Shown here one piece after another: positions 1 through 64,000 of a stretch of DNA of 64,000 bases. The notes beneath the pieces are model-generated. The model had not been told where the DNA came from. It was given only the letters and a program-made list of their open reading frames with translations, and ran no database searches. The number at the start of each line of letters is the position of its first letter. The first letter of the stretch is position 1. This stretch comes from Calothrix sp. PCC 7103 (GTDB lineage: Bacteria > Cyanobacteriota > Cyanobacteriia > Cyanobacteriales > Nostocaceae). The stretch covers positions 676,904 through 740,903 of the forward strand of contig NZ_KB217478.1 of the NCBI RefSeq assembly GCF_000331305.1. Reading direction: 5' to 3'. The position numbers and the translations under genes are program-made.

Positions 1-716
1 CCAGTTAAATCTGTTTCATTGCTATGTCCAGCAAAGAACAGCACATCCCATCCACATTCATCAGCTACTGCATTTGTAATATTTTCAATTACCTGCGAAG
101 CTGTTTGCTTAGGTTGCCACCCGACAAACTCCACATCTGCAATTTTTGATAATTCTTTTAAAGCTTCTCGTTCTGTTTGAAAGTCTAACCCAGTATCATC
201 ACCCAATATCGTTAAAATACGAGTGCGTCCTTTTTGCTGTAAAGAATGGTTAGGAGCGCTTATTTTTTGAGGAGAACGAATAATTTGAATTTTTCCAGCA
301 CTTTCCCAAGCTTCCCACGGAAATCGATCTAACTCAATAGGTGTACAAGTTAAAAATACCTTTATTGATTGAGCTTGATTTAAATTACTGCCTTCTTGAT
401 TCAATTGTGCGCGAATCTCATATAATTCAGCGCTTCGTAACCAACTATTAAATTCATAAGTCAACCTAGACTCAGCTTTAACTAGTTCTGCGTGCCAGTC
501 AACCGAAAGCTCCGCAACTCCTCCACCAACTGCTTTTCCCCGCATTTCATCTGACTGGTAAAAGTTTAAATACGCTTTCTTCCAATCTTGATATATTTGA
601 GTCAAAACGGTAGGATAATCAACCTGTGCAGCTAACCTTTGTCCCTGTCCCCAGGACAACTCAAACAAGCATATTTGTTCTACTTTTTGAACTTTTAAAC
701 TAAATGAATGTTCCAT
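1..716 (-). CDS. CHAT domain protein (caspase-like peptidase), 3'-truncated by window edge
   Basis: An open frame starts at an ATG (complement of 714-716) and runs off the left edge, giving 238 codons. The N-terminal part (FSLKVQKVEQICLFELSWG) resembles the leader region of large cyanobacterial CHAT/CHASE2-type proteins. Around residues 130-145 comes VFLTCTPIELDRFPWEAWE, then a Rossmann-like peptidase core ending in VLFFAGHSNETDL. His231 in the GHS motif would be the catalytic histidine of the CHAT fold (a clan CD, caspase-related peptidase). The catalytic cysteine should lie beyond the edge and is not visible. It is the last gene of a minus-strand run behind a sigma-70-like gene and a DUF1822 gene, with a 128-bp gap to the latter. 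Family assignment is fairly sure; substrate and role are unknown. Confidence 0.75.
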   Translation of the reverse strand, partial: MEHSFSLKVQKVEQICLFELSWGQGQRLAAQVDYPTVLTQIYQDWKKAYLNFYQSDEMRGKAVGGGVAELSVDWHAELVKAESRLTYEFNSWLRSAELYEIRAQLNQEGSNLNQAQSIKVFLTCTPIELDRFPWEAWESAGKIQIIRSPQKISAPNHSLQQKGRTRILTILGDDTGLDFQTEREALKELSKIADVEFVGWQPKQTASQVIENITNAVADECGWDVLFFAGHSNETDLT

Positions 717-844
717 AGCTCAGACGTAAAGGGGAAGGAAGTATCTTATTATTATGTATTTTTACTTACAGTTATATAACGAAAGTTTAAATTTTAATTT
801 AAATTTCCGGTAAAAATTCTAATTAATAGTAAACAGAGCCTGAA

Positions 845-2155
845 TTAACCTTCTAAGCCAAAAGGCTCAATTTCAAACACACTGGTATCATCAGCAGTCA
901 CCGTTACCCAGAAACGGTCATTAGAGTCACCAACAAGACGAGCAAAAAGAATTTCTTTGCTGCTATCACCTTTTAGAGTTTGGTCAAATAATTGTTGCGT
1001 TTTGTCACGAATTTCCAATCTTAAGGTTTGCGGTACTAGTGAACTTGAAATTGAGCGCACAACTATTAGTAGCATCCACTCTGAGTTATCTGATACTTCA
1101 TTTAATTCCCATATAATTGCATAAAGTCTTAAAGCCGCACATTCTGAGTTTAAATCACGTGAGGCGCCTTGAGCATTTAAAGGAATGTAAATTTTTTGTT
1201 TTTCTAATGCTTCTCGAATTGGTTGAAAATCTTCACTTATTCGTAATGCTGATGGTGCTAAAGTAGGCATTAACATCCATCCTAACTCCTCGGCAAGTGT
1301 ATCAATTTGATTACGTAACCAACGTCCAACATTGATAAAAGGTTGTATAGGCTGACTTTTTGTCGCATTCGTTACAACTTCTGCCCGTGTCAGTGCATAT
1401 AACCAGTTAATTAAATGAGGGTTACTAAACAGTGTTTTCGCTTCATCGACCGTCAAAAACTGTGAAGGATGCTTTCTTAATTCAGATTGTAGCCTAGTTA
1501 ACTTTTGCTGTAGGGTTGTGGATGTATCAGTTTGTGTAGTTGGTATACTAGACTCTACAGGTAAATTAATTGCCCTAGTATCTAAACACCGTAAATTTAG
1601 TAGTAGTGCATCAACGTCAAAACTAAGTACCTCATTTGGCAAACAATAAGTGAAATCTTCCTCAACTTGTAACGAAACTTGTTGTTTATAGCTTTGAAGC
1701 TGTGGATAACTCATAAACCCGAACACATTAGCTTGCTGTAATTCTTCCTCAACATGCATCAACACATAAAAATGCGCTGCTAATTTAGGTACATCGACAA
1801 CAGCAAAAGGAATACTTTGTAAATCTCCAACCTTACTTGCCGTAATTACACAAACCTTAAAGGCACCGACTTGAACATTACAAGCAGCAGCAAGTATATT
1901 TGAGTAAGCAGGTTGCCAAATAGTTGACTTAGATGCATCAACTTGTAAATCAGGTGCCCGTTCAGCCATCAATTGTTCAAAGCCAATAGTACCTAAAGCA
2001 TTAAGGTAAACTTGCCAACTTTGCTCAGGAGCAGATATTCCAAAACTTAATTGTGCCGCACGTTGAATTTGTTCAGGCGCCAACTCGGTGCTATCATCAC
2101 CAAGCGAGGAAAAATCGAGCCAGTCAGTGTCAGTAAAGTAAGTAGGTAGGTTCAT
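845..2155 (-). CDS. DUF1822 family protein
   Basis: A 436-residue soluble protein with no signal peptide or membrane segment. The opening (TDTDWLDFSSLGDDSTELAPEQIQRAAQL) and the LNALGTIGFEQLMAERAPDL stretch are characteristic of the DUF1822 family, which I know mainly from cyanobacteria. Its biochemical function is not known. The start codon is only 10 bp downstream of the stop of the sigma-70-like gene, so the two are almost certainly co-transcribed; the CHAT gene follows. A short heptamer repeat (AGTTAGG twice) sits in that gap, and no good ribosome binding site is visible, which suggests translational coupling. The recurrent company of sigma-like and CHAT genes suggests a role in a signalling or stress module, which is inference only. 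Confidence 0.8.
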   Translation of the reverse strand: MNLPTYFTDTDWLDFSSLGDDSTELAPEQIQRAAQLSFGISAPEQSWQVYLNALGTIGFEQLMAERAPDLQVDASKSTIWQPAYSNILAAACNVQVGAFKVCVITASKVGDLQSIPFAVVDVPKLAAHFYVLMHVEEELQQANVFGFMSYPQLQSYKQQVSLQVEEDFTYCLPNEVLSFDVDALLLNLRCLDTRAINLPVESSIPTTQTDTSTTLQQKLTRLQSELRKHPSQFLTVDEAKTLFSNPHLINWLYALTRAEVVTNATKSQPIQPFINVGRWLRNQIDTLAEELGWMLMPTLAPSALRISEDFQPIREALEKQKIYIPLNAQGASRDLNSECAALRLYAIIWELNEVSDNSEWMLLIVVRSISSSLVPQTLRLEIRDKTQQLFDQTLKGDSSKEILFARLVGDSNDRFWVTVTADDTSVFEIEPFGLEG

Positions 2156-2164
2156 GATGTACAG

Positions 2165-3577
2165 TTAGGAGTTAGGAGTTAAATTTATTTTGTCTAAACA
2201 AAGGCAAAGATGATGTGCAAACAGACTCTTAAGAGGTTGGTTACGAACCGGGTTTCTAGCTTCAGATTCTGCTTGTGCAATAATTTTAGTAATTTGTTCG
2301 TCTAGTGCTTCGTCAATTTTTTGGTCTAAGCATTGTAATTGTTTGATACCAGTAAACTGTTTAGCTATATCTATAACCTTGGTACGTAAAATTATTAATA
2401 CCCTTTGTCTAACATCAACACGTAAATCATTGAGTTTTAATAAGCGTGTTACTTCATACTGCTGTTTCACCCCTATTTGTGGTGCAATTTGAGTCATAGA
2501 CTCACCTCGACAGTGAAATAACTCTAAACCTTTAATAAATGATTCAACTTGTGACGGGCGCCGACGCTGAATTTTGATGATAAACTCTTCAATAACTTGG
2601 GAAAGTGCTTCGTCTAATGATTCTTTCAATTGTTGTTGATATAACTGAATAAATTCGTTTTCTTCTTGGTCTTCATTATTAGACATTGCTTGTTGACGCT
2701 CAACAATAGGCTGAACTTCCTCTTGGTGATAAGATAACGTTTTAATGGCGCCACCTCGTGCAATAATTCGGTACTCTCGCAACTTTGCTGCGATAAAGTG
2801 TAATTGCTTTAAAACAGCTTCATTACTATAAGTCTTTCCCGTTCGGGTTTTTAAATCTGTAGCAATGCGAGATAACTGCTCACCAGTTGGAGGTTGACAC
2901 GGTAACGTCGAACCCGCAATAAACTGTAAACGGTCTGCACGGTATACTACATGATAGCTAACCAGCAACTCACAAGCTTGTTGAACCTCAAACGTAGCCA
3001 AATGATACATCTCTCTTAAAATACGCTGTAATTCTTTAAGATTTGTATCATTCAATAATGCCCAATCGCTAACTAAAAACACACCATGCTGAAGTAAAAA
3101 ATGCTTCAACTCTGAATGCTGCTTTACATAGCGACTCACCCAAGTATTAAGCGAACCTTTATCAGGGTTATACGTTCTTAATATCGTCGTTGCCAAAGAT
3201 TGGTAAGAACCAGTTTCCTTTTGATGCTTAAAACTTTGTAGCACCTCATCTCCCAATACAATCGGTAATAAATCGTTATGATTAAAACCGTGTTGCCTGC
3301 CAAACTTAACGCCTAAATCAACGCAAGCCTGATAAATTTGATGAGAGATATAGCAGCGCAAACACATTTCAGCCATGCTGTTACTTGCTTGCTGTTTGTG
3401 CATTAAATGCCAAAGTTGTCGCTGTAATGCAACATCTGAGTCATCAGCAAGTGTAGGAAACTGTTTGTGTAGGTAGTCATTAGCTGCGTTAACCATTTCC
3501 CTAGAGGGTCTACCATCATTGGATAGCTTGACAAATCCACAATACTTAGATATTAGAGCCACAGTGATTTTACTCAA
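2165..3577 (-). CDS. Sigma-70-like regulatory protein of cyanobacterial type
   Basis: A 470-residue protein. Residues about 125-170 (TTILRTYNPDKGSLNTWVSR, then KHFLLQHGVFLVSDWALL) resemble a region-2-like segment of large cyanobacterial sigma-70-like proteins. The C-terminal part (FIKGLELFHCRGESMTQIAPQIG) looks like a region-4-type helix-turn-helix. It would be expected to direct RNA polymerase or bind DNA, but a true sigma activity is not shown. The only in-frame start near the 5' end is TTG at 3577. Just upstream is a very strong Shine-Dalgarno (AAGGAGGTG) and a five-codon ATG mini-ORF whose stop overlaps the TTG start. It heads the operon with DUF1822 and CHAT genes. Alternatives are an in-frame GTG a few codons later or the ATG at codon 28. 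Confidence 0.6.
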   Translation of the reverse strand: MSKITVALISKYCGFVKLSNDGRPSREMVNAANDYLHKQFPTLADDSDVALQRQLWHLMHKQQASNSMAEMCLRCYISHQIYQACVDLGVKFGRQHGFNHNDLLPIVLGDEVLQSFKHQKETGSYQSLATTILRTYNPDKGSLNTWVSRYVKQHSELKHFLLQHGVFLVSDWALLNDTNLKELQRILREMYHLATFEVQQACELLVSYHVVYRADRLQFIAGSTLPCQPPTGEQLSRIATDLKTRTGKTYSNEAVLKQLHFIAAKLREYRIIARGGAIKTLSYHQEEVQPIVERQQAMSNNEDQEENEFIQLYQQQLKESLDEALSQVIEEFIIKIQRRRPSQVESFIKGLELFHCRGESMTQIAPQIGVKQQYEVTRLLKLNDLRVDVRQRVLIILRTKVIDIAKQFTGIKQLQCLDQKIDEALDEQITKIIAQAESEARNPVRNQPLKSLFAHHLCLCLDKINLTPNS

Positions 3578-3708
3578 CGCTAATCATTATCAATTGTTTC
3601 ACCTCCTTCTGAGAATTGCAATTTGTACTTTGACACCCTTCTAGGCGCCTGTTAATGCTCTATTTCTGGCAGCAAAAAGCTTATGCAGTTTTTTCCAAGA
3701 CATCTTGT

Positions 3709-3730
3709 AGCATAGGCATCCTGCCTGTGC
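3709..3730. repeat. Dispersed hairpin (GCATAGGC/GCCTGTGC family)
   Basis: Imperfect inverted repeat GCATAGGC-atcct-GCCTGTGC in the spacer upstream of the sigma-like operon. A near-perfect relative lies at 18868-18889 and a looser one at 41486-41505, so this is a dispersed intergenic hairpin and not a gene-specific terminator. Confidence 0.5.
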
Positions 3731-3848
3731 AGTACATGTGTTTAGTTTTACCACAGAGACTATTAGACCACAGAGAAGAAGCAATTCCGGAATTTAAGCT
3801 AAATTAGGCGTAATTAGATTTTACCGATTTTAACTATTTATACTATCT

Positions 3849-4256
3849 ATGGCGCCAGTTCTGATATTTTGGCTATATAACAACTTTTTGATTTTTTATA
3901 CTGGGGGATTGATTGGCATTGGATTTATGAGTAGTTCCGTGGCTTTACCGAAAGTATTAGTGGCGCCTGTCATTATTTTACTAGGAGACCTGATTGGAGC
4001 AGCTTTGTGTTGGCTGCTATTAATAATTTGGGAAATTGTAGAAAATATATTCAACCTTCCAAAGCCACCAGATAACATCGGAATTTTCTTACTTTTTGTA
4101 ATGGCAATTGCAGGTTTTGGGCTGACTGGGTTAGCTAGTGGTACTTTTTTAGCTATCTCTTCGCATCCCAAACGCCGCATCTGCTTAATTTTATCTGTGA
4201 TTGCTGCGTTTATCGTAGCATTAGCAAATATATTAGAATATGGAATTAAGTCATAA
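3849..4256 (+). CDS. Small hypothetical membrane protein
   Basis: A 135-residue, very hydrophobic protein with about four membrane-spanning segments (roughly residues 5-27, 35-65, 78-105, 112-130) and few charged residues apart from the HPKRR loop near residue 107, expected to face the cytoplasm. I do not recognise the family. It is divergent from the sigma-like operon, and the start codon ATG lies within a GGCGCC-containing context. It is followed by a 34-codon open fragment and a hairpin, then the convergent helicase gene. Being open over its whole length with a clear membrane pattern supports a real gene, but no function can be given. Confidence 0.6.
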   Translation: MAPVLIFWLYNNFLIFYTGGLIGIGFMSSSVALPKVLVAPVIILLGDLIGAALCWLLLIIWEIVENIFNLPKPPDNIGIFLLFVMAIAGFGLTGLASGTFLAISSHPKRRICLILSVIAAFIVALANILEYGIKS

Positions 4257-4280
4257 TCAAGTTAAGTTAATAGTTTATGA

Positions 4281-4385
4281 ATTGTTCCTCAAACATTAGT
4301 TGAATTAGTTGTACCTCCTTCTGATATTGTTATCGAGTTTTACTCTCCTTTCAAACGTCAATTTACTGGTTATGCTGTTGAATAA
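4281..4385 (+). pseudogene. Short coding remnant
   Basis: A 34-codon open frame directly after a TGA, with no start codon, ending at TAA. The translation (LVELVVPPSDIVIEFYSPFK and a little more) has protein-like composition unlike the surrounding spacer. It may be the tail of a decayed gene. The family is not recognised. Confidence 0.2.
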
Positions 4386-4392
4386 ATAGTTT

Positions 4393-4491
4393 GCAACGGA
4401 TGCAACGGATGTAACGAATGATAAATTTGTTACAAATAAGGTATAGTTATTTAAAATCAACTATCCGCTAAATCCGTTCATCATCCGTTGC
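4393..4491. repeat. Inverted repeat GCAACGGATG...CATCCGTTGC
   Basis: Two arms (4393-4402 and 4482-4491, perfect 10 bp) with further AACGGATG copies between them, lying between the convergent membrane-protein and helicase genes. The right arm overlaps the last codons and the stop of the helicase. A related copy (ACGGATGTAAC and AACGAATGATAAA) occurs near 22511-22537. It is probably a dispersed repeat that may also end transcription. Confidence 0.45.
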
Positions 4492-7381
4492 CATTAAATA
4501 TTGCGTTTAATAAATATAAACCTAGGTCTTTGTTTAATGGTTCGTTATGTTGGGGACATCCTGATGAGTGTAAACATCTAGGACATCCAGTTTCGCAGTC
4601 ACATCCGGACGCTAGTGCGTATGCTTTTGCCGCAAATTTACTTAGGTCGTGAAATATTGCTTCTGCGGCGCCGTTTCCTCCTTCGCATGTATCGTAAAAG
4701 TAGTTGTATGTTCTACCTTCTTTCTCTGTAACAATACCATCTACATCTAAACTCGATGATAATACGACTAGTGGAACGGCTTTGATAATTTGATGTTGTA
4801 AACTGTGAAGTGCAATAAAATCAGAGGCGCCTGTCCATAGTGGTTGATATATTTCAGGAATACTATTCCCGTATTTTTGGATTATTTCTTGTTTTAATGT
4901 GGAAACTTGCTCACGAAGTGCTTTTTTAACTCCTTCGTTCAAGTCTATTAATACACATGGCGCCTGATATTTGGTGACTAATGGTGTTTCAAATATAATT
5001 TCATCTTGCAGTGTTATAACTTCTGCTGCATAAATTTGGCGCCGACATTTGGGACAAGAGTTTCCTTCAAGAGATTTTTTAAAGTTTGCACATTGTTGAT
5101 TTTTACAGGTTTTACCGTATATACGCTTCATTAAACGGTATCCTGTAACGCTAGTAGTTATTTCTCCCCAAGCAAGTGTTAATCTAATTCTACCGTCATT
5201 AATATTGGTATTGATTATTTTGGGCTGTGCGAGTGTAGATAAAGGTACTATATCTAATTCCGATTCTGCTTCTGTATATAAAGTTGTTTCTTTACCTAGA
5301 TATGCAAGCTGCGCTTCTCCTTTCTCTACATTCAAAGTTTCGCTACGGTAAGCAATAATATCACCGTTTTCATCTTGGAGAAAATAAATTGCTTGGGGAA
5401 ATACCTCGCGATACGCAACTTCGAGAGACATTTTTTCTAAAATCTCTCCTGAATGTTTATCAATCAAATTTATCGAAGTATTTGCAGCGCTTCTTAAATT
5501 TACCTCTTTATGTGGATAACCACGGCCCCATAACTTACCCCCATAACTTAGGTAAAGTTTCTTTTGCTGTAGTAACGAATCTGCTATTGTACCAGCGACA
5601 TGTCCAAAGCGGTGATTAATTTCTCTTAAAGCTAAAGCACTTTCTATACACCCACATTCCAAATGCTTACCCAATATAGTTGGATAATCAGGATTAAACG
5701 CATTACACTCAACGTCTCCCGATAAAAGCTGCTGAGGATTCTTAGCGTAATATACATCAATTGGATTTTGTGCCAAAGGTAAATATATTACTAACCCATG
5801 TTGCTTACGTCCCGCTCTTCCTACTCGTTGCCAAAATGACATCAAACTACCAGGAAAACCACGGATTAAACAGCAATCAAGTTCAGGTAAATCAATTCCA
5901 GCTTCCAAACTAGATGTAGAAATAATAACTTTTATTTGCCCCGACTGTAACTTAGAAATAATTTCCCGGCGCCGTTCTCCAATCAACGAGCTATAAAATA
6001 AAGCAACCTGGTTCGCTAAATGTCCGCATCCGGTACGTTGAGTTTCCCGTTGAATTAATCCTAATAAACCTTTCACAGCAGCACGCGAGTTACAAAAAAC
6101 AATGCCGCTCAAGTTATGCTGTAACCAGGAAATAATCATTTTACTAGCTTCAACATTCGCAGCACTAGTTGGTTCGAGACATAATAAAGTACGTCCTGCA
6201 CTATCAGCACCACTCTCTCGAATTAAATGTGACCTATTAGGTTGTTGTGTCCTACCGCTAAATCTCAACGCCATACTTATCGGATTACCAATTGTCGCAC
6301 TCGAACAAATGAACTGTAACTTATGTGAATTACCACCAACAGCATCAACAGCTAACCGTAATCTTCGCATCAAGTTAGCAAAATGGGCGCCGAAAGCACC
6401 AATATAAGTATGTGACTCATCAATAACCACATATTGTAACTGTCTCAAAAAATGCCGCCAACCTTCACCTTCAATAGGGCGCCGTATATTATATAGATAA
6501 TGATGAAGTAAATCGGGACTTACAGCCAAAATATTTGGAGGATAAGGAATAAACAACTGCTGTCTTTCATCCCTTGGAGTATCCCCCGTCATCAAAGCAA
6601 TTTTAATGCGGTGGTTTGGAATAGCTTTCACTAACATTTGTAACTTCCGCATCTGGTCAAGCGCCAAAGCCTTGAGTGGAAAAATATATAATGCCCTAGT
6701 ATTAGGTTGCTTAATACAAGCTTCAATAATCGGTAAATTATAACAAAGCGTCTTACCCGAAGCAGTGGGAGTAGTAATAGTCAAATCATAACCCGCACGC
6801 AGTTTTGCCAAAGCCTCTAACTGATGCGAATAAACCGTATTCACACAAATATTCTGCAAACCCAAATGTAAATTAGATGGTAAATCTTCAGGTATCGGGT
6901 GAATACTGCCACCAACACCAGATTGAATATTCACCCTAGTAATAGTCGTCGCAAAATCACGAGCGACAGATTGAAAAGCAACATTAGGAATCTTATCAAT
7001 TTCCTCACCAATCGCTGCAACATCACCACCAATATCAGAATTATCTAAGTTACTTCCTAAACTGGCGCCGCTTTCCTTAATCAACCCCTTCTCAACAACA
7101 TCTTCCCAATTATCAAACTGAGTCGGGTTAACCTCTTCAATAAACTTAACAATTAAACGCCTACCCAAAACAGCCATAACCTCTCCCACACCATACTCAG
7201 GAGAATAGACGAACTTAGAAGGCGCCAACCACTCAGGAGGTTCATTAATTTCTTGGTTAGCCGCACGGAGAATAGCAGCGTAATCAGTAGGCTTATCAGT
7301 CACAATTATTACAAGTAGGGTGCGTAACTGCATCAACAAACTATAAACAAAACGAAAAATATCAATGCAGTTACGCACCAT
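4481..7381 (-). CDS. DEAD/DEAH-box helicase with C-terminal DUF1998 (MrfA/YprA type)
   Basis: Superfamily 2 helicase, up to 966 residues. Visible motifs are Walker A TPTASGKT (Lys210), Walker B DESH (Asp321), motif III SSATIGNP, and the helicase C-terminal STSSLEAGIDLPELD and QRVGRAGR. The C-terminus (CEGGNGAAEAIF... CDCETGCPRC...) is the DUF1998/MZB metal-binding module with four clustered cysteines, as in Bacillus MrfA, a helicase of mitomycin-lesion repair. By family it should be a 3'-5' DNA helicase in repair. The first ~26 residues are encoded by an inverted repeat (7319-7379), so the true start is more likely the GTG at 7303, giving VTDKPTDYAAIL and about 940 residues. No exonuclease partner is adjacent. 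Confidence 0.88.
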   Translation of the reverse strand: MVRNCIDIFRFVYSLLMQLRTLLVIIVTDKPTDYAAILRAANQEINEPPEWLAPSKFVYSPEYGVGEVMAVLGRRLIVKFIEEVNPTQFDNWEDVVEKGLIKESGASLGSNLDNSDIGGDVAAIGEEIDKIPNVAFQSVARDFATTITRVNIQSGVGGSIHPIPEDLPSNLHLGLQNICVNTVYSHQLEALAKLRAGYDLTITTPTASGKTLCYNLPIIEACIKQPNTRALYIFPLKALALDQMRKLQMLVKAIPNHRIKIALMTGDTPRDERQQLFIPYPPNILAVSPDLLHHYLYNIRRPIEGEGWRHFLRQLQYVVIDESHTYIGAFGAHFANLMRRLRLAVDAVGGNSHKLQFICSSATIGNPISMALRFSGRTQQPNRSHLIRESGADSAGRTLLCLEPTSAANVEASKMIISWLQHNLSGIVFCNSRAAVKGLLGLIQRETQRTGCGHLANQVALFYSSLIGERRREIISKLQSGQIKVIISTSSLEAGIDLPELDCCLIRGFPGSLMSFWQRVGRAGRKQHGLVIYLPLAQNPIDVYYAKNPQQLLSGDVECNAFNPDYPTILGKHLECGCIESALALREINHRFGHVAGTIADSLLQQKKLYLSYGGKLWGRGYPHKEVNLRSAANTSINLIDKHSGEILEKMSLEVAYREVFPQAIYFLQDENGDIIAYRSETLNVEKGEAQLAYLGKETTLYTEAESELDIVPLSTLAQPKIINTNINDGRIRLTLAWGEITTSVTGYRLMKRIYGKTCKNQQCANFKKSLEGNSCPKCRRQIYAAEVITLQDEIIFETPLVTKYQAPCVLIDLNEGVKKALREQVSTLKQEIIQKYGNSIPEIYQPLWTGASDFIALHSLQHQIIKAVPLVVLSSSLDVDGIVTEKEGRTYNYFYDTCEGGNGAAEAIFHDLSKFAAKAYALASGCDCETGCPRCLHSSGCPQHNEPLNKDLGLYLLNAIFNGNG
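7319..7379. repeat. Perfect 14-bp inverted repeat at helicase 5' end
   Basis: Arms GGTGCGTAACTGCA (7319-7332) and its exact complement (7366-7379), loop 33 nt. The GTGCGTNACG core also appears at 12533-12587. It falls inside the longest open frame of the helicase, and therefore decides against the upstream start codon. Confidence 0.7.
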
Positions 7382-7440
7382 CTTAATACATTTAATTAAA
7401 TCAGATAAAATGTTTTCTCCTGTGAAGCTTTGTCTAAAAA

Positions 7441-7563
7441 ATTGATGAATTGGCTAACTGGTTGCAAGCAAATCCACCATTACCTGATGACCTCACTGAC
7501 AGATTTGTGTCAATAGAATTATTCTGCTTTTATTGTGGAGCAGTCATCCTTGCTCGCCTGTAA
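7441..7563 (+). pseudogene. Short coding remnant
   Basis: A 40-codon open frame after a TAA, lacking a start, ending at TAA 7561-7563. The translation includes ELANWLQANPPLPDDLTDRF and an FCFYCGAVILARL end. It reads like the C-terminus of a lost gene. The family is not recognised. Confidence 0.2.
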
Positions 7564-7650
7564 TAGGAAGTGGGACGGGTAGGCATGACTTTTATTATCC
7601 TGGGTTGCCTAAATTTTGTGTGACTTCGACACTGATGCCTAATTCATTTG

Positions 7651-7754
7651 GGAGCATCCACTTTCGGCAGATAGATTTTTTTAGACTACGATATAGTAAG
7701 GTCTATGGTGCCATATAATTTATGTTTCTTCCAAAAGTGAAAAGTGGATGCTCC
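7651..7754. repeat. Inverted repeat GGAGCATCCACTTT...AAAGTGGATGCTCC
   Basis: Perfect 14-bp arms at 7651-7664 and 7741-7754 with a 76-nt loop. The GGAGCATCC core recurs near 50672 and (as GCATGCTCC) near 50842. This points to a small non-autonomous palindromic element of the cyanobacterial intergenic type. Confidence 0.65.
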
Positions 7755-7946
7755 GATTCAGTTGCTTTTTGACAAAGTTGATATAAATATCTTGTGCCAT
7801 CTTGTGCCCAATTGTTTTTAGTTTATAAAAATTTAAGTTAATTTATGCTAAGTGTCACATATCCAACGATAGATGTGGGTTGGAAGGATTTGAGTTATGT
7901 AATTTTATGTTATACATAAAACTGAGTTTATTACTAAAGAGTTGAA

Positions 7947-10900
7947 ATGTCCGCACAGAGTGATTCTGAAAGCTTATTTGCTGGCAATGGTGAGATGTGT
8001 CAACTCATGCGCGTGTATGATTGGTCACAAACACCGTTAGGCGCCGTTGAGAGTTGGCCTCAAAGTCTTAAAACCTCGGTACGGATAATATTGACTTCGC
8101 GTCAACCAATGTTTATTTGGTGGGGTGATGAACTTATCAACCTTTATAATGATGCCTATAAAAGTATTGTAGGTGGTAAGCATCCAGAAGCTTTGGGGCA
8201 ACCTGCTTCCCATGTGTGGCGTGAAATTTGGGAACAAATTGCTCCAAGGGCTGCATCGGCAATGCGTAATAATGAGGGGACTTATGATGAATCGTTGCTA
8301 CTGATTATGGAGCGCAATGGTTATCCAGAGGAAACTTATTATACATTTTCTTATAGCCCTGTTCCTAATGATCAAGGTGGTACGGGTGGTATTTTTTGCG
8401 CGAATACTGACAATACGCAGAGCATCATTGGTGAGCGTCAGTTAGCATTATTGCGTTCGTTAGCGGCTAGTACGGCAAATGCGCGCACGTTTAATACAGC
8501 CTGTACGCAGAGTATACAATCTTTAGAAAGCAATCCTTATGACATTCCGTTCGCGTTAATCTATCTCGTTGACGCGGATACTAGGCGCCTGATTTTAGCT
8601 GGCACTACTAGTAATATTACAGAGCATCCAATAGCTTTAGAAACAGTCACTCTTGATGAAAACTCTATATGGTCGTTTGCTGAAGTAATCGAATCGCAGC
8701 AAATCAATTTAATCTCTAATTTAGAAGCACATTATAATAACCTACCGCACGGTGCCTGGAATCAAGAACCATCACAAGCAGTTGTTGTACCAATATTACC
8801 ATCAGGAAAAACAGGTAAAGCCGGAATATTAATTGCTGCCTTAAATCCATTTAGACTCTTAGATAGTAATTATAAAAGATTTTTTGAGCTTGTTTCAAAT
8901 ACTATTGCTGCCAGCATAGCCAGCGCACAAGCTTATGAAGACGAACGGAAGCGTGCGGAAGCTTTAGCTGAAATTGACCGTGCTAAAACTGTTTTCTTTA
9001 GCAACGTTAGTCATGAATTTAGAACTCCACTCACTTTAATGTTAAGTCCAGTGGAAGATGCACTGACAGATACGGATGTACCTTTACCTCCACGCCAACA
9101 GGAACGAATTGAAGTAGTGCAGCGTAATAGTTTACGCTTGTTGAAATTAGTAAACAATTTGCTTGATTTTTCTCGTATTGAAGCAGAACGCATTCAGTTA
9201 GTATACGAACCAACCGACCTCGCAATCTTCACCGCAGATTTAGCGAGTATGTTTCGGTCTACGGTTGAACGGGTTGGTATGCGTTTAATTATAGATTGCC
9301 CAGAGCTAACAGAACCTGTGTATGTAGATCGGGAAATGTGGGAAAAGATAGTTCTTAACCTGCTTTCCAATGCCTTCAAATTTACTTTTGAAGGAGAAAT
9401 AGCGGTTGTATTACGTCAATTAAATGACCGCGTTGAGTTAGAAGTACGAGATACAGGTACAGGTATACCAAAATCCGAATTAGCACATATATTTGAACGG
9501 TTTCATCGAGTCAGTGGCGCCAAAGGTCGTTCGTTTGAAGGTTCTGGCATTGGTCTATCATTAGTTAATGAGTTAGTACTATTACACGGTGGAACAATTA
9601 ATGTAACTAGCGTTGTTGACCAAGGCACAAGTTTTATTGTATCAATACCCCTTGGTTGTACACATTTGGCGCCAGAACGTATAGGGACCGAACGCTCGCT
9701 CAGTTCCACTGCAACAAAAGCAACAGCCTATATAGAAGAAGCATCAAGTTGGATACCTCAAAGAGTAGAAAGTGCTGAGTATAAAGTGCTGAGTAATGAA
9801 TTAAATATTGAAAACAACACTACTTTACCCAACTCCACACTCAACACTCAACACTCTTCAAAAATTCTTCTTGTTGATGATAATACAGATATGCGTGAAT
9901 ATGTCAAGCGATTATTACAGGAGCATGGATATATTGTAGAAGCAGTTGAAGACGGTATTGCGGCCCTAGAGAAAGTCGAGCAACAAAAACCTGATTTAGT
10001 ATTAACAGATATTATGATGCCTAAACTTGATGGTTTAGGGTTATTACAACAACTACGGGCAAATTCAACTACAAGAGAAATTCCAATTATTCTACTATCT
10101 GCCCGCGCAGGAGAAGAATCCCGCATTGAAGGACTTTCTACAGGCGCCGACGATTATTTAATTAAACCATTTTCAGCACGGGAACTTATTGCACGAGTAG
10201 AAGCAAGTTTAAAATTAACGCGACTGCGACAAGAGTCTGCGCGTCGTGAGGAAGTAATTCTTGAGCGTGTTACCGATGCATTTTTTGCTTGTGATAACGA
10301 CTTGCGCTTTACCTACGTCAATGCAGCAGCAGCACAAATGATGCGAAAAACATGCGAAGAAATTATTGGTAAAACGCTGTGGGAAGTTTTCCCTGATGTT
10401 ATTGGTACTCCATTTGAGCAAGCGTACCTAAGCGCGATGCAAGAACAGAGTGTAGTTGAATTCGAGGAATATTACGCAACATATAATATTTGGGTTGAAG
10501 GGCGCCTTTTTCCCTCGCCAACTGGACTATCATCGTATTATCGAGACGTTACGGAGCGTAAACAAGTAGAAGAAGCACTGCGGCAAAGTGAAGCACAGTT
10601 TCGTCAACTAGCTGACGCAATGCCACAAATAGCATGGACTGCAACAAAAGATGGCGCCCCAATATATGTTAATCAGCGATGGATTGATTATACAGGGTTA
10701 ACATTAGAGCAAACTTTAGACCAAGGCTTTATTGCACAAGTTATTCATCCAGATGATTTTGAACCAACGTATGAAGTTTGGAATACAAGTCTGGCAACAG
10801 GGAGTCTTTATCAAACCGAATTTCGGCTTAACAATATTGTATCGTTAGAAAAACAATATCGTTGGTTTTTGTGTCGGGCAATACCAATTCATGATACTAC

Positions 10901-12530
10901 AGGGCAAATTACACAATGGTATGGTACTTTAACAGATATTACCGAGCTTAAGCTAGCGGAAAAAACACTGCGTGAAAGCGAGGAACGTTTCCGCAACATG
11001 GCTGATAATGCTCCCTTCATGGTTTGGGTTACTGACTCCACTGGCTACTGTACATATCTTAGTCAAAGCTGGTACGATTTTTCAGGTCATACTGAAGCAA
11101 CTGGTTTAGGATTTGGATGGTTAGATGCTACACACCCAGAAGACCGTGAATACACTGAAGAAATATTCAAAGCAGCTAACGCACGGTATGAAGCTTTCCA
11201 GATAGAATACCGTTTGCGGCGCCACGACGGTCAGTATTTTTGGGTAATGGACGCTGCTAGTCCTTGGTTTGGGGTAAATGGTGAATATCAAGGTTATATC
11301 GGTTCAGTGATTGATATTTCCGAACGAAAGCAAGCTGAAGCGGAGCGTGCGCGTCTTTTACAATTAGAGCAAACAGCTAGACTTGAAGCAGAAAAAGCTA
11401 ACCGTATTAAAGATGAGTTTTTGGCTATATTATCACATGAGTTACGCACACCGCTTAACCCTATCCTTGGTTGGTCGAAACTTTTGCAAAGTGGCAAGTT
11501 AAACGAAGCAAAAACAAAAGAAGCTGTAAAAATTATTGAGCGCAATGCAAAATTGCAATCTGAACTCATCGAAGATTTGCTTGATGTTTCGCGAATATTG
11601 CAAGGTAAGCTAAATTTAAATATATATCCAATTAATTTAGCAGCAACAATTGAAGCCGCGATTGAAACAGTCCAACTAGCAGCAGAGGCTAAATCAATTC
11701 AGTTAGAAGCCAAATTTGAATCAAATGTTGAAAAAGTTTTAGGAGATGCCGCACGTTTACAGCAAGTTGTGTGGAATTTACTCTCTAATGGAGTTAAGTT
11801 TACACCCGTGGGTGGGCGCCTGGAAGTGGAGTTATCATTTGCTCGTGATGAAAGCAACTTTGCTCAAATTACAGTTAGCGATACAGGAAAAGGTATTTCC
11901 CCTGAATTTCTACCCCATGTGTTCGACTACTTTCGACAAGCAGATAGTACAACAACACGCATGTTTGGGGGATTAGGATTAGGACTTGCTATCGTGCGTC
12001 ACCTGGTGGAATTACACGGTGGTACGGTTCGTGCAGATAGTCCAGGTGAAGGAATGGGTGCAACTTTTACGATTAAATTACCGTTAGTAAAAACAGAGTC
12101 AACTGAAGAAGTAGTATCAAAAACATCCGAGTCATCGCTCAATTTAAACGGTATTAAAATTTTAGTAGTCGATGATGAAACCGATTCACGAGAACTAGTA
12201 AAATTTATAGTAGAACAAGCAGGCGCCGAAGTCATTGCAGCAGATGGAGCAAAACAAGCATTAGCAACATTAACGCAGTGGTTGCCAAATATACTAATTA
12301 GTGATATTGGAATGCCAGAAATGAATGGTTATATGTTACTACAACAAGTCAGAAAATTGGCGCCGCAACAAGGAGGACAAATACCAGCAATAGCTTTAAC
12401 AGCATACGCAGGAGATTATAATAAACAGCAAGCGATAGCAGCAGGATTCCAAGGACATATCGCCAAACCAATCGAACCAATAAATCTACTAAAAGCTATT
12501 AAAGATTTAATTTTAACTCCTTACTCGTAA
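7947..12530 (+). CDS. Hybrid histidine kinase with two complete kinase cores
   Basis: A 1527-residue cytoplasmic protein. Order: PAS-like sensor (about 20-150), GAF (about 170-330), HisKA with His356 in VSHEFRTPL, HATPase (NLLSNAFKFT, GSGIGLSL), REC with Asp688 in LTDIMMPKLDG, three PAS/PAC units (about 760-1130), a second HisKA with His1164 in LSHELRTPL, a second HATPase (NLLSNGVKFT, GGLGLGLAI), and a C-terminal REC with Asp1453 in ISDIGMPEMNG. No membrane segment is seen. Both cores keep the residues needed for activity, so two phosphorelays may be run by one polypeptide. The linker before the first REC (about residues 608-637) is encoded by an intergenic-type repeat. It is transcribed alone and ends at a hairpin; the signal sensed is unknown. 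Confidence 0.93.
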   Translation: MSAQSDSESLFAGNGEMCQLMRVYDWSQTPLGAVESWPQSLKTSVRIILTSRQPMFIWWGDELINLYNDAYKSIVGGKHPEALGQPASHVWREIWEQIAPRAASAMRNNEGTYDESLLLIMERNGYPEETYYTFSYSPVPNDQGGTGGIFCANTDNTQSIIGERQLALLRSLAASTANARTFNTACTQSIQSLESNPYDIPFALIYLVDADTRRLILAGTTSNITEHPIALETVTLDENSIWSFAEVIESQQINLISNLEAHYNNLPHGAWNQEPSQAVVVPILPSGKTGKAGILIAALNPFRLLDSNYKRFFELVSNTIAASIASAQAYEDERKRAEALAEIDRAKTVFFSNVSHEFRTPLTLMLSPVEDALTDTDVPLPPRQQERIEVVQRNSLRLLKLVNNLLDFSRIEAERIQLVYEPTDLAIFTADLASMFRSTVERVGMRLIIDCPELTEPVYVDREMWEKIVLNLLSNAFKFTFEGEIAVVLRQLNDRVELEVRDTGTGIPKSELAHIFERFHRVSGAKGRSFEGSGIGLSLVNELVLLHGGTINVTSVVDQGTSFIVSIPLGCTHLAPERIGTERSLSSTATKATAYIEEASSWIPQRVESAEYKVLSNELNIENNTTLPNSTLNTQHSSKILLVDDNTDMREYVKRLLQEHGYIVEAVEDGIAALEKVEQQKPDLVLTDIMMPKLDGLGLLQQLRANSTTREIPIILLSARAGEESRIEGLSTGADDYLIKPFSARELIARVEASLKLTRLRQESARREEVILERVTDAFFACDNDLRFTYVNAAAAQMMRKTCEEIIGKTLWEVFPDVIGTPFEQAYLSAMQEQSVVEFEEYYATYNIWVEGRLFPSPTGLSSYYRDVTERKQVEEALRQSEAQFRQLADAMPQIAWTATKDGAPIYVNQRWIDYTGLTLEQTLDQGFIAQVIHPDDFEPTYEVWNTSLATGSLYQTEFRLNNIVSLEKQYRWFLCRAIPIHDTTGQITQWYGTLTDITELKLAEKTLRESEERFRNMADNAPFMVWVTDSTGYCTYLSQSWYDFSGHTEATGLGFGWLDATHPEDREYTEEIFKAANARYEAFQIEYRLRRHDGQYFWVMDAASPWFGVNGEYQGYIGSVIDISERKQAEAERARLLQLEQTARLEAEKANRIKDEFLAILSHELRTPLNPILGWSKLLQSGKLNEAKTKEAVKIIERNAKLQSELIEDLLDVSRILQGKLNLNIYPINLAATIEAAIETVQLAAEAKSIQLEAKFESNVEKVLGDAARLQQVVWNLLSNGVKFTPVGGRLEVELSFARDESNFAQITVSDTGKGISPEFLPHVFDYFRQADSTTTRMFGGLGLGLAIVRHLVELHGGTVRADSPGEGMGATFTIKLPLVKTESTEEVVSKTSESSLNLNGIKILVVDDETDSRELVKFIVEQAGAEVIAADGAKQALATLTQWLPNILISDIGMPEMNGYMLLQQVRKLAPQQGGQIPAIALTAYAGDYNKQQAIAAGFQGHIAKPIEPINLLKAIKDLILTPYS
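9771..9856. repeat. Intergenic-type heptad repeat inside the kinase gene
   Basis: AGTGCTGAGT occurs twice (9771-9780 and 9785-9794), and about 35 bp further on the near-complement ACTCAACACTCAACACTC follows, forming an imperfect hairpin. Such tandem AGTGCTGAGT strings are normally found between genes in filamentous cyanobacteria. Here the insert stays in frame and encodes a low-complexity Asn/Thr/Ser-rich linker. Confidence 0.6.
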
Positions 12531-12532
12531 GA

Positions 12533-12587
12533 TGCGTGACGCGACTAGTTCATTAGTTTTACTTTGCGATTGTTATGGCGTCACGCA
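12533..12587. terminator. Hairpin between convergent genes
   Basis: Perfect 10-bp arms TGCGTGACGC (12533-12542) and GCGTCACGCA (12578-12587) with a 35-nt loop, between the ends of the hybrid kinase and the DUF3616 gene. There is no T-run, so it may be a dispersed repeat acting as a bidirectional end rather than a classical terminator. Confidence 0.45.
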
Positions 12588-12589
12588 CC

Positions 12590-13678
12590 CTACCTCCTAA
12601 CTTTTAATTCAAACACATCTGCCAATATACCTGTATCTCCAACAACTCTTTTCGTTTTCGATGGTGAGTCATATACTACCAATAATGAAGGCTTTCCTAA
12701 TACTTGTTGAAATAATGTCATTCCTTCCGCATGGTCATCTCGGTTCCCATAAGGAATATCAAGTACAACTTCAGGACGGTGTAAAACATTTTCTTGTAAA
12801 TTAAAACCATCGCACAATCTATAAACTTGTACTGGCCCATCTAAATCCATTGTCGGCCCAGCTAAAATTAATAAATCCCTGCCATCACGACATATATCAC
12901 GAATTCCTAAACCGTTTAAATATAAAAAATGCTTTTTATAGAAACTATCTCCTAATTGTGCTAATTTTAGTACCCCGGTACTGAATTCTTCTAATTCTAG
13001 TTCTAATATGACTGCCCAACCGCGTAAAACTGGCCCACGCAAACCAAGAATAACTCGACTACCTTCAACTTCGATACCTTCAATATCAAAACCGTTGTCT
13101 TTGCCTGGAATGTGTGCTTTGATAAAGGCGCCGAGATGAGAGTCTTGAGTTAAAGCATCAATTAACACATTGCCTGTTGGTGTTAATTCTAATTTAGCTG
13201 CACTTAATTGTTGAGTTGAATTTTCAGGATGTGAGCATGAAGCAAATAACTCTCCATTTACGAGAGGTATACGTCCAAGAATGTAACGGTTTGGTTCTGT
13301 TTCGATAGTTGCTAATCTTTGTACATTTTTAATATCAGATTTGTCGAGTTTAGGTTTTTTGCGCTTGTAGCTATGAGAACCAACGAACCACAGATAATAA
13401 TTACTATATGCTAGCCCTTCGATGTCAATTTCTTCATCGGATGCTGCTGGTAAATCGATAAAATCTGTAACTTGATACTGCTTGTGTTCACCAAAATTAC
13501 TGGTATCAATTATGCTTAAACGCTCAATCGTAGATGTTTCATCAGAACCTAGCCACAAATGTTTTTCGGTTTGTAGTAAAACTGCCGAAGTATCTTCTCG
13601 GTGTTTTTTAAAACTTTCGTTAAAGCTCAGTAGAATTGTTTGGATTGACTGGTTATTAATCATCGCGTATGAATTCAA
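12590..13678 (-). CDS. DUF3616 domain protein
   Basis: A 362-residue soluble protein. The DEEIDIEGLAY and GFDIEGIEVEG repeats, HAEGMTLF and the GLRGPVLRGWAVILELE segment are typical of DUF3616 proteins, which are probably beta-propellers (repeated short strands ending in acidic EG motifs). No catalytic role is established. No signal peptide is seen. Two starts are possible, ATG at 13678 or ATG at 13663 (MINNQSIQTILL). It is convergent with the hybrid kinase and divergent from the CHAD gene. Confidence 0.8.
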   Translation of the reverse strand: MNSYAMINNQSIQTILLSFNESFKKHREDTSAVLLQTEKHLWLGSDETSTIERLSIIDTSNFGEHKQYQVTDFIDLPAASDEEIDIEGLAYSNYYLWFVGSHSYKRKKPKLDKSDIKNVQRLATIETEPNRYILGRIPLVNGELFASCSHPENSTQQLSAAKLELTPTGNVLIDALTQDSHLGAFIKAHIPGKDNGFDIEGIEVEGSRVILGLRGPVLRGWAVILELELEEFSTGVLKLAQLGDSFYKKHFLYLNGLGIRDICRDGRDLLILAGPTMDLDGPVQVYRLCDGFNLQENVLHRPEVVLDIPYGNRDDHAEGMTLFQQVLGKPSLLVVYDSPSKTKRVVGDTGILADVFELKVRR

Positions 13679-13901
13679 AAGTATAAAAACAAAAAGCGTG
13701 TTATTTATTTTACTTTATCTTGTCAACAATGAATATTAAGAGACATAATTATATTTAAACAAATTTGTATAAGTAATAAATATACTAAAGTAAATATACG
13801 ACTTAAGGTAGATTTCAAATATTCTGTAAATTAAATATTATTTTTGTTTATGGAATAAATTATTTGTATTAATAAGCACAAATAACTTATCCAAATAAAA
13901 T

Positions 13902-13941
13902 AGAAGTTTTTATTTTAACTTATTCCATTTTAGAACTTCTA
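13902..13941 (+). promoter_or_regulatory. Inverted repeat upstream of CHAD gene
   Basis: Arms TAGAAGTT (13902-13909) and AACTTCTA (13934-13941) with a 24-nt loop, ending about 25 bp before the CHAD start codon. It could be an operator or a leader hairpin; only its position suggests a role. Confidence 0.25.
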
Positions 13942-13966
13942 CGACAACCTAATCAGGCGTGATTTT

Positions 13967-14983
13967 ATGACACTAGCAACTCAAACTGTTGTCAAAACCC
14001 TAGGAGACTATGCTTACCAGGCAATTCAAAAGCACTTCAAAAAAACCTTAAAGTGGGAAAAAACAGTAAAAAAGGATGAAGACCCAGAAGCGTTGCATCA
14101 AATGCGAGTAGGAATGCGGCGCCTACGCACTGTAGTTAGTCGGTTTGGATTCGTCGTCAATTTACCAAAAGCTGTTACAGACCGTAAAATTGGTAAAATA
14201 GCACGGCGCCTGGGTAATCTTAGAGACTTAGATGTACTAAAAGAATCTGTAGTAAACAATTTTCAGCCTCATTTACCACCTGAAGAACTCAAGCATTTAG
14301 AAAAAGCGTTCAATGCTATCGACAAGCAACGTCAGCAAGCATTGACTAATGTAAAAGCGACACTCAAAGACGGACGCTACAAATCGCTCAAAACTTCACT
14401 TGACCATTGGCTCGAAGAACCAAGATACCAAGAATCGGCATCGCTATCAATAGATTTAGCTTTGCCCGACTTGCTTCTACCAGAGGTAAGTTACTTTTTG
14501 TTACATCCAGGTTGGCAATTTGGAATGCCATTAGGAAGTAATAACGGTGTTTCCACGTCAACCTCTTTATTAAGAAGTTATCCGAAGGGAATGACGAGTA
14601 CACACGTAGAGCAAAATTTGAGTTCTAACCACGAAGTTTTGCATAGTCTACGCAAACAAGCTAAACGTCTACGTTATCAAATGGAACTGTTCACCGAATT
14701 TTACGGTGAAACCTACGGAGAGCATCTTATCGAAGTTAAAAATATCCAAGATATATTAGGAGAAATTCACGATAGCGATGTTTTAGAAGACTGGTTAGTA
14801 GATGTGTTCGGTGAAGACTTTACAGAAAAACTCCCAACTTTCACAAGTTTACTAGTTGACAAACGTCATCAATTATGGCAAAAATGGGCGCCTATCCAAA
14901 GACGGTATACGCAGTTAGACACAAGAAACCAACTTCACCTAGCCATCTTAAACCCAATATCAAAGCTACTGGAAGATAATTAG
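13967..14983 (+). CDS. CHAD domain protein
   Basis: A 338-residue basic protein with the conserved histidine/arginine helices of the CHAD fold: ALHQMRVGMRRLRTVVSRF near residue 45 and VLHSLRKQAKRLRYQMELF near residue 225, plus RLGNLRDLDVL and IQDILGEIHDSDVL. CHAD domains are helical bundles that bind polyphosphate, and in cyanobacteria they may associate with polyphosphate granules. No CYTH phosphatase domain is fused or adjacent. It is preceded by a 288-bp AT-rich spacer. Family is sure; cellular role is inferred. Confidence 0.88.
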   Translation: MTLATQTVVKTLGDYAYQAIQKHFKKTLKWEKTVKKDEDPEALHQMRVGMRRLRTVVSRFGFVVNLPKAVTDRKIGKIARRLGNLRDLDVLKESVVNNFQPHLPPEELKHLEKAFNAIDKQRQQALTNVKATLKDGRYKSLKTSLDHWLEEPRYQESASLSIDLALPDLLLPEVSYFLLHPGWQFGMPLGSNNGVSTSTSLLRSYPKGMTSTHVEQNLSSNHEVLHSLRKQAKRLRYQMELFTEFYGETYGEHLIEVKNIQDILGEIHDSDVLEDWLVDVFGEDFTEKLPTFTSLLVDKRHQLWQKWAPIQRRYTQLDTRNQLHLAILNPISKLLEDN

Positions 14984-15139
14984 CTGAATTTATTTACAAT
15001 TGCACCAGTTAATAACCCCAATTGTAGAGACTGAATTAATTCGGTCTCTAAATTTTCGCATTTTTGCATAAACTCGCAGTAGCTGAACCTATATGAATGT
15101 AGTGTATTAATATGTTTTGATACATAGAGGGAAAACTAC

Positions 15140-18052
15140 ATGAATTGTTCAACAATAATAGATTTATTACAGTATCGTTCGCTACATGAAAATCAAAAAA
15201 ATCAAAACATCTATACCTTTCTCCAAGATGGAGAAACTGAAGCAGGTAGCTTATCCTATCAAGAATTAGAGAAAAAAGCGCGCGCAATTGGTGCGTATCT
15301 TCAGTCACTCAATGCTTACGGCAACAGAGTTGTATTATTATATTCACCTGGGTTAGAATTTATCGCAGGATTTTTTGGATGTTTATATGCTGGCGCCATT
15401 GCAGTTCCTGCTTATCCACCGCGACCAGACCAAACGCTAGATAGGCTTAATGCAATTGTAAGTGATGCCGAGGCGAAATTTGCTTTTACCACTACATCTT
15501 TAGTCAACTACTTACAAAGTCGGTTTGCAGAAAATCCAAAGTTAATGGCATTAAATTTAATTGCCACTGATAATATTATTAATACTACTGATGCTGATTG
15601 GCACCAACCTAAAATCAACACTGACACACTCGCGTTTCTTCAGTACACATCTGGTTCAACAGGGGCGCCTAAAGGTGTAATGATAAGTCACGGTAACATG
15701 ATGCATAACTTGGCGATGGGTGCAGCAGCAAGTGAGTTTCACGCAAACAGTCGCACTATTACTTGGTTGCCGTTTGGTCATAATACAGGAATGCTAACTG
15801 GAGTTGTACAACCGCTTTACAATAATTTTCCTGTAATCATTATGTCACCGCTTGACTTTCTACAAAAGCCGTTACGGTGGTTAACGGCTATTTCGCAATA
15901 TAAAGGAACTCAAAGTCTAGCGCCTAATTTTGCATATGATTTAGTTTGTTTTAGAACAACACCCGAAGAACGAGCTACACTTGATTTGAGTTGCTGGGAA
16001 TTAGCTGCGAGTGGGGCCGAACCAGTACGTGCAGAAACTATAGAAAGGTTTGTCAACACGTTCTCTCCATATGGTTTTCGTCGCGAAGCATTTATTGTTG
16101 GTTACGGGATGGCAGAGAGTGTTGTAACTATTTCTGTTGGTGATAAGCACAAACCTGTCGTTATTTTAGACATTGAAAAAGCCGCGTTTGAACAAAACCG
16201 CATTGTTGTTACTACGAATACAAACGAAACGACACAGAAGATAGTTAGTTGCGGTCGTACTTTGTTAGACCAGAAAATTATCATCGTTAACCCTGAATCA
16301 TTAACGCAATGTCAAACCGGAGAAGTTGGAGAAGTCTGGGTGTCAAGTCCAAGCGTTGCTCAAGGATACTGGAATAATGAAAAGGCAACTCAAGAAATTA
16401 CTGGATATCTAGCAGATACACATGAGGAACCATTTCTACGCACCGGGGACTTGGGATTTTTACACGATGGTGAATTGTTTGTTACTGGGCGCCTAAAAGA
16501 TTTGATTATTATTAGAGGTCGCAACCATTACCCTCAAGATATTGAATTTACTGTACAAAATAGTCACCCTGCCTTACAGCCAAGTTGCAACGCAGCCTTT
16601 TCTATTGAATTAGAAAGTGAAGAACGACTAGTTATTGCTCAAGAAGTAAAGCAAACACACTTAGATAATTTAGATATTGATGAAGTTATAACAGCGATTC
16701 GTCAAGCAGTATCAAAGCATCATGATTTACAAGTATATGCAGTATTATTACTGAAGCCAGGTACAATTCCCAAAACATCAAGTAATAAAATCCAACGTCA
16801 TGCTTGTCGAGTTGGCTTTTTGAATGAAAATTTAGAAACAATATTAGGTGGTATTCATAAAATCTCGACTATACCAAATATTATCGAAAAAGCTATCAAC
16901 CGTAATCTACTTATAGAGGTGCCGACTGAACAGCGACAAACATTGCTTGTGTCATATATTCAAGATACAATCTCTAGAATTCTTAAAGTTGAAGTAAGTG
17001 AAATTAACAGCGAACAAACGATTACTAGTATGGGACTCGACTCGCTAATGATAGCTGAGTTAGGCAGTGTATTGGAATCTGAATTAACATGTAGCTTTGA
17101 TGCTGCATTGGTTTTCAATTATCCAACAGTGTCCGCACTAGCGAATTATTTAGTAAATGAAGTCATTTTACCAGATAAACCCACAACTTCTTCGTATAAT
17201 CCTTTAGTCACAATTCAGACAGGAACTTCTAAAACTCCCTTTTTTTGTGTGCCAGGGAGCGTAGGTACAGCATTTTACCTTCACACACTGGCAACTCACC
17301 TTGGAGCAGACCAACCATTTTACGGTTTGCAGGCAGTTGGGCTTGATGGTGATAGAGAACCAGTTGCACGAGTCGAACACATTGCAGCTAATTATATTAA
17401 AGCTATACAAACTATTCAACCAACTGGACCTTATTTTATTGGTGGTCACTCATTCGGGGGTAAAGTCGCGTTCGAGATGAGTCAACAGCTGCAAAAACAA
17501 GGTTCAACAGTTGCTTTACTAGCAATTCTTGATATTCCGGCCCCCATAACCGACTTATCAATTGTTGTTGAATGGGATGATATAAAATCAATGATTGAAG
17601 TTACTAGTTTATTTGCTAGATTACGAGGAAAAAATTTTAAGATATCTTATAATGATTTAGCGCAACTGACGCCGGATAAACAATTAAGTTACGTAATAGA
17701 ACAGCTACAAGTATTCAACGTTTTGCCGATGGATGCAGGAACAAGGCAAATGCACGGTTTTGTCAAAGTTCTTCAAGCAAACCTACGTGCGATGGCAAAC
17801 TATTTACCACAAGAAATATATCCAACACCAATTGTTTTGTTTCGAGCAAATGAGGTTCATCCTTGGGATGCATCAACATGGCTTTCAGAAACAATGCAAC
17901 AAGAAAAAGCATTTGGCTGGGATAAATTTACAAATACATCTCTGGAAATATTCTCTGTTCCGGGCGACCACGTTACAATGATGACTGAACCAAACGTTCA
18001 GATTCTTGCTCAATATTTAAAAACTTGTCTCAGCGCAAAGCGTACACATTAA
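15140..18052 (+). CDS. Fatty acyl-AMP ligase - acyl carrier - thioesterase fusion
   Basis: A 970-residue three-domain enzyme. Residues 1-580 are an adenylating domain with FLQYTSGSTGAPKGVMISH and RTGDLGFLHDGELFVTGRLKD. The ending RNHYPQDIEFTVQNSHPAL is characteristic of fatty acyl-AMP ligases rather than CoA ligases. Residues about 600-675 are a carrier protein with Ser635 in MGLDSLM for the phosphopantetheine arm. Residues about 700-965 are a thioesterase with Ser771 in GGHSFGG and a late GDHVTMM histidine. It could activate a fatty acid, load it and release it as acid, ester or amide without any condensation domain. A good ribosome site (GAGGG) precedes the ATG. Its 3' end overlaps the convergent FkbM gene by 23 bp. 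The product is unknown. Confidence 0.92.
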   Translation: MNCSTIIDLLQYRSLHENQKNQNIYTFLQDGETEAGSLSYQELEKKARAIGAYLQSLNAYGNRVVLLYSPGLEFIAGFFGCLYAGAIAVPAYPPRPDQTLDRLNAIVSDAEAKFAFTTTSLVNYLQSRFAENPKLMALNLIATDNIINTTDADWHQPKINTDTLAFLQYTSGSTGAPKGVMISHGNMMHNLAMGAAASEFHANSRTITWLPFGHNTGMLTGVVQPLYNNFPVIIMSPLDFLQKPLRWLTAISQYKGTQSLAPNFAYDLVCFRTTPEERATLDLSCWELAASGAEPVRAETIERFVNTFSPYGFRREAFIVGYGMAESVVTISVGDKHKPVVILDIEKAAFEQNRIVVTTNTNETTQKIVSCGRTLLDQKIIIVNPESLTQCQTGEVGEVWVSSPSVAQGYWNNEKATQEITGYLADTHEEPFLRTGDLGFLHDGELFVTGRLKDLIIIRGRNHYPQDIEFTVQNSHPALQPSCNAAFSIELESEERLVIAQEVKQTHLDNLDIDEVITAIRQAVSKHHDLQVYAVLLLKPGTIPKTSSNKIQRHACRVGFLNENLETILGGIHKISTIPNIIEKAINRNLLIEVPTEQRQTLLVSYIQDTISRILKVEVSEINSEQTITSMGLDSLMIAELGSVLESELTCSFDAALVFNYPTVSALANYLVNEVILPDKPTTSSYNPLVTIQTGTSKTPFFCVPGSVGTAFYLHTLATHLGADQPFYGLQAVGLDGDREPVARVEHIAANYIKAIQTIQPTGPYFIGGHSFGGKVAFEMSQQLQKQGSTVALLAILDIPAPITDLSIVVEWDDIKSMIEVTSLFARLRGKNFKISYNDLAQLTPDKQLSYVIEQLQVFNVLPMDAGTRQMHGFVKVLQANLRAMANYLPQEIYPTPIVLFRANEVHPWDASTWLSETMQQEKAFGWDKFTNTSLEIFSVPGDHVTMMTEPNVQILAQYLKTCLSAKRTH

Positions 18053-18851
18053 AATACTCGTGACCTTTCAAAAAACTTTGTTGTTCGATAGTAATTTTGT
18101 TCAAGCCATGCTGCATAAGTAAGTCTTTTACTTTTTGAACTCGACCATCCAAGTCGTGAACTTCCAAGACAACTTGCTTAATTTTGTGCCAATCTTGTGC
18201 TGCAATTCCCAGTAGTACATCTAACTCACTTCTTTCTACATCTATTTTGAGTAAATCTATTTGCTCAATGTTTTGCTCGCGTATTATTTCTGATAGTGTT
18301 CTTACTTGACAAGTTACTTGTGTAGCCTGAAATGCTTTATTAATTTTTAGATCGAGAATAAACGCGCCTACAAAGGGAGGTATCCAACGTAACCAGCAAA
18401 TAAATGCAGGCGCCTCCTTAAGGTTATTAAGAGCCACTTTTTTGATTAAATTTCGCTGATACTGAGAATCATCGGGGTATAGTGTTGACCAACCTGTACA
18501 ATTTGGGTAGTATGTAAAATTTACTATTCTAGGACTATGTGAAAGTCCGTATGGAAATATTTGAATTTTTTCTGAACTAAGCCTCTGAACATTGCACTGA
18601 AGAATTTTAAATATTTCAGATACAGGCTCGAAGGCATAAATATTTACATTATTATTGCAAAATTTACTTGCGTACAATGTAAATAAACCAATATTTGCTC
18701 CGACATCAAATACAGTGGCACCTTCATATAACTTAATACCGTTTTTAAAGTACAAAGGCATTTCGTCATATAAGAACTCAACTTCCTCTCGATTTTTATA
18801 AAATATTTTGGCGCCATTGGGGAGTATGAGTTCTGGGATTGAATTGGGCAT
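18030..18851 (-). CDS. FkbM family methyltransferase
   Basis: A 273-residue protein with an S-adenosylmethionine-binding fold: TVFDVGANIGLFTLYASKF (motif I, near residues 45-65), YAFEPVSEIFKILQCNV, and the FkbM hallmark IDLLKIDVERSELDVLLGI near residue 205. It is expected to O-methylate a sugar, lipid or secondary metabolite. It is convergent with the acyl-AMP ligase fusion, and the two coding regions overlap by 23 bp at their ends. This suggests a common pathway but not co-transcription. A GCACAGGC hairpin lies just upstream. Confidence 0.88.
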   Translation of the reverse strand: MPNSIPELILPNGAKIFYKNREEVEFLYDEMPLYFKNGIKLYEGATVFDVGANIGLFTLYASKFCNNNVNIYAFEPVSEIFKILQCNVQRLSSEKIQIFPYGLSHSPRIVNFTYYPNCTGWSTLYPDDSQYQRNLIKKVALNNLKEAPAFICWLRWIPPFVGAFILDLKINKAFQATQVTCQVRTLSEIIREQNIEQIDLLKIDVERSELDVLLGIAAQDWHKIKQVVLEVHDLDGRVQKVKDLLMQHGLNKITIEQQSFLKGHEYFNVYALR

Positions 18852-18867
18852 AGTTTATGTATCTATA

Positions 18868-18889
18868 GCACAGGCATTCCGGCCTGTGC
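18868..18889. repeat. Hairpin GCACAGGC...GCCTGTGC
   Basis: Perfect 8-bp arms with a 6-nt loop between the TPR gene and the FkbM gene, of the same family as 3709-3730. It could end TPR-side readthrough but has no T-run. Confidence 0.5.
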
Positions 18890-18907
18890 CACGGGAATAA
18901 ATAATTA

Positions 18908-19711
18908 CTATTGTAATTTTAGAAATTTTTCTAATGCGCTGACCATGCTGGGAGACCAACGACGGACATTTTTAACCCAGTTTATATCTCGGTAGCGGGG
19001 ATCAAGACCAACTGCGGCAACCCAGTTACTTTCTGCTTCTCCTTGTTGACCTTTTTCCCATAGTGCTGCGGTAATTGAGGCACGCACGTCGGCGAATTTG
19101 GGATATTTACGAAGAATATTTTTCATTTGGTGGATTGCTTCGTCTTTTTCGCCTGATTCATATAATGCTAGAGCATAGTTAGCACGGGCGAAAGCGAAGT
19201 TCGGTGCAATATCTGCTGATTTTTTGTAGTCAGCAATGGCTTCTTGCCATTTTCCTAAACCTGCTTCAGCATTACCTCGGTTGTTGTATGCCATTGCGTC
19301 GTTGGGATCGATTTCTAGTAAATGATTATAGTCAGCGATGGCTTCTTCCCAACGTCCTAAGCCTTCTAATGCTGTGCCACGATTTAAATATGGGTCTGTT
19401 ACGTTCGGCGCCAGTTTAACTGCATTATTATAATCTACAAGAGCTTCTTGTAATTTATTTTGACTGACGCGCGAGTTACCACGGTTGCTCCAAACTGCTG
19501 CATTTGTGGGGTCTTGTTCGAGCATTTGTGTCCAGTAGTTTTCTGCGGTCGCGAAGTCTCCTTCGTCTGTTGCGGCAAAAGCTTTGTTTCCTAGTTCATC
19601 GCGCAGTTGTATTTGTTCGGGGGTTAGGTTTGCTTGAGACTGCGCTATAGCAGGTTTACTCCACCCAAATAATAAAAATATGCTTAAGATAACAGCGATT
19701 AACTTGACCAT
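18908..19711 (-). CDS. Exported TPR-repeat protein
   Basis: A 267-residue protein with an N-terminal signal peptide (hydrophobic VILSIFLLFGW, cleavage probably after PAIA at about residue 23). About five tetratricopeptide repeats follow (for example AVWSNRGNSRVSQNKLQEAL, DPYLNRGTALEGLGRWEEAI, MAYNNRGNAEAGLGKWQEAI). It probably sits in the periplasm or thylakoid lumen as a protein-interaction scaffold. It lies downstream of ruvB on the same strand but is separated from it by an 82-bp hairpin repeat, so it is likely transcribed on its own. Specific partner unknown. Confidence 0.85.
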   Translation of the reverse strand: MVKLIAVILSIFLLFGWSKPAIAQSQANLTPEQIQLRDELGNKAFAATDEGDFATAENYWTQMLEQDPTNAAVWSNRGNSRVSQNKLQEALVDYNNAVKLAPNVTDPYLNRGTALEGLGRWEEAIADYNHLLEIDPNDAMAYNNRGNAEAGLGKWQEAIADYKKSADIAPNFAFARANYALALYESGEKDEAIHQMKNILRKYPKFADVRASITAALWEKGQQGEAESNWVAAVGLDPRYRDINWVKNVRRWSPSMVSALEKFLKLQ

Positions 19712-19761
19712 TTGTTTTAATCATCTTTCAACTTTAATTATTATGCAGTAGAGACGCGATT

Positions 19762-19843
19762 GTAGGTTGGGTGGAGCGCGAGTGCGTAACCCAACATCTG
19801 ACCTTGTAATAGGTGTTGGGTTACGTTCCTCCACCCAACCTAC
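19762..19843. repeat. Large hairpin GTAGGTTGGGTGGAG...CTCCACCCAACCTAC
   Basis: Nested inverted repeats (GTAGGTTGGGTGGAG with CTCCACCCAACCTAC, and GTAACCCAACA with TGTTGGGTTAC) form an 82-bp hairpin. It overlaps the ruvB stop codon by a few bases. This is a classic cyanobacterial dispersed palindrome, and a decayed copy lies at 32364-32400. Confidence 0.7.
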
Positions 19844-20994
19844 AGAAGTGATAGCTGTTCTGAGGATGAACCTTGTTTGAAGCCCATGTGTTTGTATGCT
19901 GCTTGTGTGGCTGTTCTTCCGCGTGGTGTTCGGCTTAAGTAACCTATTTGCATGAGGTATGGTTCGTATACTTCTTCTATTGTTTGTGTATCTTCGCCTG
20001 TTGCGGCTGCTATTGTTTCTATTCCAACTGGACCGCCGTTAAATTGTTCAATTATTACACTCAACATTTTACGGTCTGTCCAGTCTAAGCCACATGGGTC
20101 TACTTGAAATAGTTCTAGTGCTTCGGCTGCGACAACTTTTGTTATTTCACCACATTCTTTTACTTCCGCATAATCACGTACACGTCTTAGTAATCTATTA
20201 GCTATACGTGGTGTTCCACGCGCACGACGAGCTACTTCTTGTGCGCCTTCTTCGTTTATGGGAGTGTTAAGTAGTTGAGCGCTACGGATAACTATTTTGC
20301 TGAGTTCTTCTGGTTCATAGAAGCGCAGTTTTTGCACTAAACCAAATCTATCGCGAAGTGGTGAGGTTAATGCTCCAACTCTTGTTGTGGCCCCGACTAA
20401 AGTAAATTTTACTAAGGGTATACTACGAGTTTTGGCGGTTGTACCTTTACCAACAGTGATATCCAGACGATAATCTTCCATCGCTGGGTATAAAATTTCT
20501 TCAGCCATTCGCGATAAACGGTGAATTTCATCGATAAATAATACATCGCCAGGTTTTAAACCAATTAGCAATCCTGCAATATCACGGGGACGCTCTAAAG
20601 CAGGTGCGCTGGTTATTTTACAGCCAACGCCCATTTCTGATGCGAGTATCATCGCCATCGTAGTTTTACCAAGCCCAGGTGGCCCATATAGTAATAAATG
20701 GTCGAGAACTTCGTTACGTGATTTTGCCGCTTTTATTGCTATTTCTAATACATCCTTTAAATCTTTTTGACCGATATAGTCACCAAATCGATGTGGACGA
20801 ATACTATCTTCTTGTTTGCCTTGTTCGTCTACTTTTGCTTCGGGTTGCAATAGAGCATTATCTGTTGAGGCCTCGGATGGCGCCAAATCTGGTGTTGGCT
20901 CTGATGCTTTTTTTGACTCCCTTGGACGTTTTTGGCGTTTTGGTTGTGGCTCGTCAGGGTTCTGTGACTGTTGTCTTGAGGAGATGATAGCCAT
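19840..20994 (-). CDS. ruvB: Holliday junction branch-migration helicase RuvB
   Basis: A 384-residue AAA+ ATPase. After a 60-residue charged, low-complexity N-terminal extension (Pro/Lys/Glu-rich, usual in cyanobacterial RuvB), the family core starts at [11 protein letters not shown]. Walker A is GPPGLGKT (104-111), Walker [10 protein letters not shown], sensor [20 protein letters not shown], and the C-terminal winged helix contains [17 protein letters not shown]. It drives branch migration of Holliday junctions with RuvA in recombinational repair. ruvA and ruvC are not nearby. It is divergent from hisF, and its stop lies in a hairpin repeat. Confidence 0.98.
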
Positions 20995-21112
20995 AGTTCG
21001 GTTGGTGGTCAGTAACTTGATGGTTGGGAATGAGAATTGAAAATAATTTTTTTCTTTTGTGGTAGCTCGTCAATTTAAAATTTATTTACAATTTTAAGTC
21101 GGGCAATTACTA

Positions 21113-21118
21113 AGGAGT
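21113..21118 (+). promoter_or_regulatory. hisF ribosome binding site
   Basis: AAGGAG 12 bases before the hisF ATG supports that start, which also gives the family's standard N-terminus. Confidence 0.5.
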
Positions 21119-21130
21119 GTAAAAATTCTC

Positions 21131-21898
21131 ATGCTAGCTAAAAGGATTCTACCGTGTCTGGATGTCAAAGCAGGACGAGTTGTAAAAGGAGTTAACTTTG
21201 TCAACCTCAAAGATGCGGGCGACCCCGTGGAACTAGCGAAGGTTTACAACGAGGCTGGTGCCGATGAGTTAGTATTTCTTGATATTACAGCGACTCATGA
21301 AGATAGAGGCACAATTATTGATGTTGTTTACCGAACCGCAGAGCAGGTATTTATTCCTCTAACTGTAGGTGGTGGTATTCAATCCTTAGAAAATGTTAAA
21401 AATTTGTTACGAGCGGGGGCAGATAAGGTTAGTATTAATTCTGCGGCAGTACGCGACCCTGATTTTATCAATCGTGCTAGTGACCGTTTTGGTAATCAGT
21501 GCATAGTAGTTGCAATCGATGCCCGGAGGAGGCAAAACTCAGAAAACCCAGGTTGGGATGTTTATGTGAGGGGTGGCAGAGAAAATACAGGTATTGATGC
21601 TCTCAATTGGGCACAAGAACTTGAAAAACGTGGCGCCGGGGAATTATTAATTACAAGTATGGACGCTGATGGCACCCAAGCAGGTTACGACTTAGAGCTT
21701 ACCCGTGCTATTGCGACTAGAGTCCAAATTCCTGTTGTTGCCTCTGGTGGCGCCGGAACTTGCGAACACATCCACCAAGCACTAACCGAGGGGAAAGCCG
21801 AAGCTGCCTTACTAGCATCGCTTTTACATTACGGACAACTAACTGTAAGCCAAATCAAAAATTATCTCAACGACAATAAAGTTCCCATCCGAATGTAG
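21131..21898 (+). CDS. hisF: Imidazole glycerol phosphate synthase cyclase subunit HisF
   Basis: A 255-residue (beta/alpha)8 barrel of normal length. Both catalytic aspartates are present: Asp11 in LPCLDVK and Asp130 in VVAIDARR. The phosphate-binding loops TVGGGI and VVASGGAG are intact. With HisH it converts PRFAR and ammonia to IGP and AICAR in histidine synthesis. It is transcribed alone here, divergent from ruvB, with no other his gene in the window, as usual for dispersed cyanobacterial his genes. A hairpin follows the stop. Confidence 0.98.
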
Positions 21899-21919
21899 CC
21901 CTGATATCTTGCTTAAAAT

Positions 21920-21941
21920 CTAACCACCACAAAGTGGTTAG
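21920..21941 (+). terminator. Hairpin after hisF
   Basis: Perfect 8-bp stem CTAACCAC/GTGGTTAG with a 6-nt loop, 22 bp past the hisF stop. No T-run follows, so intrinsic termination is plausible but not certain. Confidence 0.45.
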
Positions 21942-22001
21942 ACACACTTATCGAAATTAGTGTTAAGCTTGATGAAGAAGAAATAACTTTTATTAAGAAA
22001 A

Positions 22002-22190
22002 ATGTTAGTACCTATATTAATTTTTGATGTAGCGCTGGTTGCCTGGTCGCTACACCTTATGGAAAAAGCAGTAGAACACAAGGAATTTTCCCTAATGCTA
22101 GCTGGAGGGTTGGTAGCAATGGCTGCCGCAGGAATGCTCGTTGTTTACTTCTTAATGGGTCACTGCATGAGCTATCTGTTACAACTGTAA
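22002..22190 (+). CDS. Small two-helix membrane protein
   Basis: A 62-residue protein with two membrane segments (about residues 3-19 and 30-55) separated by a short charged loop, MEKAVEHKEFS. It resembles small conserved cyanobacterial hypothetical proteins; no function is known to me. The gene lies between hisF and tRNA-Ala. Compact size, clear membrane topology and an ATG about 100 bp after hisF support it as a real gene. Confidence 0.6.
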   Translation: MLVPILIFDVALVAWSLHLMEKAVEHKEFSLMLAGGLVAMAAAGMLVVYFLMGHCMSYLLQL

Positions 22191-22302
22191 ATGCGTAATC
22201 ATATCTAAACATTCTTATATAATTATTAATTCTCAGTACGATTAATTATTCTCATCAAACACATCAGGTATCAACATAACTGAGATTTGAAGTCGCATTT
22301 TA

Positions 22303-22333
22303 TTGACATAAGAGCAAATATTTGGGATATAAT
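22303..22333 (+). promoter_or_regulatory. Consensus promoter of tRNA-Ala
   Basis: TTGACA (22303-22308) and TATAAT (22328-22333), both exact consensus hexamers, with a longish 19-bp spacer. The -10 ends 11 bp before the mature tRNA 5' end. Confidence 0.75.
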
Positions 22334-22344
22334 GAGAAAATTAC

Positions 22345-22417
22345 GGGGTCATAGCTCAGTTGGTAGAGCGCTACAATGGCATTGTAGAGGTCAGCGGTTC
22401 GATCCCGCTTGGCTCCA
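22345..22417 (+). tRNA. tRNA-Ala (anticodon GGC)
   Basis: A 73-nt cloverleaf. Acceptor stem GGGGTCA pairs with TGGCTCC and contains the alanine identity pair G3:U70. The D-arm is AGCTCAGTTGGTAGAGC. Anticodon stem CTACA/TGTAG encloses the loop ATGGCAT (anticodon GGC). The T-arm is AGCGGTTCGATCCCGCT, discriminator A73. CCA is not encoded. Confidence 0.97.
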
Positions 22418-22510
22418 CTTGTGCAATGACAATTTATACTTGATTTGACTTTTCAAACATCCTCTAAGATGCTTCGTTCCTCAGCATGACAATTAATAAA
22501 ATAACCCATC

Positions 22511-22537
22511 TGTTACATCCGTTTATCATTCGTTGCT
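22511..22537. repeat. Copy of the AACGGATG dispersed repeat
   Basis: On the minus strand it reads AACGAATGATAAACGGATG and TAAC, sharing both words with the repeat at 4393-4430. It lies between tRNA-Ala and the end of the SWIM gene. Confidence 0.35.
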
Positions 22538-22545
22538 AGGTGGTT

Positions 22546-23382
22546 CTATATCAAATTTTGTTTACCCTTTACCCGTTTATATAATTCCTCCATCGTTTCG
22601 ATAAACGAATTATCTTTATGCCAGAAAGGAGGAAAATCACCTTGCTTTTTAATGACAATCGCAGAAACTGTGCTGCTTGCTTTAATATCAATGGTTTGAG
22701 GTAATCGCTTGGCGCCTAACCAAAATTCTCTAACACGCGGTTTTTCATTAATTACTTGCTTTTCTAATTTGGTGTAGAGCGAAGCTGAAGCTTCGACTAA
22801 GAGTTCCTTTTCATTCAATTCTTCAGATAAAACTTTTCCTAAAGGTGTTTTCGCTAGCTTTTCTTGCAGTTCGGTTTTTGATAATCCCCGCAGTTCAAAT
22901 AAGAGAAATGGATTCTCATCTAGTTGAGAAGCAACTAAATAATATACTCCAGCAATATGTTTACAGGGATTCGCATAATCTGGACAAGAACATTTAGTTT
23001 TAAAGTCTCTATCGCTATATGGCAATAAATGTAGTCCTAAATTAGAAAAAGTATCTTCGATGTTTTCTGGGACTTCATTTAGCATCAATCTAGAAACAAT
23101 GCTTGCTTTGGATGATATTTCCTTAACAACATCATTCCAGCGCGCTTTTGCAATAGGTGTAATTTCAATAGAAATGTTGTATGTTGGTTCTTTATAAACA
23201 CCAAAATAAGGATTTACTGACCCTCTTACCTTAGCTGTGATTTTATTACTATCTATCTCGAAGCTCTTAACCTTGCCTCCACTTGCATAAGAACGACCAC
23301 GTTGCAATCTAGCTGAATCGGTAAATGATTCTAGCGCATCAATAAAACGTGTACCCCACCAAGTTCGCGAAAATTTACTCAT
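22546..23382 (-). CDS. SWIM zinc-finger protein
   Basis: A 278-residue protein with a SWIM finger, CxC-x6-CxH: Cys131, Cys133, Cys140 and His142 in KCSCPDYANPCKHIAG. The N-terminus (FSRTWWGTRFIDALE) is typical of SWIM proteins paired with SNF2 helicases in cyanobacteria and actinobacteria. Its start is 3 bp after the stop of the SNF2 gene, so the two form one operon and probably one DNA- or protein-remodelling complex. The SWIM domain likely binds DNA or protein. The exact role is unknown. Confidence 0.9.
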   Translation of the reverse strand: MSKFSRTWWGTRFIDALESFTDSARLQRGRSYASGGKVKSFEIDSNKITAKVRGSVNPYFGVYKEPTYNISIEITPIAKARWNDVVKEISSKASIVSRLMLNEVPENIEDTFSNLGLHLLPYSDRDFKTKCSCPDYANPCKHIAGVYYLVASQLDENPFLLFELRGLSKTELQEKLAKTPLGKVLSEELNEKELLVEASASLYTKLEKQVINEKPRVREFWLGAKRLPQTIDIKASSTVSAIVIKKQGDFPPFWHKDNSFIETMEELYKRVKGKQNLI

Positions 23383-23385
23383 ATT

Positions 23386-26300
23386 TTACTCCAATAGCGC
23401 GCTTTTATTTAATGCAATTAGTTGTTTAAATGCTTCGTTATCTAACTCGGTCAACCAAGACTCATCACTACCCACAACCGCAGAAGATAGTTTCTTTTTA
23501 TCTTCTATCATCGAATCTATTTTTTCTTCTAATGTGCCTATTGCTACAAATTTATGTACAAACACATTCTTTTTTTGACCTATCCGAAATGCTCGGTCAG
23601 TTGCTTGGTCTTCGACTGCTGGGTTCCACCAACGGTCATAATGAAAAACATGGTTTGCTTTGGTTAGTGTAATTCCAACTCCTCCTGCTTTGAGCGAAAG
23701 TATAAATACTGATGGTTCTGTCTCTGGGTCTTGAAATTCTGCTATCATTTTTTCTCGACGCTGGCGCCCTGTTCCCCCATGTAAATAGTACGTGTTACAA
23801 TGAAGAGTATGTTTAATGCGTTTTTCTAACCCTTCACATATATCTGTAAATTGGCTGAAAATCAATAAACTTTCACCTTCTGCAATAGCTTCTTCTACCA
23901 TTTCTGCCAAACGACTTAGTTTATGCGAACGTTCTGGTAAAAACTCACTACCATCTTGTAAAAACTGTGCTGGGTGGTTACAAATTTGCTTCAACTTCAT
24001 TAATGTTGCTAATATCAAACCTTTACGTTCAATACCTTCTATATTCTCGATTTTATCTTCTACATCTTTAACAACTGCCTCATATAATGAAGCTTGTTCT
24101 TTGGTTAAATTCGTATAAAGCTTTTGTTCGACTTTATCGGGTAAATCGTTGATAATTGATGTATCTGTTTTCACTCTACGTAATATTAAGGGTTCTACTA
24201 GCTTCTTTAAAGTAGTAGATTTAACTTTGCTATTGTTTTTTTGAATTGGAATCTCAAACGATTTACGAAACTGCGCTTCTTTACCTAAATATCCTGGGTT
24301 CAAAAAGTTGAAAATTGACCATAAGTCTAATAATCTATTTTCGACAGGAGTTCCCGTCAAAGCTAAACGATGTTTGGCATGAAGTTTTAAAATGGCTTTA
24401 GTTTGTGCAGCTTTGGGATTTTTGATATTTTGTGCTTCATCCAGTACAACTCGCTGCCATTCAAACCCACTTAATAGCTTTTCATCTTTACGCGCGAGGG
24501 TAAACGAAGTAATTACAACATCGTACTGTAAACACAGAGTTTTGAATACCTCATTTTGATTACGACTGGCGCCGTGATGTACCATAACTTTAAGATGTGG
24601 AGCAAACCGAGCAATTTCTCGCTGCCAATTTCCCACAACCGAAGTTGGGGCAATTAATAATGTAGGGAACAAACTCTTACTGCCATTGCTATTTTCTCGT
24701 TCTTGAATAAGTCGTGCGATTACTTGCAAAGACTTGCCAAGTCCCATATCATCGGCAAGACAACCATTTAATCCCAAATTTTCCAAATAACTCAACCACG
24801 ATACACCTCGCTTTTGATATTCGCGTAAAGTTCCTTGGAGTTGCGCTAAATCAGAAATTGGTTCAAACTTAGTTTTATCGTGTAATTTAGACATCATCGA
24901 CGATAAAAACTCGTCGTGTTCAACTTCCCAATCATCTTCTTGTGCAGTACGCTGTAAAAACTCCAGCATCGTCATTTCTGGTTTCTCGTCACCATGAGAT
25001 TGCCAAAACTCCAAAAAATGCTGCATTTTATCTCTGTCGAGTTCCATCCACTGACCACGAAAATGCACCAAAGGTGTTTTAGCGTTAACTAATTGCTCCC
25101 ATTCTTGAGGTGTAACTTGCTGCTCCCCTATTGCCAGTTGATACTCATATTGTACTAGTGAGTCAAAGCTGAAATATCCTTTATTATCAACTTTACTCGC
25201 AGACTTTCCTTTATTTGATGCTTTAAGGCGAATTTTAGCACGTCGGCGCCCAGCGGGAGTATACCAAGCAGGTACAATCACCTTAAAACCAGCATCTTCC
25301 AACACCCACGCACTTTCTTTCAGAAAATCAAACGCTTCTTCTAAACTTACACGTAGTTCACATGGATATTCTGTTTCCATACCCTGCCATAATTTAGGAT
25401 ACATTCGCGCTGCATATCCGAGATTAAGCAGTACATTTGTCTCAAAATTGTGACCAAACTTTTTACTGACGTTTGTTTTCTCTTTCGGACTCATCGACCA
25501 GTATTCAGAAAGCGCTAATTTTAACGAAGGGTCTTTTTTATCAGCGACTAAAAATTGAATATGCCAATCATCAATTGTATCAGGATGGGCAGAATGTAAC
25601 TGAAAGCCTATATTGAAAGAAGCATCATGAGAAGTGCGAGTTATTTTATGCTTCCATACCAACCATTGCTTGAACTCGTCAAAACTTATATTGCTTTTGA
25701 GAGGGTTGTATTGATGGGCATAAAAACAGTAATTAACTAAAGAATCGTCAATTTGCTTATCAAATGCAACCGTAGAAGGGGTGTGAGTAACGATATCATG
25801 AAGCAAATATTCACTAAAGTGCCGTAATAAAGTTTCTTTATCAAAAAAATCCACAACTTTACTTGGTACTGAAATACCAGCTACGCAAATTAATGGCATG
25901 TAATCAACATACCTTTTTAAATTACTTTCATACTCCTCAGAAATAATTTCCCAAGTCGCGTAAATTTCAAAAGTGTTTTTCGCTCGCTGTCGATATTTCA
26001 AAGCGGGAATATAATGGTCTTTTAAAATAACCTGCTTAAAAACTTGGGTATAATGGTACCAAAATAGTAAATCTGAACCCAGTTGAATATCAGTTCTATT
26101 ATATAGTGCTAAAAAGTGAATCTCATTTAGAAGTTGACCGACATTAACTGCATCTGAGTACTTGGCGCCGACTTTAACAGAAACTACAGTCTTATAACAA
26201 TCAACCTGCCAATATTGAAAACTATCATATTCTAAAATATCAGCTTCTTCCAAATATCTTGTCATTTCTGGAGAAGGAAGCGGGCTATTTTCAGCAGTTG

Positions 26301-26532
26301 GTAACGCAAAATATTTAGGAGAGATGCGTTGACTTAGAGTTGCTACTGTCTCTTTTATACCTACATCTTGTATCAAAAAACTTACTAATTCATCTTTTAA
26401 TAAATGACCTGGATGGGTCTTATTCGTTTTAGCTTTGGTTTCAATAGGAGTTTCAACCCACAGGTAAAACGAACCTGCTTGAATAAATTCAGTAGAAGCA
26501 TCAGGTATCCAAGTGCCGTGAATAACTTTCAT
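23386..26532 (-). CDS. SNF2-family DEAD/DEAH helicase (DUF3670 type)
   Basis: A 1048-residue Swi2/Snf2 ATPase. The N-terminal ~550 residues include the SNF2-associated DUF3670-like region. The motor carries DDMGLGKS (Lys600), DEAQNIKNP (Asp698), LTGTPVENRLLDLWSIFNFL and the C-terminal LSLKAGGVGITLTKANHVF...DRAFRIGQ. It is expected to translocate on double-stranded DNA and remodel bound proteins, perhaps RNA polymerase as for RapA/HepA. It forms an operon with the SWIM protein just downstream. No nuclease, methyltransferase or other defence gene accompanies it, so a housekeeping role is more likely. Confidence 0.93.
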   Translation of the reverse strand: MKVIHGTWIPDASTEFIQAGSFYLWVETPIETKAKTNKTHPGHLLKDELVSFLIQDVGIKETVATLSQRISPKYFALPTAENSPLPSPEMTRYLEEADILEYDSFQYWQVDCYKTVVSVKVGAKYSDAVNVGQLLNEIHFLALYNRTDIQLGSDLLFWYHYTQVFKQVILKDHYIPALKYRQRAKNTFEIYATWEIISEEYESNLKRYVDYMPLICVAGISVPSKVVDFFDKETLLRHFSEYLLHDIVTHTPSTVAFDKQIDDSLVNYCFYAHQYNPLKSNISFDEFKQWLVWKHKITRTSHDASFNIGFQLHSAHPDTIDDWHIQFLVADKKDPSLKLALSEYWSMSPKEKTNVSKKFGHNFETNVLLNLGYAARMYPKLWQGMETEYPCELRVSLEEAFDFLKESAWVLEDAGFKVIVPAWYTPAGRRRAKIRLKASNKGKSASKVDNKGYFSFDSLVQYEYQLAIGEQQVTPQEWEQLVNAKTPLVHFRGQWMELDRDKMQHFLEFWQSHGDEKPEMTMLEFLQRTAQEDDWEVEHDEFLSSMMSKLHDKTKFEPISDLAQLQGTLREYQKRGVSWLSYLENLGLNGCLADDMGLGKSLQVIARLIQERENSNGSKSLFPTLLIAPTSVVGNWQREIARFAPHLKVMVHHGASRNQNEVFKTLCLQYDVVITSFTLARKDEKLLSGFEWQRVVLDEAQNIKNPKAAQTKAILKLHAKHRLALTGTPVENRLLDLWSIFNFLNPGYLGKEAQFRKSFEIPIQKNNSKVKSTTLKKLVEPLILRRVKTDTSIINDLPDKVEQKLYTNLTKEQASLYEAVVKDVEDKIENIEGIERKGLILATLMKLKQICNHPAQFLQDGSEFLPERSHKLSRLAEMVEEAIAEGESLLIFSQFTDICEGLEKRIKHTLHCNTYYLHGGTGRQRREKMIAEFQDPETEPSVFILSLKAGGVGITLTKANHVFHYDRWWNPAVEDQATDRAFRIGQKKNVFVHKFVAIGTLEEKIDSMIEDKKKLSSAVVGSDESWLTELDNEAFKQLIALNKSALLE

Positions 26533-26701
26533 AGCTAAAGCTCAGGATTATCACGCTTTAAAGGTTAGCATTACTCTACCAAACAACATGTACTGAAACT
26601 TCAAGTGTTAATTAATATAAATTTATTTAAATATGGCGCCTGTTCTTAGTATGTATAGGACATTTGAATTATTGTCATGCTGCATTCAGCATGACAAGCA
26701 T

Positions 26702-27217
26702 TTATATGACTTGCTGGTTAAAGTTAAGCTTAACGAAAGTTTCAAATGCGAAGTAAATCAAAAGGTACCAAGGCATTAACTCTAATTGGAGTCCGTAAAC
26801 TTGCAGTTGTATAAGGCCTAGTGCAAATAATCCAAGCGGTAATACGAATCGTAAGTCTACAAGACCGTTGGTTAATTGTCGAATTTCTTGATTCAAATTA
26901 TAAATAGCGCTGGGTAAATCTGAACCTTCTTTCTCACTGTTCATTCGTACTACTTCACTGGCGCCTGTAACATCAGCAAAAACGATGCCTAGGTTTTGCA
27001 TAATATCCTTAATAGCCTCCAGAGCATGTTCGTGGGTATCGTGATGAACAAGAATGCTACCTGTTTTTTGGTTGTACTCAACGCTGTTAATAAAGCGTGG
27101 CGCCTGTAAAATTGTACTAATGCGTTCCATTTCTTCCTGGTTACGACGTTTATTTGATACTCTTAATCTTGTTCTACCAGGAGTGGTACTAACTACTTGT
27201 GTGTGATGTGTAGACAT
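26702..27217 (-). CDS. HMA2-like domain membrane protein
   Basis: A 171-residue protein. The N-terminal ~80 residues (VVSTTPGRTRLRVSNKRRN, INSVEYNQKTGSILVHHD) form a ferredoxin-like fold similar to heavy-metal-associated domains but without the CxxC metal site, as in HMA2 proteins. A C-terminal hydrophobic hairpin (about residues 120-165) should anchor it in the membrane. Such proteins often accompany P-type ATPases; none is nearby. A second, related protein is encoded at 62285-62824. Function unknown. Confidence 0.7.
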   Translation of the reverse strand: MSTHHTQVVSTTPGRTRLRVSNKRRNQEEMERISTILQAPRFINSVEYNQKTGSILVHHDTHEHALEAIKDIMQNLGIVFADVTGASEVVRMNSEKEGSDLPSAIYNLNQEIRQLTNGLVDLRFVLPLGLFALGLIQLQVYGLQLELMPWYLLIYFAFETFVKLNFNQQVI

Positions 27218-27356
27218 GATATCGGTTGATGTCTATTGTTGGTGTAGTAATATTTTGTTTGAATTAGTTTTTATTGTAATCTTCGTATAGGAAGAATTTT
27301 GTCATATATCTTAATGTATATAGGAGACCGAATTTATTCGGTCTCCACATTATTTG

Positions 27357-28595
27357 TTATGTGATGGGGAAACGTTCGGTGATACGTTTCATTGCTTCTT
27401 CAACGTTAGCGCGACTGTTGAATGCAGAAATGCGGAAGTATCCTTCACCTGCGGCGCCAAAACCAGAACCGGGTGTTCCAACAACGTTGCAGGTGTGCAG
27501 CAATTTGTCGAAAAAGTCCCAGCTTGATAGGTTATTGGGCGTTTTTACCCAAACATAAGGTGCATTTACGCCTCCATATACAGAAATACCGGCTTCTGTA
27601 AGTTTCTCACGGATGATTTTTGCGTTCTCCATGTAGAAATCTATCAATGCTTTGGTTTGTGCTTTGCCTTCTTCTGAATATACTGCTTCGGCGCCTCGCT
27701 GTACTATATAAGATACTCCATTAAATTTGGTAGACTGGCGCCGATTCCAAAGTTTCCATATTTCTACGCTGGAACCGTCGGCAGAAGAACCTGTTAATGT
27801 TTTGGGTACAACGGTTAAGGCACATCGCGTTCCTGTGAAACCTGCATTTTTGGAGAATGACCGAAATTCTATCGCACAATCACGGGCGCCTTCTATTTCA
27901 TAAATAGAATGAGGAATATCTGGGTCATTAATAAATGCTTCGTAAGCTGCATCGAAGAATATTATCGAACCGTTACTAAGCGCGTAGTCAACCCAAGCTT
28001 TGAGATGCTCTTTACTTGCTGTGGCGCCTGTAGGATTATTAGGGAAGCAAAGATAAATCAAATCAACTTTCTGTGAAGGAATTTCAGCAGTAAAGTTATT
28101 GTCGGCAGAAATAGGTAGATAAACTAAACCGCCATATTCACCTTTTTCATTGACATCCCCCGTATGTCCTGCCATAACATTTGTGTCTACGTATACAGGG
28201 TATACTGGGTCTGTGACTGCAATAGTATTATTATTGCCAAAAATATCTAAGATATTACCGCAGTCACATTTAGAACCATCAGAAATAAAAATCTCCGAAG
28301 CATCAACATCACACCCACGAGCTTGAAAATCGTGCTTGGCAATTTTCTCGCGTAACCAAGCATAACCCTGTTCAGGCCCGTACCCTTTAAAATCGTCTCG
28401 ATTTCCCATGTCCTCAACTGCTTTAATCATTGCAGTTCGACAAGCTTCGGGCAATGGTTCGGTAACGTCACCTATTCCTAAGCGAATAACTTTAGCATCA
28501 GCATTCATTTCTGCAAATGCATTCACCCGACGTGCAATCTCTGGGAACAGATAGCCAGCTTTGAGCTTGAGATAATTATCGTTAATCGTTGCCAT
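27357..28595 (-). CDS. dapL: LL-diaminopimelate aminotransferase
   Basis: A 412-residue fold-type I PLP enzyme. Typical DapL stretches are [42 protein letters not shown] and [12 protein letters not shown]. The PLP lysine is near residue 249 in [12 protein letters not shown]. It transaminates tetrahydrodipicolinate directly to LL-diaminopimelate in the lysine/peptidoglycan pathway, bypassing the succinylase branch, as in cyanobacteria, plants and chlamydiae. It is monocistronic. Length and start agree with the family. Confidence 0.97.
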
Positions 28596-28942
28596 GTTGA
28601 ATAGCTAAAACACCTTAAGAAATCAAGTTTACCGTGGTTCGCAATTCTGTGCTTATCAAAAAGTAAGTTGAGTTTCAACTATATTTCGTTTTATCCAATT
28701 TACGGAATTATTGAATTTGTAATAAATATAACACAAGACACTACACTGAAAATTAAATTTGGCTAGATAAAATTATGTAAATATTTATACATAAGTTCAT
28801 AGTATCTTTATAAAATTTGCAAAAGATTAAATATATATATAATTACAGGTCTTAGATGCGGAGACGAAAATCTGATTTAGTCGGTAGTTATTATAAAATA
28901 CTTACCTTAATCATCTCATCCGGCATATATTTCATTAAGACT

Positions 28943-28957
28943 ATTGTTGTCAACAAT
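28943..28957. promoter_or_regulatory. Palindrome ATTGTTG-T-CAACAAT
   Basis: Perfect 7-bp arms around one central base, about 160 bp before the gene at 29120, in a position suitable for an operator. No cognate regulator was identified. Confidence 0.3.
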
Positions 28958-29040
28958 CATAAGTATAAATAATTATAGATGAATACAAACATGATTTTTT
29001 AATCCAACAAGACTTGCCCTAATAAACCGTGCTTTTAGGC

Positions 29041-29085
29041 AAAATCGTTCTTTTTATTACAAGATTTCAACAAAAAACCTGGTTT
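29041..29085. repeat. Copy of AAACCTGGTTT-type element (left of polysaccharide unit)
   Basis: AAAATCGTTCTTTTTATTAC followed by AAGAT and, 10 bp on, AAACCTGGTTT. It is closely similar to 31070-31094 plus 31104-31114 on the other side of the two-gene unit. Confidence 0.5.
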
Positions 29086-29119
29086 ATCTTTCATAACTGT
29101 ATAGTTAGCTTTTATTAAT

Positions 29120-30283
29120 TTGGTAACGTTTATGGTTTTAAAAAAGTCTGAACCCGCAATTAGTCAACAATTAGCTCGCATACAATGTTTTGCAACTAAG
29201 GCAACGCAAGATATGTTTGCGACTTTGCCAGTTATTGACGAACCGCAAAAACATTTGAGTGCTGCGGTCAGTTGGCTAAAACGCGCGCACGACATATCGC
29301 TTGATGATGGAGTTAGTTGGGGTTATTCGCTTAAAGGTGGTTGGCGAACATCTTATCGTGAAACTTCTGGTTACATAGCTGTGACGTTTTTTAATCTTGC
29401 ACAGCAGTTAAACGATAATGACTCATGGGACAGAGCAGTAAAAATAGCTAAGTGGTTGTGTGACATACAAAATTCCGACGGTTCTGTATCTAATACACGG
29501 TATAGTTCTGAAGGAATAGTTTTTGATACAGGTCAAGTTTTATTAGGATATGTACGAGCTTATCAAGAAACGCAAGAACCATGCTTTTTACAAGCAGCAG
29601 AACGCGCTTCTGACTGGCTGATTAGGGTTGCAGATAGTAATGGACGCTGGACTCGTAATACTCATTTAGGTATACCCCATGTTTATAATACGCGCGTTGC
29701 ATGGGCGCTTTTGGAGTTAAATGCTTTAAAATCAAAACCAGAATATTTGCAAGTCGCTTATGCAAATTTAGATTGGGGACTCAGCCAACAAAAAAATGGA
29801 TGGTTTGACCAATGTGCTTTTACCGAAGATGCAGATCCATTTACTCATAATATTGTTTACGCTCTTAGAGGTTTATTTGAATCAGGAATAATTCAGAAAG
29901 AACAGAAATATATTGACGCTGCAATTCTTGGTTCAGAAGCAATGTTGGCAAAAATGCACTCGAATGGTTTCATACCGGGTCAAATTAACAGTAATGGCAA
30001 ATCAGATGAAAGCTATTGCTGCTTAACAGGCAACTGTCAGATGGCGATTTTGTGGCTAAAACTGTTTGAGCTTAAAAGGGACAGACGTTATTACCAAGCA
30101 GCTTTAACCAGTTTGCAATATGTTATGTCTTGTCAAGACATTCAAACATCAGATTTAAATATTCGGGGTGGAATCAAAGGTTCGCAGCCAATTTGGGGTA
30201 AATACACACGTTTATCTTATCCAAATTGGGCAACCAAATTTTTTATCGATGGTTTACTAATGTTAATAAAAACAAATGTATGA
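29120..30283 (+). CDS. Predicted (alpha/alpha) barrel carbohydrate-active protein
   Basis: A 387-residue soluble protein built of repeated helical pairs with aromatic/Gly loops (GVSWGYSLKGGWRTSYRETS, QNSDGSVSN, NTRVAWALLELN, FTHNIVYALRGLFESG). This pattern fits an alpha/alpha toroid as in polysaccharide lyases and uronyl C5-epimerases. No signal peptide is seen. Its TGA overlaps the ATG of the following WecG/TagA glycosyltransferase gene (ATGA), so the two are translationally coupled and probably act in exopolysaccharide or glycan synthesis. The specific reaction cannot be deduced. Confidence 0.6.
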   Translation: MVTFMVLKKSEPAISQQLARIQCFATKATQDMFATLPVIDEPQKHLSAAVSWLKRAHDISLDDGVSWGYSLKGGWRTSYRETSGYIAVTFFNLAQQLNDNDSWDRAVKIAKWLCDIQNSDGSVSNTRYSSEGIVFDTGQVLLGYVRAYQETQEPCFLQAAERASDWLIRVADSNGRWTRNTHLGIPHVYNTRVAWALLELNALKSKPEYLQVAYANLDWGLSQQKNGWFDQCAFTEDADPFTHNIVYALRGLFESGIIQKEQKYIDAAILGSEAMLAKMHSNGFIPGQINSNGKSDESYCCLTGNCQMAILWLKLFELKRDRRYYQAALTSLQYVMSCQDIQTSDLNIRGGIKGSQPIWGKYTRLSYPNWATKFFIDGLLMLIKTNV

Positions 30284-31038
30284 ATCGAATTAAGTTATTG
30301 AACTGTTTTTACGATACTGTTACTTTTGATGAAACTTTGGACTGGGCAAGTGAATGGATTAAGAACGAGAAGCAAGGATATATTGCCACTGTCAATGTGG
30401 CTATCTCAATAATGATGCGTTCAAATGATTACTTGCAAAATTTTATTAATAATGCATCATTAGTAGTGGCTGACGGTCAACCAATAGTCTGGGCATCAAG
30501 ATTGTTTGCTCTGCCCATACCCGAACGAGTCACAGGAGTCGATTTGGTAGAGGGATTAGCAGTAGTTGCCAGTAAAGAGGATTTTCATGTGTTTTTGCTT
30601 GGAGCAGAGCCAGAAGTTATTGAGACTGTAGTCAAAAAACTACAGCAAAAGTATAACCAATTAAATATTTGTGGCTTTCATCATGGATATTTTTCCAATA
30701 GCGAAACACCAAAAATTGTTGAAGCTATCAAGCAGAGTCAAGCCCAAATTCTAATTGTCGGGATGGGTGTTCCTCGACAAGAAAATTTCATTCAAGAGAA
30801 TTTTTCACAGTTGGGAGTTAATCTAGCAATTGGTGTTGGTGGGACTTTTCAAGTGATTGCAGGTACGAAAAGAAGGGCGCCTTTGTGGATGCAACAAGTT
30901 GGATTAGAATGGTTTTATCGATTACTCCAAGAACCTGGGAGATTGTGGAAACGCTATTTAGTCACCAATTCACAGTTCCTTTTTTACTTGGCACTTGAAA
31001 TACTAGGGATAAATATTCACCAAAGGCGTGATTCTTAG
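30280..31038 (+). CDS. WecG/TagA/CpsF family glycosyltransferase
   Basis: A 252-residue GT26-type enzyme. Family motifs are VVADGQPIVWASRLF, RVTGVDLVEGL, VFLLGAEPEV, LIVGMGVPRQENFI, AIGVGGTFQVIAGTKRRAPLWMQQVGLEW and RLLQEPGRLWKRYL. It adds a sugar (N-acetylmannosamine or similar) to a lipid-linked precursor at the inner face of the membrane. The start was taken at ATG 30280, which overlaps the previous stop. A longer frame from 30226 would bury 58 bp in the upstream gene and lacks homology there. It is coupled with the helical-barrel protein gene. Confidence 0.93.
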   Translation: MNRIKLLNCFYDTVTFDETLDWASEWIKNEKQGYIATVNVAISIMMRSNDYLQNFINNASLVVADGQPIVWASRLFALPIPERVTGVDLVEGLAVVASKEDFHVFLLGAEPEVIETVVKKLQQKYNQLNICGFHHGYFSNSETPKIVEAIKQSQAQILIVGMGVPRQENFIQENFSQLGVNLAIGVGGTFQVIAGTKRRAPLWMQQVGLEWFYRLLQEPGRLWKRYLVTNSQFLFYLALEILGINIHQRRDS

Positions 31039-31053
31039 TATGATTAAAGAAAT

Positions 31054-31114
31054 AAACCTGGTTTTTAACAAAATCGTTGTTTTCATTACAAGATATGATA
31101 AAGAAACCAGGTTT
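31054..31114. repeat. Inverted repeat AAACCTGGTTT...AAACCAGGTTT
   Basis: Perfect 11-bp arms at 31054-31064 and 31104-31114 with a 39-nt loop, between the glycosyltransferase and the monooxygenase. The loop matches most of 29041-29065. Confidence 0.6.
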
Positions 31115-31131
31115 CTATAGGAGATGCAGTA

Positions 31132-32334
31132 ATGCCGCAAGTCGTAATTGTAGGGGCAGGACCAACTGGCGCCACACTGGCTTTACTTTTAGCCAAACGT
31201 GGTATTACTGTATCGTTAGTCGAAGCAACCACAGATTTTTATCGAGTGTTTCGTGGTGAGGGGTTAATGCCTAGTGGACTAGATGCCCTCAAACAGATGG
31301 GTTTGTCTGAGATACTACAGCAAATACCACACCGAGAATTTAGCGCTTGGGAAGTTATATTAGGCAAAAAGACACTTTTTCGTGTTGCTGAACCGATGGA
31401 ATCAAACTTTCCACCATGTACATTAGTATCACAACCACCTTTACTGACAGCTTTAATTGAACAAGCTCAAACATTTCCTGAATTTGAGTTTATTCAAGGA
31501 GTTCCAGTTAAAGATTTATTACGAGTTGATGACCGGGTAGCAGGTGTCAAACTTGCAGATGGTAGAGAGATTTTTGCCTCGATTACAATTGGAGCAGATG
31601 GTCGTAACTCGGTTATACGTCAACGTGCGGGTTTACATTTAGAAAAGCAACCCAAAGATATAGATATTCTTTGGTTTAAGCTTGCCGATAGTCCTAACTT
31701 TGTATCCGAGAATATATTTTATGCCGTTTCTAACGGAGATAGAAGCTTTGGTCTTTTTCATGGGGCAGAAGAAGGTAAGTTACATTTGTCTTGGATATTG
31801 TTCCCGCAAGATGAAATCGATCAAAAACCTGCACAATGGGCGCCTATTTTCGCTTCAGTGGCGCCAGCTTGGATGGCAGAACATATTATAAACCATGCAG
31901 AAACTATCGAAAGACCAATTAAATTATCGGTGGTAGTCGGTCGTTGTCCTTCTTGGTATGCATCTGGTGTAATACTCCTAGGTGATGCAGCGCACCCAAT
32001 GTCACCTATTCGCGCACAAGGTATTAATGTTGCATTACGCGATGTAATTGTGACAGCTAATTATATTGTACCATTATTACAAGCCAAAGCTACAGGCGCC
32101 GAACTTGATATAGCGCTGGCAAAAATTCAAGCTGAACGTGAACCAGAAATTATCCGCGCACAGCAACTTCAATCTGAAGAAGCAGACCAAGCAGAAATTT
32201 TGCGTAGATACAATCTTTTTCGTCCAATTCTGTTTTTTGGCGCCCGCTTATTACGTCAAAGAATTCGTCACAAGTGGGTAAAACGTCAGCATGAGATGCG
32301 CGTTGGTGTCACTCAAGTTAGTTTAATGGTCTAA
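31132..32334 (+). CDS. FAD-dependent aromatic-type monooxygenase
   Basis: A 400-residue flavoprotein of the PHBH/UbiH-like class. The dinucleotide-binding motif GAGPTG (residues 8-13) is followed by an acidic strand end (SLVEA). Asp-Gly near TIGADGRNSVIR and the GDAAHPMSPIRAQGINVALRD motif near residue 285 complete FAD/ribityl binding. It would hydroxylate an aromatic or quinone-like substrate with NAD(P)H and O2; the substrate is unknown. A good ribosome site (TAGGAG) precedes the ATG. It is separated from the polysaccharide genes by a hairpin. Confidence 0.88.
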   Translation: MPQVVIVGAGPTGATLALLLAKRGITVSLVEATTDFYRVFRGEGLMPSGLDALKQMGLSEILQQIPHREFSAWEVILGKKTLFRVAEPMESNFPPCTLVSQPPLLTALIEQAQTFPEFEFIQGVPVKDLLRVDDRVAGVKLADGREIFASITIGADGRNSVIRQRAGLHLEKQPKDIDILWFKLADSPNFVSENIFYAVSNGDRSFGLFHGAEEGKLHLSWILFPQDEIDQKPAQWAPIFASVAPAWMAEHIINHAETIERPIKLSVVVGRCPSWYASGVILLGDAAHPMSPIRAQGINVALRDVIVTANYIVPLLQAKATGAELDIALAKIQAEREPEIIRAQQLQSEEADQAEILRRYNLFRPILFFGARLLRQRIRHKWVKRQHEMRVGVTQVSLMV

Positions 32335-32363
32335 GAGGTTTCCAAAAATTAAACTAACTATCT

Positions 32364-32400
32364 TGTAGGTTTGGTTCCGCAAAGCCTCCACCCAACCTAC
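32364..32400. repeat. Decayed GTAGGTTGGG hairpin
   Basis: GTAGGTTTGG and, after a short loop, CCACCCAACCTAC. It belongs to the family seen intact at 19762-19843 and lies just after the monooxygenase stop. Confidence 0.5.
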
Positions 32401-32789
32401 GATTTTTTGCGTTTGTAAGCTATCCCTTGCGGTATTGGGACGGGCAAGGATGCGAATACCACAAAAAGTTTTGAGTTTTTTTAATATTTGTTATATTGTT
32501 GATTTACTATACAGTTAATGTTTATTTTAATGTATAAATTGTATATTTTAATTTTAAATCAAACAAATCAAACAAAAAAATAGAAGTTATACTCAATTTT
32601 AAGTATTTACACAGATGGAGTTTGAGTTATTAGGAACTTACATTTGTATTTAACTCAAGTTCCATAAGAATGAGAGATATGAAGTTTGACGGTAAAACTA
32701 AAGCTTTTTTAGTTTATTCAGGTAAATAATTGGGATGTATAAATCAAAAACATTATCCATAATATTTGCTATTATATCTCAAATAAGCA

Positions 32790-32801
32790 CCTAATATTAG
32801 G
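32790..32801. promoter_or_regulatory. Palindrome CCTAATATTAGG
   Basis: A perfect 12-bp palindrome 46 bp before the CHASE3 kinase ATG, followed at once by a TATTTA tandem run. It could be an operator; no regulator is known. Confidence 0.25.
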
Positions 32802-32847
32802 TATTTATATTTATATTTATATTTAGATATTAACTAAAATAATCCGT

Positions 32848-34518
32848 ATGAACCAAGCCTCAAGTAGAGTAATTACAGTCGCCTTCAGTTGTGCATTAGC
32901 ATTACTGTCTGGTGTGATAATTGCTTCTTACTTGAGTGTAAGACAGTCAAACCAAGATAAACAATGGGTCATTCATAGCTATAATGTAATCACAACCATT
33001 AAGGATATGAATATTAGACTCCTTAGCGCTGAAAGTAAGCGCAGGGGTTATATTGTAGTAGGTAAGCCATCTTATATTGAAACTTATCAGCAAGATCAAG
33101 ATAAAGTTTACAAATCTTTAAATAAGTTATATAACTTAACAAAAGATAACTCTAAGCAACAGCGTAGACTCAATGAAATTAAGCCATTAATTGACAAAAT
33201 ATTTATTTTTTTTGATAAGTCAATCAAGCTATTCAGCCAAAATCCTAAATATTTATCGTCTCAAATTGCCATTACAGAAGAGAATAGTCGGTTAAACGAA
33301 CTGATTGAGACTATATCCAAAGAGATGGAAGGTGAGGAAAAAATTTTATTGAAATTGCGAACGCAACAAACAAGCAGCAGTATTAGTAGAACTAATATAT
33401 TAGTGGGGGTGGGATATGGTTTTAGTTTAGTCTTACTTGTAAGTGTATACCTATTACTGCGAAAGCAATTTGATTTAATTTATCCAACAGATAAAGAAAT
33501 ATTAAAAACAGTATTTGAAGCTCATCTTACTCGCCAGACTTCATATTATAGTAGTGAGTATCGTATGCGCTGTAAAGATTGTTCTTATAAATGGGTTTTA
33601 GCGCGTGGACAAGCTCTGTGGAACGAAGCAGGAATTCCAATTAGAACAGTAGGTTCAATTACTGACATTACAGAACGTAAACAAGCGGAAGCAGCAATTT
33701 TTCAGTTCAAGCAAGAACTCGAAACAAGAGTTCGACAGCGTACAGCAGCTTTACAAATCAGCGAAGCAGAGTTACAAAAATTAAATAAAGAATTATTACG
33801 CTCTAATGAAGATTTAGAACAATTCGCTTATATAGTTTCCCATGATTTACAGGAACCATTACGAGCAATAATCGGTTTTACCCATATTTTAGAAGCAAAA
33901 TATCAAGAATATCTAGATGAATCGGCGCAAAGATATATAAAAATTATTATTGATGCTGGGGAAAGAATGCATCAATTAATATATGACTTGCTAACCTACT
34001 CTCGCGTTGGCATTCGTGGTCAAGAATTTACTGTTATTGACTCTAACCAAGCTCTTAACCAAGCCATGATTAATTTGCAAGTAGCTATTGCCGAAAGTCA
34101 AGCAATTATCAACCACGATACTTTACCAAAAGTACTTGGAGACAAAACTCAGCTAGTACAAGTATTTCAAAATATAATTGCAAATGCTATTAAGTTTTGT
34201 CGGCAAAAACCTCAAATTCATATTGGAGTTAAAGAAATAGAAAATCCGTTGTATACTCAGAAATACCTTTTTTGGATACAAGACAACGGAATCGGCATAA
34301 AATCGCAATATATTAAGTACATTTTTGATGTTTTTCGTCGCTTGCATACACGTGATGATTTTTCTGGTACAGGTATTGGTTTGGCAATTTGTAAGAAAAT
34401 AATTGAGCGTCACAATGGTAATATTTGGGCAGAATCAGAGCCGGAAGTCGGAACTACTTTTTACTTTACATTGACGGCGCCTTCTGAAAGCTTACTTGTT
34501 AATAGGGTGCATAATTAG
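32848..34518 (+). CDS. CHASE3 sensor histidine kinase
   Basis: A 556-residue membrane kinase. A first membrane helix (about 8-28) leads to a periplasmic CHASE3 helical sensor (LLSAESKRRGYIVVGKPSYI), then a second helix (about 185-205). After it only the C-terminal half of a PAS domain remains (SSEYRMRCKDCSYKWVLARG...GSITDITERKQ), then a coiled coil, HisKA with His332 in VSHDLQEPLR, and HATPase (NAIKFCRQK, GTGIGLAI). No receiver is attached. The missing first half of the PAS suggests an internal deletion. It probably heads the signalling cluster; the partner may be one of the following receiver proteins. Confidence 0.92.
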   Translation: MNQASSRVITVAFSCALALLSGVIIASYLSVRQSNQDKQWVIHSYNVITTIKDMNIRLLSAESKRRGYIVVGKPSYIETYQQDQDKVYKSLNKLYNLTKDNSKQQRRLNEIKPLIDKIFIFFDKSIKLFSQNPKYLSSQIAITEENSRLNELIETISKEMEGEEKILLKLRTQQTSSSISRTNILVGVGYGFSLVLLVSVYLLLRKQFDLIYPTDKEILKTVFEAHLTRQTSYYSSEYRMRCKDCSYKWVLARGQALWNEAGIPIRTVGSITDITERKQAEAAIFQFKQELETRVRQRTAALQISEAELQKLNKELLRSNEDLEQFAYIVSHDLQEPLRAIIGFTHILEAKYQEYLDESAQRYIKIIIDAGERMHQLIYDLLTYSRVGIRGQEFTVIDSNQALNQAMINLQVAIAESQAIINHDTLPKVLGDKTQLVQVFQNIIANAIKFCRQKPQIHIGVKEIENPLYTQKYLFWIQDNGIGIKSQYIKYIFDVFRRLHTRDDFSGTGIGLAICKKIIERHNGNIWAESEPEVGTTFYFTLTAPSESLLVNRVHN

Positions 34519-34568
34519 GACAAATGTTACAAAAATATGTTTGATGGGGCAGAAAATACTATACAATT

Positions 34569-36635
34569 GTGATCACAATAATTACCAAATTATATAAAAC
34601 TATCTTTACTGTCATGGGCTCTCAATTTTTGTCGGCAAAATCATTTAACTACCTGTCCTCAGTTTTGGATGAGGTAATTGAAGTTTGCCCTTTAGTAACC
34701 CCTGATGTATCTGTTGCAGAAGCAATTACCCTAGTATGCCAAGGTAGGACAGAACAAAGCCAAATTTTCAATGCTGTAGTCGTAGAAAATTCGATTCCCA
34801 TAGGAGTACTAACAAGTGAAGATATAGTCAGACAGATAGCAGCAGGGAAAAAAATAGAATTTGTTAGAGTTGCAGATGCATTAACTCAACCTTTGGTAAC
34901 GCTCATGCGCTCACAAATTAAAAGTATTGACTATATATTAGATAAGTTTGATAACCAAACATATAGTTTAATTGTACTATCGGCAAATGGTGATGTAGAG
35001 GGGATAATAACTAAGGCAAATATTATTCCAGCTTTAAAAAATACTCTTCTCGAACAAGAAAGTAGCGTTGGCATAATGCGAAAAATTATTGAAACTGTCA
35101 GCGATGGGGTATTTGTATATGATTTAGAGACAAGACTTTTAGTTGAAGCAAATCCTTCTGCTTACAAAATGCACGGTTTTACATATGAAGAGTTGTTAAG
35201 AGCTCCTATAAGTAAGTATATACATCAAAACTCACATCATATTATCGGAAGTTTTTTTCAGGGGCATGAGCTGAACCGTGAATATTTGATCGAAGCTACT
35301 GGTATACATAAAGATGGTAGCGCTTTCGATGGTGAACTTAGGGGAACAATAGTTAATTATAACTATAGAAAATTTGCTATAATTGCAGTACGAAACATAA
35401 GTAACCGTAAACGTTTAGAGAAAGCTTTGAGGGAACTAGGCAAAATAAATTCGGATCTAGCTCGTGCGACTCGTATGAAAGATGAATTTTTAGCGAATAT
35501 GGGTCACGAGTTACGCACACCTTTAAATGCCATTTTAGGTTTATCAGAAGGTTTAATTGATGAGGTTTATGCACCATTAGTTGAGAAACAAAAAAAAGCA
35601 ATATCAAATATTCAAAGTTGCGGACAAAACCTTTTAGATTTAATTAACGATATTCTCGATTTGACAAAAATTGAGTCTGGTGATTTTAAAATCAATAAAA
35701 ATTTAGTAGATATTAATACTCTGTGTACTTCTATTTATCCTTTGGTTAGACAACTTGCATGTAAAAAAAATATAACACTAACGTTTACAATTGCTCCTAC
35801 TATAGATAAAGTATGGATTGATTCACTTTGTATACGTCAGGTTTTAATAAATCTATTGAGTAATGGTATTAAATTTACAGCAAATGGCGGAAGTGTTGAA
35901 CTTGTCGTCAATGTTGATAAAGAAGCAAAGAAAATTTACTTTCGAGTTTTTGATACTGGTATTGGGATTGATGCTAAAAATTTTAATAAATTGTTTCAAC
36001 CATTTGTACAGATTGATGCTTCATTGTCCCGCAGCTATTCAGGTACTGGGTTGGGATTGGTTCTAGTTAAAAAAATTATAGATATGCATGACGGTAATGT
36101 TACAGTTTCTAGTGAAGTTGGTAAGGGAAGTTGCTTTACTTGTACACTACCATTGATTACTGATCCACAGTTAAGTTGTTCTGATTTTACACATCAATCT
36201 ACTTACCAACCTATAAAATCATTTATATTAACAGAAGAAAATAGTAACTATAATACTATAAATAAACCCTTAATTTTAGTAGCAGATGATAATAATATTA
36301 ACGCTGAGTTAATTTGCGAATTTTTAACAGGATGTGGTTATCAATTTACTATTGCACGTGATGGATTAGAAGCTGTTGAATTTGCCATCGCGCAGAATCC
36401 TCAGCTAATTGTTATAGATGTGCAAATGCCAAAACTTGATGGTTTAGCTGCAATCGCACGTATGCGTGAAGTACCAGATCTTTCACAAACCCCAATAATT
36501 GCTTTAACTGCATTGTCTGAGGGTAAAAACAAATGTATTGAAGCTGGCGCCGATGAGTTTATTCTGAAACCAGTTAGCCTGAAATACTTAAACTCGGTAA
36601 TCAAAAAGTTATTAAGTAGGAATCAAAAGCCATGA
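34569..36635 (+). CDS. CBS-PAS hybrid histidine kinase
   Basis: A 688-residue cytoplasmic protein. A CBS pair (about 25-165: CPLVTPDVSVAEAI, IPIGVLTSEDIVR, GDVEGIITKANI) may bind adenine nucleotides. Then come PAS (170-290), HisKA with His313 in MGHELRTPLNAILG, HATPase (NLLSNGIKFT, GTGLGLVL), and C-terminal REC with Asp617 in VIDVQMPKLDG. The first start is GTG 34569; ATG 34614 (MGSQFLSAKS) is a more ordinary alternative. Its TGA overlaps the next gene's ATG by 4 bp, so it is coupled to the receiver-kinase that follows. CBS input suggests energy-status sensing, which is inference. Confidence 0.92.
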   Translation: MITIITKLYKTIFTVMGSQFLSAKSFNYLSSVLDEVIEVCPLVTPDVSVAEAITLVCQGRTEQSQIFNAVVVENSIPIGVLTSEDIVRQIAAGKKIEFVRVADALTQPLVTLMRSQIKSIDYILDKFDNQTYSLIVLSANGDVEGIITKANIIPALKNTLLEQESSVGIMRKIIETVSDGVFVYDLETRLLVEANPSAYKMHGFTYEELLRAPISKYIHQNSHHIIGSFFQGHELNREYLIEATGIHKDGSAFDGELRGTIVNYNYRKFAIIAVRNISNRKRLEKALRELGKINSDLARATRMKDEFLANMGHELRTPLNAILGLSEGLIDEVYAPLVEKQKKAISNIQSCGQNLLDLINDILDLTKIESGDFKINKNLVDINTLCTSIYPLVRQLACKKNITLTFTIAPTIDKVWIDSLCIRQVLINLLSNGIKFTANGGSVELVVNVDKEAKKIYFRVFDTGIGIDAKNFNKLFQPFVQIDASLSRSYSGTGLGLVLVKKIIDMHDGNVTVSSEVGKGSCFTCTLPLITDPQLSCSDFTHQSTYQPIKSFILTEENSNYNTINKPLILVADDNNINAELICEFLTGCGYQFTIARDGLEAVEFAIAQNPQLIVIDVQMPKLDGLAAIARMREVPDLSQTPIIALTALSEGKNKCIEAGADEFILKPVSLKYLNSVIKKLLSRNQKP

Positions 36636-37699
36636 AAAATAATCCTATAATTTTGGTAGTAGATGACGAGGAACAAAATTTTGATGTTATTGAAATTTTA
36701 CTTTTTAAAGAAGGTTATACTTTACATTTTGCTCAAAATGGTGATACTGCGCTTGATTTTATAGAAAAAAATAAAGTTGATGCAATTCTGCTTGATGTTA
36801 TGATGCCAGAAGTTAATGGAATTGAGGTTTGCCGTCGAATTCGAGCAAATCGCCAACTGGGCTATATACCAATTGTCATGGTGACAGCACTTAATACAAA
36901 AGAAGATTTAGCTCAGTGCTTAGAAGCAGGAGCAGATGATTTTATTAGCAAACCGGTCAGTGGTGTTGAACTCAGAGCTAGAGTTAATTCTATGTTAAGA
37001 ATTAAACATCAGTATGATGCGCTGCAAAATAGTTTGCAATTACGAGAAGATATGGGGAATATGATTTTCCATGATTTTTCTAATCATCTTGTATCGATTC
37101 TTTTAGGTTGTGAAATTTTACGTTTTGGCAAGAATGAATCTCGAAAAGAGAAGCATTTACAATTAATGGAAAATTCAGCAAAACAACTGCAATTGTTAAC
37201 AGATAGTTTATTAATAATGGCAAAGTTAGAGTCTGATAAAATGGTTATTGAACCTGAAGAGGTAATACTTGGAGACATCGTTGAATCTGTGTTAGAAGAT
37301 TTTAGCTTTTTAGCTGAATCTAGAAAAATTCAGATAATTAATGAAGTTGCACCTTTAACGAAAAAAGTATACATAGATAAACAAGTTATACGTAGAGTAC
37401 TTGACAATTTAGTATCAAACGCAATTAAATTTTCTCCTGCAAACAGCTTAGTAAAGCTTTGTGTTGAGTATCCTGATAATATTCAAGCTAGAATAAAAGT
37501 TATTGACCAAGGGAAAGGTATCAGTGATAACTTGAAACAGCGTATATTTGATAAATTTGAAATTGGTCAAGTTGTTAAAGGAATTTCTCAAACAGGTTTG
37601 GGTTTAGCATTTTGTAAACTTGCCATTAATGCTCATCAAGGTCAAATTTTTATACAAGATAACCAACCTAAAGGAACAATATTTACTATAGAACTATAG
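36632..37699 (+). CDS. Receiver-histidine kinase (REC-HisKA-HATPase)
   Basis: A 355-residue protein with the receiver first: DDEE acidic pocket, Asp55 in LLDVMMPEVNG and Lys in ISKPVSG. HisKA follows with His147 in FHDFSNHL (a variant of HDLRNPL), then HATPase (NLVSNAIKFS, GKGISD, QTGLGLAFCK). Such proteins relay phosphate from an upstream kinase into a second kinase step. The start overlaps the stop of the CBS-PAS hybrid kinase (ATGA), so the pair is probably a phosphorelay unit. The coding region ends in an 8-bp tandem repeat (AACTATAG, three copies) containing the stop codon. Confidence 0.92.
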   Translation: MKNNPIILVVDDEEQNFDVIEILLFKEGYTLHFAQNGDTALDFIEKNKVDAILLDVMMPEVNGIEVCRRIRANRQLGYIPIVMVTALNTKEDLAQCLEAGADDFISKPVSGVELRARVNSMLRIKHQYDALQNSLQLREDMGNMIFHDFSNHLVSILLGCEILRFGKNESRKEKHLQLMENSAKQLQLLTDSLLIMAKLESDKMVIEPEEVILGDIVESVLEDFSFLAESRKIQIINEVAPLTKKVYIDKQVIRRVLDNLVSNAIKFSPANSLVKLCVEYPDNIQARIKVIDQGKGISDNLKQRIFDKFEIGQVVKGISQTGLGLAFCKLAINAHQGQIFIQDNQPKGTIFTIEL

Positions 37700-38005
37700 A
37701 ACTATAGAACTATAAAATTTTAATGTCAATAAACTCTAAATATTTGATCACACATCATATGTAGAGACTTTACATGTAAGACTTCTACGTGTGTTTGCGA
37801 ATTAACATCGCAATTTATATAGACCCATCTATATTACCGTAAATTTACGTTGTTACGCTCATATTATTGATTTTAATTTTAGTAATAATACGCTACTCAT
37901 TTTATTAGTAGTACAGTCCATAATATAAGAGAGGCTATTTACAGCTAACTAATATTATGGCAATTTTTCAAAGCTTGTAAATACTTAAAGATATCGCAAG
38001 TTTTT
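37700..38005. other. 306-bp spacer between two kinase operons
   Basis: AT-rich, with the tail of the AACTATAG tandem repeat and the 12-bp palindrome CGTAAATTTACG (37838-37849), whose 10-bp core recurs at 44053-44062. No gene was found. Confidence 0.45.
37838..37849. promoter_or_regulatory. Palindrome CGTAAATTTACG
   Basis: A perfect 12-bp palindrome, 156 bp before the HisKA_2 kinase gene. The GTAAATTTAC core also stands 50 bp upstream of the STAS gene, so a shared operator is possible. Confidence 0.25.
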
Positions 38006-39181
38006 ATGCAAAAACAACACACTATTCTGATAGTAAATAAATCAGCAGAAGAACGAAAACTATATCGTCATTACCTTGAAATAAATTCTTTATATACTCA
38101 CAATATTATTGAATTTGAAACAGCAACTCAAACGCTTATTTACTGCCAAACACAAACACCAGATTTGATATTAGTGGATTTTCTATTACCAGATGCGACT
38201 GTAATTAGTTTCTTAGAAGAACTCAAACATAAAAGTTCTATAACTTACATGCCAGTAGTCGTATTATCTGGGCTGGGAGACGAGACAATTGCAGTTCAGG
38301 TGATGAAAAATGGAGCGCAAGATTATTTGGTTAAAAATCGATTAACTTGCGAAGCGTTAAACCGAGCTTGCAATACTGTAATGGAACGAGTACGGTTAAT
38401 GCGACAAATTGAGCTGCAGCAACACAATGTACAACAGCGAACTATTGACCTAGAACAGGCAAACGCCCTATTACGGAGTGAAATTACAGAAAGAATGCGA
38501 GTTGAAAACGAACTGCGGCAAAGCGAAGCTAAAATTCGGCGTTCACTCGAAGAAAAAGAAACTTTACTCAAAGAAATTCATCATCGTGTTAAAAACAATC
38601 TGCAAATCATTTCTAGTCTTCTGCGTATGCAGTCGCGACGTCCTCTTGATGAAACAACTCTTATCTTATTTCAAGAATCCCAAAACCGTGTACAGTCTAT
38701 GGCATTAATTCATGAACATTTGTACCAAGCTTCAGATTTATCTCAAATCGATTTTGGTGATTATATTCGCAGTCTCACAGATAATTTGTTCCGCAGCTAC
38801 GGAGTTAGTCAGCGATTTATTAAACTAGATATTGAAACAAATGCTCTTAAGCTTTGCCTTGATACAGCAATCCCTTGTGGGTTGATAATTAATGAGCTTG
38901 TCTCTAACTCCCTAAAGTATGCTTTTTCAAATCAACGTTACTATGGAATTCACGGAAAAATTACTATTTATCTTCAGCAAGATAGCGAAAATAGTTTCAA
39001 GCTTACAGTTGGTGATAATGGCATTGGGATCGATGAAAATTTGGATTGGCAAAGTACAAACTCGCTTGGGTTGAGAATAGTGCATAACTTGACGAGGCAA
39101 CTGAAGGGCAAAATCTCGCTCAAAGGTGATTGCGGTGCAGTATTCCATATAAACTTTCCTACACTAGAGAAATTTAAGTAA
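38006..39181 (+). CDS. Receiver-HisKA_2 histidine kinase
   Basis: A 391-residue protein. The receiver keeps the phospho-acceptor Asp58 (LVDFLLPDA) and the Lys-containing end (DYLVKNRL), but the usual acidic DD pair after strand 1 is replaced by Asn-Lys (ILIVNKSAEE), so Mg2+-dependent phosphorylation may be impaired. A coiled coil leads to a HisKA_2 domain with His192 in EIHHRVKNNLQIISSLLRMQ, then an HWE/HisKA_2-type HATPase (NELVSNSLKYAF, LGLRIVHNL). It is 4 bp from the next receiver-kinase gene, hence an operon. Confidence 0.9.
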   Translation: MQKQHTILIVNKSAEERKLYRHYLEINSLYTHNIIEFETATQTLIYCQTQTPDLILVDFLLPDATVISFLEELKHKSSITYMPVVVLSGLGDETIAVQVMKNGAQDYLVKNRLTCEALNRACNTVMERVRLMRQIELQQHNVQQRTIDLEQANALLRSEITERMRVENELRQSEAKIRRSLEEKETLLKEIHHRVKNNLQIISSLLRMQSRRPLDETTLILFQESQNRVQSMALIHEHLYQASDLSQIDFGDYIRSLTDNLFRSYGVSQRFIKLDIETNALKLCLDTAIPCGLIINELVSNSLKYAFSNQRYYGIHGKITIYLQQDSENSFKLTVGDNGIGIDENLDWQSTNSLGLRIVHNLTRQLKGKISLKGDCGAVFHINFPTLEKFK

Positions 39182-39185
39182 ACCT

Positions 39186-40286
39186 ATGAATTCTATCTAT
39201 ATATTAATAGTAGAGGATGAACAACTAGTTGCTGATGACTTACGTGAAACGCTAGAGTTTTTAGGTTACTCAGTCTCTGATTTAGTTGCGTCGGGAGAAG
39301 AAGCAATCCTCCAAGCTGAAGTCAAAAAGCCAAATTTAGTACTCATGGACATTCGTCTCGAAGGCAAAATGGATGGGATTGAAGCATCGATGCAGATTAA
39401 ATCGCTATTTGACATTCCTGTAGTTTACCTTACTGCCAACGCAGACCAAGCGACGCTTGAGCGTGTGAAAACGTCACAACCTTTTGGTTATATATTAAAA
39501 CCTTTTGACGAAAAAACACTTGCAACCACAATTGACATTGCTCTTTCCCGTCATGAAGCAGAAATAGATATCAAGAATTTAGCTAAAGCCGATAAAAACG
39601 TTGCTGAATTGCGAATTCAGAAACAATCTCAATATATTTGTATGGCAGCACACGAGTTCCGCAATCCTCTAACTACAATTAAACTTTGTGCGGAAATCCT
39701 CAAAGCACATAATGGTTATGAGGATAAAAAACACAAGCATCTTCAATGCATTGAAACAGCTACTGAGAGTTTAATTGAATTATTAGAAGACATCTTAATT
39801 TTAGGTAAAACTCAATCTGGAAAACTTACATATAACCCTTGTTTGATTGATGTAATTGCTTTTTGTGAAGAAATCCTTGAATCACTGCAAATGACTATTA
39901 ATCAACAGTACACTATAGAGTTTACTGTTCACGGTGAAGGGCGCTTTGCTAACCTGGATAAACACTTACTATGGCATCTACTTAATAATTTACTATCTAA
40001 TGCTATTAAATATTCGGGTGCTTCTTCTTTGGTTTCGTTGGTACTCATTTGGGAAACAGATTTTATTTGTTTTCAAGTTCAAGACCAAGGTCTGGGAATT
40101 TCAGAAGAATTGCATAACCACTTGTTTGAGCCATTTCAACGTGGGACTAATGTCAGTGAAATATCTGGTACTGGCTTGGGACTTACAATTGTAAAACAAT
40201 GTGTAGATTTACACAAAGGAACAATTGATTTTGTAAGTCATGTTAATATGGGTACAACTTTTTTTGTCAAACTTCCTCGAATATAA
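39186..40286 (+). CDS. Receiver-histidine kinase (REC-HisKA-HATPase)
   Basis: A 366-residue protein. The receiver has EDE, Asp55 in LMDIRLEGKMDG and Lys in LKPFDE. HisKA has His156 in AAHEFRNPLTTI, and HATPase is complete (NNLLSNAIKYS, GTGLGLTIVKQCVDLHKG). The kinase half closely resembles those at 50938 and 55986, including the FxRxxNV...ISGTGLGL segment, so they are paralogues. It is the middle gene of a three-gene run with the HisKA_2 kinase before it and the ATPase-less PAS-HisKA protein after it. It probably passes phosphate between kinases. Confidence 0.92.
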   Translation: MNSIYILIVEDEQLVADDLRETLEFLGYSVSDLVASGEEAILQAEVKKPNLVLMDIRLEGKMDGIEASMQIKSLFDIPVVYLTANADQATLERVKTSQPFGYILKPFDEKTLATTIDIALSRHEAEIDIKNLAKADKNVAELRIQKQSQYICMAAHEFRNPLTTIKLCAEILKAHNGYEDKKHKHLQCIETATESLIELLEDILILGKTQSGKLTYNPCLIDVIAFCEEILESLQMTINQQYTIEFTVHGEGRFANLDKHLLWHLLNNLLSNAIKYSGASSLVSLVLIWETDFICFQVQDQGLGISEELHNHLFEPFQRGTNVSEISGTGLGLTIVKQCVDLHKGTIDFVSHVNMGTTFFVKLPRI

Positions 40287-40324
40287 CCATCGTATTTCAT
40301 ACTTTACAATTTAAAAATGAGATT

Positions 40325-41065
40325 ATGTTATACCAAGAACAATTAGAAATACTAATAAGGCAATTACAAAATGAATTACACCAAATGCATGATAAATTTA
40401 TGGATGAGAAACATAACTTTAATAAATTAGAGATTAAATATAACACTTTGAAAGAGCAGTTAGTGCAAGAAAATAAGTTGTTACGTCAAATCATAGATAC
40501 TAGTTCTAACCTAATTTTTGTTCACGATTCTAACAATAAATTTGTCTTAATCAATCAAGCTGTTGCTCAACTTTATAACACATCTATTGAAAAAGTAATT
40601 GGTCAAAGTAATGATATTTTGGGTTTGAATGAGCTTGACCTGTTAAGTTTATCACAACTCAAAAAAGAATCGGTATTAATTACGCAAGAATCTTTAGTTT
40701 TGCCTACAAAAGAAACACGTTATTTTGAAATTACTAGGTATATAATAGCTTTTGACAATTATAAAAATTATACTTTATGCGTCTGTGTTGATATGACAGA
40801 TGATAAGTTACTTGAAGAAAAACATGACTCAAGTAGTAAAGAGCAAGCAAAGCTTCGAGAAATGATATCCAATTTTATTAATATTACTTCTCACGAATTC
40901 AGAACTCCTTTAACTACTATTTTAAGTTCAACAGAACTACTTGAACAATATGGTAAAGATTGGACTGAAGAAAAAGCTCTATTTCATTTAAATCGCATCC
41001 AATCTTCAGTACAGCATATGGTGTTGATGCTAGACAATTTGTTATTTTTAGAAGATAATCTTTAA
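40325..41065 (+). CDS. PAS-HisKA protein lacking an ATPase domain
   Basis: A 246-residue protein. An N-terminal coiled coil (1-50) is followed by PAS (about 52-160: IDTSSNLIFVHDSNNKFVLI) and a complete two-helix HisKA with His190 in TSHEFRTPLTTILSS. It stops right after the second helix (LDNLLFLEDNL). No HATPase is encoded, and none was found in any frame of the downstream spacer. It could be a phospho-transfer/dimerisation partner of the adjacent paralogous kinase, a dominant-negative form, or a recent truncation. It lies 38 bp from the preceding gene and is likely co-transcribed. Confidence 0.82.
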   Translation: MLYQEQLEILIRQLQNELHQMHDKFMDEKHNFNKLEIKYNTLKEQLVQENKLLRQIIDTSSNLIFVHDSNNKFVLINQAVAQLYNTSIEKVIGQSNDILGLNELDLLSLSQLKKESVLITQESLVLPTKETRYFEITRYIIAFDNYKNYTLCVCVDMTDDKLLEEKHDSSSKEQAKLREMISNFINITSHEFRTPLTTILSSTELLEQYGKDWTEEKALFHLNRIQSSVQHMVLMLDNLLFLEDNL

Positions 41066-41949
41066 AATAATTAATTATGGCTTATACAAAAATCTAAATT
41101 AAATGCTAAGAAGCAATCAAAAAAATATAATAATATAATCATCATACAAATGAAAGTTTAAATTCGGAAAATACAAAAATCAATATCTAAACCGAAAATT
41201 CTTAGGTTAGGTTGAGGAACGTAAACGTAGTTTTCTCGTAGAGTAGGAATATAATAACTACTCTGCGGGAAAACTTGTGTTTGATGCGCCTCTCGCGCAA
41301 TTTTGGCAAATGAGTTGTTGTTGTCTAGATACTGACTTTTTACGGTATGTTGAAAACCTCTCCCCCGACCCCTCTGCTTTGAGAAAAGGAGGTTAGCTCA
41401 CATCTTGCACCAACGTATTAATACTTAATTTTATCGTTGTTAATAAACATAATTTTTATCATTAACACGAAAAAATAGGTATTTGCAGCCTGCGTAGGCA
41501 GGCTGTGTTCGTATAGTCCCACCCAAGCGCGGGTGTAGGTGCAAGTTAGAAGTTAGGGGAATAGGTTTTACATTGGTTTTTCCACATAACGTGAAAAGTC
41601 AGGTCTAGATATCCATACAGACGAAGATATAATTGATATGTATTGCAGCTTGAAAGCCAAGGAATTACCTTTTCAGCAAGTATTTCAATAAAGTGTATTT
41701 TACGTAGGTTCAAAATTTAGCATATCTTCATAAAAAATGATATTGACTGTGTAATAGAGCTTTTTAACTTATCTTGTCTTCATAATAAATAATAAAATAT
41801 ATAAATTCATCATTACATAACAAAAAACTAGTTGATATCAAACAAATAATCAAACATAATATACATTTGAAAAAACAGTAACATTAGCAATTACATAAAT
41901 ATCATAATAGTTTTATTATAAAAAGTATAGATGAGTCAAAAACAAAAAT
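41066..41949. other. 884-bp non-coding, repeat-rich spacer
   Basis: No gene was seen. It contains GAGGAACGTA-type repeat remnants (about 41214-41275), a pyrimidine-rich CTCTCCCCCGACCCCTCTGC stretch (about 41359-41378) common in cyanobacterial spacers, the hairpin at 41486-41505, and a very AT-rich final 200 bp upstream of the small membrane protein gene. Confidence 0.55.
41486..41505. repeat. Hairpin CAGCCTGC-GTAG-GCAGGCTG
   Basis: Perfect 8-bp stem with a GTAG tetraloop, a dispersed cyanobacterial intergenic hairpin related to those at 3709 and 18868. Confidence 0.6.
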
Positions 41950-42240
41950 ATGAAATCACAATATTACAATAGACACCATAATCAAACAGTTGTAAATTCA
42001 AGCTTACAATCCAATAAAATAAATATTATCTTAATAGGCACCTTTATCATGGTAAAACTATTAGTAGCAGGTTGCTTAAGCATTCAATTTATAGGCCATT
42101 GGATGAATTATTATAACCAAACAGGAAATAGCTATCCTACTTCCTTACCTTGGATAAACAACAAATCTGAGTGCGAACACCGAGGTCGAGAATGGCAAGG
42201 TGGAAAATGTTGGGATTCAGAACATAACATGCTTTTTTAA
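41950..42240 (+). CDS. Small single-span membrane protein with C-terminal Cys motif
   Basis: A 96-residue protein. One membrane helix (about 24-50, INIILIGTFIMVKLLVAGCL) is followed by a short extracytoplasmic tail ending in CEHRGREWQGGKCWDSEHNM, where two cysteines could form a disulphide. I do not know the family, though similar CxxxGxxWxxGxCWDxEH tails occur in other cyanobacterial small proteins. Its placement inside the signalling island, facing the STAS/anti-sigma pair, gives no clear function. Confidence 0.55.
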   Translation: MKSQYYNRHHNQTVVNSSLQSNKINIILIGTFIMVKLLVAGCLSIQFIGHWMNYYNQTGNSYPTSLPWINNKSECEHRGREWQGGKCWDSEHNMLF

Positions 42241-42904
42241 AAGGCGCCTCCATACAGCTAATGCATGTTGGGGACAGGCAATAAATAACTGTGTATAAGG
42301 ATTTAGGCACCTGTATAATTTAGAGTTATCAGGAGAGATCGCACCAACTAGATGTATCGTCATGCGCTACCAGGCACGAGGGTCACGAGCAGCTTACTGG
42401 TACTATAAATTGCAAGCTAACTTACCGATTTTCCCGTCTTCGAGAGATAAAGCAAAAAAGAGCAAGTACAGCGAGTAAAAGTTGATATTTATTGGCTGTT
42501 GTAGGATGGTGCTGATGTAAATCAAATTCCCATTGGCATTGAGATACACTGGGTATTGACCACTTAAGATTTTTTGGCATTTAGGGCACTTGTCAACAAG
42601 TAAACATTTATGTACTGGACAAGCGAGTAATATTTCGCAGTCCCATATCGAACGACAATAATTAGCTTCTGTTAAGCAATAAGGGCAAACTTTAACAGAA
42701 ATTTGTTATTATAGCTATAAAAAATTTGCGTTTTAATATCGCTATTTCTCACAAGTGACAAATGGCGCCAACGGTTTAGCTAAAAAAATGCTGAATTCCC
42801 GGATTTCTCACAAAGCTATCGCAAGAGCAGTCAAGACTGATAATTACAGATTGCACTTCAGCTTGTGTAAGAACAAATGTATGCGTTAACATATCCTTTT
42901 ATAA
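42241..42904. other. 664-bp spacer carrying a transposition-gene remnant
   Basis: Between the small membrane protein and the convergent anti-sigma kinase gene. The only coding trace is the TniQ-like remnant at 42422-42705 on the minus strand. No transposon ends were recognised around it. Confidence 0.5.
42422..42705 (-). pseudogene. TniQ-like transposition protein remnant, frameshifted
   Basis: Read on the minus strand, a startless frame from 42705 gives VCPYCLTEANYCRSIWDCE, then LACPVHKCLLVDKCPKCQK. After a frameshift around the LSGQY codons, SQCQWEFDLHQHHPTTANKY and LLLAVLALFCF continue to a TAA at 42422-42424. The spaced CPxCL...CPxHxCLLxDxCPxCQ...CxxxFD pattern matches the N-terminal zinc-binding region of TniQ proteins, which guide target choice in Tn7-like and related transposons. 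The N-terminal start and most of the C-terminus are missing, and a frame break is present, so it is not functional. Confidence 0.6.
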
Positions 42905-43324
42905 TTAAAACTTTTTACTCATGAACAAGCAGTAACGATTATCTGGTTGGACTTTGTAATTTAATTCATCTGCAATGGAATACATAATTTTTAAGCCACG
43001 TCCCCTTTCATTCAAATTATCATCTAATTCGGGTATTTCTTTTAACATATGTTCAATGTTAAATGGTTTGCCCAAGCAAAAAATACGAATTTCAATATGT
43101 TCTTCACATCGAGTAACTTCCAGTTGGATTGGTGTTTCTACTGGTAACTCTTTATGAGCATGTTCAACAATATTAGTCAATCCTTCTATAAGAAGAGTTT
43201 GACATTCCCACCAAATAGTTTTATTGTGAATTGGTGGTTGATTAATTTGCTCAAACCATAATAATACTTGTGCTGATATGTTGATATCTGTCGGCACTTC
43301 TAAATAAAATTTTTTGATTTGCAT
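42905..43324 (-). CDS. Anti-sigma factor serine kinase (RsbW/SpoIIAB-like HATPase)
   Basis: A 139-residue single-domain GHKL ATPase. The N-box is LLIEGLTNIVEHAHKE (Glu and Asn for Mg-ATP), and the G-region is ERGRGLKIMYSIADEL. Proteins of this type phosphorylate a STAS partner and hold a sigma factor or other target. A STAS gene is encoded upstream on the same strand (43677-44003), 352 bp away, and the two together form a partner-switching pair. The spacer between them holds a dispersed repeat. No PP2C phosphatase or sigma factor lies next to them. Confidence 0.88.
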   Translation of the reverse strand: MQIKKFYLEVPTDINISAQVLLWFEQINQPPIHNKTIWWECQTLLIEGLTNIVEHAHKELPVETPIQLEVTRCEEHIEIRIFCLGKPFNIEHMLKEIPELDDNLNERGRGLKIMYSIADELNYKVQPDNRYCLFMSKKF

Positions 43325-43676
43325 TATTAAAGTTGAAACTCATTATAAAATCATCTAATAAAAACATTAATAAATTTTCAAAATTTTTATCATATGTAGT
43401 ATTAGAGGCTATCTCAAAAGTGTCCTTGATTGTGACACGAAGCGTAGCGATTCTTATTTACAAGTAGCGGAACTCGCTTGTAACAATTAATATCATATTC
43501 GAATTTTCAAACATCCTCTTAACAATGCCACAAAAAAATTAAATATACTAGATAAAAACTTAAAGATGTTGAAGTACAAGTAAACAATCAATAAACAATC
43601 TTTAAATACAATAAGTTTCTGAAGTAATCATCTTAATTTTTTAGGCATTTGTAATACTTACTTATTTTGCTTATTT
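43325..43676. other. 352-bp spacer with dispersed repeat between HATPase and STAS genes
   Basis: It contains a repeat tract (about 43405-43520) whose end TTTTCAAACATCCTCT is also found near 22453. AT-rich otherwise; no gene was seen. Confidence 0.45.
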
Positions 43677-44003
43677 TTAGTTACTTGCTGTAAATTGACT
43701 TTCAAATTCATCTTTGTTCATATAAATTTGAAAAATACGTTCCAGCTTTGTTAGTTCAAATAACATTTTTACTTGTTCGTTAACTGAACAAAGAAAAAGT
43801 TTTCCTCCCGCTGACTTGGTAGCTTGCATTGATGCTACTAAAGCACCAAGTCCAGAACTATCTACAAATTCTACATTTTGTAGGTCAACCAATATTACAT
43901 TTTTTCCAGAATTGAGAAAATCAGTAACATCACGTCTTACTTGGTTCCCAGCAACTACATTCAAAATGCCAGAAGGTTTGATAACTTGAATATCTGAATT
44001 CAT
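43677..44003 (-). CDS. Anti-sigma factor antagonist (STAS domain)
   Basis: A 108-residue stand-alone STAS domain of normal length. The conserved phosphorylation site is in VEFVDSSGLGALVASM, where the first Ser is the likely target of the RsbW-like kinase. Unphosphorylated, it should sequester that kinase and free its target. Its start is 624 bp from the divergent large hybrid kinase gene, and the palindrome GTAAATTTAC lies 50 bp upstream. Confidence 0.93.
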   Translation of the reverse strand: MNSDIQVIKPSGILNVVAGNQVRRDVTDFLNSGKNVILVDLQNVEFVDSSGLGALVASMQATKSAGGKLFLCSVNEQVKMLFELTKLERIFQIYMNKDEFESQFTASN

Positions 44004-44052
44004 AATATTCCTAAATTGCTGATAGTGTTATACCGTAATTATATTGTAGAAC

Positions 44053-44062
44053 GTAAATTTAC
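44053..44062. promoter_or_regulatory. Palindrome GTAAATTTAC
   Basis: A perfect 10-bp palindrome 50 bp upstream of the STAS start, sharing its core with 37838-37849. Confidence 0.25.
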
Positions 44063-44269
44063 AACATGCAATATAATTTTCAAAATCTAATTTTATTTGG
44101 GCTTTTAAGAACCTTTAAGAAAAGAAATCATACCTGTATTTAGATTGCGAACATTACTAAAACCGTAACCAAAGTTAGCCTCGATTATCTTGAACATCAA
44201 AACTTGGCTTTCTCATATTTTTCAACTAATCGTTTAGTAAGTATGAATGTTTTAGATAGATAATAAACC

Positions 44270-44333
44270 TCACCTTCGCTATAGCTATCTTCCTTATTGA
44301 TAAGGAAAATGGGAGACAGCAAGCAGAAGGTGA
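44270..44333. repeat. 64-bp imperfect hairpin
   Basis: Outer arms TCACCTTC (44270-44277) and GAAGGTGA (44326-44333), inner arms TTCCTTAT/ATAAGGAA around a TG loop. It lies in the divergent spacer. It may be a dispersed repeat, a terminator, or the core of a small RNA. Confidence 0.4.
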
Positions 44334-44627
44334 GAAAATTATATATCAAATGTGTAAGATTGAGCATTTGATCCCTTGCGTTTTAATGCTATCACACGTT
44401 TTTTTTATTAGTGTATACAAACATGTTTATTATGTTTATTTTAAAATAAAAATTGTTTGTTTTTCTCCAAATTTAATATTTTTTTAGGTATCAGTAGAAA
44501 CACGTCATTCATAATTTTTTATTTTAATTATTACAGTATAACTACCATACTCTTTTTTCTGAAAAAATGTTAATACTTAAATGCATTGCTTTAAAGTAGT
44601 TCATTTTTTATTGATTGACATTGGCAA

Positions 44628-47600
44628 ATGAATAAAGTATCTATACCAGAAAAAAACACAGATAAAACTAAAGTATTAAATGACCCAAAACAGAGAAATC
44701 ATAAGCAATTTTTAAAACAAATTGTTAGTGGATTTGTATTTACCTCAGCAATTTTAGTATTAGTTGGCGCCGCTTCATATCAAAATACAAGTTTTTTAAT
44801 AAATATTATTAATCAAAAGAATATAACTCAAGAAAAAATCCGAGTTCAGGAACAATTGCTACTCCATATTCAAGAAGCAGAAACTGAGCAAATAAGTTAT
44901 ATAATTAGCGGGAAAAAACATCATTTTGATGCCTACAAAACAGCAGTTAAAAATATTCAATCTAAAATTAAATATTTAAAATCGATTATTGCTGACAAAT
45001 ATGATTCACAATCAGTTACTAAGATTGAATCATTAATAATAGTTAAATTAATTGCAATAGATAAGGTTATTTATTTACGAAAAAATCAAGAAAATGATGC
45101 TGCTTTTATTGCGTTCAGAGAAGAGAACAATGGACAAAAACTTATAATGGAAATACGAAATTTTCTTAGCAAAATGGAGGTAAAAGAAGAAATACTTCAA
45201 AAGCAATCTATTGCTTTAAAGCAAAGTTCAAATGATACAATTATTGTACTTTTATTTGTAATTTGCTTATGTTGGGTAGTTTTAGCAATTGTATACTATC
45301 AAATATACCGAGAGTTTACAGAAAGAAAGCGGGCAAAAGAAATTTTAGATAAAGAACGTTATTTTATCTCTACTGTCCTTGATACTATAAATGCATTAGT
45401 TATAGTTATTGACCGCAAAGGACGGATTATTCGCTTAAACAAAGCTACTGAAAACTTAGTTGGATATTCATTTGATGAGGTTAAGGATAAAGATTTCTAT
45501 AATTTATTTTTAGAAAAATTAGGTACTCAAAGTAATGATTTTAAGGTAAAACTAGAATGTGAATTGAATGATTCAAATAATTACGAAAATTACTGGATTT
45601 CTAAAGACAATAAAAAATACTTAGTTACATGGTCAGATACTGTTTTAAAAGACGATAATGCTAATATAGAATATAGAATTATTACTGGTATAAATATTAC
45701 TGACCGTCATCGTGCCGAACAAAATTTAACAGTTCAGTATGCGACAACATGTTCAATCACAGAGTCAATTACTATTGATGAAGCTATTCCTCGTATTTTA
45801 CAAGGGATATGCAATAGTTTGAAATGGGAATGGGGTGAGTTTTGGATTATCGATGATCAAGATAACCTTCTTAAGTGCCTTGATATTTGGTATGATAAAA
45901 GTTTACTCAGCGAAAGTAGTAAAATAGATATTAAAAAACTAACGTTTGCGATTGGGATTGGATTGCCAGGTCTTATTTGGGAGAAAGCTGAACCAATTTG
46001 GATAACTGACATCATTCAAGATAAAAATTGTTTAAGGAGAAAATTTGCACTTCACAATCAACTAAGTACCGCATTTGGTTTTCCTGTATACAGCGGTAAT
46101 AAAATCTTTGGTATCATGACATTTTATTGTCAAGAAACAAAACAGCCTGATACGGATTTAATGACTATGATGATTACCTCAGTTGGCAATCAAGTTGGTC
46201 AATTTATTAAACGTAAGCAAGCGGAAGAAGAGTTACAACGTCAAAATTTGAAGTTACATCTCTTAGCTGATGTTAGTCTCAAAATTCGCCAATCTTTACA
46301 AATTGATGAAATTCTTCAAACAAGTGTTACTGAAGTACAACAAGTGTTACATGCAGACCGCGTATTAATTGTTCGTCTGCAACCTGATAAGTCTTTAACA
46401 CCTGTCAAAGAGGCTGTACTTCCTGGTTTACCCGTTGTGTTAGGACAAAATATTAACGACTCTTGTTTTAATGAAGTTTATGTAGACAAATATCATCAAG
46501 GAAATATTAGCATCATCAATGATATTAACAAGTCAGGAATACAGCAATGCCATGTTGACTTTCTCAAGCAATTTGCAGTACAAGCTAATTTAGTAGTTCC
46601 GATTTTTTTACAAAACCAATTGTGGGGTTTACTAATTGCTCATCAATGCAATAGCCCTCGTAAATGGGACACTTGGGAAATTAAACTTTTACAACAATTG
46701 GCAGACCAAGTTGGAATTGCTTTGGCTCAAGCCGAGTTACTCAAAGCTGAAACTCAACAACGTCATGAACTTGAAGCCGCGCGTCAGCAAGCAGAACAGG
46801 CATCAAAAGCAAAAAGTTTCTTTTTGGCAAATATGAGTCATGAGATTCGCACTCCTATGAATGCGGTTTTAGGAATGACTGGATTACTGCTAGAAACTTC
46901 TTTAACTGCCGAACAACGAGATTTTATTGAAACAATTCGCATTAGCGGCGATGCACTTTTAACTCTAATTAATGAAATTTTAGATATCTCCAAACTTGAA
47001 GCTGGAGAGATAGTTATTGAAACTCTCGATTTCAATTTGTCCACTTGTGTTGAAGAAATTTTAGACTTATTGGCGCCTCAAGCCCATCAGAAAGAGTTGG
47101 AAATCGCAGCTTTAATTAATCCCGATGTTCCTCTTGCACTTCAGGGAGATGCTAGTCGCTTGCGACAAATATTAATGAATTTAATTAATAATGCGATTAA
47201 ATTTACTAGCGATGGTGAAGTCATTGTGCAAGCAGAATTAGTATCTGAGACATCAACACAAGTAACAATCCTATTTTCTGTCAAAGATACTGGACTTGGG
47301 ATTACTCTTCAAAACCAACGTAAACTCTTTACTCCATTTACGCAAGTTGATGCTTCAACAACCCGTAAATACGGGGGTACTGGCTTAGGTTTAGCAATTT
47401 GCAAGCAGTTAGTAAATTGTATGGGTGGAGAGATTGGCATTGAAAGTACACTTGGAAAAGGTTCTAAATTTTGGTTCAAAATTCCTTTTACTAAGCAAAT
47501 TAATCCGGTCGCTTTTCCTAAAACTGAATATGATTGTGGAATATTGAAAAATAGACGCCTACTAGTAGTCGATGATAACGCAACCAATCGCAAAATAATT

Positions 47601-48815
47601 TACTATCAAGCAACTAATTGGGGAATGCAAGTAGATCAAGCCGAAAGTGCTATTGATGCATTACAAGCACTTGAGAACGCTGCACAACAAGAAAAGCCTT
47701 ATGACCTCGCGTTAATTGATATGCAAATGCCAGAAATTGATGGCATGAAGCTGGGTGAACAAATTAAAGCTAATACAATGATTTCTGGAACAACATTAAT
47801 TATGCTTACTTCTACAAATCGTAGAGATGAAGTGCAAATGGCACTCAACATCGGATTTACAGCATATTTAGTTAAACCAGTAAAACCTTCACGTCTTCTT
47901 GATAACATTATGAATACTTTTGGCGCCAAAATTAAATTAGAATCGAATGATTCTCATTTTAGTACTGAATACTCTAAAATTTCAACATTACAACCTAATA
48001 CTTGTTCAATCAATAAATCTAAACTCCGAATCTTAGTTGCAGAAGATAACATCGTAAACCAAAAGGTTGCTATAAAACAGTTGCAAAACTTAGCTTACAA
48101 CGCTGATGTTGCTGCTAACGGGCAAGAAGTATTACAGATGTTAGAGAAAATTCCCTACGATATTATTTTAATGGATTGTCAAATGCCTGTTCTTGATGGT
48201 TTTGAGGCTACAAAAGAAATCCAACGTCGTCAAGAAAACACATTTGCCGCCGGTCGTCGTCCTATAGTAATTGCAATGACAGCTAATGCAATGAAGGAAG
48301 ACCAACAGAAATGTATTGATGCTGGTATGGATGACTATATTAGTAAACCAGTATCAAAATATAAACTAGCCGATGTATTAGACGTTTGGTGCCAACATAT
48401 ATATCAAACCTATGAATTATCCACTGACAAGGCAATAACTACGTCTGTGGAGACTGAATGTATAGATTCTGCCATCGACTGGACACATTTACACAAACTC
48501 TCAGAAAATAATTCAGAATTTGAACTAGAAATTTTAAAAATATTTGTTGCAGACGCTCTTTTGCATATAGAAATGACCAAGAATGCTATTATAGCATATC
48601 AATTTGAAGAAGTTGGGCGCCAAGCACATCATCTTAAAGGAGCGAGCGCAAATATTGGAGCTATAAAAATGCACATTGCTGCGGACAAACTAGAGAAATC
48701 ATCTCAAAAATTGGAATTAGAAGGAAGCAAAAAATTACTCGTTGAATTAGAAAAGGGTGTTCAACATATCCAATTACTTTTAAAATCTTGGTACGGAGGT
48801 AAAAATCAAGAGTAA
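44628..48815 (+). CDS. CHASE3-PAS-GAF-GAF hybrid kinase with two receivers and HPt
   Basis: A 1395-residue membrane phosphorelay kinase. The first helix (about 32-52) leads to a CHASE3 sensor ([20 protein letters not shown]), the second helix spans about 203-225, then PAS (about 240-365), two GAF domains (about 370-530 and 545-710), and HisKA with His738 in [14 protein letters not shown]. Then follow HATPase ([18 protein letters not shown]), REC1 Asp1031 ([11 protein letters not shown]), REC2 Asp1183 ([11 protein letters not shown]) and a C-terminal HPt with His1334 in [12 protein letters not shown]. All relay residues are present. This ArcB/BarA-like layout can output through HPt to a separate receiver such as the nearby REC-EAL or REC-kinase proteins. 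An ISL3 element inserted 70 bp after its stop. Confidence 0.95.
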
Positions 48816-48872
48816 GACACTTCGTAAAAGCGTTTCCATATCACTTATTTAACTTGTGTACGGAGGTAAAAA
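48791..48872. repeat. 15-bp direct repeat at the kinase 3' end
   Basis: GTACGGAGGTAAAAA occurs at 48791-48805 (inside the last codons of the hybrid kinase) and again at 48858-48872, just before the IS target duplication. It looks like a local duplication of the gene's end. Confidence 0.5.
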
Positions 48873-48877
48873 ATTTA

Positions 48878-50329
48878 AATATTTTGGTTCTTCAGTAGTT
48901 GTTATGCTAAATTGTTAAATAAAGATGTCAACTATTATTAATTTATTGTAAAAAATATTACAAAAATGCTTGATAGGATTGACTTGTAAGTCTTATTTAT
49001 TATTGACTGTATGTACGTTCATTGTATTTTAGGGTACATTTACAGTCATGACTAATAAAAAAGATATAAAAATCTTATCACAAATTCTGGATATAGACGA
49101 AGTAAAAGTTATATCGCACAGCATTTATAACGAAATTGGAATAATTTTACGAACAGAGCCAATAAAGCTGTATAGTGTATGTCCATCTTGTGGTACGGAG
49201 AGTCATAAACTACATCAAAACCATCGTCATATTATTAAAGATTTACCTTTTGGAGAGAAACCAATTTTTTTAGAAATAAATCGGCGCCAATTTAAATGTA
49301 GAATTTGTAAAAAACCGTTTAGTGAAGAATTTGAGTTTGCAAGAAAGAAAAGAACCTATACAAATCGCCTTGCAAACAAAATAATACAAGAAGTTTTAGA
49401 AAACGACATACATAGCGTGGCATCAAAAGGTATAGTCACAACAGAAGAGATAGAAAGAATGTTAAAAGATGCATCTGAAAAACTAAATTTAACAAAACCT
49501 AAGAATTTAAAAAGGCTGGGAATTGATGAAATAGCTTTAAGAAAAGGAAAGGGTAACTACTGTGCAGTGTTAATAGATTTAGATACATCTAAACCAATCG
49601 CTATTTTGAACGCACGTACACAAGGAGTAATCGAGGAAGTTCTTATCAGTTGGGGAGTTGAGGTGTTAGAGCAAATTAAGGAAGTGAGTATAGATTTATG
49701 GCAAGGGTACAAAAATTTAGTGATAGAATTAATGCCTAACGTTCAAGTCGTCGCCGATAGATTTCACGTAATGGTGCAAGTAAATAAAGAATTAGACACA
49801 CAGAGGAAGAGAGAAAAGTACAAAATAGAGGAACTAATTAAATTAGCAGAAACATCTGAAAAGAAAGATGAATATGAAAAAATATTAGAAGGATTGAAAA
49901 ATAGTAAATATGCTTTACTTAAAAATGAAAAGGACTTAAATGAAGAACAAATAAAGAAATTAATTCAAGTAAAAGCTGTATCTCCTACTTTAAAAATGAT
50001 GCATGAATTAAAGGAAAAACTTAGAAAAATTTTTAATAAAACTAATCATTGGTATCCAGCAGTATTTAAATTAGGTATGTGGCTTTCAAAAGCTAAAACA
50101 TATTTTCCAAATAGCAATAACACTTTTATTCGTTGGTTTGATGAAATTATTGCTTATTTTGATAATGGCACGACTAGCGGCGCCGTTGAAGGTATTAATA
50201 ATAAAATAAAATTAATTAAGCGCTCGGCTTATGGGTTTAGAAATTTTGAAAATTTCCGAGTTCGATGCTTATTAGCTTGGCACTTTAATTGTTAGTTTAG
50301 CATAACAAGTACTGAAGAGCCAATATTTT
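48878..50329 (+). mobile_element. ISL3-family insertion sequence with 8-bp target duplication
   Basis: The element proper is 48886-50321 (1436 bp). Left terminal repeat 48886-48913 and right terminal repeat 50294-50321 match at 25 of 28 positions (GGTTCTTCAGTAGTTGTTAT type). They are flanked by identical 8-bp AATATTTT (48878-48885 and 50322-50329), the target duplication length known for ISL3. It contains one intact transposase gene. Full ends plus perfect duplication suggest a fairly recent insertion. Confidence 0.93.
49048..50295 (+). CDS. ISL3-family transposase
   Basis: A 415-residue intact transposase. An N-terminal zinc finger (CPSCGTESHKLHQNHRH, then CRICKKPF) is followed by a DDE catalytic core: GIDEIALRKGKGNY (first Asp near residue 166), SIDLWQGYKN, VADRFHVMVQ, and SGAVEGINNKIKLIKRSAYG (Glu near residue 385), ending in FRVRCLLAWH. 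Family length and all motifs agree with ISL3. It is unusually Lys-rich and AT-rich even for this region, consistent with arrival by transfer. The stop overlaps the right terminal repeat. Confidence 0.96.
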   Translation: MTNKKDIKILSQILDIDEVKVISHSIYNEIGIILRTEPIKLYSVCPSCGTESHKLHQNHRHIIKDLPFGEKPIFLEINRRQFKCRICKKPFSEEFEFARKKRTYTNRLANKIIQEVLENDIHSVASKGIVTTEEIERMLKDASEKLNLTKPKNLKRLGIDEIALRKGKGNYCAVLIDLDTSKPIAILNARTQGVIEEVLISWGVEVLEQIKEVSIDLWQGYKNLVIELMPNVQVVADRFHVMVQVNKELDTQRKREKYKIEELIKLAETSEKKDEYEKILEGLKNSKYALLKNEKDLNEEQIKKLIQVKAVSPTLKMMHELKEKLRKIFNKTNHWYPAVFKLGMWLSKAKTYFPNSNNTFIRWFDEIIAYFDNGTTSGAVEGINNKIKLIKRSAYGFRNFENFRVRCLLAWHFNC

Positions 50330-50937
50330 TTAGGTAAAGGTATTCAAAATAGTTTTATTGCTACATAGTTATTTAGCCTTTTAGGTATCATCACATTGAA
50401 TTCATATTTTTAATTAGTTGTAAAAAGCAGATTATTACGAGTCGTACAAGAATCTAAAGTAACGTTTGAGGGATGCAAGTTGTTACTCAAAAAAAGAGAA
50501 TCATCATAAAACTTAAAGTTAAGGGTTGAAAATTGATGATAAATATGTAAATAATATACTACTAGTGTAAAAAGGCAAAAGTACGAGGGCAAAGGTCAGA
50601 AGGAAAGAAACCTTATTTAATAAGGTTTTTAGCTTTTCTAACTGGACAGTTATTTTAGCCACGCTGCACTAGGAGGAGCATCCCAATTGGGAAAAACCAT
50701 GTCATACTGAGGAACGTACAACGCAGTTTCCCCGCAAGGTAGCATCTTAAAAACGTGAATATTAACAAGATTCTAGCCTGCGGCAAATGCTCCGCATTAC
50801 GCTATGTTCAGAATGACAAATTCATATTTTGGCAAAATTGGCATGCTCCCGCACTGGCCTGCTCCCGCACTAGGTTTATAATTCATTTTATAACTTAAAA
50901 CTAAAAAATCAAAGTTTAACCCAAACTTAGATTTGCT
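50330..50937. other. 608-bp repeat-rich spacer after the IS
   Basis: It contains a GGAGCATCC repeat (about 50672), a GAGGAACGTA tract (about 50709) like that near 41214, a TTTTGGCAAAATTGGCATGC stretch (about 50827) and two GCTCCCGCACT copies near 50845-50872. These are decayed palindromic elements. A 60-codon minus-strand open frame here (50410-50592) has no protein-like features. Confidence 0.5.
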
Positions 50938-52083
50938 ATGATTCATGTTTTACTAGTAGAAGACAGCCCTACTGATGCAGAATTGATACAGGAAGTTATA
51001 GAGTACACTCATCAAGCAAAATGGCATGTAACTCATGTCGATCGACTTAGTGAGGCAATAGAGCTTTGTACTTTAAAGTTGTCACAGTCGCAACATAAGT
51101 TTGATATAGTCATACTAGACCTGGGTCTTCCAGATTCCACAGGACTTGACACTGTTAAACGCTTCCGCTCTGAGGTTCCAAACATTCCGATTATCGTTTT
51201 AACAGGAATAAACGATGAGCAATTAGGGCTGCAAGCAATGGTTGAAGGAGCGCAAGATTATTTAGAGAAAAGTGAAATTTCTACTAAACTGCTATTGCGT
51301 GCAGTTCGTTACGCAATAGAACGAGGTATAATTCTAAGCCAAATACAGCAAAGCGAGTTAAACACGCGCGAAGCGCTGGTTAAAGAACAGGAATTGAATC
51401 AGGTCAAATCACAATTTATTTCAATGATTTCCCATGAATTTAGGGCTCCAATGAGTACGATTCGTGCGTCTGTTGATTTAATACAGCTTTACTCTGACGA
51501 AATTACCTTAGAACAAAATAGTAGATATTTAAAGCGCATAGAAAATGGCATCGAGCAAATGCTAAAACTTTTAGATGAAATACTATTTATCCAGCGCAAT
51601 GAAGTTGGTCACGTCAAGTTCTGTCCTCGGCCTATAGATTTAGATGCATTTTGCCAAGAAATTATAGATGTCATGCAATTAAGCGTTAGCCAAGAACATC
51701 ACATCGTTTTTACTGTCTCTGGAGACTATTCTCAAGCTGAAATGGATGAAGAACTACTTAGCTGTATTTTTACAAACTTACTCTCGAATGCGGTTAAGTA
51801 CTCTCCTAAAAATAGCAATATTTATTTTACTCTAAATGGTCAAAATGATACCGTAGTCTTTCAGATACAAGACCAAGGAATTGGGATTCCTGAAAGTGAT
51901 CAAAATCATTTATTTGAAAATTTCTGCCGTGCGAGTAATGTGCGTGGGATTCAAGGTAGTGGTTTAGGGCTGGCAATCGTGAAAAGATGCGTCGAATTAC
52001 ACCACGGTAGTATCAAAATAAAAAGCGCAGTCGGCATCGGCACAACGGTAGTGGTAACTTTGCCCTTATGTTCTGAATCATAA
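50938..52083 (+). CDS. Receiver-histidine kinase (REC-HisKA-HATPase)
   Basis: A 381-residue protein. The receiver has EDS, Asp61 in ILDLGLPDSTG and a degenerate end (DYLEKSE, Lys kept). HisKA has His166 in ISHEFRAPMSTI, and HATPase is complete (NLLSNAVKYS, GSGLGLAIVKRCVELHHG). The kinase half is paralogous to those at 39186 and 55986. It is followed after 206 bp by the REC-EAL gene, then NACHT and another kinase, all in one direction. A transcription start between it and the IS is required, since the IS separates it from the large hybrid kinase. Confidence 0.92.
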   Translation: MIHVLLVEDSPTDAELIQEVIEYTHQAKWHVTHVDRLSEAIELCTLKLSQSQHKFDIVILDLGLPDSTGLDTVKRFRSEVPNIPIIVLTGINDEQLGLQAMVEGAQDYLEKSEISTKLLLRAVRYAIERGIILSQIQQSELNTREALVKEQELNQVKSQFISMISHEFRAPMSTIRASVDLIQLYSDEITLEQNSRYLKRIENGIEQMLKLLDEILFIQRNEVGHVKFCPRPIDLDAFCQEIIDVMQLSVSQEHHIVFTVSGDYSQAEMDEELLSCIFTNLLSNAVKYSPKNSNIYFTLNGQNDTVVFQIQDQGIGIPESDQNHLFENFCRASNVRGIQGSGLGLAIVKRCVELHHGSIKIKSAVGIGTTVVVTLPLCSES

Positions 52084-52289
52084 TTCTTTCGGAATTATAA
52101 GTAAAATACTATTTATTTATAAAAAAATAAATAATTTCTTATGCTTGATTTGATTGATTTGATTGTTTTAACATAAATATTAAAAATATTTTCAGTATTT
52201 ATACGCAAGATATTAAATATGCTTTAATGTGAGAATTAGGTTTGTCGGTAATATATATTACATAATTCAAGTAGTAGAGTAAAAATGAA

Positions 52290-53483
52290 ATGACTAAGGT
52301 ACTAGTAATTGAAGATGAGCTAGGAGTACGTGAGAACATATTAGAGCTACTCGATGCTGAGAATTATGAAGTGGTAGAAGCAGAAAATGGTCGAGTTGGG
52401 GTGCAAAAAGCAGTATCTGAAGTACCTGATTTGATTTTATGTGACTTGATGATGCCTGAAATGGATGGTTATAGTGTGCTGACTGCTTTACGTGAAGAAC
52501 CTGCAACAGCAACAATTCCATTTATTTTTTTGACGGCAAAAGCAGGAAAAGCTAATTTTCGTCAAGGTATGGATTTGGGAGCGGACGACTATATTACCAA
52601 ACCATTTACTCGTGCTGAACTGTTGAGCGCTATACTTAGTCGTTTATCAAAGCAAGAAATTTTGCGAAAACACTTGTCTGCTAAAGATAATATTCAAACT
52701 TTCGCTCCTGAAATAAAAATTATTGAAGCTAATTTACGTCGTGCGTTAGAATCAAACGCAAAATCAGAGTTTAAGCTGTTTTATAAACCTATTGTTAATA
52801 TCTCGGAAAAAGTTGTAGCTGCTGAAAGTTTTGTAATTTGGAATAACCCTGAAATAGGAGCAGTTTATCCTTCTGAATTAATTCCTTTAGCAGAATCAAC
52901 TGATTTAATAATTCCACTTGGCGCCTGCTTTTTACAACTTGTTTCTGAACAGATTCAAACATGGACAAAATTAGGGTATCATGTATTACCAATTTCGGTA
53001 AATATATCGGGACAAGAATTCCATAATTCAAATTTTATCCTCACTGTAAAGCAAGCCATTAGTAATTACTCATTAGAACCCAGTAAACTACAAATTGAGG
53101 TGAGTGAAAATGTGATTATGCAAAATTTGAACAACTCAATAGATATAATATATCAATTGCGTGAACTAGGCATTGAAATAGCTATTGATGATTTCGGGAC
53201 AGGCAATTCTTCTTTGATTTGTCTCAAAAAACTACCTATTAATACTCTTAAACTTGATCCTTATTTCATTCACCAAATTACAAGTGACTTGCAAAAGTCA
53301 GCAATTACCGATGCCTTAATCAATATGGCAAATAATCTTGATCTTAGAATTATTGCTCAAGGAGTGAATACAGAGGCAGAGCTAATTTATGTTCGTCAAA
53401 AAAATTGCCATTACATGCAAGGCTCCTTGTTTAGCAATTCATTATCTAAATCAGAGTTAGAAGCAATGCTTACTAAAAAATAG
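52290..53483 (+). CDS. Receiver-EAL protein with degenerate EAL domain
   Basis: A 397-residue response regulator. REC has Asp52 in LCDLMMPEMDG and Lys in ITKPFTR. The EAL-type domain (about 150-395) keeps SVNISGQEF, LQIEVSEN, IDDFGTGNSSL and LKLDPYFI. The signature EAL is ESF (AAESFVIW), and the usual AEGVET has become AQGVNT, losing a glutamate needed for metal-dependent c-di-GMP hydrolysis. The terminal QGYLF is QGSLF. It is therefore more likely a c-di-GMP binder or an inactive adaptor than a phosphodiesterase. Only 53 bp separate it from the NACHT gene. Confidence 0.9.
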   Translation: MTKVLVIEDELGVRENILELLDAENYEVVEAENGRVGVQKAVSEVPDLILCDLMMPEMDGYSVLTALREEPATATIPFIFLTAKAGKANFRQGMDLGADDYITKPFTRAELLSAILSRLSKQEILRKHLSAKDNIQTFAPEIKIIEANLRRALESNAKSEFKLFYKPIVNISEKVVAAESFVIWNNPEIGAVYPSELIPLAESTDLIIPLGACFLQLVSEQIQTWTKLGYHVLPISVNISGQEFHNSNFILTVKQAISNYSLEPSKLQIEVSENVIMQNLNNSIDIIYQLRELGIEIAIDDFGTGNSSLICLKKLPINTLKLDPYFIHQITSDLQKSAITDALINMANNLDLRIIAQGVNTEAELIYVRQKNCHYMQGSLFSNSLSKSELEAMLTKK

Positions 53484-53536
53484 TAGTATAATAAATTGCA
53501 TCTTGTTTAACATTCACAAAAACGAGAATTAAAGCT

Positions 53537-55870
53537 ATGGGGAAAAGGTCGCTGCAAGCGTCGTCTGAAGGTATAAGAAAGGCAAGACAAGCTTTCAAAC
53601 GCAAAGGGTGGACGCAAGAAAATTTAGCAAGTGAAGTTGGTTTAGAAACTCGTCAGCCAATTTGGAAGTTTTTTTCCGGAAAACCCGTAGAACGACAGGT
53701 TTTTAATGAAATTTGCCAAATTTTGAATATTAACCCCGAAGAAATAATTCAAGCAGAGGGAAATACTCAAGAGCAAAATATAGAGTCCACAAAAGTTAGT
53801 ACAAATTTACCTTCTGACTCTGAAAAAAGAATAAGGTCAGTACTCAAAGAGAAAACTCAGCACCAGTGTGGGACTCTACGCTTTTTAGATGTTTCCCGTC
53901 CTTTGTATTTAGAGGATATTTACGTTGATATCAATGTATCAGAAGAAATATCAAGTCACAAATGGTTAAAAATTGAGAGTTTACAAAATCCAAAGCCAGA
54001 TTTAAGCTTGTCTCAACTTAATCGATTAGAGATAAAGAAATCTCAACAATCAGGGTTTGATATTGCAGTCAAATACCCAAGAATCATAGTACAAGGAAGA
54101 CCAGGTTCAGGTAAGAGTACATTTTTACAAGCGATTGCAATTTACTGTAGTCAAGGCAAATTGCTAGCCGATAGTATTCCTATTCTTATCAGCCTAAAAA
54201 GTTTTGCTCAAAAATACGAAGTATATAATCAAAGTCTATTTGATTATATACTTGAATGCTTAAATAACGAAATTAATCATTTAGAGCTTAACGGTATCCT
54301 TCACGATGGAAGAGCTTTAATTTTACTTGATGGATTAGACGAAGTTCAGGAAAAATTGAGCAAAAATATCATTACGGAAATTAATAGCTTTACAGACAAA
54401 TTCTACAAGTGTAGATTTATTATCACATGTAGAACAGCGGCACAATTATATAATTTTAGATATTTTGTAGAAGTCGAAATAGTTGATTTTAATGAATCTC
54501 AAATTGTAATTTTTGTGTATCAATGGTTTTTGACTGTGGCTCTAACTTCCTTTGCAGCAGCAAAAACTTTAGCTGAACAATTTATTCACAAGCTTGAACT
54601 TTCAGAAAATCATCAGATTCATGAACTAACGACAACACCTTTATTACTTAGTATTGCTTGTTTAATATTTCACACTCATGGTGACTTCCCTCGCTCGCGT
54701 TCTGAAATTTACAAACAAGGTTTAGAATTACTTTTAATACGTTGGGATGAAGCTAGAGGAATTGAAAGAGATGAGTTATATCGTTATTTTTCGCTATTGG
54801 ATAAAATTAAATTACTGAGCCAGATTGCAAAAATTTATTTTACAGAACATCAATATTATTTTACCGAAAGTAGAACTCAACAATTGATTGCAAATTATTT
54901 ACGCCAATCATATACATCAAAAAACATTGAAGATACGGAAGCTTTGTTACTAGATAGTCATGCAATTTTAAAAGCGATAGAAGCACAACATGGATTATTA
55001 GTACAAAGGGCACGAGGAATTTATTCATTTTCTCATATAACGTTTCAAGAGTATTTAACAGCGCGTGATATTGTTGCTAACGTTAATTTAAACAGTTTAG
55101 ATGAGTTAGTTAATTATATACACGTACAATCGTGGAAGGAAATATTTTTACTCGTAGCCGAAATGCTACCATCGGCTGATAATTTATTAATTTTGATGAA
55201 GCAACAAATTGACCTTATTATTGCTACCAACCCGAAATTACAAAGCTTTATAAATTGGGTATTGCAAAAATCAGAATTAATAGATTTTACTAGTAAAACA
55301 AGTACTACAAATTTATCTAAGACTGCTATACGCGCGTTTTACTTCACGCATGGACTGCCTAGTGAGCATCCATTGGCATATAACCAAGATATCACACTAC
55401 ATTTAGATTGTTACCTAGCCGCCAATCTGCCTATTAAAATGAGTTTAGATATGGCATTAACTCATGCATTTGCAATTAGTTCAGCTATTACTCCTGATGT
55501 TTTCCATCAGCGCTTAAGAGCAATGCATTTAGCACTTGACCTTAAACATCTGCTAGTAGATAACGATTTATTAAGTGATATTTTATACGATTTACGCAGC
55601 AAACTACCAAATGTAGACGAAGATAGACAAACTTTAAGATTGTGGTGGCAACTACACGGCGCCGTATGGATAGAGAAATTACGGAGTATAATGATTGAAG
55701 ATTTTCAGATTGGTTATAATTGGGAATTTAATTTTAAAGAATGTAAATTAATTGAACAATATTGGAATGCCTGCCAATTGCTACTCGATTGTCTTAATAA
55801 TGCAAGTAGTAATTCGTCAGATAGTACATGCCAATCAATAAAAGAAAGTTTATTTTTACATCAGTCTTAA
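53537..55870 (+). CDS. HTH-NACHT ATPase (NLR-like STAND protein)
   Basis: A 777-residue protein. The N-terminal helix-turn-helix-like region (GWTQENLASEVGLETRQPIW, about 25-45) is characteristic of cyanobacterial NACHT proteins. NACHT follows with Walker A GRPGSGKST (187-195, Lys193), Walker B ALILLDGLDEV (Asp265, Asp268, Glu269) and sensor FIITCRTAA, then winged-helix/helical parts and YSFSHITFQEYLTARDI. The C-terminal ~220 residues (FTHGLPSEHPLAYN... LRLWWQLHGAVW) are helical without WD40, TPR or LRR repeats. Related bacterial NACHT proteins act in phage defence or regulation. Here it sits in a run of two-component genes, 53 bp behind REC-EAL. Role inferred only. Confidence 0.92.
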   Translation: MGKRSLQASSEGIRKARQAFKRKGWTQENLASEVGLETRQPIWKFFSGKPVERQVFNEICQILNINPEEIIQAEGNTQEQNIESTKVSTNLPSDSEKRIRSVLKEKTQHQCGTLRFLDVSRPLYLEDIYVDINVSEEISSHKWLKIESLQNPKPDLSLSQLNRLEIKKSQQSGFDIAVKYPRIIVQGRPGSGKSTFLQAIAIYCSQGKLLADSIPILISLKSFAQKYEVYNQSLFDYILECLNNEINHLELNGILHDGRALILLDGLDEVQEKLSKNIITEINSFTDKFYKCRFIITCRTAAQLYNFRYFVEVEIVDFNESQIVIFVYQWFLTVALTSFAAAKTLAEQFIHKLELSENHQIHELTTTPLLLSIACLIFHTHGDFPRSRSEIYKQGLELLLIRWDEARGIERDELYRYFSLLDKIKLLSQIAKIYFTEHQYYFTESRTQQLIANYLRQSYTSKNIEDTEALLLDSHAILKAIEAQHGLLVQRARGIYSFSHITFQEYLTARDIVANVNLNSLDELVNYIHVQSWKEIFLLVAEMLPSADNLLILMKQQIDLIIATNPKLQSFINWVLQKSELIDFTSKTSTTNLSKTAIRAFYFTHGLPSEHPLAYNQDITLHLDCYLAANLPIKMSLDMALTHAFAISSAITPDVFHQRLRAMHLALDLKHLLVDNDLLSDILYDLRSKLPNVDEDRQTLRLWWQLHGAVWIEKLRSIMIEDFQIGYNWEFNFKECKLIEQYWNACQLLLDCLNNASSNSSDSTCQSIKESLFLHQS

Positions 55871-55985
55871 AAGATAAGTATGTCGTAAATAGAAACGTAT
55901 ATTTAATTCTTAACTATTAGAAAATTTTACTTAAATTTAGTCACATTTGAGTAAAATATGTCAAGGCAATTTAAAAGTATTTCAT

Positions 55986-57512
55986 ATGAATATTAATGAC
56001 TGGCAAGTTTTAGCAAACAGCCCTCTAGGTAAACTACTTGAGAATAACAATCAAGCCTTTTGGGTTTGTTCCGCTGATTTAAGTCAAATAGTTTACACAA
56101 GCCCTACTTACAAAAAAATATTTGGGCGCCAAATGACTAATCTCAATGAAGGTGCAAAGTCTTTTCTCGAAGGCATTTGCACTGAAGACAAAGAGAGAAT
56201 CAATACAGCACTTCAAACTTTAACACAACAAGGCGCCCAATTAAATGAAGAATACCGTATTGTTCGCCCTGATGGTCAAGTGAGGTGGATACATAACCGT
56301 GCGCTTGCTTCGTTCGACATTAGTGAAAACATACAATATATTACAGGTATTGCCGAAGATGTAACTGAGCGTAAAGTCGCATCTTTGAACTTAGTGGCTG
56401 ATAAAGAGAAATATCTTCAGCTTTTTCATAACCTAGACGCTGTTTTCTGGGTTTCTGACACTAGCGTAAGCGAATGCTATTATATCAGCCCAGGATATGA
56501 AAAAATTTGGGGTCGTGCTTGTGCCGAAATTTATTCTAACCCTATGTCTTTTCTCAAATCCATTCATCCTGATGATGTAGAACGAGTAATTGCTGTTGCG
56601 GTTGGTAAAAATGCCTGTCATATGGACGAAGAATATCGTATTATTCGTCCTGATGGTACACTGCGTTGGGTATGTGACCGAACCTTTCCTATATACGACG
56701 AGCATGGTAATTTATTTAGAGTGGCTGGTGTTGCTAAAGATATCACCCATCGTAAGCAAGCCGAAGAACAAACCTTAAAAGCCTTACAACGTGAGCGTGA
56801 ACTGAGCGAATGTAAAACTAAATTTATTGCTATAACCTCCCATGAAATTCGCACACCACTTGCAACGATTCAATCTTCGTGTGATATGTTGCAGCACTAT
56901 GCAAATAATCTCACTGAAGACAAAAAGCAAGCACATTTTTATAAAATAGAAACTTCTGTCAAACGTATTACAGAAATAGTTCAAAATATACTACTATTAT
57001 CTGAAGTTGAGGCGAATGCTCTACAATTTCAACCTACTAATGTAGATGTGGTACAGTTATGCCAGGATATAATTAGCAGTTTAATTAATCAAACTGAAAA
57101 AAATCGCCTCAAGTTTATGGCGCCGACTTCCAGTATAAAAGCACTACTTGACTCTCAACTTGTCTGTCACATTATTACAAATTTATTAGAAAATGCCTTC
57201 AAATATTCACCTATTAATAGTGAAGTGAAATTAGATGTGAATTGTTATGGGCAAACGATAATATTTGATGTTGAAGATCAAGGTATTGGTATTCCAACGG
57301 AGGACATGTCTCGTATTTTTGATTCTTTCTATCGTGCTAATAATGTAGCCACTATTTCTGGTACTGGCTTAGGGTTATCAATAGTTAAACAGTGCGTAGA
57401 CTTACACAAAGGTGAAATAGCCGTTAATAGCGTTATAGGTAAGGGTGCAACTTTTAGCGTCAAGCTTCCTACTGTAGTTCAAACTAAATGCTCCAACCAT
57501 CTGACACTTTAA
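55986..57512 (+). CDS. PAS-PAS sensor histidine kinase
   Basis: A 508-residue soluble kinase from ATG 55986 (a TTG at 55947 would add 13 residues). Two PAS/PAC sensors (QAFWVCSADLSQIVYTSPTY and AVFWVSDTSVSECYYISPGY) each end in EYRI[IV]RPDG...DVTERK-like motifs and look like a tandem duplication. HisKA has His286 in TSHEIRTPLATI, and HATPase is complete (NLLENAFKYS, GTGLGLSIVKQCVDLHKG). No receiver. It belongs to the same kinase clade as 39186, 40325 and 50938. It is the last gene of the rightward run and converges on the antiporter gene with a 20-bp gap. Confidence 0.93.
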   Translation: MNINDWQVLANSPLGKLLENNNQAFWVCSADLSQIVYTSPTYKKIFGRQMTNLNEGAKSFLEGICTEDKERINTALQTLTQQGAQLNEEYRIVRPDGQVRWIHNRALASFDISENIQYITGIAEDVTERKVASLNLVADKEKYLQLFHNLDAVFWVSDTSVSECYYISPGYEKIWGRACAEIYSNPMSFLKSIHPDDVERVIAVAVGKNACHMDEEYRIIRPDGTLRWVCDRTFPIYDEHGNLFRVAGVAKDITHRKQAEEQTLKALQRERELSECKTKFIAITSHEIRTPLATIQSSCDMLQHYANNLTEDKKQAHFYKIETSVKRITEIVQNILLLSEVEANALQFQPTNVDVVQLCQDIISSLINQTEKNRLKFMAPTSSIKALLDSQLVCHIITNLLENAFKYSPINSEVKLDVNCYGQTIIFDVEDQGIGIPTEDMSRIFDSFYRANNVATISGTGLGLSIVKQCVDLHKGEIAVNSVIGKGATFSVKLPTVVQTKCSNHLTL

Positions 57513-57532
57513 TTAGTAATTTTGGCTTCTAT

Positions 57533-59251
57533 TTATAACGGTCGAATACTGCGATATCTATCTATACGGATATTTTTAATTACACTATGTATATGTTCGT
57601 CTGCTTCACCCAAAGTTGTTAACAAGTGGGCGCCTAGTTCTAAGGCAGCTTCAAATTCTGGCTGTACTACTTCCTTGGCGCCCATTTGAGTCAGCAAATC
57701 AATCTCGTTATTATAATGTGAACGCGCAATTACATCCAAAGAAGGTGCAATCTTCAATGCTCGTTGTAAAAGTAAACGAGTGCTAGAGGGGTCGGGTAGT
57801 GCAATAGCCAAAGCACTGGCATTTTTTAAATGAGCTTTTTCTAATACTAACTCCGAATCTGCATCGCCAAAAATATAGGGAATTTGCAGCATTCTCAAAC
57901 GTTGAATTGCAGCCTCACTATTCTCAATCACCAAAATTGGGTATCCTTGATTTTGAAGTATGTTGACAATGATTTGTCCAACTCTGCCGTAACCAGCTAC
58001 AACAACATGACCACTTATAGTTTCTGGAATCGATAAAAGCTTTGGTTGTGCCACACTGCTGAAATACTTTGCAAACAAAGGCACTTGACTAAATTTATCA
58101 GCAAGGTAAGGAGAAATATTGAGCCAGATAGGTGTAAGCACCAAAGTAATGGCTGTTGTGCCCAATAAAAGCAAGTAAGTTTTTTCTGTAATTAATCCTT
58201 GCCGTAAACCAGCCAATGCCAATACGAATGAAAATTCTCCGATTTGATTAATTCCTAAACTTGTAATAATGGCAGTTTTGATAGAATAACCAAATTTGAG
58301 AACAATGGGTAAAATAATAATTGCTTTACCCAACATTACTAAAGTCACTAAAACCAATATCAAACCAAAGTTTTGGAACAAAACACCTGGATTTATTAAC
58401 ATACCAATTGAGGCAAAGAAAAGACATGCAAAAGTATCTCGTAGCGGTAAAACTTTTGCTAACGCATGGTCTGAATAATCAACTCCAGAAACCATTAAAC
58501 CTGCAACAAAGGCGCCCATTTCTATCGAAAGACCTAGTTGTGCTGTAACTAATGCGACTCCTAAACATAGTGCAATTACTGTTATCAAAAACAATTCAGT
58601 ATTTTCGGTTGCCGCGACGCGAGTAATTAACCCAGGTACTATCCAACGACTAAATCCTACAGATAAAGCTAAAAAAACTATAACTTTTAATAAAGCGGCG
58701 CCTATTGCGAATACAATACTACTAGGTTGGTTTAAAGCAGGTAACAAAGCTAACATGAACCCTAGTACCAAGTCTTGAGCAATTAAAATTGCTAACATAA
58801 CTTGACCGTGGAGAGTATAAGTCTCACCTCGTTCTGCAAGCGTTTTTAATACTACCGCTGTCGAAGAAAACGACAGAACAACTCCTAAAAAAATACCTTG
58901 GAGAATCCCATCAACCCAACCTATTAAAATTGTCAACAATGCAACAACAGCAGTAGTCAAACCTATTTGCAATAAGCTACCCTTCAAGGCAATATCTTTG
59001 ACTCTTTTGAGTTCCGAAAGTGAAAATTCAACTCCAAGCGCAAACAACAGAAAAGCAACACCAATCGTAGCAAGAGACTGAATTCGTGTTACATCACTAA
59101 GAAGCTTGAAACCAAACGGTCCAACAATCATTCCACTAACTAAATAACCGAGTAAAACAGGTTGACGCAATCGGTTAACTAAATATCCCCCTAAAGCGGA
59201 AGTAGCCAAAACAGTTGTGAAATCTAGAATTAGACCATGTTCTGCTGCCAT
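57533..59251 (-). CDS. KefB-type cation:proton antiporter with RCK domain
   Basis: A 572-residue CPA2 transporter. About 12-13 membrane helices (residues 5-395) include GYLVSGMIVGPFGFKL, FALGVEFSLSEL and the family's LIAQDLVLGFMLAL region. A cytosolic NAD-binding TrkA-N/RCK domain follows (HVVVAGYGRVGQIIVNIL, then IPYIFGDADSE and VIARSHYNNEIDLL). It exchanges K+ or Na+ for protons across the cytoplasmic or thylakoid membrane, gated by nucleotide. There is no TrkA-C domain. It is transcribed with or after the asparagine-synthetase-like gene 48 bp upstream. Confidence 0.92.
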   Translation of the reverse strand: MAAEHGLILDFTTVLATSALGGYLVNRLRQPVLLGYLVSGMIVGPFGFKLLSDVTRIQSLATIGVAFLLFALGVEFSLSELKRVKDIALKGSLLQIGLTTAVVALLTILIGWVDGILQGIFLGVVLSFSSTAVVLKTLAERGETYTLHGQVMLAILIAQDLVLGFMLALLPALNQPSSIVFAIGAALLKVIVFLALSVGFSRWIVPGLITRVAATENTELFLITVIALCLGVALVTAQLGLSIEMGAFVAGLMVSGVDYSDHALAKVLPLRDTFACLFFASIGMLINPGVLFQNFGLILVLVTLVMLGKAIIILPIVLKFGYSIKTAIITSLGINQIGEFSFVLALAGLRQGLITEKTYLLLLGTTAITLVLTPIWLNISPYLADKFSQVPLFAKYFSSVAQPKLLSIPETISGHVVVAGYGRVGQIIVNILQNQGYPILVIENSEAAIQRLRMLQIPYIFGDADSELVLEKAHLKNASALAIALPDPSSTRLLLQRALKIAPSLDVIARSHYNNEIDLLTQMGAKEVVQPEFEAALELGAHLLTTLGEADEHIHSVIKNIRIDRYRSIRPL

Positions 59252-59299
59252 TTTTTTTATTTTTGGTAAAAGGAAAACACCCTCAATACAATAGTAATA

Positions 59300-61012
59300 T
59301 TAACGATTCACTTGTAACCATTTTTCTAAACTAACCAATAACCATAGTTTTACACCGTATCTTCTCCACGTATCACCACGGTAGTTTAGCCAATCTTTAA
59401 TTAAACTTTGATTAAAATACGGCGCCGTCATTGCGTTTCTATTTAATAATAAACTTCTGGCTTCGCGTTGCCAATATTTACGGAAACCTAGCTGAACTGG
59501 TACCATCATGCCACTTTTGGGACGATTGATAATCGCATCGGGTACTATATCCGCTACTGCTTGCTTTAAAACCGCTTTTTCTTCGACTCCAGACAATTTA
59601 TACTGTGGAGGTATTTGCATACTTAAATCTACAACCCGTTGATCGAATAAAGGTGAAAGTCCTAACAATCCAGCAGCAGTACTCGTATTATTGACTTTAG
59701 TCAATATCTGGTCGGCACCTTTATATTTAATATTAATTGCCATTAGTCTATTTAAATAGTTATCTTTTGAATATAAATCTTCAGTAAATACCGATGGGGC
59801 ATTACTAACTGCTTTCCATACGTCCGGTTTAAGTAGTAGCGGTAAATCAATAGCACATTTTTGGAAAGAAGTTAAATAAGCTTGTAAAGTATCTTGATTT
59901 GTCACCGAAGCATATAAATTATTTATCAACATCGGTTGATTTTTGGGACCACCAAAACAAGGGTCTCCACCTTCACCATTGAGTATTGTTCCAACATATT
60001 CCCGTGCAAGTTGAGCTACCAATAAATTTGGCACAGTTAAAGGATCTCCTATCGGGTCATCCAAATACGTCATTACTTCAGGCAAACGTTCCCACATATC
60101 TTTAAAAGTAATTTCGAGAATGTGGTGCTGAGTTTGACAATGTTCTGCCACCAAACTCGAAAATTCTAACTCATTTGGACATTCGGCACCAAAATGAATC
60201 GAAAAAGTATGAACTGGTGCGTTATGAAGCTTACTTACAAGTGCAGTCACACTACTAGAGTCTAAACCACCCGAAAGCAAAACTCCCACAGGTTGATTTT
60301 GAGGTAAATATTCTTTAATAACTTGGTCTAAAAGCTGCCGTAACTTTTCCCCATGCCATGATAAAGGTTTATCACTATCAATAATTTGCTCCTTAAGTTG
60401 CCAAAAAGAATGAATTTCTCCCGAAGGTAATTTTAGTAGCGTTCCTGGACGCAATTCTTTAACATCATTCCACAAAGTTTTCTCTCCAGGAACAAAAGCA
60501 CAGCACAAATAATCACGCAACGCTACCACATCTAAGTCTTTAGAACGATATGGTGCAAGTGTTCTTAATAAAGGCGCCAACCAACGAGTCGAACCATTCG
60601 TTGTATAGTAAATAGTACGGGAACCAGTACAATCGCGTCCTGAATATAAAATTTGTTCATCTTTATCCCAAATTACCAGTCCAAACATACCAACTAGTAA
60701 TTTTAAAGATTCAATACCCAACTTTTCCCAAAGCTGCGCGACTAATTGAATATCATTATTTATTGAGATGCCATAAGCAAGACTTAACTCTCGTCGATTA
60801 CTCAACCAGACATCACCAACAACAACAAACCGTTGGTTATTGCTCAACGCAACCGCTTTACTATCGGGTGCAATAATTATAACTTTATTATCTCTCCAAA
60901 ATATATTCTCTACCGAGAGTGAGTCTACATAGCCATAAGCTATCTGCCAGGTGGTTACTACATTACCTGGTGCAGCTATAGATTCACGGTTAAAAAAAGC
61001 GTTAAATAGCAT
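59300..61012 (-). CDS. Asparagine-synthetase-like protein without the glutaminase cysteine
   Basis: A 570-residue two-domain protein. The N-terminal Ntn-type region (about 1-190: FVVVGDVWLSNRRELSLAYG, LKLLVGMFGLVIWD, GRDCTGSRTIYY) lacks the catalytic Cys2; it begins MLFNAFFNR instead of MCGI. The C-terminal ATP-pyrophosphatase region has SGGLDSSS (247-254), LDDPIGDP and LNGEGGDPCFGG. It can probably adenylate a carboxylate but not hydrolyse glutamine, as in beta-lactam synthetases and lasso-peptide cyclases. It is divergent by 17 bp from an amidase gene, which might supply ammonia or work on the same product. No peptide precursor gene was seen nearby. Substrate unknown. Confidence 0.85.
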   Translation of the reverse strand: MLFNAFFNRESIAAPGNVVTTWQIAYGYVDSLSVENIFWRDNKVIIIAPDSKAVALSNNQRFVVVGDVWLSNRRELSLAYGISINNDIQLVAQLWEKLGIESLKLLVGMFGLVIWDKDEQILYSGRDCTGSRTIYYTTNGSTRWLAPLLRTLAPYRSKDLDVVALRDYLCCAFVPGEKTLWNDVKELRPGTLLKLPSGEIHSFWQLKEQIIDSDKPLSWHGEKLRQLLDQVIKEYLPQNQPVGVLLSGGLDSSSVTALVSKLHNAPVHTFSIHFGAECPNELEFSSLVAEHCQTQHHILEITFKDMWERLPEVMTYLDDPIGDPLTVPNLLVAQLAREYVGTILNGEGGDPCFGGPKNQPMLINNLYASVTNQDTLQAYLTSFQKCAIDLPLLLKPDVWKAVSNAPSVFTEDLYSKDNYLNRLMAINIKYKGADQILTKVNNTSTAAGLLGLSPLFDQRVVDLSMQIPPQYKLSGVEEKAVLKQAVADIVPDAIINRPKSGMMVPVQLGFRKYWQREARSLLLNRNAMTAPYFNQSLIKDWLNYRGDTWRRYGVKLWLLVSLEKWLQVNR

Positions 61013-61029
61013 AATGCGCTCGTCATGTT
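61013..61029. promoter_or_regulatory. 17-bp divergent start region
   Basis: The start codons of the asparagine-synthetase-like and amidase genes are only 17 bp apart. Promoters and ribosome sites must therefore lie inside the opposite coding regions or overlap, which suggests tight co-regulation or leaderless transcripts. Confidence 0.4.
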
Positions 61030-62307
61030 ATGAACCAATCCCTATACAATCTAACTCAACATTACTTCAAAAAAATTTACAAGTTAAATCCAGAATTAAA
61101 CGCTTTCATTACCGTTACTGAGCAAGAAGCGTTATTAACAGCAACACAACTTGACTCAGAAATCGACGCTGGTAAGGTCAAAAGATTATTGCATGGTATA
61201 CCGATAGTAATAAAAGATAATATAGACACTGCGAACATAATTACTACTGTTGGTACAGAATTGTTTCACCAACGTATACCTGTAGTAGATGCGGATATTG
61301 TAACAAGATTAAAACAAGCAGGCGCCATTATTCTGGGTAAAACTAATTTAAGCGAGTTTGGCGCCGATATTACAGGAAACAACCGTTTCTATGGTAACGT
61401 TCGCAGTGCGGTAAATCCGAATTATTCTCCAGGTGGTTCTTCGAGTGGTACAGCGACAGCAGTTGCAGCAAATTTATGTGTTGGTGGTATTGGTACAGAC
61501 ACAGGAGGTTCGATACGTGTCCCTGCTAGCTGGTCTGGAATAGTTGGATTGCGACCTACTCAGTCTATAATTAGTACAGATGGTGTTTTTAAACGGGCAC
61601 CAAGTTTTGATACAGTTGGTGTAATGGCAAGTAAAGTCACAGATGTAGAAATATTATTTAATGCCATTTTACACCCTCTGGCTTTACCCAATATGTCACC
61701 TCCATCTACATATAAGTTAGGTGTTATTAATAACTATACATTTCGTGGAGTTGATACAGAAGTTGCCGCCGCAATTCAACGTGTGATATATAGTTGTAAA
61801 CAAGCTGGCATAGAAGTTATTAATATAGAAAGTGAATTATTAAGTAATTTTAATAAAGCAAATTACTCAATTCTTGCTTTATATGAATTTAACCAAGTAT
61901 TACAAAAATATCACAATCAACATCATTTATTTGGTGATAAAGTTAATTATGATTTACGTAAAGGCGCCGCTATTTCTGGTAACAGCTACCAAAAAGCTCA
62001 AAAGCAAAGACTTTGGGAGTTCGGTAATATCCAAAATATATTCCGACAAGTTGATGCAATAATTACACCAACTACTACAACAACGGCGCCAAATATTCAA
62101 GCAGATACAAAAGTCTATCAATTAAATAGAAAGTTTGTTCTACCGTTTAGTTATTTTGGTTTACCATGTGTATCTATACCTTGTGGGTTAAGTCCACAAG
62201 GTTTACCTATTGGTTTACAAATTGTCGCCAATTCTTTTCAAGATAAGTTAATTTTGAAAATAGCCGATGATTTAGAGTCCATAATTAATTACTACTTGAT
62301 AAAGTAG
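61030..62307 (+). CDS. Amidase-signature hydrolase
   Basis: A 425-residue amidase with the complete Ser-cisSer-Lys triad: Lys62 in IVIKDNID, cis-Ser about 137 in SPGGSSSGTA, nucleophile Ser161 in GTDTGGSIRVPAS. The family hydrolyses amides to acid and ammonia. It is shorter than GatA and lacks GatA-specific C-terminal features, so it is not obviously part of GatCAB. The divergent asparagine-synthetase-like partner suggests an ammonia- or amide-linked pathway. Its last 23 bp overlap the convergent HMA2-like gene. Confidence 0.92.
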   Translation: MNQSLYNLTQHYFKKIYKLNPELNAFITVTEQEALLTATQLDSEIDAGKVKRLLHGIPIVIKDNIDTANIITTVGTELFHQRIPVVDADIVTRLKQAGAIILGKTNLSEFGADITGNNRFYGNVRSAVNPNYSPGGSSSGTATAVAANLCVGGIGTDTGGSIRVPASWSGIVGLRPTQSIISTDGVFKRAPSFDTVGVMASKVTDVEILFNAILHPLALPNMSPPSTYKLGVINNYTFRGVDTEVAAAIQRVIYSCKQAGIEVINIESELLSNFNKANYSILALYEFNQVLQKYHNQHHLFGDKVNYDLRKGAAISGNSYQKAQKQRLWEFGNIQNIFRQVDAIITPTTTTTAPNIQADTKVYQLNRKFVLPFSYFGLPCVSIPCGLSPQGLPIGLQIVANSFQDKLILKIADDLESIINYYLIK

Positions 62308-62824
62308 ATGGTGCCTGTGACGAGCGTTTAGGTAAAACAAACATTGTTGCTGATTTTAAGGTTTTCATTGTGGCTTTTAGAGTTTGTAAAGCGCGCTCCC
62401 AAAAGTCAGGTTTAGAAGGTTGTTTTGTAATTCCTTTACGAACCTTATTTATATTACGTGTGCTATCAATTAAATTTACAATGGCGTCAAAAATAGCCGA
62501 TGTAATTGACGAAGCTGTAAATCGTTTCGGAGTAGCAATATTTGGAGCCGTTTGAATCAAATTAATAAAATGTTCGCGCATTTTTTCATCATAAATATCT
62601 GATTCATAACTGATGGCAATAGATGCAGCTTGAGTATTGATGCGAACCTGTGTAACTCTAGAATCTGACTCGACTAAAGCCTTTAATTTCTCAGCATATT
62701 TAGAATCTTTTGCCAGTCGATATACATGAAAACGAACACGTCCATGAATTTCGTGGGCGACACTGTAAGCTATTTGATTACTTGCTGTATTTTTATCATT
62801 CATATTATATAATTTTATGTTCAT
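62285..62824 (-). CDS. HMA2-like domain protein
   Basis: A 179-residue protein. The N-terminal ferredoxin-like part (VAHEIHGRVRFHVYRLAKDS, VTQVRINTQAASIAISYES) resembles HMA2 domains without CxxC. The C-terminal half is basic, Ser/Thr-rich and moderately hydrophobic (ATMFVLPKR). The ATG at 62803 (MNDKNTASNQ) is an alternative start. It is similar in kind to the protein at 26702-27217, and no metal-transport ATPase is nearby. It overlaps the amidase gene end by 23 bp. Function unknown. Confidence 0.65.
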   Translation of the reverse strand: MNIKLYNMNDKNTASNQIAYSVAHEIHGRVRFHVYRLAKDSKYAEKLKALVESDSRVTQVRINTQAASIAISYESDIYDEKMREHFINLIQTAPNIATPKRFTASSITSAIFDAIVNLIDSTRNINKVRKGITKQPSKPDFWERALQTLKATMKTLKSATMFVLPKRSSQAPSTLSSSN

Positions 62825-62916
62825 TAAGTTTAATTGTATAATAATATAATTTCGTATAAAATAATGATTATATCCTGTTCCTTGTGATGTATATATAATG
62901 AGCCTAAAGACATAAA

Positions 62917-64000
62917 TTATATAAATTTTAAATAATTTTCTCTAACTAGGGGTAGAACATTTCTTCCAACGTTCTCGCACTCTTCTAAGTGAGGATAACC
63001 GGATAAAATAAATACCGTTATTCCTAAATTAATATACTTGACTATATATTCGGCTACCTGTTGATAACTACCAACAATCGCCATTCCAGCACCGCTTCTA
63101 ACTATGGAAATACCTGCCCATAGATGTGGTTCAATATACCATTCGTCGGTAGAATTAGCCCGTAACTCCCATTGGCGCCCTTGCCCAACGCTTTCACGCT
63201 TAGTATTAGGATATTCGGTAACACGGGCTTTATCTAGCACATCAGGGTTAACTTTAGATATCATTTCTCTTGCAGCTTCTCTTGCTTTTATCTCAGTAGA
63301 GCGAGTAATAATGTTAACTCGTACACCGTACCTTACCAACTTTTCACGACCACAAGCTTTTAATAATAGACGCATTTTATGAATTCGAGCTTCTATTTGT
63401 TCAAACGTTTCAGCCCACATTAAATAAACATCACTCAACTCGGCGCCTACTTGTTGCGCCATGTCACTAGCACCACCAAAATAAAATGTAGGGCCACCTG
63501 GTTGTAAAGGTAAAGTTTCTAATTTGCTACCTTGAAGCTGATAAAATTCTCCATCAAAATCAAAAGCAATATTATTCAACCATAACTGACGGCAAATTTG
63601 CATAAACTCACGAGTACGACGATATCGTCCGTCATGGTCTAAATAATCACCATACATCGCTTGCTCAGTTGGTCTACCACCTGTAACAATATTTAGTGAA
63701 AGGCGCCCTCGACTGATATGGTCTAATGTAACAGCCATTTTTGCAAGAACAGGTGCGCTAATAAAACCTGGACGCACTGCCACCATTGCACTTGCATAGT
63801 TAGTTTGTGTTAGTACTGCTGTCGCTAAAGTCCAAGCTTCCAAAGTATGATGAGTAAAACCCATACCAATTAAAAGCTGTTTAAAGCCAAATTTCTCAGC
63901 AGTTTTAAATATTTGTACTATATATTCAAATTCTGGTGGACGTTCCCAAGTTGGTAATCCTAAGTAAAAACCATCACCAGAAACAGGAGCGCACCAATTA
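62917..64000 (-). CDS. LLM-class flavin-dependent monooxygenase (SsuD-like), 5'-truncated by window edge
   Basis: The frame stays open to the right edge, giving at least 360 codons. The visible start of the sequence, WCAPVSGDGFYLGLPTWERP, is the usual N-terminal strand of alkanesulfonate monooxygenases, so ATG 63864 is internal. Further motifs are SAMVAVRPGFISAPVLAKMA, DHISRGRLSLNIVTGG (flavin binding), YFGGASDMAQQVGA and GSYQQVAEYI. It uses FMNH2 and O2, probably to cleave a C-S bond of sulfonates or sulfones. It would need a partner reductase, which is not visible. The true start lies beyond the window. Confidence 0.85.
   Translation of the reverse strand, partial: NWCAPVSGDGFYLGLPTWERPPEFEYIVQIFKTAEKFGFKQLLIGMGFTHHTLEAWTLATAVLTQTNYASAMVAVRPGFISAPVLAKMAVTLDHISRGRLSLNIVTGGRPTEQAMYGDYLDHDGRYRRTREFMQICRQLWLNNIAFDFDGEFYQLQGSKLETLPLQPGGPTFYFGGASDMAQQVGAELSDVYLMWAETFEQIEARIHKMRLLLKACGREKLVRYGVRVNIITRSTEIKAREAAREMISKVNPDVLDKARVTEYPNTKRESVGQGRQWELRANSTDEWYIEPHLWAGISIVRSGAGMAIVGSYQQVAEYIVKYINLGITVFILSGYPHLEECENVGRNVLPLVRENYLKFI

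Follow-up and report, generated by a model that had tools for sequence, protein, structure and literature searches.

To our knowledge, the origin and function of HIP1, the highly iterated palindrome GCGATCGC of cyanobacteria, have been an open question for about three decades. Elhai 2015 (PMC4390886) describes GGCGCC as the alternate HIP of Calothrix PCC 7103, for a single strain with a further 19 kb from strain D253, and regards alternate HIPs as sporadic, not arranged in clades; that GGCGCC is the alternate HIP of this strain has been known since 2015. Like HIP1, it is a short GC-rich palindrome found about once per kb in genes and spacers and, going by Elhai 2015, accompanied by methyltransferases. 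It differs from HIP1 in its sequence, its methyltransferase and its positions. The other close relatives are the BsaHI, HgiDI and HindVP systems, which target GRCGYC (PMC2413257) and share the recognition stretch of their methyltransferases with the enzyme described below; according to the same source M.BsaHI, which shares its homologue group with HindVP's system, modifies the central C. In relatives a HindVP-type gene adjoins the methyltransferase. Our genus differs in that no restriction gene was found in it and in that the site, far from being avoided, is enriched.

The DNA analysed here (the window) is a stretch of 64,000 nucleotides, C7:676904-740903, of a genome of 11,584,393 bases in 12 contigs (G000). 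This genome very probably represents the strain of Elhai 2015 or a sister of it: in that paper the motif is the same, HIP1 occurs at 14 per Mb (163 copies in 11.58 Mb, or 14.1, in our genome), GATC is depleted to 16% (0.14 here) and there are two GRCGYC-type methyltransferases. What is new is that the motif switch marks a whole genus (7/7 genomes), where earlier work had it in single strains and took it to be sporadic, that it is tied to an absent restriction partner, and that it possibly has a second origin. Our data lend no support to two predictions of the published model, that density has a 1-kb set point and that a second enzyme copy is required; the set point follows from Elhai's repair model and not from HIPs as such.

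The first-pass annotation had counted about 87 GGCGCC sites in the window by eye, and the exact number was 87 (starts 1163 to 63702), with 2.2 expected from composition. Its statements that sites occupy both strands and spacers, and that HIP1 is absent, were also correct for the window: ORFs of the plus strand held 44 sites and those of the minus strand 39, with 4 more in spacers or edges, and there was no copy of GCGATCGC (CGATCG, 1). For the genome the absence did not stand, as HIP1 is present in 163 copies, yet these are scarce at about 14 per Mb (reversed control, 58). At least one GGCGCC was present in 29 of 38 non-overlapping window ORFs of at least 100 aa. A dense cluster of five sites (27453, 27690, 27737, 27885 and 28023; 27453..28028) lay within an aminotransferase-like ORF, named by eye (27357-28595, minus strand).

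Genome-wide, GGCGCC was found 17,704 times and its reversed control CCGCGG 8 times, a ratio that overstates the excess because the control is itself avoided, probably owing to an Eco29kI-type restriction gene in the same genome; the Markov-based counts give the fairer measure. The over-representation survived this correction, and with GCGATCGC scarce across the genome neither of the two outcomes named as refuting in the first-pass annotation was observed. With a masked second-order model, both strands held 960 GGCGCC against 19.3 expected (O/E 49.8), i.e. 480 sites in a 304-kb sample made up of the window and 12 of 20 fetched chunks, the 8 HIP1-bearing chunks being left out. Unmasked, in a sample that additionally included 15 methyltransferase loci, the O/E was 25.1, the first rank among 4,096 hexamers; the next hexamers were its own overlaps (O/E at most 6.1), and the runner-up palindrome was CGCGCG (2.8). 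With the motif masked, the most enriched one-off neighbour was GGTGCC (2.05). Other GRCGYC members were depleted in the unmasked sample (GACGTC, 0.14; GGCGTC, 0.40), which methylation alone leaves unexplained. The chance that a dispersed mobile repeat carrying GGCGCC, or an artefact of base composition, created these counts is next to negligible: nothing was seen that favours either, there was no flanking consensus over 2,180 sites on both strands (at most 0.042 bits per position; GC 38%), and other all-G/C palindromes were mostly rare or absent, CGCGCG and GCGCGC excepted.

Sites in the 304-kb sample were coding in 407 and non-coding in 72 of 480 cases, with densities of 1.70 per kb in coding sequence and 1.10 per kb in spacers. 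The three frames held 215, 90 and 102 coding sites, frame 0 being GGC GCC. The lead of frame 0 (215/407) is what a codon-usage or amino-acid effect would give, if a preference in Gly-Ala codons made GGCGCC common; but such an effect leaves aside the 192 sites of the other two frames and the 72 in spacers, and codon use predicts just 4.5-8 of 401 Gly-Ala pairs encoded by GGCGCC where 215 (54%) were observed. We consider it extremely unlikely. Judged from sequence, GGCGCC has the properties of a HIP: a genome-wide excess, coding and non-coding occurrence, all frames, low HIP1, and an encoded methyltransferase predicted to cover the site.

Gaps between sites were near exponential, with near-random spacing above 50 bp, and sites excluded one another only when less than about 25-50 bp apart. 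In the sampled DNA few pairs were closer than 25 bp (2 vs. 15 expected in G000, 6 vs. 21 in G442); the window holds a rare close pair at 31839 and 31860, 21 bp apart (31839..31865). These spacing counts leave out 8 of the 20 first own chunks (HIP1-bearing) and 3 of the 20 second chunks. Conversion to GGCGCC was not raised in Gly-Ala pairs more than 800 bp from another site (0.57, 0.28 and 0.41 vs. nulls of 0.55, 0.49 and 0.59, with 8 of 401 pairs left out as overlapped by an out-of-frame site), and the published set point of about one site per 1000 nt is unsupported by the spacing.

Placement also bears on the hypothesis that methylated GGCGCC, like HIP1, is kept by direct selection for chromosome organisation, replication or regulation, with no repair bias. 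The scarcity of close pairs suggests constrained placement, although it could stem simply from a hairpin of two copies, and a similar density in six of the seven genus genomes despite their unequal size (1,511-1,711 per Mb) fits selection as well, as does conservation of sites between species (below). Against it, sites take any frame and spacers, are spaced near-randomly above 50 bp and have no flanking consensus, and conversion of half of the Gly-Ala pairs looks like indiscriminate spread. We regard direct selection as a rather unlikely explanation.

At about 86% identity, GGCGCC was kept in 34/43 cases vs. 47/127 for GC-rich xxCGxx hexamers (p = 2e-6). When every other G/C hexamer serves as the control, only the reverse comparison gives clear conservation (p = 7e-7), the first one being 34/43 vs. 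52/80 (p = 0.15). Of four congeners at 94% identity, two retained GGCGCC no more often than controls (28/36 and 19/28). Where congeners differed at a GGCGCC site, the other hexamer was GGTGCC or GGCACC in 76 of 176 cases, counted over pairs that share branches and over alignments of at least 250 bases and 78% identity. A deamination hot spot at m5C had been prompted by the enrichment of GGTGCC and by these close species pairs; it is unsupported by the far comparison, where C-to-T change within GGCGCC was not raised (2/42 vs. 82/651 at other CpG). The same 76 differences, and GGTGCC as the most enriched one-off neighbour, could be taken for a Vsr-like very-short-patch repair of deaminated 5-methylcytosine that turns GGTGCC into GGCGCC and overshoots. 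Such repair predicts, however, that GGTGCC is depleted, when it is enriched, and it cannot convert outgroup states at GGCGCC sites such as GGGGCC, GGAGCC, GGCGCA and GGCGCT (alignments below 150 bases or 60% identity excluded); we consider it very unlikely. The first-pass annotation had proposed that GGCGCC took HIP1's place. This applies at genome level and not position by position: at HIP1 sites of eight outgroup loci, for whose retrieval a RuvB-like ORF, named by eye (19840..20994, minus strand), provided the anchor, 0/41 alignments, covering few distinct sites, had GGCGCC in place of HIP1.

A methyltransferase for GGCGCC had also been predicted. One is encoded, and it appears to be of the GRCGYC type, which includes GGCGCC, rather than strictly GGCGCC-specific. 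This putative BsaHI/HindV-type C5-cytosine methyltransferase (C7:8004469-8005407; family matches PF00145 and TIGR00675) has an orthologue in 7/7 genus genomes, at 81-99% identity to our copy, and the genus enzymes formed one clade (support 100/99) in a tree of 35 of 40 intended enzymes, five having been dropped by a motif filter. YYYRHPRxYxRR[GA]IF..EPSPTI was present in 7/7 genus copies, and the recognition stretch HPR.Y.RR[GA] was common to 33 of the 35 orphan and paired enzymes. We infer the activity, target base and specificity of the genus enzyme from these features; the target would be the central cytosine of GRCGYC. The HindVP restriction gene (PF09519, E<=1e-10) was found in 0/7 genus genomes and in 42 of 210 other genomes of the family. 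Outside the genus, 36 of 45 loci had a match next to the methyltransferase homologue (four of these fragments); of the 7 genus loci none did. Three neighbour genes of homologues matched PF09519 at E 2e-154 to 9e-161, and all three HindVP-type family motifs were present in 21 of the 45 non-genus loci, at least one in 35. The adjacency count leaves out nine class-level carriers (G038, G117, G124, G130, G172, G213, G245, G253 and G315), of which the eight outside the family were HIP1-rich and G245 had a HindVP match; G105 and G288 showed no partner on short fetched loci. With no endonuclease gene found at this threshold, the genus appears to be without a complete GRCGYC restriction-modification system.

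Enzyme candidates were scored for the best 10 per genome at most (best 5 in another run). G437 and G440 had one enzyme copy each at E<=1e-60 among the best 10 of 21 and the best 10 of 16 candidates, respectively, and a second copy, thought critical in Elhai 2015, seems not to be needed. The methyltransferases L021 and L022, or methyltransferases outside PF00145, may contribute. The L022 methyltransferase adjoins a TdeIII-type restriction gene in G000.

In total 581 genomes were scanned for GGCGCC and 66 were counted for HIP1; presence per genome was scored from matches to PF09519 (E<=1e-10) and to the enzyme (E<=1e-60), fragments and stop-broken copies included. GGCGCC reached 1,150-1,711 per Mb in 7/7 genus genomes, and the highest density among the other 210 family genomes was 110.8 per Mb. 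All seven genus members had 31-163 HIP1 copies. In the rest of the family, 16 genomes had an enzyme match (partial or stop-broken in G471, G479 and G498) but no HindVP match; each of these had 1,751-8,091 HIP1 copies, and GGCGCC did not exceed 42.6 per Mb in any. GGCGCC is avoided where a family genome has both enzyme and HindVP, with a median of 0.71 per Mb (n = 39) vs. 5.07 (n = 152) with neither. More than 1,000 GGCGCC per Mb occurred in exactly 8 of the 66 HIP1-counted genomes, those with an unpartnered enzyme and scarce HIP1: the genus (7) and one distant, weaker case, G231, whose enzyme counts as unpartnered on the evidence of its own locus. None of the 66 was rich in both words. As there are at most two origins, this conjunction of enzyme and HIP1 loss is no statistical proof. 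G065, with scarce HIP1 and no close enzyme homologue, had 343 GGCGCC sites. An apparent further contrast is G120 (HIP1 45, partner present, GGCGCC 45), on which we lean little because its enzyme sits on a long branch and the recognition stretch did not appear in it.

G231 is a possible second, independent origin of the enrichment. Its GC is 54%, its CCGCGG control is raised too (2,450 vs. 172-367 in congeners), GGCGCC exceeds the Markov expectation only 2.6-fold, and among its strongest hexamers are GGCGCT/AGCGCC, which do not form a GRCGYC site. Other candidates were rejected. G365 (3,074 sites) has 3,992 HIP1 copies and no enzyme homologue at E<=1e-20, and its readable sampled contigs have GC of about 50%, so that GGCGCC is about 1.6 times composition there (a GC of 0.0 was obtained for 9 of the 22 contigs in the sample, which are presumably masked). 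G244 (GC 53%, HIP1 5,134) has GGCGCC below expectation in a 30-kb sample, and G312 and G319 (671 and 560 GGCGCC sites) are HIP1-rich. Family f16, small GC-rich genomes that are probably picocyanobacteria, and genus g51 reach about 1,900 and about 600-700 GGCGCC per Mb without a comparable excess, because their CCGCGG control is about 0.4-0.8 of GGCGCC.

At sequence level, then, GGCGCC pervades the genomes of this genus, HIP1 is scarce in them, all encode an orthologous methyltransferase, and a HindVP gene was found in none. We think it probable that GGCGCC established itself as an alternate HIP, by way of an orphan enzyme, in a lineage from which HIP1 had been lost. An ancestor would have held a GRCGYC pair and then lost the cutting enzyme; the orphan methyltransferase would modify the central cytosine (GG-m5C-GCC), and a methylation-guided step of DNA repair would favour changes completing a methylated G-m5C site. 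GGCGCC would therefore be made and kept wherever protein code or spacer permits, a spread that may have taken in roughly every second Gly-Ala codon pair. The takeover would require prior loss of HIP1, the presumed normal occupant of this role in repair or chromosome maintenance; as long as HIP1 persists, an orphan of the GRCGYC type would leave little mark.

More tentatively, and as a reading that we consider possible but doubtful, HIPs in general may be footprints of domesticated restriction-modification systems. The target word of an orphan methyltransferase would invade the genome through methylation-guided repair once the resident HIP is gone and become a lasting genus trait, HIP1 would be an ancient successful case, and an orphan enzyme together with loss of the resident HIP would be the rule that predicts a switch (one genus, possibly G231). 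The genus, its paired relatives and the possible independent case form a natural experiment in which enzyme, missing partner and resident HIP can be separated, and comparison among such genomes lets models of word spread be tested.

The first-listed HIP1 copies of G000 cluster in a few islands of C7. GATC was more frequent in the eight HIP1-island chunks and GGCGCC generally less so; if foreign, such islands would provide a clock for the acquisition of the host's word by imported DNA. The window itself contains a GGCGCC-poor stretch (32400..57520; 15 sites in 25.1 kb, 0.6 per kb vs. 1.8-2.0 per kb outside) with a GC of 33% and 0.68 GATC per kb vs. 0.28-0.31 elsewhere in the window, which is perhaps younger or AT-richer DNA. 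Its translations, read by eye, point to signalling genes and an ISL3-like transposase ORF.

The first-pass annotation had counted about 87 GGCGCC sites by eye in the window and had seen no copy of HIP1 (GCGATCGC), the usual cyanobacterial octamer; exact counting gave 87 and 0, against 2.2 GGCGCC expected from composition. Genome-wide (11,584,393 bases, 12 contigs) Calothrix sp. PCC 7103 holds 17,704 copies of GGCGCC, 163 of HIP1 and 8 of the reversed control CCGCGG. An Eco29kI-type restriction gene adjoining a methyltransferase probably explains why CCGCGG is itself avoided (Eco29kI cleaves this site), and the Markov figures therefore weigh more than the control ratio. In sampled DNA of this genome the Markov check bore out the excess: GGCGCC was 25-fold over-represented and ranked first of 4,096 hexamers unmasked, and stood 50-fold above a second-order model when the motif was masked (304 kb). 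ACGCGT, CCATGG, CTCGAG, GTGCAC, TGCGCA, GTCGAC, CGTACG and CCGCGG were at zero in the sample, pointing to a large number of restriction systems.

The phenomenon is thus real, and its core was already known. The relevant passages of Elhai 2015 (PMC4390886) describe GGCGCC as an alternate highly iterated palindrome (HIP) in Calothrix PCC 7103, where HIP1 has a density of 14 per Mb, GATC reaches 16% of its expected frequency and two GRCGYC methyltransferases are present; our values match closely (14.1 per Mb, 0.14 and two such enzymes). No later paper extending the case was found among the literature matches listed, which leave subscription literature mostly uncovered, and the present analysis extends it. 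Exceptional HIPs are argued to be sporadic rather than clade-wise in those passages of PMC4390886, whereas GGCGCC enrichment here marks a whole clade. Among 217 family genomes scanned, all seven of the genus had 1,150-1,711 GGCGCC per Mb, and the highest density in the other 210 was 110.8 per Mb. HIP1 numbered 31-163 per genome in the genus. Sampled regions of five congeners gave observed/expected ratios of 23-27 for GGCGCC and no HIP1; since the congeners' aligned DNA differs by 5-15%, the GGCGCC state is not recent.

Fifteen PF00145 matches were found in the genome, two being halves of a single gene and some broken; L024, L033 and L035 are fragmentary or broken C5-methyltransferase genes with internal stops. 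One 313-aa C5-methyltransferase, L025 (C7:8004469-8005407), has an orthologue in 7/7 genus genomes (81-99% identity to L025), and 55 of the 210 other family genomes contain homologues at E<=1e-60. The genus enzymes group as a single clade in the tree (100/99), with those of genera g196 and g11 as closest neighbours (92/98). Outside the genus, 36 of 45 homologue loci adjoin a match (a fragment in four cases) to HindVP (PF09519), the restriction partner of BsaHI/HindV-type GRCGYC methyltransferases; three neighbours matched RE_HindVP at 2e-154 to 9e-161. BsaHI-family motifs were present in these neighbours, all three in 21/45 loci and at least one in 35/45, and 33 of 35 enzymes share a common recognition stretch (exceptions G120 and G251). 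None of the seven genus loci has an adjoining HindVP match, and a genome-wide search found the family in 0/7 genus genomes vs 42/210 others. Median GGCGCC density was lower in genomes with both genes (0.71 per Mb, n = 39) than in those with neither (5.07 per Mb, n = 152), with p = 2e-6 by the Mann-Whitney test. Genus medians, the sole correction for relatedness, also differed between enzyme present and absent (p = 0.012).

The mechanism we propose would combine methylation of GGCGCC, a repair bias towards GGCGCC and the loss of an ancestral restriction partner, each a step beyond the sequence evidence. For no enzyme of GRCGYC specificity was the methylation site known according to the relevant passages of PMC4390886; M.BsaHI is reported in PMC2413257 to methylate the central cytosine of GRCGYC, and a table in PMC8565308 places GRCGYC among the methylated motifs of Haemophilus influenzae Rd; this reported evidence closes the gap. 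A second copy in our genome (L026, contig C10) is 59% identical. Enzyme copies were scored among 10 candidates per genome; G437 and G440 have one match each at E<=1e-60 with 19,393 and 7,475 GGCGCC, so the second copy seems dispensable for enrichment.

Sixteen family genomes outside the genus have an enzyme match (3 partial or stop-broken) and no HindVP match; they retain 1,751-8,091 HIP1 and at most 42.6 GGCGCC per Mb. In a class-wide draw the enzyme occurred at E<=1e-75 in 39 of 388 genomes, 27 outside the family. Three of these 27 have low HIP1 counts: G120 (45), G231 (74) and, to a lesser degree, G387 (518). G120, whose enzyme is divergent, and G387 retain the restriction neighbour and have only 45 and 94 GGCGCC. 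Across the 66 scanned genomes with HIP1 counts, those that exceed 1,000 GGCGCC per Mb are the very eight that combine an unpartnered enzyme with scarce HIP1; small GC-rich genomes outside the 66 also pass this level, with the control about half as common. The distant G231 has 9,489 GGCGCC vs 304-343 in three congeners, no HindVP neighbour was found at its enzyme locus, and its enzyme is placed far from the genus clade. It is a candidate second origin of an alternate HIP and a weaker case: at 54% GC, GGCGCC and GGCGCT are 2.6 and 4.1 times the Markov expectation, with the CCGCGG control also raised, and 314 of 624 Gly-Ala pairs are GGCGCC vs 121 expected. Alongside GGCGCC, G231 (L078-L080, L103-L114) has GGCGCT/AGCGCC and the 8-mers CGGCGCCG and CAGCGCCG. 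Two of its congeners are HIP1-rich (3,110 and 3,424); the third, G065, lacks a close enzyme homologue and has 134 HIP1 and 343 GGCGCC. In 100 kb of G065 (L115-L119) GGCCCTG-type 8-mers show an enrichment of roughly 4- to 6-fold and may represent a further replacement word.

Of 480 GGCGCC sites in background DNA of our genome, 407 lie within coding sequence (1.70 per kb; 215/90/102 by frame) and 72 in non-coding DNA (1.10 per kb). Gly-Ala pairs were GGCGCC in 215 of 401 cases, with 8 expected from codon use; this was replicated in new chunks (224/464) and in congener G442 (282/487). No flanking consensus was found. In eight outgroup loci, 0/189 Gly-Ala pairs were GGCGCC. Aligned to our GGCGCC sites, the outgroups had GGNGCN in 24/28 alignments covering few distinct sites, and GGCGCC stood opposite outgroup HIP1 in none of 41 alignments. 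Between G441 and G439, GGCGCC was kept more often than GC-rich xxCGxx hexamers in both directions (34/43 vs 47/127, p = 2e-6; reverse 34/41 vs 47/149, p = 6e-9), but against all other G/C hexamers in the reverse direction only (34/43 vs 52/80, p = 0.15; reverse 34/41 vs 52/133, p = 7e-7). The contrast weakened at about 94% identity, where retention did not exceed G/C controls in G437 (28/36 vs 0.785) or G438 (19/28 vs 0.786).

In sampled DNA, sites less than 25 bp apart were rare: 2 vs 15 expected in our genome and 6 vs 21 in G442. Gly-Ala pairs within this distance of a site were seldom converted (1/19 and 5/23); the exclusion, strong in these two genomes, was weak in G231. The first sample showed reduced conversion within 50 bp (17/62, null 0.54). 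Beyond 50 bp, closeness to another site did not lower conversion. Nor was conversion higher for pairs isolated by over 800 bp (0.57, 0.28, 0.41 vs nulls 0.55, 0.49, 0.59), so the published repair model's set point of 1 kb is not seen. A hairpin between two close copies would be a simple reason for the short-range exclusion; slippage and enzyme crowding are other possible causes.

Among the matches listed, covering the first part of the places, HIP1 copies in our genome were bunched in few islands, on C7 at about 646-662k, 2104-2108k, 2300-2355k, 2864-2873k and 2939-2966k (L005, L013, L015, L016, L019, L020). Eight island chunks had 16-56 GATC per 20 kb vs 0-13 in 12 others, and mostly fewer GGCGCC (8-30 vs 24-40 per chunk); the two counts correlated negatively (rho -0.54, p = 4e-4, 40 chunks), and 57/193 Gly-Ala pairs in islands were GGCGCC. 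The islands are perhaps DNA imported from HIP1-type cyanobacteria, with overwriting still to come, and could serve as a clock for how quickly newly acquired DNA takes on the host word. The ORFs of L005 include, by eye, WD40, amino-acid permease, aquaporin, peptidase and amidase-like ones. In the window, a GGCGCC-poor, AT-richer stretch (32400-57520) carries genes named by eye as histidine-kinase/response-regulator-like, and within it lies an ORF (49048-50295) resembling, also by eye, an ISL3-like transposase.
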